Positions 1-64,000 of a DNA stretch of 64,000 nt are shown one piece after another; within the stretch, counting starts at the first letter, position 1; the number at the start of each line of letters is the position of its first letter. The notes beneath the pieces are model-generated. The model ran no database searches, had not been told where the DNA came from, and saw nothing but the letters and a program-made list of their open reading frames with translations. A program made the translations under genes and the position numbers. This DNA is from Siphonodentalium dalli (taxonomy: Eukaryota; Mollusca; Scaphopoda; Gadilida; Siphonodentaliidae): assembly GCA_032622095.1 (NCBI GenBank), contig CP136062.1:228672578-228736577 (forward strand), written 5' to 3'.

Positions 1-252
1 GTATCACGCATTCAAAATGCGATAGCAGACGCGATTAGAAACAAGAAAAAGAGTAAAACACTAGGATAATGATATATTACATAGTATTTTGGCAGCTACC
101 AGCATATTCTATACTAGACTCTACTATTTTTCAAACAAGTTGATACCTCATTTGTGTCCAAACTCATAGTTGTTTGCTCTAACACTCTGACCAAAGTTGT
201 CAGTCGAAGGATTGTCCTAGATGTGTGGACTTGTTAATGGTCAATTCTCAGT
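1..252. other. unassigned AT-rich sequence
   Basis: No reading frame, repeat or structure that I can support is visible here. It ends where a family F transposon end begins. Confidence 0.4.
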
Positions 253-445
253 TAAGGTCAATTCACACCGAGTACGCGATTTGTACGGCCGTTGTTTGTC
301 GTCCGTAGCGATTCAAAGCGCGCGATTTTTATATTCACAACGCTAACGACCATATTGCTGGCCACGACGCGATCACAACAGTGAGTTTATGCATCGTCGA
401 TTTCTCGATTTGTGGCTTTTGGCGTCGCCAGTATAGAATACAGCA
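253..445 (+). mobile_element. 5' end fragment of TIR element family F
   Basis: The stretch starts TAAGGTCAATTCACACCG and continues with 'gtacggccgttgtttgtcg', a CGCGCGATTTTTATATTCAC block and 'cgtcgatttctcg'. The same blocks occur in the same order in the complete element at 43116-43861. Only this end is present; no matching right terminus is seen downstream. The reading frames over it are by-products of the repeat. Confidence 0.7.
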
Positions 446-620
446 GAGGCAGAATAATGTCATACGCGGGACGAACTTACCACCTACGGCACTGGTTGTA
501 GATTCCCTGCGACGGCAGCTGGTCCTATATATGTATATACCCAAAATTGTAACATACGTTGCTGTCACCGAGACCATATTCTATGAAACGGCTCACAAAC
601 GGTATCAGTATCTGACGATC

Positions 621-835
621 GAGGCCAATGTTTCGGTAACAGTTTGGATAGTGTTAGTTCTCTTATAAAAAGTTTCCATAGTTTACCATAGTAAAACATC
701 AAAGTAAAACACCATAGTAAAACACCATATAGTAAAACGAGGCCAGTGTTTCAGATTGGAGAGTGTTTGTTCCCTTATAAAAAGTTTCCATAGTTTACCA
801 TAGTAAAACACCATAGTAAAACACCATAGTAAATT
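621..835 (+). repeat. two-unit tandem duplication (about 118 bp) with inner 13-bp repeats
   Basis: The segment 'gaggccaatgtttcgg' through 'cttataaaaagtttccatag' at 621 recurs from 739 with a few differences. Each unit ends in short direct repeats of ACCATAGTAAAAC. This is a nested repeat with no coding signal. Confidence 0.8.
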
Positions 836-1247
836 TACAACCAAACATACCGTTGTTAATTACTATGGTTTAACCGGCATGTCGACCATTTAGTTGACAA
901 TTCTGCGGAAAGAGTTTTGGACCGTCCGAAAAATATACAACTATATTAGCTATTCGTAATTCTTATCAGTAGTAGTTCATTAAAAAATTAGACAGCTTCT
1001 TGTCTCCCCTGTAAAATCGTGACAACCGGCATACGACCTATTCGAACCAAACCGACTTAAAAAAAGTAGGCCACAGCTGTCGATTGTAATAACCCTTTTC
1101 CACAATTTCCCTGGACCTAATAGTCCAATCACCGATGGACAATCCCGGAAATCGAGCAATCTAAGTGATTGCCGCCCCAGGATATTAGGAGTCTGTGTAC
1201 AACATAACATTTTTTGTTACAGTCCGTGTCGTTTGTGCTACAGTGTC
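836..1247. other. unassigned sequence
   Basis: Two overlapping minus-strand frames of 76 and 61 codons exist, but they show no recognisable domain and the second runs into transposon sequence. I see nothing else. Confidence 0.35.
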
Positions 1248-1545
1248 CAGGGACGTGGCTCCATTGGAATGTAGTAGGATGCCCGATTTGAAATTAACAA
1301 CTGCACCACCTTGAACCAGACGAAATTCCCAACTTTTTCGTCTGCACCCCTTTGGGTTGGAGTTTTCCAACTGACTATCATCAATCTTTACAACTGTTTG
1401 AGCTTTCTAACCAGATACAACTTGAGGTTATTTGTTTTTCATTCAGTCCAAAAATTTGACAAAAAGTTGTGAAATATGCATCTTTTGGTCTAGAAAACAA
1501 CAGATTCCACACTGAACAACCTATTTTTGTGTGTGAAATGACTAG
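1248..1545 (+). mobile_element. fragment of CAGGGACGTG-ended DNA element
   Basis: It begins CAGGGACGTGGCT, like the left end of the complete copy at 44229. It shares further blocks in order: 'cacccctttgggttgg', 'ttcagtccaaaaattt', 'atatgcatcttttggtct' and 'tgtgtgtgaaatg'. The right end is missing or too diverged to place. It has no coding capacity. Confidence 0.6.
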
Positions 1546-2130
1546 ATGAAGTATGAGAATGAGAAATATTCAGTAAGGTGTGGGGGAGGCAGAACAAAGT
1601 TCCCTCATGTCTTTTTTTTCAAACTATATCATCGATATTGACCCAGATGGGAATAAACAATGCATACTGAAGTATATACTGCATATAGCAGTATATTGTG
1701 TTACATAGGAGTGGTTATCATTTCTAAACCCATACTGAACCCCTCTGTCGGAGCCTGGATTCATAGAAATCATCACTGTTCAAGATTGTGACCCCAACAA
1801 AATTTGGCACTACCTGCTGCTAATCAAAAACATACTTCGCACAATGAAGACATACAAAAAACTAAAACAACATGCATTTAAAAACTCAAAACAAAAATCG
1901 TTGAACGTGTCTGTTTAACTGTGTAACAAAGCATTACACATTATCAATATCGAAAAGATATGTCATACATTGAAGGCTTATGCTATTTATATAAAATTTT
2001 GTCACAATTCTTCGGAAAAGGGGTGGGTATATGAGAATATACCGAAAAACAATTTCGAAAATTGGGGTGGTGTGTGCCAAGGTAGGTCAAAATGAAAACA
2101 AAAATGCCTACGTGTCCGGAACTTGTTTCG
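1546..2130. other. unassigned sequence
   Basis: AT-rich, without a supported gene. A small palindrome around 1674-1698 (tatactgcatatagcagtata) is the only local structure noticed. Confidence 0.35.
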
Positions 2131-2256
2131 AACCTCCCCGCTGGTCTGGTATGAATGAACCACCTCCCCGCTGGTCACGTATGAATGAACCACCTCCCCG
2201 CTGGTCAGTTATGGATGAAGTTTCCACCTCCCCGCTGGTCAGGTATGAATGAAGTT
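2131..2256 (+). repeat. 30-bp minisatellite, four units
   Basis: The unit CACCTCCCCGCTGGTCAGGT plus 'atgaatgaac' is repeated four times, the last interrupted by a few bases. Because 30 is divisible by three, open frames appear on both strands (a proline- and tryptophan-rich one on plus). They reflect the repeat, not a gene. Confidence 0.9.
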
Positions 2257-2650
2257 TCACAGAATGCTGCAATTGGCATATCGGTGTGCCGAGTATATAG
2301 GTGCCTCTGGCTTTCACACTCACCTCGTGTGACTAGTTTAGTGTGGTGTATTGGGATTTTTCGTCGATTTTATTTCAACATATTTTAATATTATAAAAAT
2401 ATAGAGAGACTGACGACGTTCTTAAACCTTAGATAGACCTCGCTCCCCACAACAAAGAATGTGCATAACAATGTGTAGAACAAACTTTAATTATAATCAA
2501 ATTGGCATGGCGGGTGCAAGCATAGAAGGACAATATGGATTATAAATATACTGTATGGTATCACTGATGTTTGTGTGAGTTATTGAAGGGTGGGGTGTAA
2601 GTAAGAAACGTATATCGTGTCCTTTATTAAAGGGTGACAATGTATATGAA
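2257..2650. other. unassigned sequence
   Basis: Stop-rich on both strands; no repeat or gene seen before the family C element. Confidence 0.35.
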
Positions 2651-2882
2651 TCCTGTCATGACTGGTGCTTCCTGGTTGTTTTTAGAAAAACCCTGTGTCA
2701 ATGCATTCTCTTTTACATGTATATGGAAGTCTCCCATAGGGAGCATCGCATATATAAGAGAATACATTGGCCTCACAATATTTACCTTTACCATGTAAGC
2801 CACTGCATTATCTTATATATGCAAGGCTCCATATGACACAGTATCGTTATTGCTGCACCAGCGCAGGTCCCGTCATTAAAGG
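2651..2882. mobile_element. family C non-autonomous element with degenerate hairpin
   Basis: The left end reads CCTGTCATGACTGGTGCTTC and the right end, on the minus strand, CCTTTAATGACGGGACCTGC. Both match the termini of other family C copies. Inside, 'aaccctgtgtcaatgcattctc' opens a diverged form of the 69-bp hairpin that closes at 'aagagaatacattggcc'. The flanking TTAA is not clear, so the copy is old. Confidence 0.6.
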
Positions 2883-3016
2883 ATTACGGGGGACTTCGTA
2901 TCCTCCGGAAGACCTAAATTGTCAACAGGGGGGGGATTTGTGCTTATCGTCGATTCATCCGATAGGCCATATTGAAAGGCTGCCAGTTTCACACATGGTC
3001 AAGTGGTCATGCTAAT

Positions 3017-5248
3017 ATGTGTCGCTTTAATAAGATCACAAGCACTAGATGAGTTTTTAATAATATCCAATGAACTGGGATAAGCAAACCATATGTGATG
3101 CTTTAATAAGGTCCCATGCACTGATATGAACAAACATTACGTGTCGCTTTAAATAAGATTCCATGCACCGAGACGAGCAAACATTATGTGTCGCTTTAAT
3201 AAGATTACATGCACTGATATGAACAAACATTACGTGTCGCTTTAAATCAGATTCCATGCACCGAGACGAGCAAACATTATGTTTCGCTTTAATAAGATTA
3301 CATGCACTGATATGAGCAAACATCATGTGTCGCTTTAATAAGATCCCATGCACCGAGATGAGCAAACACTATGTGTCGCTTTAATAAGATACCATGCACT
3401 GAGATAAGCAAACACTATGTGTCGCTTTAATAAGATCCCATGCACTGAGATAAGCAAACATCATGTGTCGCTTTAATAAGATCCCATGCACCGAGATAAG
3501 CAAACATTATGTGTCGCTTTAATAAGATACCATACACTGAGATAAGCAAACATTATGTGTCGCTTTAATAAGATACCATACACTGAGATAAGCAAATATT
3601 ATGTGTCGCTTTAATAAGATACCATACACTGAAATAAGCAAATAATAGGTGTAGCTTTAATAAGATCACAAGCATTGAGATGAGCAAACACTATGTGTCG
3701 CTTTAATAAGATACCATGCACTGAGATGAGCAAACCATATGTGTCGCTTTAACAAGATCCCATGCACTGAGCTGAGCAAACATTACGTGTCGCTTTAATA
3801 AGATCCCATGCACTGAGATGAGCAAACAGTATGTGTCGATTTAATAATATCCCATGGATTGAGATGAGCAAACACTACATGTCGCTTTAATAAGATACCA
3901 TGCACTGGGATGAGCAAACACTATGTGTCGCTTTAATAAGATACCATGCACTGATATCAGCAAACATTACGTGTCGCTTTAATAAGATCCCATGCACTGA
4001 GATGAGCAAACAGTATGTGTCGATTTAATAATATCCCATGCACTGAGATAAGCAAACATTACGTGTCGCTTTAATAAGATCCCATGCACTGAGATGAGCA
4101 AACAGTATGTGTCGATTTAATAATATCCCATGGATTGAGATGAGCAAACACTACATGTCGCTTTAATAAGATACCATGCACTGGGATGAGCAAACACTAT
4201 GTGTCGCTTTAATAAGATACCATGCACTGATATGAGCAAACATTACGTGTCGCTTTAATAAGATCCCATGCACTGAGATGAGCAAACAGTATGTGTCGAT
4301 TTAATAATATCCCATGGATTGAGATGAGCAAACACTACATGTCGCTTTAATAAGATACCATGCACTGGGATGAGCAAACACTATGTGTCGCTTTAATAAG
4401 ATACCATGCACTGATATGAGCAAACATTACGTGTCGCTTTAATAAGATCCCATGCACTGAGATAAGCAAACATTACGTGTCGCTTTAATAAGATCCCATG
4501 CACTGAGATGAGCAAACAGTATGTGTCGCTTTAATAATATCCCATGGATTGAGATGAGCAAACACTATGTGTCGCTTTAATAAGATACCATGCACTGAGA
4601 TGAGCAAACACTATGTGTCGCTTTAATAAGATACCATGCACTGAGATGAGCAAACACTACGTGTCGCTTTAATAAGATCCCATGCACTGAGATAAGCAAA
4701 CATTACGTGTCGCTTTAATAAGATCCCATGCACTGAGATGAGCAAACAGTATGTGTCGCTTTAATACTATCCAATGCACTGGGATAAGCAAACCATATGT
4801 GATGCTTTAATACGATCCCATGGATTGAGATGAGCAAACAGTATGTGTCGCTTTAATAAGATCCCATGCACCGAGATAAGCAAACAGTATGTGTCGCTTT
4901 AATAATATCCCATGCACCGAGATAAGCAAACAGTATGTGTCGCTTTAATAAGATCCCATGCACTGAGATGAGCAAACATTATGTGTCGCTTTAATAATAT
5001 CCCATGGATTGAGATGTGCAAACAAAATGTGTCGCTTTAATAAGATCACATGCACCGAGATTACAAACAGTATTTGTCACTTTCATAATATACAATCCAC
5101 TGAGATGAGCAAACAGTATGTGTCGCTTTAATAAGATCCCATGCACCGAGATAAGTAAACATGTGTCGCTTTAATAAGATCCCATGCACTGAGATGAGTG
5201 AACAGTGTGTGTCCCTTTAATAAATCTCATGCACTGAGTTGAGCGCAC
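3017..5248. repeat. 46-bp satellite array, about 48 units
   Basis: The unit runs GTGTCGCTTTAATAAGATCC, CATGCACTGAGATGAGCAAA and about six more bases. The period is held exactly. The variant 'ttaataatatcccatggatt' falls at 3841, 4117, 4301, 4531 and 4991, all spaced by whole multiples of 46. Several variants travel together in blocks, which indicates higher-order units. The first units (3060-3365) include 47-bp monomers. Frames inside the array are incidental. Confidence 0.97.
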
Positions 5249-6010
5249 ACGCATGGCTCAGCTGAACCTATACACTGGTGTATATGTAATTTGAAAGTGG
5301 TTTAAATATAGGTTGACTATAAACACCCCTGGTAAATTGGTCCTGAGTAGAGTTATCACCCCTAGTCAGGTGATCCTGCTAGTCTGCTATAATGTTGGTG
5401 TCCTGCTGAATTTCTGTGTTGCTGGTAGGGCTAACTGATGCCGTCACGAAAACGTTTAAACCTCTCCAAAGACCACCCACCCAAGATATTTGAATTATGT
5501 CAGAGTCTGACAGTCAGACTAAATTCGATCACTTGTGGTTTTGTAAAAAATGAATTATTTCATACACATTTCCGTTATTTCGTCAAAGTGCGTTCAAGGT
5601 AGAGAGATTAACCTTCCGATTAACTCAGGATACTCATTTCGAAATGTAATCCTAACCTCCCGTGGTACCTACTACTGCGTTTGAATATCAATCGCTCTTA
5701 TCGTGAACCCCGATTAAATATATTTAGCTATCTAATCATATGCATATTAGGTAGTTATATCATAGAGGTATACTATGGCGGCGACAAGCAACATCGCCGG
5801 TGTTATCAAATCGCCTTGAATGGATAACCTAAATGTCTGACACATTAAAGGGGAGGACAAGTAACCAATTTTGAATGGGAATTTCCATCCAAAATTGCCG
5901 AGCAAAAGTTACAGAGTTGCACAAACATACTTCTGCGTGTGGTATTGTACACAATAGGTATTAATCCGAAAGGTCGTTTTTGGTATATCGTACTCCCCCA
6001 CAACATTGCG
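5249..6010. other. unassigned sequence
   Basis: Follows the satellite directly. No gene, tandem repeat or inverted repeat was recognised. The minus-strand frame at 5845-6033 overlaps the next inverted repeat and has no domain. Confidence 0.35.
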
Positions 6011-6193
6011 TGTATATAAGGATTAACTGTCATGTGGACTGTTTTTATGGAGATGTAACCGTGATGTAAGTGGACATAACTTGTGTAAAACCCGAAGAAA
6101 AGGTTTGTACATACAAGTTATGACCACTTACCTCATGGTTACATCTCCATAAAAATAGTCCACATGACAGTTAATCCTTATATTTATATACAT
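6011..6193. repeat. long inverted repeat (MITE-like palindrome)
   Basis: The left arm 6011-6087 contains AAGGATTAACTGTCATGTGG and 'ggagatgtaacc'. The right arm 6110-6193 is its near-perfect reverse complement. A loop of about 20 bases separates them. The DNA could form a hairpin with arms of about 75 bases. No target duplication is obvious. Confidence 0.85.
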
Positions 6194-6775
6194 TAAGCGA
6201 AAAAGCCACTTTTGTAAATGTATTTAAATCGATAAGTGTATCGTGACAAAAACAGCCCAAAATACCCAATAGCACCCTTGGCAAAAGTTAATAGGAACAA
6301 TTTCTCTTCATATTGAAACCCGATGATGTATTAAGTAAATCCTGCGCGAGTCCAAATGCGCCCAAAACATTACCCGTTCGTCTTTCCAAACCCAATGACG
6401 TATCGATGGTGTTATGAGCTTGGTGTTATGAGCCGTTGCTCATTCACCGAGAAATAACTGCAACTAGCCACGTGGGGGCCGACCAATCAGAATGCTGGAT
6501 TTAGTGATGACAACACTTAGTATGTAAATATATACTGTTGAGGTTCAGATTGGTCATGCTGGTTTAGGGAACTAAATTCACTATTAAACTAGGTGCAGAC
6601 AAGTGTAAACAAAATGTAAACCCGACGCACGATGAAGATGGTCGTTATATGTTGACTTGAACAAACACCCGCCATATACAATATACATGTACGTAGGGGT
6701 TCCATGGAAAGTATTTGTCAGTGGCATTTCGGGCGTAAGCGTCATTAGTTCTACGTGCTGCCATGGTCCTGGCGA
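6194..6775. other. unassigned sequence
   Basis: No gene or repeat recognised. Confidence 0.35.
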
Positions 6776-7250
6776 CAGGGTTGTGTGGGGTTTGGGTGTC
6801 TCACCCCCCCCCCCCCCCCCCCAACTTTGTTACAAATGTTCAACAATTGGAAATATTTCGTACCTGACACAACAGTTGTTGGACATTCACAATTGTAATT
6901 AGTCAAAACTGTTCTCGTTGTTTTATTTTCAAACGAATTATTTGCAGATAATTTGTAATTTACCCAAAGAAATATATTTTCCTGCTTTCGGTCAAAATCT
7001 TGGAGTGACATGGTCATCAGGATTTTGCAATTTTCAGGTTCAGATTACAAAATGTTCTCCCACTGGGTTGAGGAGTCATGATCCCTCCTCGGTCGCCAGT
7101 CAAAAACTGCCAATTAATTATAAACAGTGGAGGTCTGAATTTGCATGGAATTACACCTCTAGCTGCTAGGATTTAGCAGATTTCAGGTTCAGATTTCAAA
7201 ATGGTTCACTCTCTGGTAGTAAATCAAAGACTAATATTCATTAAAATAAA
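6776..7250 (-). mobile_element. CAGGGACGTG-family copy, reversed and truncated
   Basis: Read on plus, the order is CAGGG, 'gtctcacc', a poly-C run, 'caactttgttacaaatgttc', 'ctgacacaacagttgttgg', 'gataatttgtaattta' and 'tttcaggttcagatt'. This is the reverse complement of the block order in 44229-44900. The inner end (its CAGGGACGTGGC terminus) is missing. The 81- and 88-codon frames across the poly-C run are artefacts. Confidence 0.65.
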
Positions 7251-9490
7251 CTAAAACAAGGGCTCCAATGTGCCAGTTCGGAAAGTTCGAGCAAAATGGG
7301 TGAGGTGCATTGCTATTACATCAACTTGGGAGTTTAGTCTGGATCAAGGTGCAGAGGGAAACCACAATGAATACCCTCTTACCACGCCCATGTGTGCTGC
7401 AGCGTGATTTACTCGTGGAATTAACCATCGGAATGGTATATACATATACTCAACACAATACGTCTGGACGTGCATGGACAACGCGAAACGACACACTCCA
7501 ACACACAGTACCAATCTGAAATACGTTGTGGTCAGTATATATACGAACATTACCCAGTAAACGAGTCAACATATCGTCGTGCAAATAGGTTCAAATTGAA
7601 CCTAGGCAAGTTTGGAGTTTGGGATGATTTGAAAGGGCTGTCAGCCCTCTCATACAACCCACTTTTGGATGCACATTTGTATGGGCAGTTTGTTAGTAGT
7701 TTTGAAAGAGATAATTATTCGACGTTAACACTACGGCTACGACAAGCGTTTCTACATGGCACGGGGACATTAATCAAAGCCCCTGGAACCATCTAGGGCG
7801 TGAGCCCGCTAACCTAAATGGTGATGTTGGTGTTTGTCGTGTTTTGTGGTCGGGTTTGTGAGCTGATTGGTTTGTTATATTTAATGATTTTACAAGGTTA
7901 TCAGGTTAGTTGGTTGTTTGAAGAAGAAAATTACTCGATGGCTTCTATACTACGGTCACGACAAGCGTGTCAACGCCGCCCATATTCACGAGAGTTATGG
8001 CCCTTTGGTTAAAAAACCAGGTGCGGTTTTGCCATGCCCTGGTGACGTGTAGTTGGAAGTCATTCACTAAAGTTTTGTCTGGTAGGTTACCTTGTTTTAT
8101 TTATACAACTACAATTAATGTCATTCTGACAGGTATATAACTGATATTGCTTACAACGGACATGGGCACCATGAATCCAAACAAATTCATATATACATGT
8201 ATTAATACTGTTAGTCCAATTAAGGTGTGCTAGGCTGTTATATTCTATTATATTTGTTACCTTTATCTTGATATTTGGAAACTGCCGCAAGGTAGACTGC
8301 TCTGTAAACCATTAGTGAAGTTTCCACTACCGAAGTCCAAGACAGGGGTGCCTCTACTGTGGGACCGGGGTACGAGCTTCCCCCTGCTCATTAATTATGT
8401 GCATCACAAAACAAGCGTATCAACGATTCAACGTCGCCCATATTGAACTTAATATTCATAAATGTTTATATTGGATTTATTGGATTCTGAAACTTGGAAT
8501 TATTTATACCCGTTATTCAATTATATGGCGCGGGCCACAATGAAGACACATTATAAAGAGCATACATCGATCATGTCAGTCATGATAAGTCGATTTAGGT
8601 TCATATTAAACGTAATTAAGATTCAACTAATGCCGATAATATGAGCTTATTTTCAGGAGAACAGATATAAACGTGCACGGGGTAATAAACGTGCACGTGG
8701 TAAGTGGTGTAAGTTCCACCACAACACCATGCCATTAGGTATACATCATAACTGTCTGGTGTCTTGCAGCTCATTGTGTTTTCGATGCGTCAGATTAAAC
8801 ATAATTATGCAATTACAAATGGTCTGTAACAGTCACACTTGCTACAACTGTATTATTTATTTAGTATCTACTAACCGTAAAGCAATATGCCATGGGACGT
8901 GCGGACTGCATAATGCAATCCACAATCACTGTTGTTCTAGTGTTGAACATGCGTGATGGTTATCACATGATTCGTCTAATACCTTCGTCTTCATGCAATG
9001 ACGCATAATGACTGGTATTTGGCAACCAACGTGTTAATGCACATATTAATGCGTCTGTCAGAAGGAACAACGCTGTTACGTTTGAATATAGGAAAATATT
9101 TACTTGTTGACACCCATTTACACAAAGAAGTGACATAATCAACGGTAGATGAAATAACACAGGGATGCCATGCTAACTGACACGATGATAGAGTAAACGT
9201 TTGGTACATGTTGATTGAGTGACCTTTCTCGTTCCTATTCCATGTCGAAGTACATGTACGTAGGGTGAGCATAACATACCGGGACTTAGCTCTATAGTGT
9301 GAGCGTACTGGGCCAACTTTGAAACATTGTTGTGATTAAAACTTTGCGTTGGACATAATTTGACCATCCTATCTATCCATACACAATCTCTTTTATGAAT
9401 TGACATTTCTATTAGTACTATTTTTTTCTCTCAGAATATCAGTGTATAAATATACACCTACCCCTACCCCAGGTATTTTCCGAACCTTAT
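7251..9490. other. gene-free stretch with weak internal repeats
   Basis: The segment 7690-7766 resembles 7903-7985: both have 'aattatt' or 'aattact' followed by 'actacgg...acgacaagcgt'. A third trace, 'aacaagcgtatcaacg', lies near 8410. A 19-bp direct repeat, ATAAACGTGCACG plus 'ggtaa', occurs twice at 8668-8703. Frames up to 108 codons show no recognisable protein. Confidence 0.4.
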
Positions 9491-9785
9491 AGGGGTGTCA
9501 GGTCGGATATTTGCAACATTTGGAGCGTTTGGTGCCAGTCCAGTTGTTAGGATTTAGCAGTTTTCATGTTCAGATTTCAAAATGTTCTCTGACTAGGTTG
9601 AGAGGTTCTGATCCCTCCTCGGTCGACAGTAAAAAATTGCCAATAAGTTATGCAAAATGGAGGCCTCAATTGACTTGGATTTACACCTCTAGATGCTAGG
9701 ATTTACAGATTTCAGAATTTTCTCCCACTGGCCGACCATGGTTCATTCCCTGGAAGTAAATCAAAGACTAATATTCATTTAAAAA
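9491..9785 (-). mobile_element. CAGGGACGTG-family partial copy, reversed
   Basis: It shares with 7015-7249 the blocks 'aggatttagcag', 'catgttcagatttcaaaatg', 'gatccctcctcggtcg' and 'aaatcaaagactaatattcat'. It shares the opening 'ggggtgtcaggt' with the reverse of 44460-44640. It lacks both termini. Confidence 0.65.
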
Positions 9786-10519
9786 AAACTACCGCAGGTG
9801 TAAACTATCTAACATTTTTCAATCTCCACAGACATGCAACGTTAATTTCACACAGCAATCAGCAATCAATAATTTTATTCAGAATAACACAAATGTGACA
9901 TAAGAATAAAAAGTTCAGTCATGTATGATGCAATGGGGCAATATGGTGTGAGCAAGCCGGCTTCTGCGTGGTTGGAGTTTTCATGTACACTTATTAAAGT
10001 CAATTGGAGGAATTTGTTTTAATGCGGACTCGAGGTGGAATACAATATGTCAAGGTGATCATTTCAGCGAATTAGTTCCAACACTTCGTTTCAGTGGGGT
10101 AATTTGGCACCCGATGCGTTGATAGACCTCTGAATCAGACCTGTTGGACTAAATGGCAAGATAGCTCATATACAATGAACGTTTTGGAACCAGGTGGTAA
10201 TTAAGAGAAACATCGAAGTTCTATGAGGCGTAAAATTGGCAACTGTCCTGAACTTATGCTTTCTAAGTACCACGCAATAGGAGATTTGTGATCGGTTACG
10301 TATACTTTCAGTGAATCAAACGAATATTTTCTACTTTCCAACAATGTGTTTTCATAATGGCACATTCCTGACTAGAAGGCGGATATCTTTGTTTTTGTCC
10401 GATAATAACGATGATCTAATATGTACCTTAAATGCAGACATTCGAACACCAGCCTAATGACAGCATGTTGATCGATTAGTGGCAATTTCGCAATATTTTT
10501 GCCCTAGCTGAAAGAATCA
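9786..10519. other. unassigned sequence
   Basis: No frame of 60 codons or more and no repeat recognised. Confidence 0.35.
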
Positions 10520-10856
10520 TCGTTGCCATTTATGGGACCATCTCATTTTATACTCAATAGCATATATGCATGAATGAATGAATGAATTTGAGCCATGGAT
10601 TCTTGCAAAATACACTCATATGTTATATGAACGATGCAAACAACATGGTAATTATAATGAAAATGAATTTATGATTCCAGCCATAAATTGATTTTCATTA
10701 TAATGACCATGTTGTTTGCATCGTTCATTGAGCACATGAGCGTATTTTGCACTAATCCATGGCTCAAATTCATTCATTTGTTGCATATATTCTATTGAGT
10801 ATCAAATGATATGGTCCCACAAATGGCATGATTTGGGGTACAATATACCCCTTTAA
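10520..10856. mobile_element. family G foldback MITE, copy 1
   Basis: The two halves are reverse complements. The left half carries 'actcaatagcatatatgc', 'gaatttgagccatgga' and GAACGATGCAAACAACATGG. The right half repeats these inverted around a centre near 10675. It ends TACCCCTTTAA at 10856. The related copies are 15848-16526 and 32341-32666. It has no coding capacity. Confidence 0.88.
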
Positions 10857-11150
10857 CATGCACACAAAAAGATAACAGAAGTGAATGCTTACCGGTCTGG
10901 CACTTGTATTATTACGTTCCCATAAACAAAACACTATATTTATCACCAAATCAGAAGTCCCGCTGTGCAGATTAGAGTTGTGGGTACATTCAGTCTGTCA
11001 GATTACAGTGTGGTCGTACTTGATTTATTGTTGCGATTAAGAAAAGATAAGCGAAAGTATAAGGAACATAGTATTGGCTGATGTGGAACATTCATATCAC
11101 GAGATTAAATATTAGCTGATAGTACGGCGATATAACGAATAAGGCAACAA

Positions 11151-11370
11151 ATGGACCGATCGCTCGAAAAACTATATAATAAATCATACAAACTATCTCG
11201 ATTTAAGAGCGTAAATCATAATCGTGTAATTGGAAGCACATTATTCATATCGCTGTTTGGTAAATGCATGGGCAGCCGCTATTGAGCAGAATGCGACATA
11301 TCTCGAGACGTAACTTTTTGTCTGCATGATTCCACGTCTCGAGCTGATCGAGTTCAGATGAAATCATAAC
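11151..11370 (+). repeat. direct repeat of about 210 bp, copy 1
   Basis: It contains ATGGACCGATCGCTC, AAATCATACAAACTATCTCG and ACATATCTCGAGACGTAAC. The same blocks recur at 11850-12060. The identity of the repeat is unknown. Confidence 0.8.
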
Positions 11371-11566
11371 ATGACTAGATATCAGAGGTTGATTCGGGGT
11401 GTAACTTTTACCTTGATTTCCAGGGAAGTGTCGATAAATAAGATATATGTGACAGAGGTCTGGAGCCGACGTCAGTGACTCCGTGTCATATCCAGGAAAG
11501 TCGTGACATAGTAACACAGACAAGTTGGTAGACTGATGACAAAAAAAACTCAAAACAATCAATCAA

Positions 11567-11591
11567 ACAACAACAACAACAACAACAACAT
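11567..11591 (+). repeat. CAA microsatellite
   Basis: About eight consecutive CAA triplets lie between the two 210-bp direct repeats. Confidence 0.95.
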
Positions 11592-11849
11592 AATATATGA
11601 CAGCAATGAATCCTTTAGGATTACTATTATCTAGTCGGATAGAACACAACTGTGATTCATATCGCTGTAACGGTTTGGTCGCGTTTCTTGTTTTGATCAG
11701 TATAAAGAAACTATCATATTAAGTGAAAGTAAATTTGAACAGTTATATGACGTGGTATGTGATAAGGGACTAATGGGGGACATTCCATTCACGGATCTAA
11801 ACCAGCTGATTGCACGATGTGATATCGTAGGTAATGGGGAATGCCTGAA

Positions 11850-12060
11850 ATGGACCGATCGCTCAAAAACAATAATATAATAAATCATACAAACTATCTC
11901 GATTTAAGATCGTAAATCATACTGGCGTAATTGGAAGCACATTACTCATATCGCTGTTCGATAAATGCATGGGCAGCAGACAGTGAGCAGAATGCGACAT
12001 ATCTCGAGACGTAACTTGGTGTCTGCATGATACCAAGTCATCGTCAGAAGAAATCATTTT
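11850..12060 (+). repeat. direct repeat of about 210 bp, copy 2
   Basis: Second copy of the 11151 repeat, offset by about 700 bases in the same orientation. After the shared GAGACGTAACTT the copies diverge. The pair could be the ends of a decayed element or a segmental duplication. Confidence 0.8.
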
Positions 12061-12379
12061 AAGTGATACACATCTCAAAAAGGCATCAACTACATGCAGA
12101 AACTAATTGCTGTGCATATTTATTACTAATCGAGGTGGCAATGTTTCATCTTTGTCACCATTAAGAATAAGAGCGATGTTCATTGAGGGACTATATGTTA
12201 TCCATCGCATTAAATTTAATTTTAAAAAGTCGTTAATTGGGTGAGTATTTTCTATGTCTGCACATTTCGTTGACACTTACAAGGCATTTGTGTGTCGAAA
12301 TAACGTTTAAAATTCGAAGATAATTAGAATGGGGATAAGAGTGTGATGAGTTATGATTTCGGAAAGGTTTAAACATATA
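12061..12379. other. unassigned sequence
   Basis: No gene or repeat recognised before the family A element. Confidence 0.35.
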
Positions 12380-12831
12380 TGACCCGCCATATCAAATCCA
12401 GTCGGGATGTTTTTACCCTGTGCCAATGCATTCTCTTATATATGCGAGTCGACCATAGGTCGCCTCGCATATATAAGAGAATGCATTGGCCTAACAATGT
12501 TTTACAATTTTAATAATTTGTTCTTGTATTCTTTAACAATTTTATAATTTCACCCATACAGAACCCCAGACAAACATGAGCAGACGACACTCTTCTATCT
12601 GCTTCTATATATGTGTGGGGCTCCCTGCAGGGTAATGGATGTTTTTTTTCATTTTATGTCCTAAAAATTGTAAGAAACATTTATTTAAAAAACATGATAA
12701 AAAATTGTTAGGCCAATGCATTCTCTTATATATGCGAGGCGACCTATGGTCGACTCGCATATATAAGAGAATGCATTGGCACATGGTAAAAAAATCCCGA
12801 TTTCCGACTGGATTTGTTATGGCGGGTCACA
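12380..12831. mobile_element. family A DNA transposon, copy 1 (two 69-bp hairpins)
   Basis: The termini are inverted repeats of TGTGACCCGCCATATCAAAT plus 'ccagtcgg'; the left end has lost two bases. The flanking dinucleotide is TA. Hairpin H lies at 12422-12490 and its exact reverse complement at 12712-12780. They are separated by a T-rich spacer containing 'ttctttaacaattttata'. No transposase is present. The 68-codon frame at 12639 recurs in the other copies only because the DNA is copied. Confidence 0.93.
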
Positions 12832-12907
12832 TATATAATGTCTAATTTTATAACACATATACATATTAAATGACACATACAATATTATACACACACTTTG
12901 TGTTAGA

Positions 12908-13020
12908 TTATCGCCGATATTTGCGTCCCGGATCGAGATGTAAATATTTACAATTGGGCGCAGTTCCGACGATGTTTTTTATGGAGTGGTATGGTTGATT
13001 TTGAAATTGTGACGATGTTA
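12908..13020 (+). mobile_element. family H host repeat, left part (split by insertion)
   Basis: TTATCGCCGATATTTGCGTC, 'gagatgtaaatatttacaa' and 'gagtggta' match the uninterrupted copy at 51564. The copy is broken after TTA at 13018-13020 by the long element 13021-15117 and resumes at 15121. Confidence 0.8.
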
Positions 13021-15117
13021 AGCCCCTGTCACACTCAGGCCGGCGCTCTTATTGCGCTGCAAAAGTATCAAAGCGCCCACATAAACGCACTAAGGTCTCC
13101 AAGAACCGATTGGCGACGCAGTGGACACTGGCTACAACGGGCGAGGATCTCCATGGTCGCCCATAGGTGCCAGAGCGCCGCGCTTGTTTTATGCATGCAC
13201 AAAACAAGCGCAGAGGCTCGGCGTTCTGACCAGGACGTAGTACTGTCGCCGTGACAGCGCAAAGCAAAGCGCCAAGCGAGCGACGTGAGCGTTATGTGGA
13301 CGTAGCAAAAGCGCACATTAGCTTCTCGTGGTCGCAGCAAGGAATTAATCTTGTCTTTTGCTACTACAGTAAGCTTAATCAAATTCTCACTACGTGCCTT
13401 TCCCGCCCTTAAAATACGCTCAATGAGGCTCTGTCCAAAACTTTTTGCGCTCTTTCTACGCTGTCATGGGGTGTTATGGACTGGTTCCCGCTCATAGAAC
13501 GTCCGCATTGTGCTGCCACTGCGACTCTGGTGCTCGCTCTACGCCCAAGCGTTATACATGGCGTTCTTCCGGCGTTTACAGCAGGTTTACAGTACGATCC
13601 CACTTTGAAATGCGGTCTGCTCACACCAACTGTTGTATTGCGTGTGTCTTTGGTAGGTATCTGTTATGTCTGAATTATATATTTGTATTGTGTGTGTCAT
13701 CTGTTATGTCTGAATTATATAGTTGTATTGCGTGTGTCTTTGGTAGATATATGTTATGTCTGAATTATATAGTTGTATTGCGTGTGTCTTTGCGATCAGG
13801 CTGGCGTTTGATTTGAGTTGAAAAAGTATCAAAATACGAGTAACGCACAGTGGAAGCGCGGAAAATTGTCAGAAATTTTCAATCTGTTAAAACAAGGGAA
13901 CCAATGTCAGAAATGGTAACGCGCTCAAGATCATATATTATAAACCCAAGAATGTAATTGTAGAATATAAAATATATTGGTTTTGCGAATGACCAACTCA
14001 GAATTCCGTTAAATAACAATAACAACCAGCACCTAATTAACGAACCGGTGGCCGACTCGACCGATTCCGACCACAACCCCCAGTGGGCTGCAGAAATTTA
14101 TTTTATTTGTAATTGACATATAGTTTATCACAAACCAAAAATCAACATTAATCAACGTTGATTAACACAATAAACGAAAGTGAATTTCCCCAACTACATG
14201 CACCTTTTACGGGACTCGGCCTCCAGCTTGCAGTTTGACTTTTAATCATCCCAAAAATTCCCATTCTATAAATAAAACTAATAAAATACCCATTGATAAT
14301 GTCAGCCCGCACGCGAAACAAGAAACTCCCCCACCAGTTATACATGCGGCGCGCGTGACAAGCTATGCTCCTATCCCGCTTATCACGTTTTCGTCGCGCT
14401 CTTTGTACGACCCATTGCGTTCCTGCTTTGTCACGTCAATTCTCACGCTCTCACGCGCTCTCATTGCGTTTCCTCCACGCCGTAAACGCTCTTAATGCGT
14501 TCAAGTCGTTGTCGTTGCGTTGTTAGTACGCTTTGCGTTGTCATGGCGACGGTACTACGCCTGGTCAGAACGCCGAACCTCTGCGCTTGTTTTGTGCATG
14601 CACAAAACAAACGCGGCGCTCTGGCGCTCTGGGGCGATCACGGAGACCCTATCCCGTCCTAGCCAGTGTCCACTGCGTCACCAATACGTTCTTGGATACC
14701 TTACTGCGCTTTGCTTGCCGCTTTGATTATTTTTCAGCGCAATGCAAGCGCCGGCCTGATCGCAGCGGAGTGTGACAGTAGTTTAATCGGACAGCTAATC
14801 TATTGCGGAGTGTTGGGTATTTTCCCCACAACATAAAAACTGACTATGACTGGAGAACGCAGGAGGCGCTATCTATACTCTCCGCGCCAGCGCAGAGAAC
14901 GTTTTGCGAACTTATTGTGAACGTACTAGCATCACAATGACAGCGACTTGAACGCACTAAGAGCGTGAGACTTGACAAAGTAGGAACGCAATAGGAGCAT
15001 ACTTTGTTTTAAAAGTTTGACAATTTTCGACAGTTTTCGGCGCTCCTCCTGCGTGTTACTCATATGTTGGTACTTTTGCAGCGCAGTGAGAGCGCCGGCC
15101 TGAGTGTGACAGGGGTT
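13021..15117. mobile_element. 2.1-kb element with long, nested inverted repeats (foldback type)
   Basis: The ends read CCCCTGTCACACTCAGGCCG at left and its reverse complement at right. They are flanked by TTA at 13018-13020 and 15118-15120. Inside, 13021-13262 pairs with 14541-14785, including 'cagagcgccgcgcttgtttt' and 'gccagtgtccactgcgt'. Separately, 14380-14520 pairs with 14930-15010. The second right end at 14740-14785 suggests a composite of two elements. The CG content is higher than in the flanks. The frames of 60 to 123 codons show no transposase motif. A 3-bp TWA target duplication is known for PIF/Harbinger elements; applying that here is inference. Confidence 0.85.
13633..13792 (+). 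repeat. short tandem repeat of 40 to 50 bp, four starts
   Basis: TTGTATTGCGTGTGTCTTTG followed by 'ctgttatgtctgaattatat' starts at 13633, 13683, 13723 and 13773. It lies within the loop region of the long foldback element. Confidence 0.88.
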
Positions 15118-15120
15118 TTA

Positions 15121-15230
15121 GTAAGAATGCTACATTCCCCATATTGGCATAGGGCCTGAGTACTAACTTATAAATTTCACGCACCCAAACAAGTCTATAA
15201 TATGTCTTTAAGCGTGTATATGCGTGACCG
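15121..15230 (+). mobile_element. family H host repeat, right part
   Basis: GAATGCTACATTCCCC, 'ttggcatag', 'gcctga' and 'tactaact' continue the family H sequence exactly where the copy at 51679-51790 continues. This shows that 13021-15117 is an insertion. Confidence 0.8.
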
Positions 15231-15371
15231 GTGCAGTGTTCGGAAGACAACATCTATACTTTACTAAGTACTGCATTCAGTGCATGACATTTGTTGACAC
15301 TTCAATAATTAGCTTCAATAATCCATGGGACCGCATCCTATGGTTACGCCATCATGCCAGGTACATTTGTC

Positions 15372-15529
15372 CATGCTAACTTTTTCTTACACCAGGGAAT
15401 TGTCCATCAGCAATGGTGTGTGACAACATGACATGCAGGAAGAATTAGTTTAAGCTAACATGCTAACTTTTGCTTACATCAGGGGATTGCACGTCAAAAA
15501 CGACGGGTGAAGAATTAGTTTAAGCTAAT
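15372..15529 (+). repeat. 87-bp tandem duplication
   Basis: CATGCTAACTTTTTCTTACA begins at 15372 and its copy at 15459. Both units end GAAGAATTAGTTTAAGCTAA. Confidence 0.85.
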
Positions 15530-15840
15530 AATAAATGCTCTTGATTGCTCATTATTAATGCCTGTAAGTTACTTGAGGACAACGACCGTGACATTTATCT
15601 TGTCTTGTTACCTCTGTGTGCAAAGTTTCCCCACATACTGTCTGAGCTGATAATAAGCGCACTTTATTAATCATGTAATTTATCAGTCCCCCTTTAAGTA
15701 ATCAGAGGTCGATGGGTCATATCACATGACACTCCCCTGGCCATGTGACCAATTTGTACCAATTTTCCTACATATATTCTAAGCTGATAAGAAACGCTCT
15801 GTTTTGTTCATAAAATTACCCCCCCCCATCTAAGTCGTGT
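15530..15840 (+). repeat. degenerate tandem repeat, about three units
   Basis: AGCTRATAATAA or AGCTGATAAGAAACGCTCT starts near 15530, 15645 and 15779. Each is followed by 'cataaaatta' or 'catgtaattta' and a C-rich block. The units are 115 to 135 bp and badly diverged. Confidence 0.5.
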
Positions 15841-15847
15841 TGTCTGT

Positions 15848-16526
15848 GAACGATGCATATAACATAGTAATTATAATAAAATTTTATTTATGACTCATAA
15901 ATTAATTTTCATCATAACTACTATGTCGTGTGCATCGTTCATAGAACACACAAGTGTATGTTGCCCTGATCCATGACTCAAATTCATTCATTGTCTGCAT
16001 ATATGTGACCCGCCATATCAAATCCAGTCGGAAGTCGGGATTTTTTTTACCCTGTGCCAATGTATTCTCTTATATATGCGAGTCGACCATAGGTCGCCTC
16101 GCATATATAAGAGAATGCATTGGCCTAACAATTTTTTACAATTTTAATAATTTTTTCTTGTATTCTTTAACAATTTTATAAGTTCACCCATACAGAGCCC
16201 CAGACAAACACGAACAGATGACACTCTTCTATATGCTTCTATATATGTGTGGGGCTCCCTGCAGGGTAATGGATGTTTTTTATTTTATGTCCTAAAAATT
16301 GTCAGAAACATTTATTTAAAAAAAATGATAACAAATTGTTAGGCCAATGCATTCTCTTATATATGCGAGGCGACCAATGGTCGACTCGCATATATAAGAG
16401 AATGCATTGGCACAGGGTAAAAAAGTATCGACTTCCGACTGGATTTGATATGGCGGGTCACATATGTTGAGTATAAAAGGAGATGGTCCCATAAATGGCC
16501 GGATTTAGTGAATAGTACCCCTTTAA
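15848..16526. mobile_element. family G foldback MITE, copy 2, interrupted by a family A element
   Basis: The inner palindrome GAACGATGCATATAACATAG and its complement lies at 15848-15942. The right arm runs 'atccatgactcaaattcattc' to 'tgtctgcata', is cut by 16004-16462, and resumes 'tgttgagtataaaagg' to 'tacccctttaa'. Copy 3 at 32341 shows the uncut right arm. The outer left arm is missing. Confidence 0.85.
16004..16462. mobile_element. family A DNA transposon, copy 2, nested in a MITE
   Basis: 459 bp from TGTGACCCGCC to GGCGGGTCACA with TA on both sides. Hairpins lie at 16056-16124 and 16343-16411. It shares the spacer and the CCCTGCAGGGTAATGGATG block with copies 1 and 3. The host MITE sequence on both sides gives a clear empty site. 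Confidence 0.95.
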
Positions 16527-16537
16527 TTGCTGGTTGA

Positions 16538-16671
16538 CCCTTTAATTACTGGAGCTTCCTAATTTTTTTGCGAAAACCCTGTGCCAATGCATTATCTCCC
16601 TATATGGGAGATTCCCATCTACAAGATAATGTTTTCAATACTGCACCAGCGCAGCTCCCGTAATAAAAGTG
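16538..16671. mobile_element. family C short element
   Basis: The left end is CCCTTTAATTACTGGAGCTT. The right end, read on minus, is CACTTTTATTACGGGAGCTG followed by TTAA. Inside, 'aaccctgtgccaatgcatta' and a short degenerate stem 'ctccctatatgggag' replace the full hairpin. It lies just downstream of the MITE end. Confidence 0.65.
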
Positions 16672-16675
16672 TTAA

Positions 16676-17475
16676 GTAACATTTAAGTTTCCAAAGTTGC
16701 TATCTTCTAATCGACGACTCGTATTTCCTGTTATTTGATGATTTACACAGGTCCGTACATGCGGTGCGAGGTATATATGATGCCAATTCGATAAAATTAA
16801 CTGGCCTTACACAAATATGCCGGTAAAATCGGAGTTGGAATGCCAATGTTTATACTATACATCCTTCTCAATTATCTATCGCACACAGACGTGCAAAGAA
16901 TCGTGAAAGAAAACAAAATATTACTCTTGGAATCACTGTATCGTCTTCACATCACATCCGGATGCTTAAGTGGCATCACTATCTATCAGAATTTTTTTGG
17001 TGCAATGTGCAGGCATCGCAGCCTGGCGGTCGTTTATCCGCACCGAATGTAAAATTGGCTCCGTTTAGGCATCACGTCATGTTTGCACATACTTGCAAAT
17101 TAATGTGATTAATTAACAAATCCCATGTATCGTTAAGTATTAAACTCTTAATGTTAAGGCTATACTAATATAATCTGCATACTTCAATTTTACATACCAG
17201 TTAAGAAATAACGTTTACGTTGTTCTAAAACCCTTTTCAAAATTAAATCAAACACCAGCATCCTCCTTCTAAATTCTAAATTGTCTAAATTCTACTTTTA
17301 TCTTAAAATATAATGGGGGTGGGGGTACGATCTAATACTATTTATTCAAAATTCCACTAAGCCGCTCCGTGAATCCGTGATCCAGCTTCCATTTCAAAAG
17401 TGATGTCATGAGAACAAAGAACGAGTTGTCTGTGGTAAATTGGGACATTGGTCATAATAACGTTAATCGTCTTCT
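16676..17475. other. unassigned sequence
   Basis: One plus frame (16840-17052, 70 codons) shows no recognisable domain. Nothing else seen. Confidence 0.35.
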
Positions 17476-17479
17476 TTAA

Positions 17480-17937
17480 AGGTACTCAATCCGATCAGGC
17501 CCTCATAAATTACTATTTCTTTGGCTTCGGGGATAAAAAATAATTGATACGAGTCGAGGAACCTACCTATAAACGCCCAGAGTGATCAGATATAAATTTT
17601 TGAAGTTTTGTTATTTCTATTTTGTCTGGCCCAGACACACACCATCAAAAGGATGGTCTCAGTCAAATTTGCGTTATTAATACACTTGATTTTAGAGTTA
17701 TCCATCTTCGTCTGTTTGAATAAGGGCTTCTGTGGAAATTATTAGTACACATCTCGAGAAATTTACAAACTTAGGGGCAATTATTAGTACACATCTCGAG
17801 AAAATGACAAATTTCAAAAATCAATATCTAATAACTCTGAGCTTTGGTGGGTGGGTTCCTCGACTCGAATCAAATATTTTTTACCCCCAAAGCCAAAGAA
17901 ATAGTAATATAGGACCCTCTGATCGGATTGAGTACCT
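17480..17937. mobile_element. family E palindromic MITE, copy 1
   Basis: The ends AGGTACTCAATCCGATC and its complement are flanked by TTAA at 17476-17479 and 17938-17941. The arms carry 'atttctttggctt', 'gagtcgaggaacc' and their complements. An inner duplicated phrase, 'attattagtacacatctcgag', occurs twice around 17735-17805. No coding capacity. Confidence 0.9.
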
Positions 17938-17941
17938 TTAA

Positions 17942-18924
17942 TATGTACAGCAGGCATCCTCACCTGGCATCCTCACCTGGAAGACTTTATGATCGTTCAC
18001 TAAGTTGAGAAACTAAAAGCGGTTGGCCGGGCTAGATGTGATTTCGCTGACCATGTCGGATGTCTCACCGGGGGGGGGGGGGGTCGTTCCGTTTTGCAGA
18101 CACCTATTGTTTTCGGTAGGTTAGGGTAAAGGTGTGAATAATCCTCTTAATGACTACTTAGGCTCTTCCTAGTTGGTTTGATTGGATTCGTTTTTTTTTC
18201 TGCCCTTTTTATTATGAGAAAGAACGGAGGTTTGGGTTGAATTTATGACTGTATTTGTTATGAATAATATAAAATGCATGCAAATATTATAACACAAAAA
18301 CATGAGGTACAAACATTAACGAATTAGAAACTTATAAATGACAACAACATGTTCAGTGACAATATAACTTGGCGGGTTGGTCTCACTTTGGAGACATATT
18401 TACTTGGTCAGACAAACACTTACCTGTATAATATGGTCACCGTTAGCACATACCAAATAACTACTCTTGAAATTAAAATTATGCAGTTGTAACAGAAAGG
18501 TTTCGCTTCGCGCATTATATATATATATATATATATTGTCTTTAAAATGTTCCGTTATAACTCATTACCATAATATATAAACAAGTGCCATTGCTTACAA
18601 TTTAATCACATTAGTGGTAAAAAACATCTAGTGTTCACCAATATATTTCCTTAAAATTTATACATTCCTTGCTATCATCAGTTATCTCATGCTGGAAACA
18701 AAACGCTGCCGATTACGCATGAGTTGAATAGAATCGTCTTTCCATCATAGCATTATCAACAATGCTGATATCGTGCCAAACCCGATTGTAACTGTTTTCC
18801 GCGCACACGCGTGTTTATGGAAGAGTGTCCAACACTGCTTAAGGTTGTCGATAAACCACTTTAATTGTCAATTAATTGACAACCAAAATTGACAGCGTAT
18901 GACCTTTCACATACATAACTAATA
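17942..18924. other. unassigned stretch with simple repeats
   Basis: Contains 'caggcatcctcacctggcatcctcacctgg' as a short duplication near 17950, a G run near 18070 and an AT dinucleotide run at 18516-18536. No gene seen. Confidence 0.45.
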
Positions 18925-19383
18925 TGTGACCCGCCATATCAAATCCAGTCGTAAGTCGGGATTTTTTTTACCATGTGCCAATGTATTCTCTTATATATGA
19001 GAGTCGACCATAGGTCGCCTCGCATATATAAGTGAATGCATTGGCCTAACAATTTTTTACAATTTTAATAATTTTTTCTTGTATGCTTTAACAATTTTAT
19101 AATTTCCCCCATACAGAGCCCCAGGTAAACATGAGCAGACGACACTCTTCTATATGCTTCTATATATGTGTGGGGCTCACTGCAGGGTAATGGATGTTTT
19201 TTATTTTATGTCCTAAAAATTGTAAGAAACATTTATTTAAAAAACATGATAACAAATTGTTAGGCCAATGCATTCTCTTATATATGCGAGGCGACCTATG
19301 GTCGACTCGCATATATAAGAGAATGCATTGGCACAGGGTAACAAAATCCCGACTTACGACTGGATTTGATATGGCGGGTCACA
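18925..19383. mobile_element. family A DNA transposon, copy 3
   Basis: 459 bp, the same length as copy 2, with ends TGTGACCCGCC and GGCGGGTCACA and TA flanks. Hairpins lie at 18977-19045 and 19264-19332. Few differences from the other copies suggest fairly recent spread. Confidence 0.95.
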
Positions 19384-19881
19384 TATTATTTAGTTTCTTT
19401 AGTAGTATATGTCTGTCTAAATGTCAAAGTCCTTTCTAAAATCGCTAAAGACTGCTTATAGTGGTGTATTTTTAAAGTATTTTGAAATTATTATCTATAT
19501 AATTATGTTCATACCTTCAAATACCGTGTCTAGACCACAAGTTTTACTTGGCAGTATAACACTACCCACCATCGACCATTCAGCCATATGATAGACAAAG
19601 GATTCCTTAGTGTTAATCCTCATTAATATTTCATTGCATGTTAGAGAGTACACTATCGTGACTGCCTTAAAATGTGTTACCCACTAAGCTGTATCAACTA
19701 ATCAATTGGCAGATGCTAATACTATACATTTGATTATGATGTCGCCCAAAATGCATTTTTTTTTGCCATTTTCGAAAAACAAAATGGTCATTGACCAATT
19801 TGAACCATGCCAGCGTGAAACAAACAAAAGATTATTTCTTATAATTATACCTTGATAAATACCTCCAAATTACATTGCCAG
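19384..19881. other. unassigned sequence
   Basis: AT-rich, no gene or repeat recognised. Confidence 0.35.
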
Positions 19882-19885
19882 TTAA

Positions 19886-20323
19886 AGGTACTCAATCCGA
19901 TTCGATGGTCACCATATCATCAGATTTCAACAACAACAACAACAACAACAACAACAACGTTTTTAGAAATGCCGCTTCAGCTATCAGAATCGTTTAATGA
20001 TGCTAACCACTGCCAAATATATTATAAATTGCCCAAAACCGTGTTATCTATTAACATGTTGTTCGACAAAATTTGGCCTTATTATCAACAGAGAGCCTCT
20101 TGATTTCAGAATTATCCATCTTCATCCGCAATTTAGACCGTCGACTCGTCGAATGTTTACTGGGCCACTTATAATTTTCGATGGTAAAATATAATATATT
20201 TCAAAAATCGATATTTAATAACTCTGAGCTTTGACAGGTGGGTTCTTCGACTCGAATCAAATATATTTTACCCCCCAATCCAAATAAATGGTAATTGAGG
20301 GACGCTCCATCGGATTATGCATC
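19886..20323. mobile_element. family E palindromic MITE, copy 2 (diverged right end)
   Basis: Starts TTAAAGGTACTCAATCCGAT and carries a run of CAA triplets near 19929. The right half has 'actctgagctttgacagg' and 'gactcgaatcaaatatat'. The right terminus reads 'cggattatgcatcttta' where 'cggattgagtaccttta' is expected. Confidence 0.8.
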
Positions 20324-20422
20324 TTTATATGGACTGTTTTTTTTCATTGAATAATTGTCGTATTATCCATTATGATTCAAATGAATGAGATACTTGTATC
20401 ATAATAGATATCGATGTTTCTC

Positions 20423-20549
20423 CAGTTTACCAGCGTACCCACATGACATCACCCAGTTTACCAGCGTACGCACATGACATCAGTTTACCAGCGTACCCAC
20501 ATGACATCAGTTTACCAGCGTACCCACATGACATCAGTTTACCAGCGTA
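20423..20549 (+). repeat. 27-bp minisatellite (split by a transposon)
   Basis: The unit CAGTTTACCAGCGTACCCAC plus 'atgacat' is repeated about five times; the first unit is a little longer. The last unit is cut after CAGCGTA at 20549 and finishes as 'cccacgtgacat' at 21227. Confidence 0.92.
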
Positions 20550-21224
20550 CACTCTTATGACTAATGTGTAGGTTTTCTACACAAAATGTGTAGCCCTGCT
20601 ACACAATTATTATTCAATTTTGATCTTAAACATATTTGTGTAGTATATGTGTAGTTTCATATCCGTACACAAATTGTGTAACAATTTTTACACATAAATG
20701 GGTAAATTTTTACACATTTATACATAACTGTGTGTATAAAATCAACATATATCCCTTACACATTTTGTGTAGGTTCTTACACACACAGTTCGTAGACAAG
20801 AAATGCAAGTTCAGTAGTCCAACCTGTGGGTATAGTATTAAAGATATATGCAGATTTATATGTTAAAACGTTCATGGCGCATAGTGGTATGTAGTATTTT
20901 GTTCTGTACTGTGAGTTTTTGCTTTGAATGAACAAACCAGGGTCGAGGCGTGATTGCATAATATTAGTATTATTACAACAATCATAACAAGAGTCTAAGG
21001 GCAGTAATCGCCATGAAAGTTTTAACAAATAAATCCGCATATACTATTAATACTAAACCCACAAATTGGAATTCTGAACTTACATCCTTTTCTACGATCG
21101 CTGTAGATTGTATTCCAAAAACAATACTCAAACAATATGGCCGTCACGTACAGCAGACTGTGACGTATTAACCGGGTTTACACATTTGATGTGTAATCGT
21201 TTCTACACATTAGTTATAAGAGTG
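20550..21224. mobile_element. family D DNA element inserted in the minisatellite
   Basis: The left end CACTCTTATGACTAATGTGT and the right end, on minus, CACTCTTATAACTAATGTGT form the inverted termini. TA flanks both sides. The interior is full of short TGTGTAG and CTACACA words. The intact minisatellite units next door show the empty site. No transposase is seen. Confidence 0.9.
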
Positions 21225-21340
21225 TACCCACGTGACATCAGCAAATTAGTGCGTGTCCCAATTAATCTATTTTCATGTCTTGTGACGGCTCGGAAGTTAA
21301 TCATAGGCTAATTGGATGATTTATGCATTCTCTACCACGC

Positions 21341-21740
21341 GATCTGGATCACAGCCGAGAAAGGATTTGCGTGCCCGCCCGCAGGGCGGCACGAGGACGG
21401 TGTGGGCTCACCCGGAGGTCGCCCTTACGCCCTGTCTTGAGTCTTCTTGGTATTTTATCTTAACAGTCAGGCCGCGGATCGGGTGGAGAAGTCTTGAGGT
21501 CGGGATCAGTCAGCGTCGCAGGTGTCTTGAATCTTCACTTGGGCTTTGCCTTGTACTTTTACCTTGATCTATGCCTTGATCTTTGCCTTGATCTTCTTCT
21601 TTGCCTTGTCTCGGCATCTTGAAAAATACGGGACGATCCAGCGATGATGCTGGATTGCGCATTTTCAGTTGGTTGTCCACGCCCGGGACCTTCCAATGGG
21701 GGCATTGGATTGCGGGCTGCTAAGAGATCTGGATCACAGC
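21341..21740 (+). other. GC-rich block between 15-bp direct repeats
   Basis: GATCTGGATCACAGC occurs at 21341-21355 and exactly again at 21726-21740. Between them lies markedly GC-richer DNA starting 'cgagaaaggatttgcgtgcc', with a run of 'ccttgatctttg' repeats near 21560-21600. The layout fits a retroposon or processed insert with a 15-bp target duplication. No poly-A tail is visible and I do not recognise the source. An 83-codon frame at 21316 has no domain I know. Confidence 0.5.
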
Positions 21741-22116
21741 GATAGCCCTTGATATACTAAATGTATTCTCCCAGTAAGTTAAAGTCGTCATCAGAATAGT
21801 CTACTATTCATTTGGAGGGATGCTAAAGGTGATGCAAACAGACAACAGCTAAATAAAAGTGCAGACGGAACCCTAGTTATCGAGGGAAATAGTCGGTTGT
21901 TGAACTTATTATCCTAACATTTTACGGCTATGTTACGGCTATGTTAAAATCTGTATAAACGATATAAGCAGTTCTTCAATGATGAACGCTAGTCTTGGTC
22001 CCCCTGCATGTTATAATATATAATCATACCCTCTTTTAAAAAAAAAATGGGGGTATACGCTTTTGCACCTGTCTGAGTAGTGCTCGGATCTCAATGCTCC
22101 CATCGTCCTGTTCGGA
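21741..22116. other. unassigned sequence
   Basis: A short repeat 'ttacggctatgtt' occurs twice near 21930. No gene seen. Confidence 0.35.
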
Positions 22117-22425
22117 TTTTCCATTCTAGAGTTATTCATCTTTGTTTATCTGGACATGTTGGCTTTTTGATCCGTCCGATGTATATGAAGGTCTTAACTT
22201 GAAAAGTAGTCCTCGGTTCTCAATGAAATATTGTATGGATGTTCACTGCTATGATGATATTAAATAGCCGGTTTCACTGTTTTATTAAAATTTTCCATTC
22301 TAGAGTTATTCATCTTTGTTTATCTGGAAATATTGGCTTTTTGATCCGTCCGATGTCTGTGCAGGTCATAACTTGAACAATATTGCATGGATGTTCACTA
22401 CTGTGATGACATGTAATTTGTTACA
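22117..22425 (+). repeat. 174-bp tandem duplication
   Basis: TTTTCCATTCTAGAGTTATT starts at 22117 and again at 22291. Both are followed by 'ggctttttgatccgtccgatg' and 'atggatgttcact'. A detached trace, 'catgttggctttttgatccg', lies at about 24505. Confidence 0.9.
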
Positions 22426-23323
22426 CAACGAAGTGACCGGCGAAAGCGAAATTAGTTCAAGCGTACACACGTACACACGTATATAAGCTGCCAGGCGAAA
22501 CAACAGAATATAGCGAAATAATGAAACGAAGGTTTTGTTTGATTTTTTCGGTTGTTTCGCTGTTTCGTTGTTCAAAACATTATATGTGACCGGGGAGGAA
22601 AGTTGAGCAATCATGTGTTTACATATTTCCGTGTCCGCATGCAGTCATCGATAATCAAAAAAAGACCATTTGGAGACTGAGCATGACCTACAGTCAGAAA
22701 CATCTAACTTAATAAATCAGGCCCGATTATATTTTCTAACACTCTCTGTCCAAATTAATTCGTTTGAGCAACGCCAATCAGGCAGAAATCGGAATCTGAG
22801 ACCTTCACAAAATGACAATTACATTAATTGGACTGATGAGCACGTAACCATTTTTTCATTGAGCGGTTGCCGGATTGTCATTCTAGATATCTGATGAATA
22901 AGATACTTGTATCAGAATGGATATCGATTTTTATACCCGCTGGACATCAACAAAGTAGACCCAAAGAATATAATTCCATATCGCATTACGTCTCGGAAGT
23001 TAATTATAGACCCAATTAGTGGATCGAACCGATGGATATGAACCAAAGACGATAGCCGCGGATTTATTATTAGTATTAATTGGATAAGAAACAGTCGAGA
23101 ATTGTACATAAATCCGATTATATACATTTTACCATTTGTATGTGACGCGTATGTGCGACCTTATAATCTCCATATAACCTATATTTGTCCGCAGAAAATC
23201 ACTCTCAATTATTTATTAGAGAGGATGGGTAATTATGCACACATTAGAACCGATTTCAATGGTTTATGTCGAAGGAAACTTGGAACTATGTAAGCACCTG
23301 AAATAGATGACATCTGTTAGAAG
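22426..23323. other. unassigned sequence
   Basis: Frames of up to 82 codons on both strands show no recognisable protein. No repeats seen. Confidence 0.35.
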
Positions 23324-23327
23324 TTAA

Positions 23328-23450
23328 CGCTTTCGTGACTGGAACTTCCTGAAATTTTGGGAAAACCCTGTGCCAATATATTGTCTTATATATGCGAGTT
23401 TCCCCATTGGGAGCCTCACACATATAATATAATACATTGGCCTATCAATA
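23328..23450. mobile_element. family C element, right end lost
   Basis: TTAA at 23324-23327 is followed by CGCTTTCGTGACTGGAACTT and 'aaaccctgtgccaatatatt'. A diverged hairpin ends 'aatacattggcct'. The right terminus is not found. Confidence 0.6.
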
Positions 23451-25219
23451 TATTTCAGACCGATTTCGAAAAATCACCAAATATCGACCCAAAAAAGCAA
23501 GATTTCCCCAAATTTCAACAAAAGCTCCAATTTTAACAAATCAACAATATTAACCGTCGTAACCGTGCGACGGTAAACTAAAATCAATCTATTCAGTGTG
23601 TACCAACAATCAATGTAAAGATACAGATACTCCGTCTATTTGTTTTACCATTGGAGACTTTTCGCGAAATCACGAATACGATTACGGATATGGAAATATC
23701 CTGCCAGTATACGGTCAAAATTCGATCTTTACGCACGGCGGGGGGTCTTATGTGAGACGAAATATACCCCACGCAGTTTAATTATGTGCAGATGTGTCTA
23801 GAATGTGCCATCGGTCAAGCTTGGGGAGGCTCTAAAACTATCCGTGTGGTGTATTACACACGGGAAAGAACATGGAATCTGCACGAAAGAGACACACATT
23901 AGTTTTTCCATAAAATTTATATGTAACTGAATAAAGTGAGGCATATGCCGTCTCACCAATTAGCCATCGTAGGTAATTGTGATGATGTCTTATCCGTAAT
24001 CGTAAAGGTTATTTTTGCGAAAGGTCTCTATTGTAAAAATACTGTACAAAATGAAGCGGGTTAACATGGAATGTTATTACATTTTCGCGTATGCATTTCA
24101 GCGCTCACAGTCATGCGACCCTATAATGTCAGACTGTGAGACGTTGAATACGATACGTATATGTGTGTGTGGGGTGGGGGGGGGGGGGGGCGGCGGCACT
24201 TGGCCTGTACCACAATTTATTCCCTTTTTATCAAATAATTAATCCTAAAGATATGAAGCTCCATATTTGAACTAATTGCAGAGTAAGACATATTGACAAG
24301 GGAGAGTACTGAGAACGAAAATTATGCGAAAAATGCGAACATTAGTACAATTTTGAAGAATTCCTACAAGATGAAACTTCATGGGTTCACACATTTTTGA
24401 TCTATAACACTACACTGTTTATTAATTTCTGGATACAATTATTGAAAAAGGAATTTATATCCTGATTTTACTCTTTTTAATTGTGGTGGAAATTCGAAAA
24501 AAAACATGTTGGCTTTTTGATCCGATGCGTTATCTTATACCGGTTTGATGTTATACAGTGTATTAAATTTTAGCGATATCTTATATATGTGTATTATACT
24601 CCAAGAAAGGACTATGCACAATGTGACATTTCACCTCACGACGTTGCTGTCTTGGCATCAACAAAAACTCTCGCCTCGAAATTGGGTCATACTTCAGCGT
24701 TTCGAATGGTTTAAACGAATAAATTAATGCATACAAGTGGATTAAAGTAGTAATGTAGCTATACATTCAATGAAACATGATCACATGTCCCTAATAGGAC
24801 TAAATTTTAAGCTTTCACTATTCTGTTCCCGTCATTTTAGACAGCTTGCACCGCACATAATTTGCAAAATGTACGATGTACACTTTTCTCAGAACTTGCA
24901 TGGTTATTTTCAATCTAACGAATTCTGAACTGTAACAGTTTGAATATCTTTGCTTTTTGTCTGAGAACATTGATATGTTATTGAAATAATTTCACTGTTC
25001 CGATTTCTGTACATGGATTCATATTAAATCAGGACTTATATCTCGTTTGTTGCTGACAAATCACCCCAATGTACCATAAATTCGCGACCTCATCACATGT
25101 ACTGTAACTGCGTAGTCATGCGTAACGGGAATTGCTCTTCGAAATGACAAAAATGTAGGTTGTTTTTGTCTGAAAACTGTAATAAATTAGGCTTAATTAA
25201 AAAAAAAATAGTGTCAGTT
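23451..25219. other. unassigned sequence
   Basis: Includes an A-rich tract (23460-23550) and a G run near 24175. The frames (60 to 75 codons) show no recognised domain. Confidence 0.4.
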
Positions 25220-25380
25220 GGCATATGATAAATACAACAATAGCATAGTGTGTTTTGAGATGTGTGTTATCTCAACTCGTTAGAAGTATGAGAGCCTCGC
25301 GAAAAATCATACTTCTAACTCGTTGAGATAACATACATCTCAAAACACACTATGCTATTATCGTATATTTATCATGCTAG
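25220..25380. repeat. long palindrome (MITE-like)
   Basis: The left arm has AATAGCATAGTGTGTTTTGA, 'ttatctcaactcgttagaag' and TATGA. The right arm repeats them inverted. The loop around 25293-25304 is about a dozen bases. The arms are about 70 bases with few mismatches. Confidence 0.9.
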
Positions 25381-25874
25381 CCTATTAGATTGACCAATGA
25401 GAATGGAGATCTACTGACATGAGATGATGGCATATTAGGTTCACCTTGATTGACACAGTGGGTATATGGATTCATATGGGGCCGATATACTCCATCTTGT
25501 TTTTCATGGAACTCTGTCGCCTCGGGGACATTTTCGGTGTATTTTGGCGCCAAGCAAAGGGAGATATGTCGGAAATCATTTTCTACGAATTTACAGACAT
25601 AGTACCATGTACCAAAACCTGCATGTGATATATGTGAGGAATTATAAAGACTAATAATTTAACAATCAAACTCAATTTGTTGTCCTACTTGTGGTGATTA
25701 GCCATTGACTCAATGCGTTGACGTTCAACGACCATGGCGCGTCACTGTGACGTTACATTATAAGTTAATGGCCCTAGACGAAATGTTTAACTTACTAGAA
25801 TCTAATGAACGTCGTACAAGTAATTAAAATTCTCACATGGAAGAAAGCATGATAAAATCGTTACATGATTCTTT
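25381..25874. other. unassigned sequence
   Basis: Two overlapping plus frames of 60 to 62 codons, no domain. Nothing else seen. Confidence 0.3.
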
Positions 25875-25953
25875 GTTGCCGGCTACGGTGACATATGAGG
25901 CTCAGCGAGATTAATATCACTTCGCCTCATATGACACCGTATCCGACACCAAC
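25875..25953. repeat. short inverted repeat
   Basis: GCTACGGTGACATATGAGGC pairs with GCCTCATATGACACCGTATC across a loop of about 20 bases. Confidence 0.8.
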
Positions 25954-26682
25954 TCGCACTGTAACTTATTTCGGCCAATTTGGCCGGTTACTTCATGTGA
26001 CTTTTTCATCTGACGTGTGTGTCGGATAATTGATCTGGAGGATTGATGTAAATGTTAGCCCAAACTACATTTCCAAGTAACGATGGTTTTGTTGTTTATT
26101 TTGAGGAATAATACCGCGCAGATGAATTCAGCCCAAATATGTTAACAGTTGTCGTGTCAAACATTCGGCAGTAGGTTAGCGTTATTTAGTATTTGTGGAT
26201 GTCCTTTAACATGGGGAAAATAGCCTACTGCGCTTGAACGAGCATGTGAATTTGTCGTTTTTAATGTACAGCAACTTGATAATCAATAACAGAGGCATTC
26301 TCTGTCAAATAAGGTCGCTCTATTTACGGTATTAATTGCGGAACTTTCTAAAGTAAACTACGCGTAAACGGATACATACGGTAAATTATAGAATGTGCCT
26401 GAATCGGCCTAATCGCCCCATGGCCAACTCGCCCAGTCGACGTGTGTCAATTCGGTACCTACTATAACATGTACCCGAGTCCGATTCGGAATAAAAGATG
26501 TATACGGGTGTTATATAGCGTTGGTCCGTTGTTTCTCAATGAATATTATTGAAATTTGGTGTATATGTCCGGGCTGGGACATGGAATACAACAACGTTTG
26601 AATTGTTTTTAAATTTACAAATTTGTTGATTTTATTAAAAAAAATTTCGTTCTGAAAACACACTATAAAGTGTATATAATAT
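25954..26682. other. unassigned sequence
   Basis: No gene or repeat recognised. Confidence 0.35.
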
Positions 26683-26980
26683 AATAACGAACACGAGACA
26701 TACATAATTTATAAACTGTTAACAAAAGATATCAAATTCAATACATGACAAAGATGACTCAGTGGAGTTTATAAAGTGAACATAAAAACAATGAGGTAAG
26801 AATCTTTTTATGGAATGCAACTTTATTTAATGATAATAAACACATAAATTAAAATAACAAACATGAGACATACATGATTTATAAACTGTTAACAAAAGAT
26901 ATCAAACTCAATACATGACAAAGATGACTCAGTGAAGTTTATAAAGTGAACATAAAAATATTAAGGTAAGAATCTTTTTA
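26683..26980 (+). repeat. 170-bp tandem duplication
   Basis: GAGACATACATAATTTATAA with 'caatacatgacaaagatgac' and 'aggtaagaatcttttta' starts near 26683 and recurs 170 bases later. Only a few substitutions separate the two copies. Confidence 0.93.
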
Positions 26981-28439
26981 AGCATTACTAAACCGTTTAG
27001 CACAGACCACAGTCCACTTCACTCATCCGATCATCACCAAACTTCATATTTATCTTGATATTGATCTATCAGATGAGAGCTATCAAATATTTTTTTAATT
27101 TCATAGGAAAAAATGGTCGCCAGCGGCCATATTGCATTTACGTTATATTTTATCGCGTCATGTCGATATCTAGTATTACTTAGAAATTTCACCTTTCCAG
27201 ATTCATAATTGCTCCATTGACTGTAACAGATGAAATTATTCCCCTCTTCGGATAGAGTGTCACTGAAACTTTATTTTGTCAGACTGTCTGTATAATCACT
27301 GATTATATATGGCAATAATCTGTAATAAGATGTAGCACTATTTTATTTTATATTTACACGCAGTGCTGTTTTTATACATCAATTCTAATCCCCCTAGATC
27401 ATCATGTGATCGATCATACATCGCGCGAGGACCTGGTTGAATTAAGGGGGGTTTTATGGATCACTTCTGTCCTCAAGCTAGATTATACTTATGACATTTG
27501 ATGGCATGTATCCTAACGTGGAGGGTTAGATATGCTTGAGAAACCACCACTCTTTAATTCACACCAAGTTCTCAGCTGTCATGTTCGGATATTAGAACCC
27601 ATAGCCATGATATATGGTTTATTTTGTGTATACTAGTAATATAGTTATTTTCAGTACCTTTATATACCAGTACTGTGTATAACAATGCATATAAATTAAT
27701 CCATGTATACATGTATATTGATTCAACGGATTCAGTGGTTTTGTCCATCAGTCTATCAAATTTGCGGGGAAAACATGGCCACAAGCAGTACACCCTGCTA
27801 AATTTCGAATTTGAATCAATTGGCGCACCCTGCAGCCAGCTTTTATTGGAGAACTTTTTCTTATGTGGATATTTTGGGTCACCGCTAGATGTGAGCCATA
27901 TTTTGTTCTCAAACTCTCCTTGTGAAGACATCACTGCCAGCGGTGATCTTCAATTTTACTATTTTTATGGCTAAATAATTTGGTTGATCCTACAGACGAC
28001 ACCCTTGTCCGATCGTCATCAGATTCCACAATTATCTTCTGGATAACCAGGGTGAGAGTAATCTAATTTTCCCGAATTTCGTTAAACAACATTACCACAG
28101 GCAGCAATTTGGTATCTTACTCTTTGATCCTCTTTTGCATGACTGAATTGTTTAGCAACTGTACAGACATATCCCTCATCTGGTTTTTATATACATGTAT
28201 ATCTCTTCATGCGGATAGCCAGTATTACGTAGGTACTTCAACTTTCTGCATTCCTGTCATCATTTGAAATATAAAAATTTACCTGATACATGCACCCTTC
28301 AAAATTTGTTTCGTCGTATCTATTTTAATGACCCGTATGGTAATATTGATACAGATATATTTGTCAAACATTTCTTTGTACAATATACAGGTATTTAGTT
28401 TGTAACTAAATCTAGAAATATATAATAGTAGCTCGTGGA
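26981..28439. other. gene-free stretch, possibly decayed repeat sequence
   Basis: Phrases such as 'ccgatcatcaccaaactt' and 'ccgatcgtcatcagattcc' and 'ggccatattgca' resemble 3' tails of old invertebrate retroelements. This is a weak impression. Two overlapping frames on opposite strands (27572-27974) have no clear domain. Confidence 0.3.
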
Positions 28440-28880
28440 CCCCACTTCGTCCGGGATGTTCCCCTCTGATTTTCGGAGAAATGCGCGATTTAACCTTGAA
28501 TTGACTATTTTAAAGGTGAAGGTCATGTCGGGGTCACGATTTGACCCGTCCAAAACACTCCCCGGACAAAATTCACGACAAAAGTACCCGTCGAAATCCG
28601 CCCGGCTTTATACCCGATTTGACCTTGAATTGACAATTTTGAATGTCAAGATCAGGTCAGGGTCATGATTTGACCCACCCGAAACACTCCTGGGACAAAA
28701 GTAACAGTAGGTATCAAATTTCGTTGAAATACTTCCGTTTTACCAGATTTGACCTTGAATTGATCTTTTTGAATGTCAAAGTCAGGTCGGGATCAAGATT
28801 TGACCCGTCCAAAATACTCCCTGGAAATAATTTCCCCTAGGTATCAAATTTCGTCAAATCTGTCCGGCAGTTTTCCCGGC
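28440..28880 (+). repeat. 130-bp tandem repeat, three units, with a CAGA-type tail
   Basis: The core GATTTGACCTTGAATTGAC is placed at 28491, 28621 and 28751, exactly 130 apart. Each unit continues 'gtcaggtc', 'atttgacccgtccaaaa' and 'actcc'. The array is followed by 'acagacaaacagacagacaa'. Units of this kind with such a tail are common at ends of invertebrate transposons; the class is not settled. Confidence 0.85.
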
Positions 28881-28930
28881 CATAGCTAACAGACAAACAG
28901 ACAGACAAATGTCCAAAATATATATTAAAC

Positions 28931-29290
28931 TAGCTGATGTACTCGACTTCGTTCGGGCTAGTTAGGGATTTTTTTTGTGATCGCCTCCATCTGGACAGTA
29001 CCCAGTATATACAGCGTCTGGCCAAACTATTGTTCAATTGGTCCAGAAACATGCCTATATCAGCACGTTCGAGAACATGGTCCCACGTGAAATTGGACCC
29101 CTCCATATTGCTCCCGGGATCGAAGTAGTCCTACACACAAATTTTTAGTCGGATCGGTCAAGGTCCAGAAACATGCCTATGAGCGAGGTCAAGTTGACAC
29201 GTTAAATACCAAATTCGAGCAGTGTTAGAGTCTATAACACATACACACATGCATTCACGCATACACACATACATACATACATACAGACAG
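28931..29290 (-). repeat. dispersed repeat with CATA microsatellite
   Basis: Begins TAGCTGATGTACTCGACTTC with a small hairpin 'cgacttcgttcggg'. It contains the duplicated phrase 'ggtccagaaacatgcctat' and ends in CACA and CATA repeats. Read on minus, the end 'gtgttatagactc' followed by 'actgctcga' matches 63060-63090, so this is a repeat family. Orientation is uncertain. Confidence 0.55.
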
Positions 29291-29496
29291 GTGTTTCAAA
29301 ATGTATAATCGATAGCTACAACAATTCTATGGTAGATAGTTCACGGCCGACCTGATGCATGCATCTTAGTTTTCTTGTAGTATGTGGTGTACAATTGCCA
29401 ACTAATGTACTGTACGACTGTTGAACATTTTTACCAAGGAGTGGGCTTTGATATCAACGCCCCCTATCACCACGCCCGGGAATGGCGTGTGAACAT

Positions 29497-29590
29497 GGAA
29501 TAGTTCCCCGATAGTATACGCCAACAGTGTGGAATAGTTCCCCGATAGTATACGCGAACAGTGTGGAATAGTTCCCCTATACTATACGCG
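29497..29590 (+). repeat. 34-bp minisatellite, three units
   Basis: GGAATAGTTCCCCGATAGTA plus 'tacgcgaacagtgt' is repeated nearly three times. Confidence 0.9.
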
Positions 29591-30004
29591 TCTCTTTTGT
29601 AAACACGAATACTAACAGTTCCCGACTGTAGGATATCAAGAAAATCCATTTGTTTATAAAACTATATTTCCTGAAGCTTCATATGTCGAAAATTAGCCCT
29701 GAATATTGTTGTTGAAACATGCCATCGTTACATCACCTTAGTTAATAACCCCAGCTTATGCCAGACACAGGCATACAGGTAGACAGAAAACGGTGTATAG
29801 TTTATAAAACTAATCATTGCAGATATGATTCAGCAGCCAATTAACCCTTGAATACACGCTCACATCGGAATGGGCATCAGTTGCCAGGTTTCTCAGATAA
29901 TACAAGCTGACGTTAGGAAATTGAGGAGTCGAATGGTCGCCGATTTCAATCAAATGTTTAGATCATCATCTCCATGATACGGTGGCTCCCATCGTGTTGT
30001 TTAA

Positions 30005-30396
30005 CCCTTTACCCAACAGAATGGCCCTGTGCCAATGCATTCTCTTATATATGCGAGTCGACCATAGGTCGCCTCGCATATATAAGAGAATGCATTGGCT
30101 TAACACATTAAAAATTATAAAATTGTTAAAGAATGTAAGAAAAAATGGTAAAAAGTGTTAAACAAATATTTTTTTTAGGCCAATGCATTCTCTTATATAT
30201 GCGAGGCGACCTATGGTCGACTCGCATATATAAGAGAATGCATTGGCACAGGGCATAACTGTAACTATCACAATGTGGTCAAGGAGCCGGTTCCAATGAT
30301 ATCCATATGTGTATGGTTCTATTGAGACAGACCGAAGATATTTTAGGCTGTTGAAGCTTTATTTGGCCGGTTCGGGCCGGTTTGTTGGGTAAAGGG
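30005..30396. mobile_element. family B TTAA element, copy 1 (two hairpins)
   Basis: The ends CCCTTTACCCAACA and TGTTGGGTAAAGGG are flanked by TTAA at 30001-30004 and 30397-30400. Hairpins H and its reverse complement lie at 30031-30099 and 30179-30247. TTAA targets and CCC-initial termini are features of piggyBac elements; assignment here is inference. No transposase is present. Confidence 0.93.
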
Positions 30397-30400
30397 TTAA

Positions 30401-30599
30401 CCCGATCATGACGGAAGCTGCGCTGATTTATATAAGCGAGTCTCCCATGGGGCTTACAAGGCCAATGCATATATTGTTATGCAAATGCATTCTCTTATAT
30501 GAGTGAGGCTGCATATGAGACACTCACCTATACATGTATAAGAGAATGCACTGGCACAGGTTTTTCGCCGACGGTTAGGAAGCTCCAGTCGTGGACGGG
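30401..30599. mobile_element. family C element abutting family B
   Basis: The left end CCCGATCATGACGGAAGCTG follows directly on the TTAA that closes the family B element. The right end, on minus, is CCCGTCCACGACTGGAGCTT before TTAA at 30600-30603. A diverged hairpin lies at 30484-30556. Confidence 0.85.
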
Positions 30600-30603
30600 T
30601 TAA

Positions 30604-31138
30604 AGACGCCAAATTGGTGTCGTTCGAGGCAGGGGCTTGGAGGTGTAGCAAAATGATAAAGATGTCCAAGGTGGCAACGGCTGGGCCTGGGTGGATATGG
30701 GAAGACATCTCCATTGATCCAGGGATCAACACTTGACACCCTTTGGGTGAGTGGTGAGTTGAGGCACACACATTGATACAAAAAAGATTAATTCATTTCT
30801 AATTGATCACCGACCGGAGTGTTTAACATCACTTTAAGGAATGATGTATAGTTGTTTCGGAGCGAAATACTCTTACGTGAAACTCTTTGCCCAACCAAAT
30901 TTCGATTATATACCCCACAACATTTATCAGCGCAAGTCTTAACTTAGTTGCACTAAGCAAATTTCGGTCGACAACATGGTCGGAACGAATTTCGATCTAC
31001 ACGGTATTATGACCATTGCTGCATGCTAGGCGTACATAACTATGACTTATTGCTTACACGATTCGAAGTGACAACCATGCTTTAATTGCAGCATGTTAAT
31101 TGGGGAATTGCTTTTCGTGTCAGTTGAGATTAATTTCC
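30604..31138. other. unassigned sequence, possible reading-frame remnant at 30604-30735
   Basis: From 30604 a plus frame runs to a stop near 30735 with segments such as AKLVSFEAGAW and GPGWIWEDISI. If both transposons upstream are ignored, the same frame continues into 29940-30000. The family is not recognised. Confidence 0.3.
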
Positions 31139-31810
31139 GTCTAGGAAAACATATACATTGCTTTAAACACTTCCTCTCAACATTCTAGGGAGGTGGATAC
31201 TAGTCGGTGAGACGGATACTGTGGTAGTGTGTTAGAGACTAATCTGGTCAAGCAGGTACTGGTAGTGATGTCTATATGTCTAGGAAAATAATTAATATGA
31301 TATAAACACTTCCTCTCAACACTCTAATACGGTGCATGATACTGGTCTAGTGATGCGGATGCTACGTTAATGAGTTGGAGACTAAATCTGGTCTAGCGGA
31401 TACTGGTGGTGATGTCTATACCAGCCTACTACTTTGATACTAGTCTAGCTACAAGGATCTTAGTCTATTGGTGTTGTTGCTAATCGTGTGGATATTAGTC
31501 ACGAAATGTGAACGCTACTCTCATGAGACGAATACTGGGTTAGCGAAATGGATATAGTCCAGTCAGATTGATACTATCTAGGTCGGCCAATACTAGCCGA
31601 TAGTGTAGGTATGCGGGTACTAGTCTAATGCTTTGGATAATGGTGAAGCCGCGTGTATGCTAATCAAGTCAGGTGGATACTAGTCTAGCAATTGAGGTGG
31701 TTACTTATAAATGTTATGATCTGTACAGTGATGCTCATAGTCGAGTTGGACACAAGTATAGTGAGTCGGACACTAGTATAGTGAGTTGGAGGCTAGTACA
31801 TTGAGTCGTA
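31139..31810 (+). repeat. 139-bp duplication grading into a degenerate minisatellite
   Basis: GTCTAGGAAAA with 'taaacacttcctctcaac' begins at 31139 and again at 31278. From there to about 31810 the phrase GGATACTAGTCTAG recurs in many variants. Confidence 0.75.
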
Positions 31811-32340
31811 AACTGAGATGGAGTGCTTCAATCAGTTTATTTCTCATAATCCAATCGCATGATGTCCTGTGTAAATGGATATATGATGTCGATTCCTATC
31901 GTCATGGAGCCAGAATGATGTTGACACATATGATGATATTTCTCGGATAACACGACAACGGATTGCGATGGATACAGGTACATATAACTATCATGCATAC
32001 TTACCAAATATACTGACATATGCTGACATTTTGTCGGGTTTTCCCATCGTTTCGCGCTATTTATTTCTTATTATAAAAAGTCTAATACGGAATTTACTGT
32101 GACCTATATAAGTCGATGGGCATCAATAGACCGGATAGAGCTTATCATTTTCGCGGCTTTTTTAATGGGGCACACTAAAACGTGTAAGCTGACACATAAG
32201 CTTGCCCCAATAAAATATGTAATTGATGTGTGATGTTGGGCTTTCTGCATCGGTTCTCAGTGCATATAAATGGTTGGTTTAAGTAACTAAATACGGTGCA
32301 TGCAACTCACATATAGCACGTGATGAAGTTCATTAAGTGG
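31811..32340. other. unassigned sequence
   Basis: No gene or repeat recognised. Confidence 0.35.
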
Positions 32341-32666
32341 GTAAGGTACACTAATTCCGACCATTTGTGGAACCATATCCTTTTATTTTCAACAGCATAT
32401 ATGATATGAATGAATTCGAGCCACTTGTGCACAGTGCTCTATGAATGATGTTAACAAAATGGTGATTACAATGAAAATGAATTTATGACTGGGGTCATAC
32501 ATTCATTTTAATTATAATTACCATGTAGTTTACATCGTTCATGTAGCATAAGTTTATTTTGCATTAATCCATGGCTTAAATTCATTCAGTTGGTGCATAT
32601 ATTCTGTTGATTATAAAAGGAGAGGGTCCCATAAATGGCCGTATTTAGTCTACAGTACCCCTTTAA
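32341..32666. mobile_element. family G foldback MITE, copy 3 (uninterrupted right arm)
   Basis: The inverted halves centre near 32490: 'gaatgaattcgagcc' at left, 'atccatggcttaaattcatt' at right, and the inner stem ATGAATGATGTTAACAAAAT. The right arm reads 'tggtgcatatattctgttgattataaaagg' in two blocks without a break. It supplies the empty site for copy 2. Confidence 0.88.
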
Positions 32667-32781
32667 TGGCCGTATTTAGTCTACAGTACCCATTTAATGA
32701 CCGTATTTAGTCTACAGTACCCATTTAATGGCCGTATTTAGTCTACAGTACCCCTTTAATGGCCGTAGTTAGTCTACAGTA
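32637..32781 (+). repeat. 31-bp minisatellite made from a MITE terminus
   Basis: GGCCGTATTTAGTCTACAGT plus 'acccctttaat' starts at 32637, 32668, 32699, 32730 and 32761. The first unit is the right end of the family G element. The fifth unit is cut after CTACAGTA by the next element. Confidence 0.95.
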
Positions 32782-33150
32782 CACTGAAAAAACATAAGTG
32801 TAGAAAATATACTCAAAAGAGTAGAATGGCTACTCTTTATTGGTAAAAGTTGATCCAATCCTTTAAAGAGTAGAAATAGAGTAAGAGTAAAAATTACTCT
32901 ATTTGTGTAAGTGTGGCTACTCTTTCGTGGTGTATAATTTTACACTTTCCCACACAATATTGTGTAGAAATGGGGTACACAAATGTGTAGAGATTGGTGT
33001 ACACTGTAAGAGTAGTTATGTACACATAAAGTGTACTTACCATATCTACACTTTTATGAGTATATTTATTCACACAAATTCTACTACTCTTTTAAGTGTA
33101 GAAAAGTACCCTTTTGTGTACGATTGTGTACACTTTGATGAGTAGATGCA
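32782..33150. mobile_element. family D element, right end unclear
   Basis: Starts CACTGAAAAAACATAAGTGT right after TA at 32780-32781. The interior is full of GAGTAG, TGTGTAG and TACTCTTT words like the element at 20550. The right terminus is eroded near a C run at 33157. Confidence 0.7.
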
Positions 33151-34142
33151 AATAACCCCCCCCCCCCCCATGGTAACCCATCCAACCCATTCATGGGAGT
33201 GTGAATCATTGGGCAAGAGTGACAAAGACAACCATGGTCATAGGGTTCAACTATATTATAATTACAGATACAATCCCTGAAACAATCTGCCCCATTCATC
33301 ACATAGGCAAATTAACAAAGGCTGTGGGTTTCATAGGAAAACAGGATAATCAATCCACGAGAAAACTGTATTGGTGATTCATTATCTTTATTTCATATTG
33401 AACACAAATGTAATATAACAGTTATGCATTTGACATTTAGCATATACCATGCCTAGAATGGGCAGGATGCTGTGTATATTAAAACGTATTATGTATACAT
33501 AGTCATTTGTGGTTACAATGAAATTCTGAATATAAAAATAATGAGCGATTGTCTCACTCTTATTTTCTCACATGTGAACAGCTGATGTGAATAGCAATAA
33601 AACATTTCCAATAATAATGAGAAGTATAATTTGTCCAGTACAGTCTGGTGCAGTTATGAAAAAAGTGCCAAACCTCCAATTAATTGCAGCATGATATTTC
33701 TTAGCTAGAATAAGTACATTAACCCATGATAAACAACATATTAAAAATAAAAAGGACCTACAAATGGGGAAATTGGTGAATATTGTGAAATAAATTTGTG
33801 AAAATGTGGTAAAATACTCAATTTATGGCTTTCAAGGTTGTTACGTAAATTTTACTATCCTGATTACAGAACAGAAAACCTTTTTCCATATGTATCAGTT
33901 AAGTATTTTTTAGTCATATATGCCTCTAAAATTGAGACTTCATTTCACAAGACTATTCCTAATATTTTAAATACTAGAGAGAAATGAAGGATTTTCCAGT
34001 CCTGTAACCAGGATAGTAAAATCTCCAAAATAGTTTTGATAATGGAAGGACTTGTTGATTTTAAAATGTTGATCAAAGTAGACACCCCCTCCCCTGTCCC
34101 TGGTATAAGTTAAAGCTGTTTGGCAAAAATAGTCTAGTCAGT
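33151..34142. other. unassigned sequence
   Basis: Very AT-rich after a C run. No frame of note on plus, no repeat recognised. Confidence 0.4.
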
Positions 34143-34146
34143 TTTA

Positions 34147-34627
34147 AAGGTACTCAATCCGAACAGAGGGTCCCCATCTCAACAGATTCCACCAACAACA
34201 ATCCGATCAGAGGGTCCTATATTACTATTTCTTTGGCTTTGGGGGTAAAAAATATTTGATTCGAGTCGAGGAACCCATCAAACAAAGCTCAGAGTTATTA
34301 GATATTGATTTTTGAAATTTGTTATTTACTCGAGATGAGTACTAATAATTGCCTTCAACTGCAGTAATCTGCTCGGGATGTGTACACCAAAATCTATTCA
34401 AACAGACAAGGATGGATAACTCTAAAATCAAGTGGTAATAATAACGCAATTTTGACTGAGTTCTGGGCCAGAAAGTATTCCCGATAATGAAAAATAATAG
34501 ATTTTAAAAATCGATATCTAACAAATCTGAGCTTTGATGGGTGACTTCCTCGACTCGAATCAAATATGTTTGACCCCCGAAGCCATTGAAATAGTAATTG
34601 AGAGGAGTTTTATCGGATTGAGTACCT
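34147..34627. mobile_element. family E palindromic MITE, copy 3
   Basis: AGGTACTCAATCCGA at left and its complement at right, with TTAA at 34143-34146 and 34628-34631. It shares the 'ctcgggatgtgtac' and 'gactcgaatcaaatat' blocks with copy 1. The left end has a second partial copy of the phrase 'ccgatcagagggtcc'. Confidence 0.9.
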
Positions 34628-34854
34628 TTAAGTACACTGGGGAAATTGATTCAGGTACATTCCGCTCTTTAAAATATTTACAGCTACTCACTAAAAGAGA
34701 AATGCTCTTCATTATTCTTGTTTCAATGACATATGTTGCTGTTTGTCAACTGCAGCATTTTCATTGGCTAAAAATCAAATATATGCATCGCAGGAAATGG
34801 GATAGTTTGCTGATCAGTTAATTGATGAACGCCATTTTAATTCGCAGCAGGCAA

Positions 34855-35640
34855 AATCAAACTTCTTCCTTTTTGAAGTTGGCAAGACTTCAATTATTGG
34901 CCTTTTCACAGAAAATACATGTTCCTTGTTGCCAATGAGGGGGGATAGGGGGATAAACTAGGAAATTTTCAATGAAAATTCTCCAAACTATAATTATTGC
35001 CTCTTTCACTGAAAATACATTGCCTATTTCACAGAAAATACATGCTTCCTTGTTGCCAATGATACTTTTTTCTTAGTCGCAAAGTCATATTGAATGATAA
35101 AATGACTAACTGGCTGTTGGATGTTGAGGAAAAAACAAATTCAGGTGGGGGGGGGGGGGGTGATAAACTAAGTAATTTTCAATGAAAATTTGCCTCCTTG
35201 ACAAAGAATACTTAGCTTTCTTGTCACCAATGATAGGTTTTTCTTAGTCATATAGTCATATTGAATGATAAAATTAGTCTATCTGCCCATTAGTTGTTGA
35301 GGTATTAAAGAACAAATTCAGACGGGGGTTATGGGGGGGGGATGCGTAGGCGGGAGATAAACTTTTACAACAGTATAGAACGAAAACAGTGGAAGCAAAG
35401 CAATTTTCGGTCTAGAACTCTAGATCTGTTTTAGACGGTGATTGTGTATCGCTTCACCATGCAGTTATTTTCAATAAAAATACATGAATAATAAAAAACC
35501 CTGAATTCAACAGATGCCTATGAGTAACCACAGAAAATTCAGCTTTATAATTTCTTCATTCATTGTTTATTTTTTCCTGATTATGTTGTTTGATATGCAA
35601 GAGCCTTTTGAATAAATAAACACTGAATGAAGAAACTCTA
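34855..35640 (+). repeat. direct duplication, unit 1, with inner repeats of about 178 bp
   Basis: Contains 'ccttgttgccaatga', 'agtcatattgaatgataaaa', a G-rich run and 'gataaacta...ttttcaatgaaaat', repeated at about 34920, 35040 and 35218. It closes with 'gcaaagcaattttcggtcta' and 'tcttcattcattgtttatt'. The whole set recurs at 36050-36565. The source is not recognised. Confidence 0.8.
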
Positions 35641-35645
35641 AAATC

Positions 35646-35753
35646 TATGTTATTGTCAAGTTTGTACGCTGTGTTATGTAAACAAAATCCAGGTTCTGTA
35701 ACATTTTTGGCTTTTGTTTACATAACAAAGTATATGAACTTGACCATAACATA
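35646..35753. repeat. inverted repeat between the duplicated units
   Basis: TATGTTATTGTCAAGTTTGT and 'gttatgtaaacaaaa' in 35646-35690 pair with 35712-35753 across about 20 bases. Confidence 0.88.
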
Positions 35754-36049
35754 CCAAATATATAAATAATATTCTTTTTGTTTTAGCGGCTGTAAAAGGC
35801 AATAATTGAAGGGCCGAGAATTTTGATTGAAAATTACCAAAATTACCAAGTTCGTTATACCCCCCCCCCCATGAATATTTCTTACGTTGACATGTAGGCG
35901 TGGCAGTTATTATTCAACAAGACTTAGACAAAAATATCATTGGTGAGAAGGAAACATGTGTTTTCTTCGGCAGAGACATTACAGTTCAGAATTTTGTGAG
36001 CGGAAAATTGCTTAGTTTATCTAGCCTGAACCCCCCCCTCCCCAGTCTC

Positions 36050-36565
36050 AATTTTGGTTTATATCAACATCTAATGGCAAGAGATAAGCTAGGTAATTTT
36101 CTATGAAAATTCTCTGAACTTCAATTATTGCCTATTCCTAATTCTGAACTGTAATGCCCCTGCCAAAGAAAAAACATGCTTCCTTGCCAGCAATGATAGA
36201 ACTAAGTCATATAGTCATATTGAATGATAAAATGAAACAAACTGGCCACAGCATTTAAAGTAAGAAAAATTCAGACAGGTGGGGGGGGGGTAACCTAGGT
36301 TATCTTCCCCACTGGGGGAGGAGGGGGAAATGTGCAGATCGGGAGAGATAAACTCTGTTACAATGGTATAGAATGAAGATGCTGGAAGCAAGCAAAGCAA
36401 TTTTCGGTCTAGTTCTGTTTTAGACTGATTGTATATCGCTTCACAGAAAATGCAGCTTTAGAGTTTCTTCACTCCGTGTTTTTTTCTTCCTGATTTAATA
36501 TGTTGTTTGATAAGCAACAGGATTTGAAAAAAATAACTACTGAATGAAGAAACTCTAAAGTAGCA
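36050..36565 (+). repeat. direct duplication, unit 2
   Basis: Shares with unit 1 the blocks 'agtcatattgaatgataaaa', 'gcaaagcaattttcggtcta', 'tatcgcttcac', 'agctttagagtttcttcac' and 'actgaatgaagaaactctaaa'. The last two are also mutually inverted, giving a small foldback at 36453-36563. Confidence 0.8.
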
Positions 36566-37656
36566 TTCAGAAGAGAACGTTGTGTTGAAATTGGATAAAT
36601 AGACAATAATACCAAGGTGTTCAGACAGATGTAATGCCTCTGTTAACACACACAACAGATTCTATTTTCAATACAACAAACCATAACGCATACATCTTCT
36701 CTATCCGATTAAGTTCGTCTTCTGAATCTGTAAATTAAGATATAACCCCATTTTACAAAATATTCACATCAGCTAACATATTAATCATCTTCAAAAGACA
36801 ATAAATTGGCTTCGCCGCATAAAAGTTCACGTTTTCCTAATTTTCTTTAACCGTATGATTATATACGTGCACACTAAGCATATAACTAGACAACATATTG
36901 CGCAAATTTGTGGTTCTTGCAATTTTTGTTCAAAACTAAGGTGATGTGTGCAGCTCTCTTAATTCAGATAGTTTAGCCTCGGCAATCTGCTACGGCAACC
37001 CCTTGCCGTGACCCGGTTTGCTTCAGCAATGCTGATTGCCATAGCCAATTATGAGGGCTGTTACCTGCATGTGTAGCTTCTATCAATTAATATATAGGCT
37101 GATAGATGTATATACACCAATTGGAGTACATAAGTAATAATGCCGATTGGGGTATACAGCAAATAGGGAAATTGCCGGACCTGATAAAGCGATCAAATTT
37201 TTCCCAAATGGCATTTGTCCAGCTGTGATCATGGGTAACATTTTTCAGAAACTGAAAAATTACGACGGTCCTGTACTCCTGTAACTATCTGGCTAGAGCC
37301 AAGGAGACCTTATTTTGAACAGAAACAAGAACTTTCCCAAATTTCCTGTCTGTGAAAAAGTACTACGATCCAGAAAAATTTAAATTGTCCTCCATTTGCA
37401 TACATTGTTTACATTCTAAGGATCTATTTTTCATAGTATGGGAGACCAAAATAGCAAAAGTTGCTGCATCTGCGTTCTGCAATTATACGGTAGTGGATGT
37501 GGGTCTTAACAAAGGCATTAAAAAGTAATATTTGTAAAGCCTTTTTATATAGTGCCCTAGTACTGTATATGAAAATGAGAGATTGGTATATAAACAGTAA
37601 TGTATCAACCAATAATGATGAACTAAGGGAATATGGAATTTATGCATCAGAAGTAA
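36566..37656. other. unassigned sequence
   Basis: No gene or repeat recognised. Short frames only. Confidence 0.35.
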
Positions 37657-37660
37657 TTTA

Positions 37661-37892
37661 CCCTTTCAGGACGGGAGCTTCACTGGTGCAGATCCTGTGC
37701 CAGTGCATTCTCTTATACATGCGAGTCTCCCATATGGATCCTTGCACTGGCTTACACGATCATGGTAAATATTGTTAGGCCAATGTATTCTCTTATATAT
37801 GTGAGACTCCCTAATGGAGACTCCCTTATATAAAAGAAGGCATTGGCACAGGGTTTTTCGCAAAATTTCAGGAAGCTCCAGTCATGAAAGTG
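37661..37892. mobile_element. family C element with two diverged hairpins
   Basis: The left end is CCCTTTCAGGACGGGAGCTT after TTTA. The right end, on minus, is CACTTTCATGACTGGAGCTT followed by TTAA at 37893. Two hairpin remnants begin at 37690 ('gccagtgcattctcttatac') and 37778 ('gccaatgtattctcttatat'). Confidence 0.85.
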
Positions 37893-37896
37893 TTAA

Positions 37897-38714
37897 GCAA
37901 GTACCTTACTCATATTTAAATTCTCGCAGTACTACCCATCGGTGCCGAATTTAAAACAGCATATGAGGGCAATTAGAGGGCTATTTTAGATATATTTTAG
38001 ACAATTATATTTACATATGGGCAACCAATCTAAATGCATTATTCATATATGTACATGTACATGTAAAGCGTCAAATCATGGTTAGATCTTTGATGTTGAA
38101 ATGCTTCTAGGATGTATATACATTTGATTGTATCGCAATGCGATTCTATAATGATACAATACATATCATGTCCTCTGCTTTTCGGGATACAAAAGTATAA
38201 TAAAATCAAGGAGCACTGCTTGTGCTGGTAGGTGAAATATGCCACTGCACTTCTAGATTATGTAAATGATCAAAATGACTCATAAGCATATACTGTTCTT
38301 TTCACATGCCTCCATATAAGCGCCTGGTGCTTGCTGTCAAATCCTCTTCTCTCACAGACTTACCATACTTCATCTTGTAAATTGTTGTATAAATCTGGTA
38401 TACAAAATATTGTTTCCACCAAAATGACTCATACAAACATTGAGAGATGGTTGTAAAGATACAATCAATGATTTTTAGATGAATAATTGTTCAAATATTA
38501 GAAATATCAATTTCAGTTCAGTTTCAAAAGCAATAAAGTGAATTGTGACATGTATTGATCATAATGTAAGTTTGTATTGTGATATGTATCATATCATTAA
38601 AATGTGTATTGCTACAGCCCTAAAGGTATTACAGAAGTTGTCACAATAGGACTATTAAACTGCATGTTTGGATGATTTGTTCAATGAGTGGTGACTTACA
38701 ATTATCTAGAAACT
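37897..38714. other. unassigned sequence (would be 3' UTR if the next exon is real)
   Basis: AT-rich. No convincing minus-strand AATAAA was found. Confidence 0.3.
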
Positions 38715-38857
38715 TCAGTGATGGTACGCTCCCCTATATTCAGTGACCAGATGACCTCCAGTATATGTTTCATCCCCGAAGTAGAGCACCTGTGTCCTGG
38801 GTTGGAGATTGCTGTCCCGACCCTTCACAACCTTGATCTTGTACCATTCTGATCTCC
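38715..38857 (-). CDS. candidate terminal coding exon, family not recognised
   Basis: On the minus strand a good 3' splice acceptor (pyrimidine-rich 'cctcttttgtag') is followed at 38857 by an open segment of 46 codons ending in TGA at 38717-38715. It includes EWYKIKVVKGRDSNLQPRTQ and later FGDETYTGGHLVTEYRGAY. The stretch is richer in GC than its surroundings and its codon use looks more like coding DNA than the nearby random frames. The reading phase needs two bases from an upstream exon, which I could not find in this window. It may be a last exon, a decayed exon, or chance. Confidence 0.35.
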
Positions 38858-40275
38858 CTACAAAAGAGGTCACAATTAATTAATTTCACAGGTAACTGTT
38901 GTTGCTTGTATTGTACTGTATGAGCCACTCAAGTATATGATTATACATTTGTACGTGACATACATGTACGGTGACAAATGATTAATTTATCTTAAAATAT
39001 AACTAAATATAATTTTCTGTAAAATGTTTTCCCCACATGCCTGGACATATGACCTCTCAGGCCTAGCTCTCTGGTATAATTAGAATTAATTTTTCGTAGA
39101 ATGCAGACCTGGAAGAAATGTGTCACCTCTATATATATAGCTGAGGTTTTACATAATCCGATTACTTGAATTCTTATTTGACAAGTTATTCGATCTAGAC
39201 TAATGATTATGTATGGTCCATAATATTTGATCGCCAAAATATCTGGAAACCTGGACCAAGCATCCGATTTGATTGCATTGATAGCACAGATTCAGCACTG
39301 TATTATGGTCTGAATCGATAATGGCATATTGACGTTCAAATATGTTGTCACCTCGCAACAATTGAGCTATTTGTCATGTTTACAACAAATTTAAGTCATG
39401 CGTAATTTTATATAGATATTTTATAAACTATTCTATATCATTGTTGTAAAACAAAACAAAACTTAAAAAATGCTTAATTCAAATTTATTGGAATGTTTTC
39501 GTACCCACGAATCGATGTACCGGTACTACAACTAAATTCAAAATGTGCGCCGGCCCTTGACTCAGCTAAAAATAATGTGATATATAGTTCGTACCAATCA
39601 TGGCATTGTATTAAAGTAGAGTCTGAAATGATACGGAATATGACAAGGTTTGCAGAATGGTGCTTGTCATTGAGTTATGCCCCTTGGTTTGCACACATGA
39701 AACGCTCAATTTTACCCACTTTTTTAACTCAAATTGGCCATTTTCAACCCAAAAACAGACCATGATAAAGCGAATGTCAGTAAATAAGATTCTTCCACCT
39801 GATAGAGCTATGTTAGAGCTGAGAAATATTTTAAATAGAAAAAAAGTTATCGTATCAATTCGAAAAAAAGGTCTTGCAAGCCAAGATGACATAATTCAGG
39901 GGAGAGAAATCGGGTTATTTTCCTGTATATAAACCCTGTTGCGTATCCAAATTTTTCACTTGTTTGACAACTTTCCCAGTTTTGTAAAATAAATAAACCT
40001 TCAAACCAGTAATGACACAGTTAACACAGGCTACACTGGCGGCTATGGCCCCAGATACTTATATTTCTATTTTTCAACCAAAAAACAAAGTTAAATTCTA
40101 AATATCCCAGTCGAAAAGGCAGTCTGAACAGACATATTACATCTGTATTCTGCTGACCAGAGCATATGCACTGTGATTATTTACTAGCCAGCCCCCCACC
40201 CTCCCCCGCATATGTTAAGATAATGTTCTTGCCACACCCTCCCCCCCCCCACCCCCTGATTATGTTAAGACAATG
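38858..40275. other. unassigned sequence
   Basis: Would be intron if 38715-38857 is an exon. The phrase 'attgagttatgccccttgg' near 39670 resembles old molluscan repeat tails. The overlapping frames at 39493-39932 show no domain. Confidence 0.3.
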
Positions 40276-40490
40276 TACTTGGTTATTTGGAAACACGACC
40301 AAGACCGTTTAACCAATATCAATACGCCTATTCGTTGGTGGTATCCGAGGAATTCCATTGTTGGAATGTTCCCTTAGCAACACATTTCGTCTTAAACATG
40401 TAAGAACGCAAAACTCCAAACAAATCGTAGGGAATAACTAATGCATGTATAATCACCCCCTCCCCCAAAATGTGAACCATGTTTATTTGG
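40276..40490 (+). repeat. direct repeat of about 220 bp, copy 1
   Basis: GGAAACACGACCAAGAC, 'ggaattccattgttggaatg' and 'aatcaccccctccccc' recur in the same order at 40658-40885. Confidence 0.8.
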
Positions 40491-40657
40491 CCGCTCGGTG
40501 TACATTCATTGATTCAATGCTTAATTGTCAAGTTGAAATCACACTATTTAATTATTTATGGAATATATACCATTTATATTGTGCTGGTGCTCACGCGCTG
40601 TTCGTGATAACTCAGTAGCTGACTTTGCCCCCTCTCCAACTCCAATGTACAAATTGA

Positions 40658-40885
40658 CATTACTCGGTCATTCGGAAACACGACCAAGACTAAATAACCA
40701 ACATTAATACGGCTTTTCGCACCAGGTATCCAAGGAACTCCATTGTTGAAATGTAACACGTTTCGTTAAATTAATGTCAATTTTATGTATAATTACACAA
40801 AATCGTACCACTCGAAATGAATCGTACAGAGTAACTGATGTATATATAATCACATCACCAACCCCCCTCCCCCAAATCATGTGAA
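40658..40885 (+). repeat. direct repeat of about 220 bp, copy 2
   Basis: Diverged second copy: GGAAACACGACCAAGAC, 'ggaactccattgttgaaatg' and 'ccccctcccccaaat'. It lies about 380 bases from copy 1. Confidence 0.8.
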
Positions 40886-40917
40886 CCGAAATGTTTTTGT
40901 TTTATCCATAGCAGACA

Positions 40918-41316
40918 TCTTCTTCTTCACATTACAGCTCGCTGTCATTTACTGACAATTATGAGCCGGTCCAGGTGCTACCATGGCCGAGTAACTTTAT
41001 AACCCTGTGGTGACTACAGTAGCGTTCTTTAACGTGCACACATCGAGGCGTGTACACGGGTCAGCCATTTATGTCCGCACCCGATCGGACAGCGTACTGC
41101 ACCACAACAACATACCTGGACAAATGTTGTAATGGTGGAAGTCGGCACTTTTGCATTCGGATCTTTATTCAGTGATCTCGAATGAGACTTTTCAGCCTTA
41201 CAAACTTGGTATCTGACCGAGTTCTGATTTTTTTTGTCAGAATACCCTGACCAGGTTGCGATCCACGGTCCGCTAGCATGAGAAACCAGTACGCTACCTC
41301 TCGGCTACTGACATAC
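40918..41316 (-). mobile_element. candidate tRNA-derived SINE
   Basis: On minus from 41316, 'gtcagtagccgagaggtagc' resembles a tRNA A box and, about 40 bases on, 'gtggatcgcaacc' resembles a B box with one mismatch. Further along, 'gtgcacgttaaagaacg' is a phrase I associate with lophotrochozoan repeats. The tail is not defined. Confidence 0.4.
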
Positions 41317-41345
41317 GTTGAATTTGGTTTTTGCCCTGTCGGTGT

Positions 41346-42438
41346 GATCATTCAGTGACTTGTCAAGCTGAAATCCATAGTATTTATAGCCTCTGAAACA
41401 AATACTCTACAAGCAAATGCGCCTAGTTCCGAGAACAACAGTCATAAATAGAAACTGCGAATAGTAACACACGAAGATAGGAAAAATAAAATGTCATTGA
41501 GTTATGGCACTGTTATGCCTTTGTTTGCCTTGTGTACTGCTACCTGAGAGTGTGAGTGGGACTGAAGATTTTGTGCAAACTTCAAAGCATATAATAATTA
41601 TTTTATTATAGATAATTCATAAATACCTGTGAAAATTTCAACCAGATTCCCCAATCCTTGATTTTCCAATCACCATGAAACATCTGTGATCATCCATTAT
41701 ATCGACATCATAAATGAGTCAAAGTTGTCTGCATGTAATGGGTTGTAGAATGTTGTTGTTGTTAATAGAGGATTCGAAAATGGCGGCATTCAGCAAAAAC
41801 ATAATGATAACTGCACTCGCAAAAGTAACAATATTAACTGTTGCTCCACATTGACATTTTGGATTACAGAATCTGGATTTGTATCTAAAAGCACAGATTG
41901 TCGACATGTTATCTGTAGAATGATTACTAGAATCATAGCTCATATATATCAATACTAATTGCTCTGAATTAATATTTAGCTGGCACATGCAACCATGATG
42001 ATGCAGATGGTTGTGTATAGTAGTGATTACCAGTCAACATAGAATTTGACTGCAATAATTATTTAAATTTATATGATATTCATTATTATGAAGATGTTTT
42101 GATTTTGATTATTTAATATTATATACATGTAATAGAGGTTCTGATTGTCTAAATCACTTTTGACACATAAAATGCAGAAGAATTACATTGTTTCAATCAT
42201 ATACTAGTACAGTAGGGTGATATCATTGAGAACAGAATCACTATTTTGTATTAAACTTAAACTACTGGTAAAATTTATGAATGAGTGACGTAATCGATTT
42301 ACCTTATTTGGGTTGTTATCTTATCATTGCGCGTAATTTAACGGAAACATTTAGGTCAATATTTAGAATGGGAACATCTTCTCAATGCATTTTATTAGAG
42401 TTGTGTCGTGAAAAACTGTTGTGGAAAATATAATAAAC
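41346..42438. other. unassigned sequence
   Basis: A minus frame (41719-41988) has a hydrophobic stretch but no other support. Nothing else seen. Confidence 0.35.
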
Positions 42439-42558
42439 ACAATAGTTAACTGTCATCAGCGACGAACGAAGTTTCTCCTCTCGTGAGATGCGAGGATTAT
42501 CCTGCGCATCTCACTCGAGGAGAAACTTCGTTCGTCGCTGATGACAGTTAACTATTGT
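42439..42558. repeat. near-perfect 120-bp palindrome
   Basis: Arms of 59 and 60 bases begin ACAATAGTTAACTGTCATCA and GCGACGAACGAAGTTTCTCC. They differ at two positions and one indel, and meet at GGATTATCC. There is practically no loop. Confidence 0.95.
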
Positions 42559-42734
42559 CTATTAATCAAAAGGGATGGGAGCACAAGTTATTCAACTTAG
42601 AATATTGCTCCTCTCCCTTAACAATATTGAAACGCAAATTATTAATTGTATATGGAATTATGTAGGACTCAATATTAGCTTATAATTGGAATGTAGTACC
42701 TAAAACGAGGAGGGTCGAGAATGAGGGTGAGGTA

Positions 42735-43095
42735 TAAAGTGAGTAGACAGATATCAAGGATGGGATGTAGGTCCTATGGCGAGCTGAGCCGAGTGTTGGA
42801 GCCTCAACAGCGAAGTCTGGCAGAGAGTTCCAGCTATTTACCACCCTCTACGTGAAGAAATATTTTCCTACGGCCTTGTTAACAATGGGCATCTGTAGCT
42901 TTTTATTATGTACTCTTGTTCTTCCTGATGAATGTCTTTCTAATAGGTCACAGGCATTGATATTGTAATGACCTTTCAACAGTTTATATACCTCGATTAG
43001 ATCTCCTCTAATTATTCGATATTTTAAAGACATCAGATTGAGTCTTATCATTCGGTCTCGTTGGTACTGTTGAGAATATATAGCGAGTTTGCGAT
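42735..43095 (-). pseudogene. non-LTR retrotransposon (LINE) reverse transcriptase, 3' end, broken
   Basis: Minus-strand translation gives RDRMIRLNLMSLKYRIIRGD, then IEVYKLLKG, a spacer and KYFFT. An in-frame TAG follows, and then RVVNSWNSLPD continues in the same frame. The order (LKYR.RGD.IEVYK, then a basic spacer, then FF..RVVN.WNSLP) is the familiar C-terminal end of CR1/Jockey-like reverse transcriptases. The frame decays after the last motif. The 5' side is cut off near 43096, about 20 bases before a family F transposon; only a few hundred bases of the LINE remain. Confidence 0.85.
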
Positions 43096-43115
43096 ACCCG
43101 TCCGACGGGTACAGG

Positions 43116-43861
43116 TAAAGGTCAATCCACACCGGACACGAGCGCGCGATTATAACGGCCGTTTTCTGTCGTCCGTATATAGGAGTTCGAAGCGCGCTAT
43201 TTTTATATTCACATCGCAAGCGACTGAAGCGCTGACCACGAGGCGATCACAGCAGTGATTTTATGCTTCGTCGATTTCTCGCTTTGCGGCGAACCAGCGG
43301 GATAATTGGGTCGCTGTCAAATAGAATATTTATACGGGCGTATTCATCCTATCTGAAGGCGACACATTCGTTCGTCGTCGCGATAACAAAGGTGGTGGAG
43401 GAGAAGAGAAAATGCCTGGCAAGAGATCGACGTAATAACAGGATCGTCTGGTTAATTTTTGGTCCCAATCCATTCTAAAGCTTGTGAAGTAACTTTGTCC
43501 ACAATTTGCATCCCCCACCCGGATAACAAAATCACAAGCTGGAATTATAGAATTAAATTCAATTAAACGCAATTGCTGTGAGAATTCCACTTGACATACT
43601 ATATTTGACAATTAAATGAGTTTGAAAAACTCTTACATGTATATGTTTAGCAAATTCTGATTAAAATGTCCGTATACATTGTATTTGTGACCTGTCTGTA
43701 AATGATGCACTCAATCGATTATCTACACAAACCATCGCGCGCGACGAAGCGATCCAGTCGCGTTCGGTGTGAATATAAAAATCGCGCGCTTAGAACCGCT
43801 ACGGACGACACAAAACGGCCGTTATAATCGCTCGCTCGCGTCCGGTGTGGATTGACCTTTA
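43116..43861. mobile_element. family F DNA transposon, complete, non-autonomous
   Basis: 746 bp. Left AAAGGTCAATCCACACCGGA, right its complement, with inverted repeats over roughly 110 bases that include 'cgcgcgattataacggccg'. TA sits at both junctions. CpG-rich ends contrast with an AT-rich centre. No transposase; the frames are short. Confidence 0.9.
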
Positions 43862-44228
43862 GTCGGCGAACATCGTCACTGTCACTTGGGTACTTTCAAT
43901 GCAGCACAAAGCGATAGCGATTTGGAACGGGTAGATGTGTCCCATTGACCGGTGACCTTTCACTACGATTTTCACTCAAAAGGTTCATGAATTCCATGAA
44001 ATTCCAGTCAGCCATGCGTTAACCTATTTATTGCAAGATTTCATTTGCAAATCTCGTTGATAAAGTTGTCATATTAAGCCAGGTTTTATGTTCAAATTCT
44101 CGAGGCGGCTTCTAGATAAATACGGAAGGCCGATCTTTTCACTACCAACTTTGTTCCCTGCATTAATGACATGTTATGGTTAATATAGAGTGAGTAGTTC
44201 GTGCTATATATGCAGTCTCGACCCATTG
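43862..44228. other. unassigned sequence
   Basis: Nothing recognised. Confidence 0.3.
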
Positions 44229-44900
44229 CAGGGACGTGGCTATAGAGTGTCTCCGCGTTAGGAGGGGTGTCCACATTCGAATTTCTAACTACACCCCTTG
44301 AACCATATCAAATCCACAAGTTTGCGCGTAATTACATTTGCACCCCCGGTTGGGCTTTGATTTTTCCCAACTGGTCCCTCACAACCGCCTGGATGGTAGC
44401 ATATTCTAAATGAATCCTAATATCCTAATATATAGTGTCTAACACCATGCAAATTCACCCCGCTTTGTTTTGTTTTCTTAAACTAATTATCAGTTTCTGA
44501 CTGGGGAGGGACCGGGACACACCGGATCGACCATGGTTCGGCCCGGTGTGTGAATTATTTTTAATCTGAACATGAAATTTGCTAGCATCCAGACTGGCAT
44601 CAAGCTTTCCAATTGTTGGTAATTTTGAGACCTGACACCCCCAAAGGTTGGGAAATTTCCAACAGTTTCTGATAGCCATTTCAGTCCAAATTTTTCACCA
44701 AAAATAGGAAAATATGCAAATGTTGGTCTTAAAACTACAAATTATCCACTAATAAATTGTTGGAAAATCAGACTAGGGGAACAATTTCAACCTATTGCTG
44801 GTGTGAAATTTCCAACAAATGTTGTGTCAGGTGTAAATTTTGAACATTGGGCCAAAGTTGGGGGGGGGGGGGGTGATACATATCTGTCGTCACGTCCCTG
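44229..44900 (+). mobile_element. CAGGGACGTG-family element, most complete copy
   Basis: 672 bp between CAGGGACGTGGC and the inverted CGTCACGTCCCTG. It has several internal short repeats of TTTCCAAC and a G run near 44860. The middle (44455-44640) matches the reverse of 9491-9680. The CAGGG start resembles hAT termini, but an 8-bp target duplication is not visible, so the class is open. Confidence 0.75.
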
Positions 44901-46826
44901 TCTCAACCCTTTGTACAATGGCATCAATATATCGTTGAGTTATCCATGTATTGCACATTTGAATACAACCGGTTAGTTACTTTATCGTACGAAGATGGGG
45001 ACTGATTTATCATTTTAATATATATTTACCATCTGAAAGGACATGGCGCATTTGAACCACAATGCTGGTGTATATTGTAGTGGGGATAATATAGGTCGCT
45101 AAAGACACGAAAGATCTATACATACTCTACAAAATCTAAGCATAATCAGTGCGAGTTTCAGCTGTTTTCTGTGTTTCGCACATAAGTGAAGCAAACGCTC
45201 TTTATTAAATCCGTATAACACACAGACTACATTTTAACACTTTTGATCGTTACCAAGTTTAACTTTTCAACCTACTCCCTTGCCCCGACCCTTCGATCTG
45301 TTGAAAGATTCCAAACCAATGTTCACTTAATATGACTAAATATTCCCCAACGAAAATAAGCGACAAATTCGGACTACTTTTTTTTTACTGAAAGTACATG
45401 CAGGACTTTATTAGACCCTGGATCTAAAACGATAAATTTTACACCGAATATTGGTTGGAAAATTTCACTATATAATCTATTTTCTAAGTCTGAAAATTCC
45501 AACCGATTTATAGTTAACACTCGATCGGTCTATGACTTGTAGAATCCAATCCAACTGCCGCCCCGTCATTGATGAAAGCAACTGATTACCCGGAGGCCCA
45601 TCTAATGTAAATAACAATTTCCAACAATCCATAATGGTAGGTATAACATCGGCCAATAAAGCGAATAACAATCGATCTATATCTTAATATCTTTTTTGTT
45701 GCAGTTGGCTCACCATACATTATCAGTCGTACCGGTTTGAAATCGCAAACTCGCTATACTATATCTACTACTCAGGGGAGGTAATCCCGGCCATCGACGA
45801 TAACTCTGCATGCTAGTCGCAAACGGTCCAGTGACGCATATACTAAAAACCCATTGCTGAAAGAAATGATCATTCAGATTATATTCTATACAAGGGAAGT
45901 ACGTGGTGGCAAAAACAAGAAGGCATTATATACAGTGACAGTGATGATGTGTAATTAATTAGTCGATAGATCCGACAGATCCGATTTGGGTAGCTACACG
46001 TGTAGATCCCAATTAATCCATGTTATCATCCCGGATAACATGTCACGACATCAGCTCGCACGCGGGCAGGTGTTTCTGGGATAGCCCTCCCAATCATGAC
46101 AGATCAAAGTACGCGTCGCAAAGCATGGTTGGTATATTCTGTCGCACTGAAAAAATGTGTTATTAACATGAAATGAGATGAATTAGACGTTATAAAATGG
46201 AAAATAACACAGGAATATTGCACGATTACAATGCACCCTCCGACTGGGCTTTCTGGTTATACGGGTCGTATTTTCTCATTGTTGGTAAGTATATTTCCAC
46301 CGGCTATGTGGTCCCGCTAGTTTGGTATATGACATTGGTGGGCCATGCTGACATGGTGTTAGGCATGGCAAAATGTTGGTGTTGAGAAAACTACCGTTAA
46401 GTTGTTGTTTCCACGGTGTTTGTTTAATCAGAGAAATTTGATGAAAAAAAGCGAGCCTGAGTGTCTGTATGAACATATATTTTAATCATGGCTGCGCTGG
46501 TATTTGTAAAACGACCCGAGTATCCATCTTGGTTATGGTTGGTTTACAACAACTAGAACAGCCATTATTAAAATATTTTACATATGTATGTTCTTGCATG
46601 AATGTTTTATGGAAATAATTGCTTTTCATCGATTCATTCAGATTTAGTAAAATCCGCGAAAATGACAACTTGAGAAAAACAAATATCGTAACATTATAGC
46701 AAAACTACTCAACCAGGTATTATTTCACCGCTAGTTGATGCGCATAATTTCCGATGTTGTCCAGAGCAAAATGACCATAATTTAAGCTGAAATTTCATGT
46801 GATATCATAGCACACATTTCTTCAAG
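44901..46826. other. unassigned sequence
   Basis: A small perfect stem 'catgttatc'/'gataacatg' lies near 46019-46042. ATCGCAAACTCGCTATA at 45742-45758 is the reverse complement of 43079-43095. No gene seen. Confidence 0.35.
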
Positions 46827-47465
46827 CCAGAACGAATACAAGTGAAGATGTGCAAATATTGTCTTGGACTCAGAGACAAAAATCATAAAACCTGGCAGCT
46901 ATGGGAGATACCGGCATATATCCACTTATGCTGACCGTACTCCACAATATGATTAAATACTACCAGACTGTTAAGAGGACTGGTGATCTTCTTCTTAAAT
47001 GTGCCTACAATCAATCATCAGAACTAGCGAAAAATGGTAAAAAATCGTGGGTAGGATTTGTAACCACATTGCTTGAATTTCTGGAGATGAACAATAAGGA
47101 CAAATCTGTAGTAAAGCACAAGGAGAGTTCAAAAGCTCTGACCAAACTAATGTATAGAAGTAAAAAAGGTCAGAAAAACAAATTAAGAACTTACAGGACG
47201 TTTAAGACACAATTTGGCCCAGAGCCCTACCTGGGGCAATGACATCGAGAGGCAGGTGCTAGCTCGTTTTAGGGCTAGTTCACACAGCTTGGAAATCGAG
47301 AAGGATAGATATTTAGGTATTGATGCAGATAAAAAATTGTGCGAATTATGCAAACTAGAAGTTGGAGACGAGCAACACTTCATGATGAAATGTCCAATGC
47401 TGGAGAATGTGCGGAAGCCTCGTTTGAATCAAATAATAAATAAATATCCCAATATCAAGGTATGA
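46827..47465 (+). pseudogene. non-LTR retrotransposon ORF2 C-terminal part, two frameshifts
   Basis: Frame one gives PERIQVKMCKYCLGL. It shifts near 46897 into MGDTGIYPLMLTVLHNMIKY, a potential LL.AY..N segment and GKKSW. It shifts again near 47220-47240, after FGPEPYLG, into RFRASSHSLEIEKDRY, then CELCKLEVGDEQHFMMKCPM. The ordered motifs (FCK..LG, GRYPL-like, GK.SW, RFR.S.H.LEIE.GRY, C..C...DE.HF...CP) are the usual tail found in many invertebrate and fish LINE-type proteins. The polymerase core is absent upstream, so the copy is 5' truncated, as LINE copies often are. It ends at a TGA at 47463. Confidence 0.85.
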
Positions 47466-48654
47466 GATGATAGCAATAAGTTCATATGGTTCATGAGCTC
47501 CGATGACACCTCCGTAATGAGGTAGGTCCCTAATTCTGACTGACACTCCAGCAAGCAAAGCTTGAATAAAAAACATTACCTTGGCATACACATGCTGCAA
47601 ACCTTTATTATTTTATAAATTGTTTCCTCATAAATATATATGTTATTAGCAATAGGCAACGATTTTTTTCAAAACCCTTTTCCAGATATTCAGATGCAGT
47701 TATAGCAGCTTTAGGTCGTTAGGAATATGAAACAAAGTCAGTAGTAATGGCAGTGTTTGAAAAAATTGACGTTTATTTCAAATAATTGGACTGGGGTCAG
47801 GGGGTCGACAATTCGCAGTTTTTGAGGAATGGCAAAATTCTGACAACGCAGCATAACGGCAAAGTTTTCGAATTCTTATGGGAAACCTATATGTTGTTCT
47901 CATCGGGAACGATCAATCTACATAATCAATGAAGAAAATTTTGATCAAAATCCAAGTATACCCCCATCAAAAAGATGAATTTTTTCTCTTCTTTTTTTCA
48001 AGTATGTTGACAATATACTATAAAAACTTTTGGTATTTATGTGTGTTATTTCTATTATCAGACACTATTGAATACATTTTGATAAAAAAAATTGAGACTT
48101 TTGTGTCGAATACGTGAAAATATTTCTTGATAACCAAACTATACCCCCTACCAAATGTTTTAAAAAGCTATTTTTTTTCAACATTATGGAGCTATTCACG
48201 CAAAATACTACCTAACCTGCAGCAAAACTGTATATAGGTTTCATTGTCAGCCATTGGTGTATCGATATGAGAGCTGATATTTTATTTTTTTTCAAATAAT
48301 TCTTAGAAAATGGACAAAATATGAGTGTCAACCTTCACAAAGTTCATGAGCCAAACTATTTTCAAGCGTATGACATAACTATATCTCAATTAATGTTGGA
48401 GGCATTGTTTTATGTAAACATTGCAACATGATAAAGTATGGTTTGAAATAACTGGTTAAGTGGATAAACAAACCAGTACCCACCCATTCGCAACAAAATA
48501 TCATGTTATGGTCATTATGAGGCCATTATGATACGATTAATGATACTTTATGATGGCATGGTGGTAAAATATGCCCAAGAAGCTATTCTAACCACTCATT
48601 CGTACAGATCGACTAGTATCAGCACAAAATATTATTTTGCGCCATCATTCAAAC
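47466..48654. other. unassigned sequence
   Basis: AT-rich, possibly LINE 3' flank at the start. No poly-A tail or repeat defined. Confidence 0.35.
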
Positions 48655-49345
48655 GGGAACGGGCCTACATGCCACCGAGACAACCCGCCCCTCTGCTATT
48701 TTCAGTGCGGGTTGTCCCGATAAATAAGGGTGGGTTGTCCGGAAATTGTTAATAGTGATTATGTTCTTTGATGATATATTATTAAAGATTTTGACCAACA
48801 AAACATGTGTTTATTCATTAATTATGTCAAAGCATTTTGCTTGTTGTCCAATTAATCCTCTTCACAAATCTCCATATTTCTACATGTATATTGTGTCTAT
48901 GTTATATGTTTGATTGAGGTGAGTATACAAACAGCCTTTGAATGATGCTGACGGAACTGGGTATATTATCTCTTGAGTGTGGGTTATCTTCATTCTGCAA
49001 GCATGTTGCCTTGCATTCACTGCGATTTGGAGGTGCGAGACGAAAGAAGAGACCAGCACAATGCACTGGCAGACATCCAGCAGCAGCCCCAAATTAATCA
49101 TTGTTCGTTTGTTAAACTTATTAAATTTTGTTTTTAATCTTCGTTCACGTTCATATTCATATTAGCCTATATACCGTTTTGTGTTGTCCATGTTGTTACA
49201 TCAAATAAAAACCTATAAAGAACAACCTGGCAAGTTTCTTTAAACAAACATCTCATAATCCCGTCACACGTCCCAATTAGCCACTAATTACCGCTAAGTG
49301 ATTTTATGGGGCGGGTTGTCTCAGGGGCGGGTAGTCACGGCCCCA
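48655..49345. mobile_element. putative TIR-bounded element (GAGACAACCCGCCCC ends)
   Basis: GAGACAACCCGCCCCT at 48677 and its complement near 49308-49322 face each other. Both lie beside a GGGCC block, and extra GGGTTGTC words follow the left end. The length is about 690 bp. Termini and target duplication are not certain. Confidence 0.5.
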
Positions 49346-51563
49346 TTCAAACATGTGTCCAAGATGTTTTGCTTCAACCCGAATACCAGTCAACTTGGGG
49401 TATGAATCCTGCGTACGGCTTCAAAACACCCTGAATCCCGCATACCGAAGGGGCGGGGGGTGGGGGGTGGGGTGATACCTTCATGTATTACACCACATGT
49501 ATCGTATGTCATACATGTAGGCCTAATTCAATTGTTGACTGAATTTTTTATTTTTAAGCAAGTTAAATTTCAAGTTAAAATATCATTAATTATGGCATAA
49601 TACACAATAAAGTGGCTAAGATAAATCAGATCTTCTCAATCAACCAATTTCATTCAAATAAAGGCAAAATGGTCAGCAGAATACATTACTATTCACTTCA
49701 AATACATTTGTTTACGTACGATCATTAATATGTTCATGGTGCCGCCATGTTTTAATCATGTGACTACATTAGCTGGTAATACTACAAATAGAGTGATCTC
49801 CCCATGGCATTTAAAAACATATTTTTTCCTTTGAACCCAGGACCACCGCGACGATCGAAATACGGCTTTTTATTGCTAACTTTTTACTTTTTAACTTACC
49901 AGTGAGCAATGAAGCGTAATCGATAGCAATCTGGTCAGAAAGTTTCAAATTCGGAGTATTTTCACGATTTCAACAAAAATATTTTCACAAATATTTTCGC
50001 GGCTTTTTAGTTTGGTAAACAAAGGATATTCTATCGCTGCCGAATTGTGCTATTTTTATTGGAAAAGGACACGTAATTGCTTAAAATAGCGGTGTTTACA
50101 ATTACCTTCAGTCACGAGACTCTGGAGATTTCCTGTGATGTCATCATTTACCGACTTCCGGAAATACGCGAGTTATCGTTCTTGTTCGGGGTTGCCTATT
50201 GCTACTGGTATAGGCCTAATTCAAAGGTCAACAATTGGGATTTGTTCAACTGAACTACATGTAAATTTTATATCGATAGTTTGGTTGCTCTCATATTGTG
50301 AACTTATGATGATGATGAAGATGATGATATGGTGGTGATGGTGAAGAAGAGTTTGTAGACGACAAAAGGAATCAAAAGCAATTTTATATTGCCAAGCTAA
50401 ATTTTACATGTCGCCATATATGACGTCAAAGAATCGCGCAAATTATTTTATTGTGTCAATAGATGCGACTGGATCTGGACAGTATATTAGAGTCCAAAAT
50501 TCCAAATTGAATCAGTCATGTGATGACAGAGGGGTGAGTTTATGTACTCCGATCACACAAGTCCCACGCATAAAAGCCATATCACAAACTATATATGACT
50601 GGAAGTCTAAAATAATTCAGGAACCCTCAATGTAGACTGTCATAAATTTATGTAATGTTTTTTAAAGAAATGTGATTGATATTTACAAGAATGTCGAGAT
50701 TCTGGATTTTTTTCTGGGACGCTGACCCATGCAGCTAGGATATTCCAAATTCGAAGTTGGACAATGGATACCCCTTCCCAAGTTGTGGAAAAGAAACATA
50801 AAACTGATCATTTCAAATTTCAAAACAAACAATCTCATATATAGCATATAATTGCTTGAAATCTAGAGCCAGCCGTCAAAGCCACCTCGCCTATTTAACG
50901 ATCGACATGAGGATATTTGGATCAATTCCAAGTCACCTCGCCATATCGCTGCATGGCATGAGGATCTTTTCAGAGCTGAGCTCCATTTTTTATATGAGAT
51001 TGTGAAATTCAAAGTTTAAATCATCAGATCATGCAACTTTATGAGATCAGGGGACCAAAAATTTTCCTAAAAAGATTTCACCAATGCTATGTTCATCACA
51101 TATTTCAGTTTTGCATGGCTGAATCCAGCTTTTGTCAAAATAAATTGTTCTGAAAAAAATCTAGAAAAACAATTGCCGTACCGGTACATGTGAATATGAC
51201 ACCCAATTTAAAGGTACGTTTAGGGATGTGACAAAACAACGTCATGACATTGTGATTTTCTGTCAATAAAAGTGTTCCTACTTTTGGCTGGTTAACATTT
51301 GTGCTGTATATTCAAAACACTGGCATAATATGAATAATCGTTATTGTGTGTTGGACTTATTTAATTTGTTTATGCCTATAAATGAAAATTATAGTAAAGT
51401 GATGTGAAACGCTTGGGTAGGGTGATCAAATATAAATGTTGAATAATTTTGCTGAAAGTAGTTAGTTTTACAAATATTATATTCAATTTGACAACACGCA
51501 TTGTCATTCTTACATATTAATTTAATTCAGTGACTGTCGATGCCAAACTTGTTTTCCTTAACT
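49346..51563. other. unassigned sequence with GAT-rich simple repeat
   Basis: A G-rich run near 49450 and a GATGAT/GGTGAT run at about 50306-50350. A plus frame at 50408-50635 is followed internally by a donor-like GGTGAGT, but is otherwise unsupported. The phrase 'cacctcgcc' with 'catgaggat' is repeated near 50880-50970. Confidence 0.35.
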
Positions 51564-51790
51564 TTATCGCCGAAAGTTGCATCCCGAATCGAGATGTAAA
51601 TATTTACAATTCAGCGTAGTTCAGACATTGTTTTCTATAGAGTGGTACCGACAATTTGCTTGAAATGTTCAACAATATTCGTAGAATGCTACATTCCCCC
51701 TGTTGGCATAGCGCCTGACTACTAACTCATCATTTTCATGTACCGTGCGGTACCGGAACAAGTCCATAATACATGTATACATGTCGTTAA
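51564..51790 (+). mobile_element. family H host repeat, uninterrupted copy
   Basis: TTATCGCCGAAAGTTGCATC, 'gagatgtaaatatttacaa', 'atagagtggtacc', GAATGCTACATTCCCC and 'tggcatagcgcctga' run without a break. This copy shows the empty form of the sites occupied at 13021 and 61666. Confidence 0.85.
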
Positions 51791-52525
51791 TGCCTTTTTT
51801 TACTGATAAACAGTACCTATTCCCAGAGATATGAGTGAAATGGGTCAAAGTTCAATTTCAGTCTTTAAATTCATTATGAAGGAGCGATAGAAAATTGCTG
51901 GCACCAAATACATAATAATTCTATGATAATATTCTTAAGTTTTATATATCCGTATCAGCAAAATTTAAAGAAATTCTATGGCCAGTATGGCTGATTGGGT
52001 CGTTGTCATAATGTTTTATACATATGCACACCGTGTGCATTTCTATATACACAAATGCACCAGTTACGCGTAGTGTCACCTGACAGTGTAATTTTCGTAG
52101 CGTTTTCTACATAAATGCACACGTGTTTATATTTTTTGCAAGGTCATTTTCTTCCATTCATCGATCAAACAACCATGCAGTTCTTTCAGTCCCTGTTTAA
52201 TACGTAACCAGTAGGCCTACTATAAGATCAATATGCGACCGATGGTCAATTTTTTGCGGTTTCGTCATTGTGATGCCTTTATCAAAACTACGGAAAAAAA
52301 TATAGTCTGAATTGAAGCAGACGGCAATTATTTACGGCAACATTTCATTCTCACGCCGACTGAGACTGGTGTGTCCATTAGCGTCAGTATGGATGCCTAC
52401 ATATAATTTTAGGCACCCTGTTTTTTAAGACACATAAAAATAACCCTGTCTTAAGGCTTAAGTTAATGGCCTTATTTACTAATTTAGTTATTAAGTCTTA
52501 GAAAATTAAATTGTGACATCGCCAC
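51791..52525. other. unassigned sequence
   Basis: A duplicated word 'atgcacac' with 'gtgtgcattt' near 52025-52130. No gene seen. Confidence 0.3.
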
Positions 52526-52840
52526 AGGAATCAGGGAGCTAAATGTGTTCTAGAGTCGGGGAGCGAGTACACCGTGGAACCCTAAAGGTGAAGGTAACTG
52601 AAGAATGACCTTCACCTGATACATGCGACACGTTGTTAAAGGATGACATCGCGTTTATTTGATTTGTACATAATATCTAAATAATTTAAACTGGTAAATG
52701 AATGGGGGAATGGATTTTTGTGAGCGGGAAATTTATTTAACTAGCTGCTGTAGTTCTGGATTTTTCCAGATCAAATTTGGTTGTGGGATAGCCCCGTCGT
52801 ACACTTGGGGATTTATTTTTAAAAGTAAACACATGACCTA
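52526..52840 (+). repeat. 315-bp direct repeat, copy 1
   Basis: AGGAATCAGGGAGCTAAATG to 'aaacacatgaccta'. It matches 53362-53671 with four substitutions and one 5-base indel by my count. The starts are 836 bases apart. Confidence 0.95.
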
Positions 52841-53361
52841 ATGTCGTGCAAAACTGTCATGGCAGGTTTGTTAAACAGACATTATGCCCTGCCATCTGGT
52901 CAAATGTCATGCCTGAGATTGTGGCTGATGTTGTATGATTATGTTTAGATATTTAAATTGACTTATAGTTGCTTTATTATGCTATTAAAGTATTTTTTAT
53001 TTAAATTTTCTGTTAATTTTTGTAAATGTTTATTATAAATTGACAAATTTTGCATGAAAAGGGTTTAAAATTGGACAAGTTATCCCGCTCAAAATGTATA
53101 TTAACATATCCTCTTCAATTTAGTAATAGTATGGTATATAAGGGCATTCTTCAGTTATACGAGATGCATCAGCTAGTAAAATTGAAAAACAAATCTAAAT
53201 TTTTTGGCTTTATTTTGAGGATTGACACTAATTTTCAGGATGCCTCATATTGGAAAAATAAACAACTACTGCTCGATATAATCCATTTTTTATTTCAGTA
53301 AGGTCTATATTTTGATAAAATACTATAAGAAACGCTGTGTTTCACACATATACATATATAT
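52841..53361. other. spacer between the 315-bp repeats
   Basis: AT-rich with an 83-codon plus frame (53050-53301) of no recognised family. No retrotransposon motif seen. Confidence 0.4.
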
Positions 53362-53671
53362 AGGAATCAGGGAGCTAAATGTGTTCTAGAGTCGGGGAGC
53401 GAGTACACAGTGGAACCCTAAAGGTGAAGGTAACTGAAGAATGACCTTCACCTGATACATGCGAGACGTTGTTAAAGGATGACGTTTATTTGATTTGTAC
53501 ATAATATCTAAATAATTTAAACTGGTGAATGAATGGGGGAATGGATTTTTGTGAGCGGGAAATTTATTTAACTAGCTGCTGTAGTTCTGGATTTTTCCAG
53601 ATCAAATTTGGCTGTGGGATAGCCCCGTCGTACACTTGGGGATTTATTTTTAAAAGTAAACACATGACCTA
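53362..53671 (+). repeat. 315-bp direct repeat, copy 2
   Basis: Lacks five bases after 'ggatgac' relative to copy 1. The 114-codon frame over it (53529-53873) exists only partly in copy 1 and is not a recognised protein. Confidence 0.95.
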
Positions 53672-54794
53672 TGATATTTCTTGCATTTTCGTGATCAACT
53701 GGTGTCAATCTAGCTGGGTAAACATCACTGGTATGGCCTGCAGGCTTCAATTCAGTGAATTTGGCGGAAACGTTAACACTGTCGCCTATGGGAAACCATT
53801 TAGTTCAGTGATTCCCACAGGGCATCGTCCCAGGTTAATACTGTGTCGGTGCACTGGTGACTGCGGTAACTAAATGGTACTGCCTACTGGTAGACTGGTA
53901 GTAGCGGTAGAAAAAATTTGGATTTTTCAGATGTGTAAATGGCCATATCTATTGAATGGGTTGCTCAATTGTTATAAAACTTTTTAAAAGGTGTGTCTTT
54001 TTAAAGTAAATTTATTTTCCTATCAGTATCACACATCCATGTATCTTCATATTTTGTGAAGTTTTATCATTTCTGTCACGTACACCACGATGCCGTGTAT
54101 CACACTGCTTGATTATGTCGACGATAATGATATTACTTTATTAGAATTTAGACGATGATGAATGATGACTCAGATGAGGATGAAATGAAACAAAAAAAGG
54201 TTGTTGACAAAAAAAAAATCGGAATCGACAAATCTCCCGCCAAGGTGAAGGTCAATGACTGAATCGGTGAATAAGGAGTATATAATAAGTTGGAATTACG
54301 GAATTCGTTAACCTAGCCGAATCGAAATCGAAGGGTACACTTTCACTGTGATAGGTTTTGTGATCGGCACTAACACTTAAATTTTAACTGTGTTCTTGAA
54401 TGTCTGCCGCCAATCACTGGCATCAGCAGTTCGTTTTCAGTTCAGTTTAAATAATAAATTTCGTTGGGGCATTAAATATATCGTGAGAGTCAGATGATGA
54501 TGTGAATTATTAATTAAAAATCTAAAGTACAGGCCTGCCTAACCAAGAATGGGACGATTTATGTTGGTGTTTTCAATGAAATTCCACAACTAAATGAAAA
54601 ATGATGAACCCAAAACATTGCCGTGTTTCCTTTACCACGATTCCGACATGTCGACAATCTGTACTCACATGAAAATTCAACGATTCCCACGGATAAAGAA
54701 TATTTTATGCACTCATCAAGTTCAGACAAAATGGCGTTACTAAAATAATGACGTGCGCGAAAATGACGTTGCACATCGGCACGTGGTCACTGTA
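53672..54794. other. unassigned sequence
   Basis: GATGA-rich patch near 54150. No gene or repeat recognised. Confidence 0.35.
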
Positions 54795-54796
54795 TA

Positions 54797-54952
54797 CTCA
54801 AAAAAGTGTAGATATCTTAGATGTGTACACTTAATTTGTGTATATCTCAATCGCTTCCCTGTCAGGCTATAGCAAAACTACTCTTTGTATGAGTAATAAT
54901 AATTCCTACTCTTTAACAAAGTAGGAATAAGTACTCTATGTTTTGTTCAGTG
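54797..54952. mobile_element. short family D element
   Basis: Left CTCAAAAAAGTGTAG after TA; right, on minus, CACTGAACAAAACATAGAGT before TA at 54953-54954. The interior has GAGTA and TACTCTTT words. The right flank 'cccctttaa' equals the family G terminus. Confidence 0.65.
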
Positions 54953-55250
54953 TACCCCTTTAAACGAATCGATATCACAGTTTACACCCGTTCGCATCCA
55001 GTTGGCTAAATCACGTTTCACTCTACCATTTGGTTGTTGTTTGGTAATGCGGTTACACGATTGCCCATGTGAAATTGGGGAACTCTCAAGTATTTCTGGG
55101 CAATACAAGATTTTCCGAAGTTTCGGTAAACAAGTACACGTATTAGGAATATAAATGTGTTTTATGTAGACATTTGGAACGTGTTCCGAAATTATGTTGT
55201 TCTATTGAGCAATGAGCATAGCGTTTGGTCGCGCAATAGCCAGTTCTATT

Positions 55251-56005
55251 CTAAAGCATAATTGATGAGTAGTATATCCCATAGAAACTGTTCAGACAAC
55301 CATATGTTAAATCATCATTGATGAGTTGTTATCCCATAGGAAATGTTCAGATAATAAGTTTAACCCTTTATGTTCACAATTTGTTAACCCTTTCTCAACT
55401 AAAGCATCATTGATGAGTATAGAGTTATATCATAGCAAATGTTCAGATTATACGTTTAACCCTTTCTATACTAAAGCATCATTGATGAGTTGTTATCCCT
55501 TAGGAAATGTAAAGATAATAAGTTTAACCATTTATGTTAATATAATAAGTTTAACCCTTTCTATACTAAAGCTTCATTGATGAGTATAGAGTTATCCCGC
55601 AGGAAATGTTCAGATAAATAAGTTTAATCATTTCTATACTTAAGCACCATTGTTGAGTTATTATCCCATAGGAAATATTCAGATAATAAGTTAAAACCTT
55701 TATGTTCAGATAATAAGTTTAACCCTTACTATACTAAAGCATCAACGATGAGAATATAGTTATCACAAAACGAAATGTTCATATAATAAGTGTAACCCTT
55801 TATATACTAAAGCGTCATTGGTGATAAAGTTATCCCATAGGAACTGTTCAGATAATAAGTTTAATCCTTTCTATTCCACATAATCATCGACGATTAGTTA
55901 TCCCATAGGAAGTGTTCATATAATAATTAAGTTTAACCCTTTCTATACTAACACATCATTGATGATTTGTTATCCCATAGGGATTGTTCAGATACTATTT
56001 TCAAC
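55251..56005 (+). repeat. 68-bp tandem repeat, block 1, irregular
   Basis: The unit 'agcatcattgatgagtagtt', 'atcccataggaaatgttcag', 'ataataagtttaaccctttc', 'tatactaa' is repeated about eleven times with deletions and partial units. The same repeat resumes at 58766. Confidence 0.93.
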
Positions 56006-56066
56006 GCTGGACCGACCACTGTCATCATGCTTATTTTGTAATTTAATCTAACATTTTTTTATTTAA

Positions 56067-56445
56067 CCCTTTACCCAACAGAACGGCCCTGTGCCAATGC
56101 ATTCTCTTATATATGCGAGTCGACCATAGGTCACCTCGCATATATAAGAGAATGCATTGGCTTAACACATTAAAAATTATAAAATTGTTAAAGAATGTAA
56201 GAAAAAATGGTAAAAAGTGTTAAAAATGGCCAATGCATTCTCTTATATATGCGAGGCGACCTATGGTCGACTCGCATATATAAGAGAATGCATTGGCACA
56301 GGGCATAACTGTAACCATCACATGTGGTCAATGAGCTGGTTCCAATGATATCCTAATTTGTATGGTTTTATTGAGACAGACCCAAGATAATTTACGCTGT
56401 TGCAGCTTTATTTGGCCGTTTTTGGCCGGTTTGTTGGGTAAAGGG
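56067..56445. mobile_element. family B TTAA element, copy 2
   Basis: CCCTTTACCCAACA ends with TTAA at 56063-56066 and 56446-56449. Hairpins lie at 56093-56161 (one base changed, 'ggtcacctc') and 56229-56297. It lies just after the 68-bp array. Confidence 0.93.
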
Positions 56446-56601
56446 TTAAGTTGTTAGTCCATTACAATTCATTATGGCTTGATCTAGCCATTTTTCAATT
56501 TTATTGGACAGCTCGGTATTGTAACCGACAAAAGTCTTAAATAAAACAACAAGGAGTTATTTTCTCACATTCAGTGTACGTGATGGTAGTGTTCAATCCA
56601 G

Positions 56602-56755
56602 TGTGGAACCTCGGTGGCTCAATCGGTAAGGGGGTACAACTACTCCAAGTCGTTTCGACCTCCAGCGCTGTCGATGAGGAATCAAATCCACGTGATTCCA
56701 TGATGGACTTTGTAACTCGAAATCGTTACCTGTTATATACTCACCGGTGGCCGGG
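56602..56755 (+). mobile_element. SINE head, truncated
   Basis: A box TGGCTCAATCGGTAAGGG at 56615 and B box AATCAAATCC at 56680. It continues 'actttgtaactcgaaatcgtta' and stops at 'caccggtggccgggg' in a G run before the next copy. Confidence 0.8.
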
Positions 56756-56767
56756 GAGGGGGGGGGG

Positions 56768-57078
56768 GGCTCGGTGGCTCAATCGGTTAGGGGTACCACT
56801 CCAAGCCGCTTCGCCCTCCAGCGCTGGCGATAAGGGTTCAAATCCACATGTTTCCATCGTGGACTTTGTAACTCGAAATCGTTATCTGGTGGAGTTGCCA
56901 GTTACTCGCCGATGGCCGGTGGTTTGCCGCACATGGTTGACGAGTTTATCAGCCATTGAAATCACTGTTAGATTAGTCGCAAGTGTGCGGATTTCCTCCA
57001 CTACTAAAACTGACAATGTCGTGATATGGCCTTAGTGGATATAGCGACAATAAACTCCAATCAATCAATCAATCAATC
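56768..57078 (+). mobile_element. tRNA-derived SINE, complete copy
   Basis: A box TGGCTCAATCGGTTAGGG at 56775 and B box GGTTCAAATCC at 56835 are canonical pol III promoter boxes. The body has 'ggccggtggtttgccgcac', 'atcactgttagattag' and 'aaactgacaatgtcgtgata'. The tail ends 'gacaataaactcc' plus repeated AATC. The tRNA part has a long insert between the boxes and would not fold as a working tRNA. Confidence 0.88.
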
Positions 57079-57079
57079 A

Positions 57080-57254
57080 CCGATGGCCGGTGGTTTCCGC
57101 ACGGGGTCGACGAGTTTATCAGCTATTGAAATCACTGTTAGATTAGCCCACATGTAAGTGTACCGAATTCCTCCACCATTAAAACTGACAATGTCGTGAT
57201 ATCGCCTTAGTTGCTGACAACAACATTGAACCCCAATCAATCAATCAATCAATC
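57080..57254 (+). mobile_element. SINE tail half, 5' truncated
   Basis: Repeats 'cgatggccggtggtttccgc', 'atcactgttagattag', 'aaactgacaatgtcgtgata' and another AATC tail. It is joined directly to the tail of the preceding copy. Confidence 0.85.
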
Positions 57255-57905
57255 CAGCTTTTCGGGGGGGACTGAACTATGCCTGGTCGTTTTATCTGGT
57301 GGTCCGAACATACACACTGTTATGTTTTAACTCGTTTCACTCGAACAAACATAAATGATTTATTGAATAATAACTACGAATTATATAAACGAAGTTTTAA
57401 TATGATTCAGGGTAACGATTTGCTTCACATGAACTGTGCACATCATATATATATAGTTATCATTAAATAACCACAAGACCTGTCATATATAAACATGTAT
57501 CATGCAATGAAATAAACTTTTGCAGTCTATGTTCTCGGATGTATTGATGATCAACTTTTTCAAAAGCCTATATAATCGAATAAGTATCTACGTTACGAAA
57601 TGTGGGTGGGACGGTGGGCCCAACCGTGCACATAAGAAGCTAAACGTGGAATGAACGCTAAAATCTTGTTTGCGTTCAAGCACGCTTTAGAACAATCGAG
57701 AAACTCGTGCTGAATCGAGTCAAGATCAACCAACGCTTATCACGTATGAACTACTATCGCCAATCACCCAGATATGCCCAATCGACCCCCCCCCCCGTTG
57801 ATCTAATATTTTCCATTAACACCCTGCTCTCCAAGTAATTCTTCGTTGAACTTCAATAAAGTAACATAGACGGATGTTGGGTGTTAATATGATAATATTC
57901 AAGGC
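57255..57905. other. unassigned sequence
   Basis: No gene or repeat recognised. Confidence 0.35.
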
Positions 57906-58066
57906 ATATAGAACGACCCCGGCATGATAGTAAGAAGACGGACGAAGCGAAGGATCGTGCAAATAGTCATGAAATGATATTCATATATAACGACCCCGGC
58001 ATGATAGTAAGAAGACGGACAAAGCGAAGGATCGTGCAAATAGTCATGAAATGATATTCATATATT
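57906..58066 (+). repeat. 77-bp tandem duplication
   Basis: AACGACCCCGGCATGATAGT with 'gaagacggac' and 'cgtgcaaatagtcatgaaat' starts at 57912 and 57989, nearly identical. Confidence 0.95.
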
Positions 58067-58310
58067 ACGTTCAATCATGTCTGGATCCTGGCCCGCAGAG
58101 ACAAATGACGTTTTGACGTCATGACGCCGTAACTGCCTTCGTCTAGCTAACAAAATGAAACTGATCTAATATGAACATATGCAGGACATATTCATAACAA
58201 CTTACTGTTTATAAATAAATACTTCAGTTGTCCATTTCAACATAAATTATCGGAAGTTGTGAAGTAGCAAATTCGTTTCATTGATGATTTCGCGATTTTG
58301 TGAAACCACA

Positions 58311-58450
58311 ACCGGAAGTCACGTGATTTTTTCGTGAAAAGTTGTGTCGCTAACAATTTCACCTTCAAGGTATATTGTATTGTATACGTGACGTCACAAG
58401 TATGTACGCGACCCGATCTCGGGCGCGCAAGCGCGCCGAGCGGGGTCGTT
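58311..58450. promoter_or_regulatory. candidate CpG-type promoter motif cluster
   Basis: Within 140 bases lie ACCGGAAGT (ETS-type, 58311), TCACGTGA (E-box, 58319), TGACGTCA (CRE, 58389) and a GC palindrome GGGCGCGCAAGCGCGCC, NRF1-like (58421). Another TGACGTCA lies at 58114. Such clusters mark metazoan housekeeping promoters. No exon is identified on either side, so the call is tentative. Confidence 0.35.
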
Positions 58451-58765
58451 AACATTTTCGATCGTTCGACCTTATTGTACTATACAGGGATCTTTGGGAG
58501 ACAAATGCGAAAATTCGAGCATGTGAATACAAATTGCGATTTATAACTAAGAAGATCACTTGGGATTTTTAGAGGGAAACTGAGAGACGAAACTTCGATA
58601 ACTGCGTGATTAAATTTATATTAGCACCGAGACACATGACCAGTATTGGCAATATATCAGGACGATTGCCATTAGAGTTGGGATATTATGTTGTTTTCAT
58701 TGACGTTTCGCTTGCGATTGATACCTTCTAACTGCCCTTGCCCCTATGGTAACAATCGAACAACT
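58451..58765. other. unassigned sequence
   Basis: Nothing recognised; would be downstream of the candidate promoter on plus. Confidence 0.3.
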
Positions 58766-59332
58766 ATGCTAATGCGCCATTGATGAGAAGTTATCCGATA
58801 GGAAATGTTCACATAACAAGTTTAACCCTTTCTATACCGAAGCGTCATTGATGAGTAGTTATCCCATAGGAAATGTTCAGACACTATGTTTAACCCTTTA
58901 TATACTAAAGCATCATTGATGAGTAGTTATGACATAGGAATTGTTCACATAACAATTATAACCCTATCTATACCAAAGCATCATTGATGAGTTGTTATCC
59001 CATAGGAAATATTAAGATAATAAGTTTAACCCGTTCTATACTAAAGGATCATTGATGAGTAGGTATCCCATAGCAAATATTCAGATAATACATTTAACAA
59101 TTGCTATACCAAAGCTTCATTGATAAGTAGTTATCCCAAATGAAATGTTCAGATAAACAGTTTTACACTTTCTATACTAACGCATCGTTGATGAGTAGTT
59201 ATCCCCTATGAAATGTTCAGATAATAAGTTTAACACTTTCTATACTAAAGCATCATCGATGAGTAGTTATCCCATTGGAAATGTTCAGATAATAAGTTTA
59301 AGACTTTCTATACTAAAGCATCTTCTGGCTAA
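58766..59332 (+). repeat. 68-bp tandem repeat, block 2
   Basis: About eight units of the same 68-bp repeat as 55251-56005, better preserved (unit starts at 58851 and 58919 are exactly 68 apart). Confidence 0.95.
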
Positions 59333-60621
59333 AATTGTCACCAGTATATAGATAGAACGACACAAGTGTGTGAACTGGTTAACGTTGTTGCACGAGGATG
59401 GTGTGACGCGATGGTAAAACAAGAACCGTAGTTGTTTATTTAATAGAACAAGCATGTGCTTAATGTAGGCTATATTCCTAATAATTTAGTGGGAAAAAAT
59501 TATGTTAATGTTGACGTCGCCATTGACGTGTGTGACGTAATTGGTTGTATTGTTCAAGAACAATAAACATTTTTTATTGAACATTTTGAAATCTTCTGTA
59601 TTTTGCTTTTATTTTGCACAAATAAGCCATTGTGTATGCAATAAAAACTCTCTTATGACATCCCAAACCCCTCTCTCCACGTCCCTCGTCGTGCGGATAG
59701 TAGTAGAATATTGTGTAAAACGTATAGGTGTGATGAATACTGACCAGTGGATGTGTTAGCGACCTGGCGAGGGGGGGGGGCGGGGTAGGAATTTATCACC
59801 CCAACTTTGGCATATACTTATACTTGAGAGTCATTTCTGATGTGGGTCCGTGGAACTGGGCTGTGTGTGGTTGTTTGTTGACTCCGAAAACCATTATTTC
59901 CAGCCCTTCCAGCCTGAACCATAACACCTCACTCAATGAGGACAGGGCATGTAGCCAACGAGGAGAAGACTTCATATAGGCACTCGCGCTTGTTTTTTTT
60001 ATCCCCGTTTCCATATATTAACACTTTTATTTTGCGTATAATGTGTCATCTGTATACTATGATATTTGTTTGGATTTGGAAATAAAAATATTTTTTACAC
60101 TAAAAAACACGAGACCCAAAGTCTGACGTAAATCGGAGACGATAAACATTCAGTTTGACATCGACAACGTAAAAGACGTGTCGACACCGTGTGTACAAGG
60201 ACCACAATAAACCGTTCGTTCCAGACTTGAAGTAACTGGAAACTAGTGCCTTCTATAATATTGTTGTTCACGTAGTTAACCTTATTGGACGCTATACGAA
60301 CGCGCGGCGAAAATAACTGTAATTTCGGAACACTAATTGGCCAATTTCGTTGATTCTACAAAATGCGCATATTTTTCTCACTTTTTTTAGCTAATTTGAG
60401 CTGACATGTCCAGCTTCACTAGGGTTCGTACTTCGTAGAGGGCAAATTGTCTCAACTGATTATAAGAGCGAATTGTCGCCCATAATAGCAGTTCAAGTTG
60501 CATTTTTTAAATGCCGCATAATATCTGGCATAGTGGACAGAATTAACCGTCAACAAGCCTTCGAGTGCAACTCCCCTGGGGGACTGCACTGTTCACAGGG
60601 GGGTGGACTGCACTGCTAAAA
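59333..60621. other. unassigned stretch, one transposon trace
   Basis: A G run at 59771 followed by 'tcaccccaactttggc' (59798) recalls the CAGGGACGTG family. Nothing else recognised. Confidence 0.35.
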
Positions 60622-60900
60622 CAGTACCGTGAAATTTACGGCAAATTATCAGGCATAATGGGGACCGGTTGGACCGCGAATTATTTTTACCGGCTGTCCA
60701 TAGAAAACATCGTATTAACTATTGTCCGTTAAAACAATTGTAGCAAAACCGTGAATTTTTCACGGTCTGGCTGTTTTTTATTTTACAGTGAAACCGTAAA
60801 TTTAAGCGGCCATTTCGTTAACCAGTTTGCAGCCAAAGGGTGAACTTTCACGGTTTGTCCGTGTACCGGTTTGCAGCCAGACCGTGAAATTCTTGAGATT
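60622..60900. repeat. region of inverted and direct ACCGTGAAATT words
   Basis: CAGTACCGTGAAATTTACGG, 'ccgtgaatttttcacggtct', 'gtgaaccgtaaattt'-like and 'gtttgcagccagaccgtgaa' recur in both orientations. It may be a decayed palindromic element. 60698-60719 is also identical to the target flank of the family B copy at 61666. Confidence 0.5.
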
Positions 60901-61205
60901 AGTACCGTATGTTCATGTATTAATACTGAACCAAAGAACTGGCATGCTGATTGTAAACTGAAAAAACATCCTACTCAAATATAAATGTAATTTTGTAAAT
61001 TCAATTCCAAACAGATATGTACATATACATATCATGTATTAGTATGTGGGATGCATATGCACATGTTTGGGGATGAGGTCAAATGACCTGTTTTAAATGC
61101 TAATTTTAAAGGAAATACCATTTAATAAAACTGATAAATCAATTACACAATGTACTGTCGCCATGTTCCTCTATCCATTTACTTGAATACTCCGTATTAG
61201 TACAT
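60901..61205. other. unassigned sequence
   Basis: Nothing recognised. Confidence 0.3.
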
Positions 61206-61271
61206 GTCGAGATATCTCCATGTCCGGGTCGAGATATCTCCATGTCCGGGTCGATAAATCTCCATGTCCGG
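61206..61271 (+). repeat. 22-bp repeat, three units
   Basis: GTCGAGATATCTCCATGTCC plus 'gg' occurs three times in a row, the third with 'gataaatc'. Confidence 0.9.
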
Positions 61272-61603
61272 TTGGTCAGCTAATCAACTAGTAACAGTAT
61301 CACGCAGTTTCAACGGAAAATCCAGGTTTTTTTATGAATACCTGGAATATCATTTAAACACTATCTGCCAATGTCGTCTTTGTATATTAATATCAGACAG
61401 CAGACAGCACATCACAGTAAACAGTTGCCATGCTTTTAGGAAAAATAGGTATCAAGTTTATCCTCCTATACATGTATGTTCAATTCTTTGAACTTTCTGA
61501 CTATCTGCATCACTTAAAGACATATTATGGACTTCGGGTGCGTGGAACTGATTAATTAGTACTCAGGCGCTACACCAATTAACTGGGGCAATTAACCATT
61601 TTA
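61272..61603. other. unassigned sequence
   Basis: A 75-codon plus frame without recognised domain. Nothing else. Confidence 0.3.
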
Positions 61604-62117
61604 TTAACATCGTCGACAATCTCAAAGAAATGGACCGTACCACTCCATAGAAAACATCGTATTAACCCTTTACCCAACATAAGGGCCCTGTGCCAATGCA
61701 TTCTCTTATATATGCGAGTCGACCATAGGTCGCCTCGCATATATAAGAGAATGCATTGGCTTAACACATTCAAAATTATAAAATTGTTAAAGAATGTAAG
61801 AAAAAATGGTAAAAAGTGTTAAAAAAGATTTTTTTTAGGCCAATGCATTCTCTTATATATGCGAGGCGACCTATGGTCGACTCGCATATATAAGAGAATG
61901 CATTGGCACAGGGCATAGCTGTAACCATCACAATGTGGTCAATGAGCCGGTTCCAATGATATCCATATTTGTATGGTTTTATTGAGACAGACCGAAGATA
62001 TTTTAGGCTGTTGAAGCTTTATTTGGCCGGTTTTGGCCGGTTTGTTGGGTAAAGGGTTAACTACCCTCAATTGTAGATACTTACATCTTGATTCGGGACG
62101 CATGTATCAGCGATAAA
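61604..62117 (-). mobile_element. family H host repeat, reversed, interrupted by family B copy 3
   Basis: TAACATCGTCGACAATCTC and 'gtaccactccatagaaaaca' precede the insertion; 'caattgtagatacttacatc', 'gattcgggacgc' and 'gcgataaa' follow it. Joined, they match the reverse of 12908-13020 and 51564. Confidence 0.8.
61666..62056. mobile_element. family B TTAA element, copy 3
   Basis: CCCTTTACCCAACA ends with TTAA at 61662-61665 and 62057-62060. Hairpins at 61692-61760 and 61839-61907 are intact. It is closely similar to the copy at 30005. Confidence 0.95.
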
Positions 62118-62775
62118 CTAACGCAAATGATTTCGCCATCGAGAGTCATTGCATTTAATTCATGTATAAGAGTGACGGTGTGTGTTGTAAATTTAGATTG
62201 ATATCCGAAAAGGTAACTACTTTGAGCAAGATTATTCTCCATTTCTATTTGATCACCCTACCGGAGTGTTTCATGTCACTTCAATTTCCACATACAAGTA
62301 TATGTGTCTTGCATTTATGCGCCAGTTTATGTTAACATTCTTGGTGTATTAGCACTATTTGACACCAGTATGACTGAATTCTCTAGAATATCAGGGTGCT
62401 ATCCAATAGCAATAAACAGTTCAATCGTGTAGAAAACATATTTCATTGAAGCACTTAAGGGTTCAATTTTTCAGTCACAATAGCACACTCACACAAGTAC
62501 TATTTGTTCAGTGTTATGTACACCCGACACGAGTAGTTTGCACGGTCCACATGTTGTGTCCGAAGGTTTTGTAGATACTCGGTTGATGCTGATCTGTGAC
62601 TGAAAGCAGCAGCTCCTGAAAGAGATAATTTTTCACTGTATTACTGAAATTGCAATGTAAATTCGATTGTTATCAGGATGTGGTCTTACTTCCCTGTGCG
62701 TTTTCTGAGATCGCAGGCTTTAAAATAATACTACCATTATAATATACCAATAACACGATTTTGGAGAGTGTTTTG
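62118..62775. other. unassigned sequence
   Basis: No gene or repeat recognised. Confidence 0.35.
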
Positions 62776-62848
62776 GTTTATTAATGGCCCGACAGGAATG
62801 ATTAACAGCCCAATTACTGGTAATCATTCTTGTGGGCCGTTAATAAAC
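62776..62848. repeat. short inverted repeat
   Basis: GTTTATTAATGGCCCGACAG pairs with 62821-62848 (TAATCATTCTTGTGGGCCGT onward), arms about 28 bases, with a few mismatches. Confidence 0.8.
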
Positions 62849-63788
62849 AACGCCCGACAAAATCATGATATTACTATTATTACTACCCCGTCATTAATGT
62901 CTGCTTCTAGTCAACTTCGCCCAAAATTATTGAATCTTATCGTGCGGGTAAAACAGAGAACGCCCTCTATGACCAGTGGGACAACACACCTTACTATATT
63001 TGACCATTGTTGCGGCTAACTATTATTGTATATTTTGGAACTTCTGTCTGTCTGTATTTGTGTGTGTTATAGACTCGAAAACTGCTCGACCGATCCGACT
63101 CAAAATTGGGTTGTAGGCTAACGGATTTCATGTGCGCCGGAATCCATTTTGTTTTATCGCTACTCAGTTCGATGTTACTAGCTTTTAAAAATGTAATTAG
63201 TTTAGACATATTAGCAATTTGGAACGAGGTACAAGATAGTTTGACAACTGCACGAAATATTGATATACCGGCTTCTTGTGATCTGAAAAAATACTTGCCC
63301 GAGTCAGAGCCATTGACAACTGTTTTCAATGCATCGAACGTAACTCGTTAACTGAAATAAACGCTCTTTAATTCTATCATATCAGGAATAAGCTTACAGC
63401 GGAACGTTATTTTCTGTTCCATGACTTGCAAATGGCTGTGGTGTTTGGGTTTTGTTATGACATCAATTCGTCTTTCTGCATGGGACATCATTATATAATG
63501 TTCGTAGAAAGGCCGTTCAAAGTATTTATCGACCGAGAACATTCCAAATGTGACTATTTGTTAGATGCACATTGTATTCTGGAGCGCAACGACGTTACTT
63601 TCATTTTTCTATTTTTGATGAAACACGGTATATTTATTACCGACAAGGGATTGGATGACAAGTGCTGGTGTCACATATGGGTAGCCTCATATGTTATATC
63701 CCACCAGTCAATTGTTATTGAATGAAATTAACAAATTAAGATATACTCATGTTTAAAGTATGAATGAATATCTTTGCATTATTTCAGT
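62849..63788. other. unassigned stretch with a dispersed-repeat end
   Basis: 63045-63110 ('gtctgtctgtatttg', 'gtgttatagactcgaaaact', 'gctcgaccgatccgactcaa') looks like the end of a dispersed repeat, shared in part with the reverse of 29130-29246. Frames up to 111 codons around 62994-63725 lie on both strands without a recognised domain. Confidence 0.4.
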
Positions 63789-63948
63789 ATGGCATACATC
63801 GGAACCATGCGCTATAAAGCATGGCATACATCGGAACCATGCGCTATAAAGCATGGCATACATCGGAACCATGCGCTATAAAGCATGGCATACATCGGAA
63901 CCATGCGATATAAAGCATGGCATACATCGGAACCATGCGCTATAAAGC
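63789..63948 (+). repeat. 32-bp minisatellite, five units
   Basis: ATGGCATACATCGGAACCAT plus 'gcgctataaagc' is repeated five times almost without change, starting at 63789, 63821, 63853, 63885 and 63917. Confidence 0.97.
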
Positions 63949-64000
63949 TACAATTTAGTGGAAACATTTGTTTTCCGATAAATAGATAAATATATACCTA

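What the first reader, a model, noticed from the sequence alone, without database searches (positions are those of the whole stretch)
12422..61907. One 69-bp hairpin module sits in transposons with different termini
Hairpin H (GCCAATGCATTCTCTTATAT at its start, about 27 paired bases plus a second short stem) is present as twelve intact or nearly intact copies: two in each of three family A elements (TA-flanked TGTGACCCGCC) and three family B elements (TTAA-flanked CCCTTTACCCAACA). Diverged versions occur in family C (2651, 23328, 30401, 37661). In each A and B element the second hairpin is the reverse complement of the first, so the element is a palindrome of palindromes. The A and B spacers are also related, but in opposite orientation ('ttctttaacaattttata' in A is reversed in B). 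Unrelated TIRs with a shared core imply capture or exchange of a module between transposon families with different integration rules.
Basis: partly seen in the sequence, partly recalled or inferred. Interest (0 to 1): 0.82.

Follow-up and report, generated by a model that had tools for sequence, protein, structure and literature searches.

The report
Hairpin core swapped between transposon shells
A short DNA hairpin present in more than 87,000 perfect copies in one animal-like genome sits inside several kinds of small jumping genes, and hundreds of hybrid copies joined at the hairpin indicate that it works as a joint through which these elements swap parts and gain new ends.

Summary
The 69-bp hairpin H has 87,638 exact genomic copies. 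It is the core of at least four families of small non-coding elements: A (TGTGACCCGCC ends), B (CCCTTTACCCAACA), older C, and D (CCCTTTGAGTGCCAGG, one H, not in the window). B, C and D target TTAA; A has a 2-bp A/T duplication, mostly TA, also TT and AA.

In six of ten B-outer/A-inner copies read, an A core lies between B ends with TTAA on both sides and one shared 3' junction, so a recombinant transposed. A core tree does not follow shell type. Of 60 end-chosen elements, 3 carry another family's core.

Likely mechanism (inferred): repair or replication switches template inside H and finishes at short homology outside. Inserted H copies mutate as fast as their surroundings in A and B (apparently slower in D), so H seems conserved at the source. 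A new variant of known chimeric-transposon evolution; transposases are unassigned.

The parts
12378..12831 (.). A element 1 (TA each side; left end mutated to TATGACCCGCC), two H and the A spacer
12422..12490 (+). H, exact
12712..12780 (-). H, exact, inverted
16004..16462 (.). A element 2 (TA each side)
16056..16124 (+). H, 1 mismatch
16343..16411 (-). H, 1 mismatch in loop
18925..19383 (.). A element 3 (TA each side)
18977..19045 (+). H, 3 mismatches
19264..19332 (-). H, exact, inverted
30005..30396 (+). B element 1 (TTAA at 30001-30004 and 30397-30400); its right TTAA is also the left TTAA of a C element
30031..30099 (+). H, exact
30179..30247 (-). H, exact, inverted
56067..56445 (+). B element 2 (TTAA both sides)
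56093..56161 (+). H, 1 mismatch
56229..56297 (-). H, exact, inverted
61666..62056 (+). B element 3 (TTAA both sides)
61692..61760 (+). H, exact
61839..61907 (-). H, exact, inverted
2627..2886 (.). C element, diverged, with C-type hairpins (edges approximate)
23328..23441 (+). C element, left part only, one C-type hairpin (left TTAA 23324-23327)
30401..30598 (.). C element abutting B element 1 at a shared TTAA (right edge approximate)
37661..37892 (.). C element with two C-type hairpins (left flank TTTA; edges approximate)

Best explanation
H (usual outer flank CCCTGT, usual inner flank YTAACA) is a shared palindromic core of several families of small non-autonomous DNA transposons. Because H is 69 bp, nearly its own reverse complement and identical in the A, B and D sample consensus, a repair or replication event that breaks or stalls in one H can continue on any other H, in either orientation. 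The second end of the exchanged tract is resolved outside H at a few shared bases, or by homology in the spacer or in the other H. This makes hybrids, swaps cores or sub-terminal segments, and can account for the inverted A and B spacers. A hybrid that keeps two working ends is then multiplied by the transposase that recognises those ends. SHOWN: the shared core, the hybrids in the three directions tested, TTAA on both sides of 25 of 40 hybrids read, at least one hybrid type present in several copies with one junction, and core/shell discordance. INFERRED: that palindrome breakage and template switching is the cause, and which transposases move the elements.
For: Copy number: 20-mer arm 312,252 exact matches; full H 87,638. 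Ends, exact: A 19,653, both ends counted; B 43,631, mainly the H-proximal end; D 8,008. In loci chosen by ends and not by H, H with at most 14 mismatches is in 18/20 A, 20/20 B and 18/20 D; the four misses still show truncated H. Joints at H: A-outer/B-inner 129, D-outer/B-inner 19, B-outer/A-or-D-inner 148 (all 10 read have the A spacer). Parental: A-outer/A-or-D-inner 12,305, B/B 10,558. Of 20 A-outer/B-inner copies read, 16 are B elements with TTAA at both ends, whose A-derived sub-terminal piece starts at different junctions: 4 + 2 + 6 copies in three classes and 4 singletons. Of 10 B-outer/A-inner copies, 7 share one 3' junction with B's right end, 7 have TTAA both sides, 6 have both; L185 has a B left and an A right end. 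At 18 outer junctions donor and recipient share 1-4 bp in 14; 4 have 1-4 unexplained bases. In end-chosen samples, A shell with B core 1/20 (L070) and D shell with A core 2/20 (L102, L103). All four combinations of left-end type and right-part subfamily occur in B. The tree of 30 A cores needs 8 label changes for B shells, at least 2 forced by supported branches.
Against: No polymorphic or de novo event was seen; the mechanism is read from junctions alone. The chimera patterns required the switch to lie in H, so they do not show that H is hotter than other shared sequence. Paired changes on both arms are not clearly commoner than chance in A/B/D (2 seen, 0 complementary, 0.5 expected), so there is no recent sign of hairpin-templated correction. 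Hybrids without a recognisable transposon left end (L122, L132, L136, L140 of 20; 6 of 10 in the D set) may be damage products, and only 2 of 10 D-set hybrids have TTAA on both sides. Many branches of the core tree are weak (3 of 27 inner branches starred). Shared bases at outer junctions are few, and the commonest class shares only 1 bp. H does look less mutated than its surroundings in D.
Confidence: 0.78

Rival explanations
1. Exchange is real, but H is only a convenient stretch of homology: ordinary ectopic gene conversion between very abundant repeats, the palindrome being incidental.
For: H is the longest stretch I saw that is identical in the A, B and D sample consensus, so homology alone would put joints there; no excess of complementary arm changes; L172 shows a B patch in D that ends in the spacer, outside H.
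Against: 69 bp is short for ordinary homologous recombination in animals (general knowledge); 18 outer junctions examined share at most 4 bp; the A and B spacers are inverted relative to each other, which a palindromic joint explains simply.
Confidence: 0.35
2. H is kept because it does something for movement (transposase or host-factor binding, or a hairpin needed for excision), and sharing reflects selection on source elements.
For: C-type and A/B/D-type majority hairpins differ at only 5 of 69 positions, four of them two compensating pairs of the apex stem, although C copies are more diverged, while spacers and ends differ. In B, H has fewer shared (subfamily) variants than the rest although private mutation rates are equal; in D private changes are rarer in H (0.9 vs 2.65%, p=0.002).
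Against: Inserted copies show no constraint in A (1.5 vs 1.9%, p=0.4) or B (1.02 vs 1.08%, p=0.88); the D result may be alignment noise in its poly-T tract. D has one H, A and B have two, and H lies inside shells with different target rules.
Confidence: 0.25
3. No exchange: A, B, C and D are diverged forms of one ancestor.
For: B, C and D all begin TTAACCCTTT-like and have CCCTGT or a near form next to H.
Against: A ends are unrelated and have a different target duplication; H is identical in the A, B and D consensus while ends and spacers are not; hybrids are direct.
Confidence: 0.05
4. H, or the H pair, is itself a mobile element that inserted into each family.
For: A few H modules lack any known left end; L122 lies between direct repeats of at least 63 bp of flanking DNA (1 mismatch), and L132 lies in repeated flanking DNA (by eye).
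Against: By eye no target duplication surrounds the core in A, B, C or D; the CCCTGT and YTAACA flanks recur across families, and D has a single H followed by a spacer like A's. The L132 flank is a tandem repeat, so its duplication is weak evidence.
Confidence: 0.07
5. The hybrids are assembly or sequencing artefacts.
For: H is highly repetitive, the kind of sequence that can cause mis-joins.
Against: The 100 of 129 A/B hybrids listed are scattered over C1-C8; 25 of 40 hybrids read have TTAA at both ends, and some junctions recur at separate places.
Confidence: 0.03

Closest known systems
Galileo (P superfamily) chimeric copies in Drosophila (PMC3573991, passages read)
   Same: Inverted-repeat transposon whose copies exchange sequence; copies with ends of one subfamily and the centre of another; recombination or conversion proposed as a source of new subfamilies.
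   Different: Exchange there is within one element (12 chimeric of 170 copies). Here it crosses families with unrelated ends and different target rules, through a 69-bp palindrome, among elements with 10^4-10^5 copies.
SINE conserved central domains (CORE, V, Deu, Ceph; PMC3272025, passages read)
   Same: A short central domain shared by families with otherwise different parts; template switching invoked there for related chimeric SINEs.
   Different: Those are retrotransposons, with template switching by reverse transcriptase. Here the elements look like DNA transposons and the domain is a palindrome, so the switch would have to happen at the DNA level.
piggyBac-type MITEs (features recalled, not tested against a library)
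   Same: B, C and D: TTAA target duplication and CCC-starting ends; piggyBac transposase genes with open frames are abundant in this genome.
   Different: No transposase gene with B or D ends was found in the 7 loci read of 128 matches; A does not belong here.
Foldback elements and palindromic MITEs (recalled)
   Same: Elements largely made of inverted repeats that can form hairpins.
   Different: Here the hairpins are internal, short and shared between families, and are not the termini.

Membership tests
piggyBac MITE (B, D, C) | TTAA target site duplicated on both sides | tested here: met
   B: 16 of 20 end-chosen loci have both ends; 15 of those TTAA/TTAA, 1 TTAA/TTAT (the left TTAA was part of the search pattern). 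D: 14 of 20 close with an inverted D end including TTAA at up to 2 mismatches (left TTAA given). C: 6 of 20 copies show TTAA at both ends by a loose pattern.
piggyBac MITE (B, D, C) | Same ends as a piggyBac transposase gene in the genome | tested here: inconclusive
   128 PF13843 matches listed, a lower bound; only the 7 best loci were read and none has B or D ends or H.
Tc1/mariner MITE (A) | Strict TA target duplication | tested here: not met
   Of 20 A elements: 12 TA, 4 TT, 2 AA, 2 unmatched.
Tc1/mariner MITE (A) | Ends shared with a Tc1/mariner transposase gene | not tested
   No search made for A's transposase.
MITE in general (A, B, C, D) | Short, non-coding, inverted ends, high copy number, target duplication | tested here: met
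   About 200-460 bp; thousands to tens of thousands of exact ends for A, B and D. Too short to hold a transposase; coding capacity was judged by length, not by a search.
Galileo-like chimeric transposon | Copies with core and ends from different families | tested here: met
Known RNA family (hairpin RNA) | Match to an Rfam model | tested here: not met
   No match at gathering threshold in the window.

The most novel reading that the evidence does not exclude
H is a self-perpetuating palindromic module, a parasite of MITEs: it survives not by its own transposase but by inducing repair template switches that copy it, with its spacer, into whichever transposon shell is currently active, and so outlives each family (first C, then A, B and D) and crosses between transposases with different target rules.
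Probability: 0.28. Interest if true: 0.85.

Novelty: new variant of a known kind. Interest (0 to 1): 0.64.

Why it matters
It is a clear natural record of how non-autonomous transposons change ends. Families with different termini, at least two of them unrelated and with different target rules, share one joint, and the intermediates are still in the genome in numbers that allow counting. It would be a DNA-transposon counterpart of the conserved central domains of SINEs, and it makes a testable link between palindrome instability and the birth of new transposon families.

Tried and rejected
Selection on H in inserted copies: a first count made H look about 1.5 to 9 times less diverged than the rest (15 A, 17 B, 17 D loci), but A had been aligned in mixed orientation and shared subfamily differences had been counted. 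With orientation fixed and private substitutions only (13 of 20 A, 13 of 20 B, 15 of 20 D loci), A and B show no difference; D still does (p=0.002). I dropped the claim for A and B and hold it open for D.

Hairpin-templated correction of the arms: no excess of complementary changes in A/B/D; in C 24 double changes against 15.2 expected, of which 8 keep pairing: not convincing.

Autonomous partner: piggyBac genes found, but none of the 7 loci read carries the B or D ends or H. H in viral contigs: no exact match to the 27-bp arm. H as text in papers: none. Rfam: none in the window. PMC3442997 on mosquito elements: passages read, nothing used.

Organism: not identified. The assembly has nine contigs of 190-301 Mb; one paper on a viviparid snail appeared in a search that included 'nine chromosomes' (search listing only), which is no evidence of identity.

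Rows dropped or biased: loci L001-L040 were chosen because they hold the H 20-mer, and L141-L160 because they hold a C-apex 23-mer; they were not used for presence rates, but they did enter the hairpin counts (which makes those divergences too low), and some of L001-L040 entered the target-site list and the core tree. The end-chosen samples are 20 of the first 100 listed places per family, all on C1, and the A set deliberately included some odd spacings (L068, L077, L078, L079). In one search the loose core patterns also matched L066, L077 and L092; reading them shows an ordinary A core in L066, two overlapping A copies in L077, and the A-like match of L092 outside the element, so none was counted as hybrid. 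In one search L186 was labelled A shell by the script although its sequence has a B shell.
Full report
WHAT IS THERE. H is a 27-bp arm, a T/C mismatch, a 5-bp inner stem, an ATA loop and the matching second half. Its only asymmetries are that mismatch and the loop. Outside H there is usually CCCTGT or a near form, inside it usually CTAACA or TTAACA; exceptions are B's second inner flank (CTAAAA...) and a few damaged copies such as L032 and L118. The window lies on C2 of an assembly of 2.227 Gb in nine contigs. The organism was not identified.

HOW MANY. The 20-base arm occurs 156,203 + 156,049 times, the full 69 bases 43,886 + 43,752 = 87,638 times, exactly. In 20 spaced 4-kb stretches, H with up to 16 mismatches is in 3. 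Exact ends: A 19,653 (both ends counted), B 43,631 (mainly the H-proximal end), D 8,008. C looks older: its apex 23-mer occurs 11,225 times, and 57 C-type hairpins in my loci lie about 9% from their majority sequence at paired positions, against under 1% for 225 A/B/D-type copies (my division; many of both sets were chosen by exact H words, so both values are too low). Some C loci hold arrays with a unit of about 97 bp.

ANATOMY. A: about 455 bp, symmetric ends, H - A/T-rich spacer with a GAGCCCC...GGGGCTC centre - inverted H. B: about 390 bp, H close to the left end, short spacer, inverted H, then a unique 150-bp right part. D: about 250 bp, H near the left end, then spacer and right end. C: TTAA CCCTTTCATGACTGGAGCTTCC..., with C-type hairpins. 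In 60 loci chosen by ends and not by H, H is present in 18/20 A, 20/20 B and 18/20 D; the other four carry a truncated H. So in these samples the ends are always tied to H or its remains. A's target duplication is 2 bp of A/T (12 TA, 4 TT, 2 AA, 2 unmatched of 20).

DIRECT RECOMBINANTS. One of the 20 end-chosen A loci (L070) begins as A, passes through H and continues as B. I therefore searched the whole genome for joints that a strict separation of families would not give. A-outer + H + B-inner: 129. B-outer + H + A-or-D-inner: 148. D-outer + H + B-inner: 19. The same pattern form for the parents gives 12,305 (A-outer with A-or-D inner) and 10,558 (B/B), so hybrids are 129 of 12,434 and 148 of 10,706 joints, about 1.0% and 1.4%; no parental count was made for D. 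The reversed control patterns gave 0 throughout, which is a weak control.

WHAT THE RECOMBINANTS LOOK LIKE. Of 20 A-outer/B-inner copies read, 16 are B elements with TTAA on both sides in which the piece between the B end and H is replaced by A's; the search pattern held neither TTAA nor the B end. The outer switch differs: CAACAG|TCGGGA in 4, CAACAG|TCGGAAGTCGGG in 2, GAACG|TTTTTTTT in 6, and four singletons. The other four have no B left end. Of 10 B-outer/A-inner copies, all carry the A spacer; 7 share one joint to B's right end (ACAGGGTA|TTTTAGG), 7 have TTAA on both sides and 6 have both, so one recombinant became a transposing subfamily (two of the seven, L182 and L186, have a partly duplicated or damaged second hairpin); L183 has another right joint, L185 has a B left and an A right end, L181 is truncated. 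Of 10 D-outer/B-inner copies, L169 is D left/B right, L172 is D with a B patch in its spacer, L168 and L171 are B elements with a D sub-terminal piece (the 2 of 10 with TTAA on both sides), and six have no recognisable left end. At the 18 outer junctions with a B end (16 plus L168 and L171) recipient and donor share 1-4 bp in 14, and 4 have 1-4 bases that neither explains, in part T-run length. Without selection on the joint, 3 of 60 end-chosen elements have a foreign core: L070 (A shell, B core) and L102 and L103 (D shell, A core, alike, hence probably one amplified hybrid).

DISCORDANCE. In B, both left-end types (B's own and the CAACAG|TCGGGA hybrid) occur with both right-part subfamilies, which needs recombination or recurrence. 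A tree of 30 A cores does not separate B shells from A shells: 8 changes of label, no fewer than in shuffles, at least 2 forced by supported branches; only 3 of 27 inner branches are well supported, and one B-shell row was mislabelled A.

MECHANISM. One joint lies in H (by the search design, except in the end-chosen L070, L102 and L103); the other lies at a few shared bases or in shared spacer. H is nearly its own reverse complement, so a strand that leaves one H can pair with any other in either direction; this explains both the cross-family joints and the inverted A/B spacers. Palindromes of this kind are known to stall replication and be cut by hairpin nucleases (general knowledge, not tested here). 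I therefore favour break repair or replication with template switching in H, followed by multiplication of hybrids that keep two working ends. The first half is inference; the second is supported by the shared junctions and TTAA flanks.

WHY H IS THE SAME EVERYWHERE. The A, B and D sample consensus sequences contain the same 69 bases. Yet private substitutions in inserted copies are as frequent in H as elsewhere in A (25/1643 vs 49/2593, p=0.4) and B (18/1768 vs 27/2505, p=0.88). In D they are rarer in H (9/1005 vs 36/1359, p=0.002), where poly-T alignment is doubtful. So in A and B H is not measurably protected once inserted. Its sameness lies in the source elements, by exchange, by a role in movement, or both. 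C and A/B/D majority hairpins differ at 5 of 69 positions, four of them two compensating pairs in the apex stem, which fits a structure kept over a longer time, but two pairs are few.

KNOWN OR NEW. Chimeric Galileo copies (passages of PMC3573991) and SINE central domains (passages of PMC3272025) are the nearest precedents. I saw no description of this hairpin or of a palindromic core shared by DNA-transposon families with different target rules in the listings of the searches made (open-licence PMC only). Dfam and Repbase could not be searched. Genome annotation of this species may already list A-D as separate repeat families.

LIMITS. The parental samples come from the first 23 Mb of C1. Counts are exact-match counts, hence lower bounds. 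The transposases for A, B, C and D are unassigned; only 7 of 128 piggyBac matches were read.

Noticed in passing
window 30397-30400; also L125, L135, L140, L143: B elements sit at a TTAA that borders or lies in a C element in several loci, as if C sequence offers preferred TTAA targets (seen by eye, not counted).
   Followed up: no
L010 1197-3324, L146, L149, L160: C-type hairpin plus spacer forms tandem arrays, with a unit of about 97 bp in L010, so H has also become a small satellite.
   Followed up: partly
centre of A elements (for example window 16004-16462); L020; L174 right flank: The GAGCCCC...GAGCAGACGACAC...GGGGCTC block in the A spacer resembles pieces seen outside A elements; it may be a second exchangeable module.
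   Followed up: no
G000:C1 826186-926260 and 742213-785829: Regular spacing of H hits (about 11.2 kb and 14.5 kb periods) suggests long tandem duplications near the start of C1 that carry H elements along.
   Followed up: no
G000, 128 PF13843 matches: Many piggyBac transposase open frames of 500-720 aa, several groups with the same frame length and nearly the same score: piggyBac may be recently or currently active in this genome.
   Followed up: partly
L122; L132: H-pair modules without a recognisable left end lie between direct repeats of flanking DNA (at least 63 bp, 1 mismatch, in L122; L132's flank is itself a tandem repeat), possibly repair-mediated insertions.
   Followed up: no
window 3056-5244: 46-bp tandem array of about 48 copies (87% matches).
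   Followed up: no
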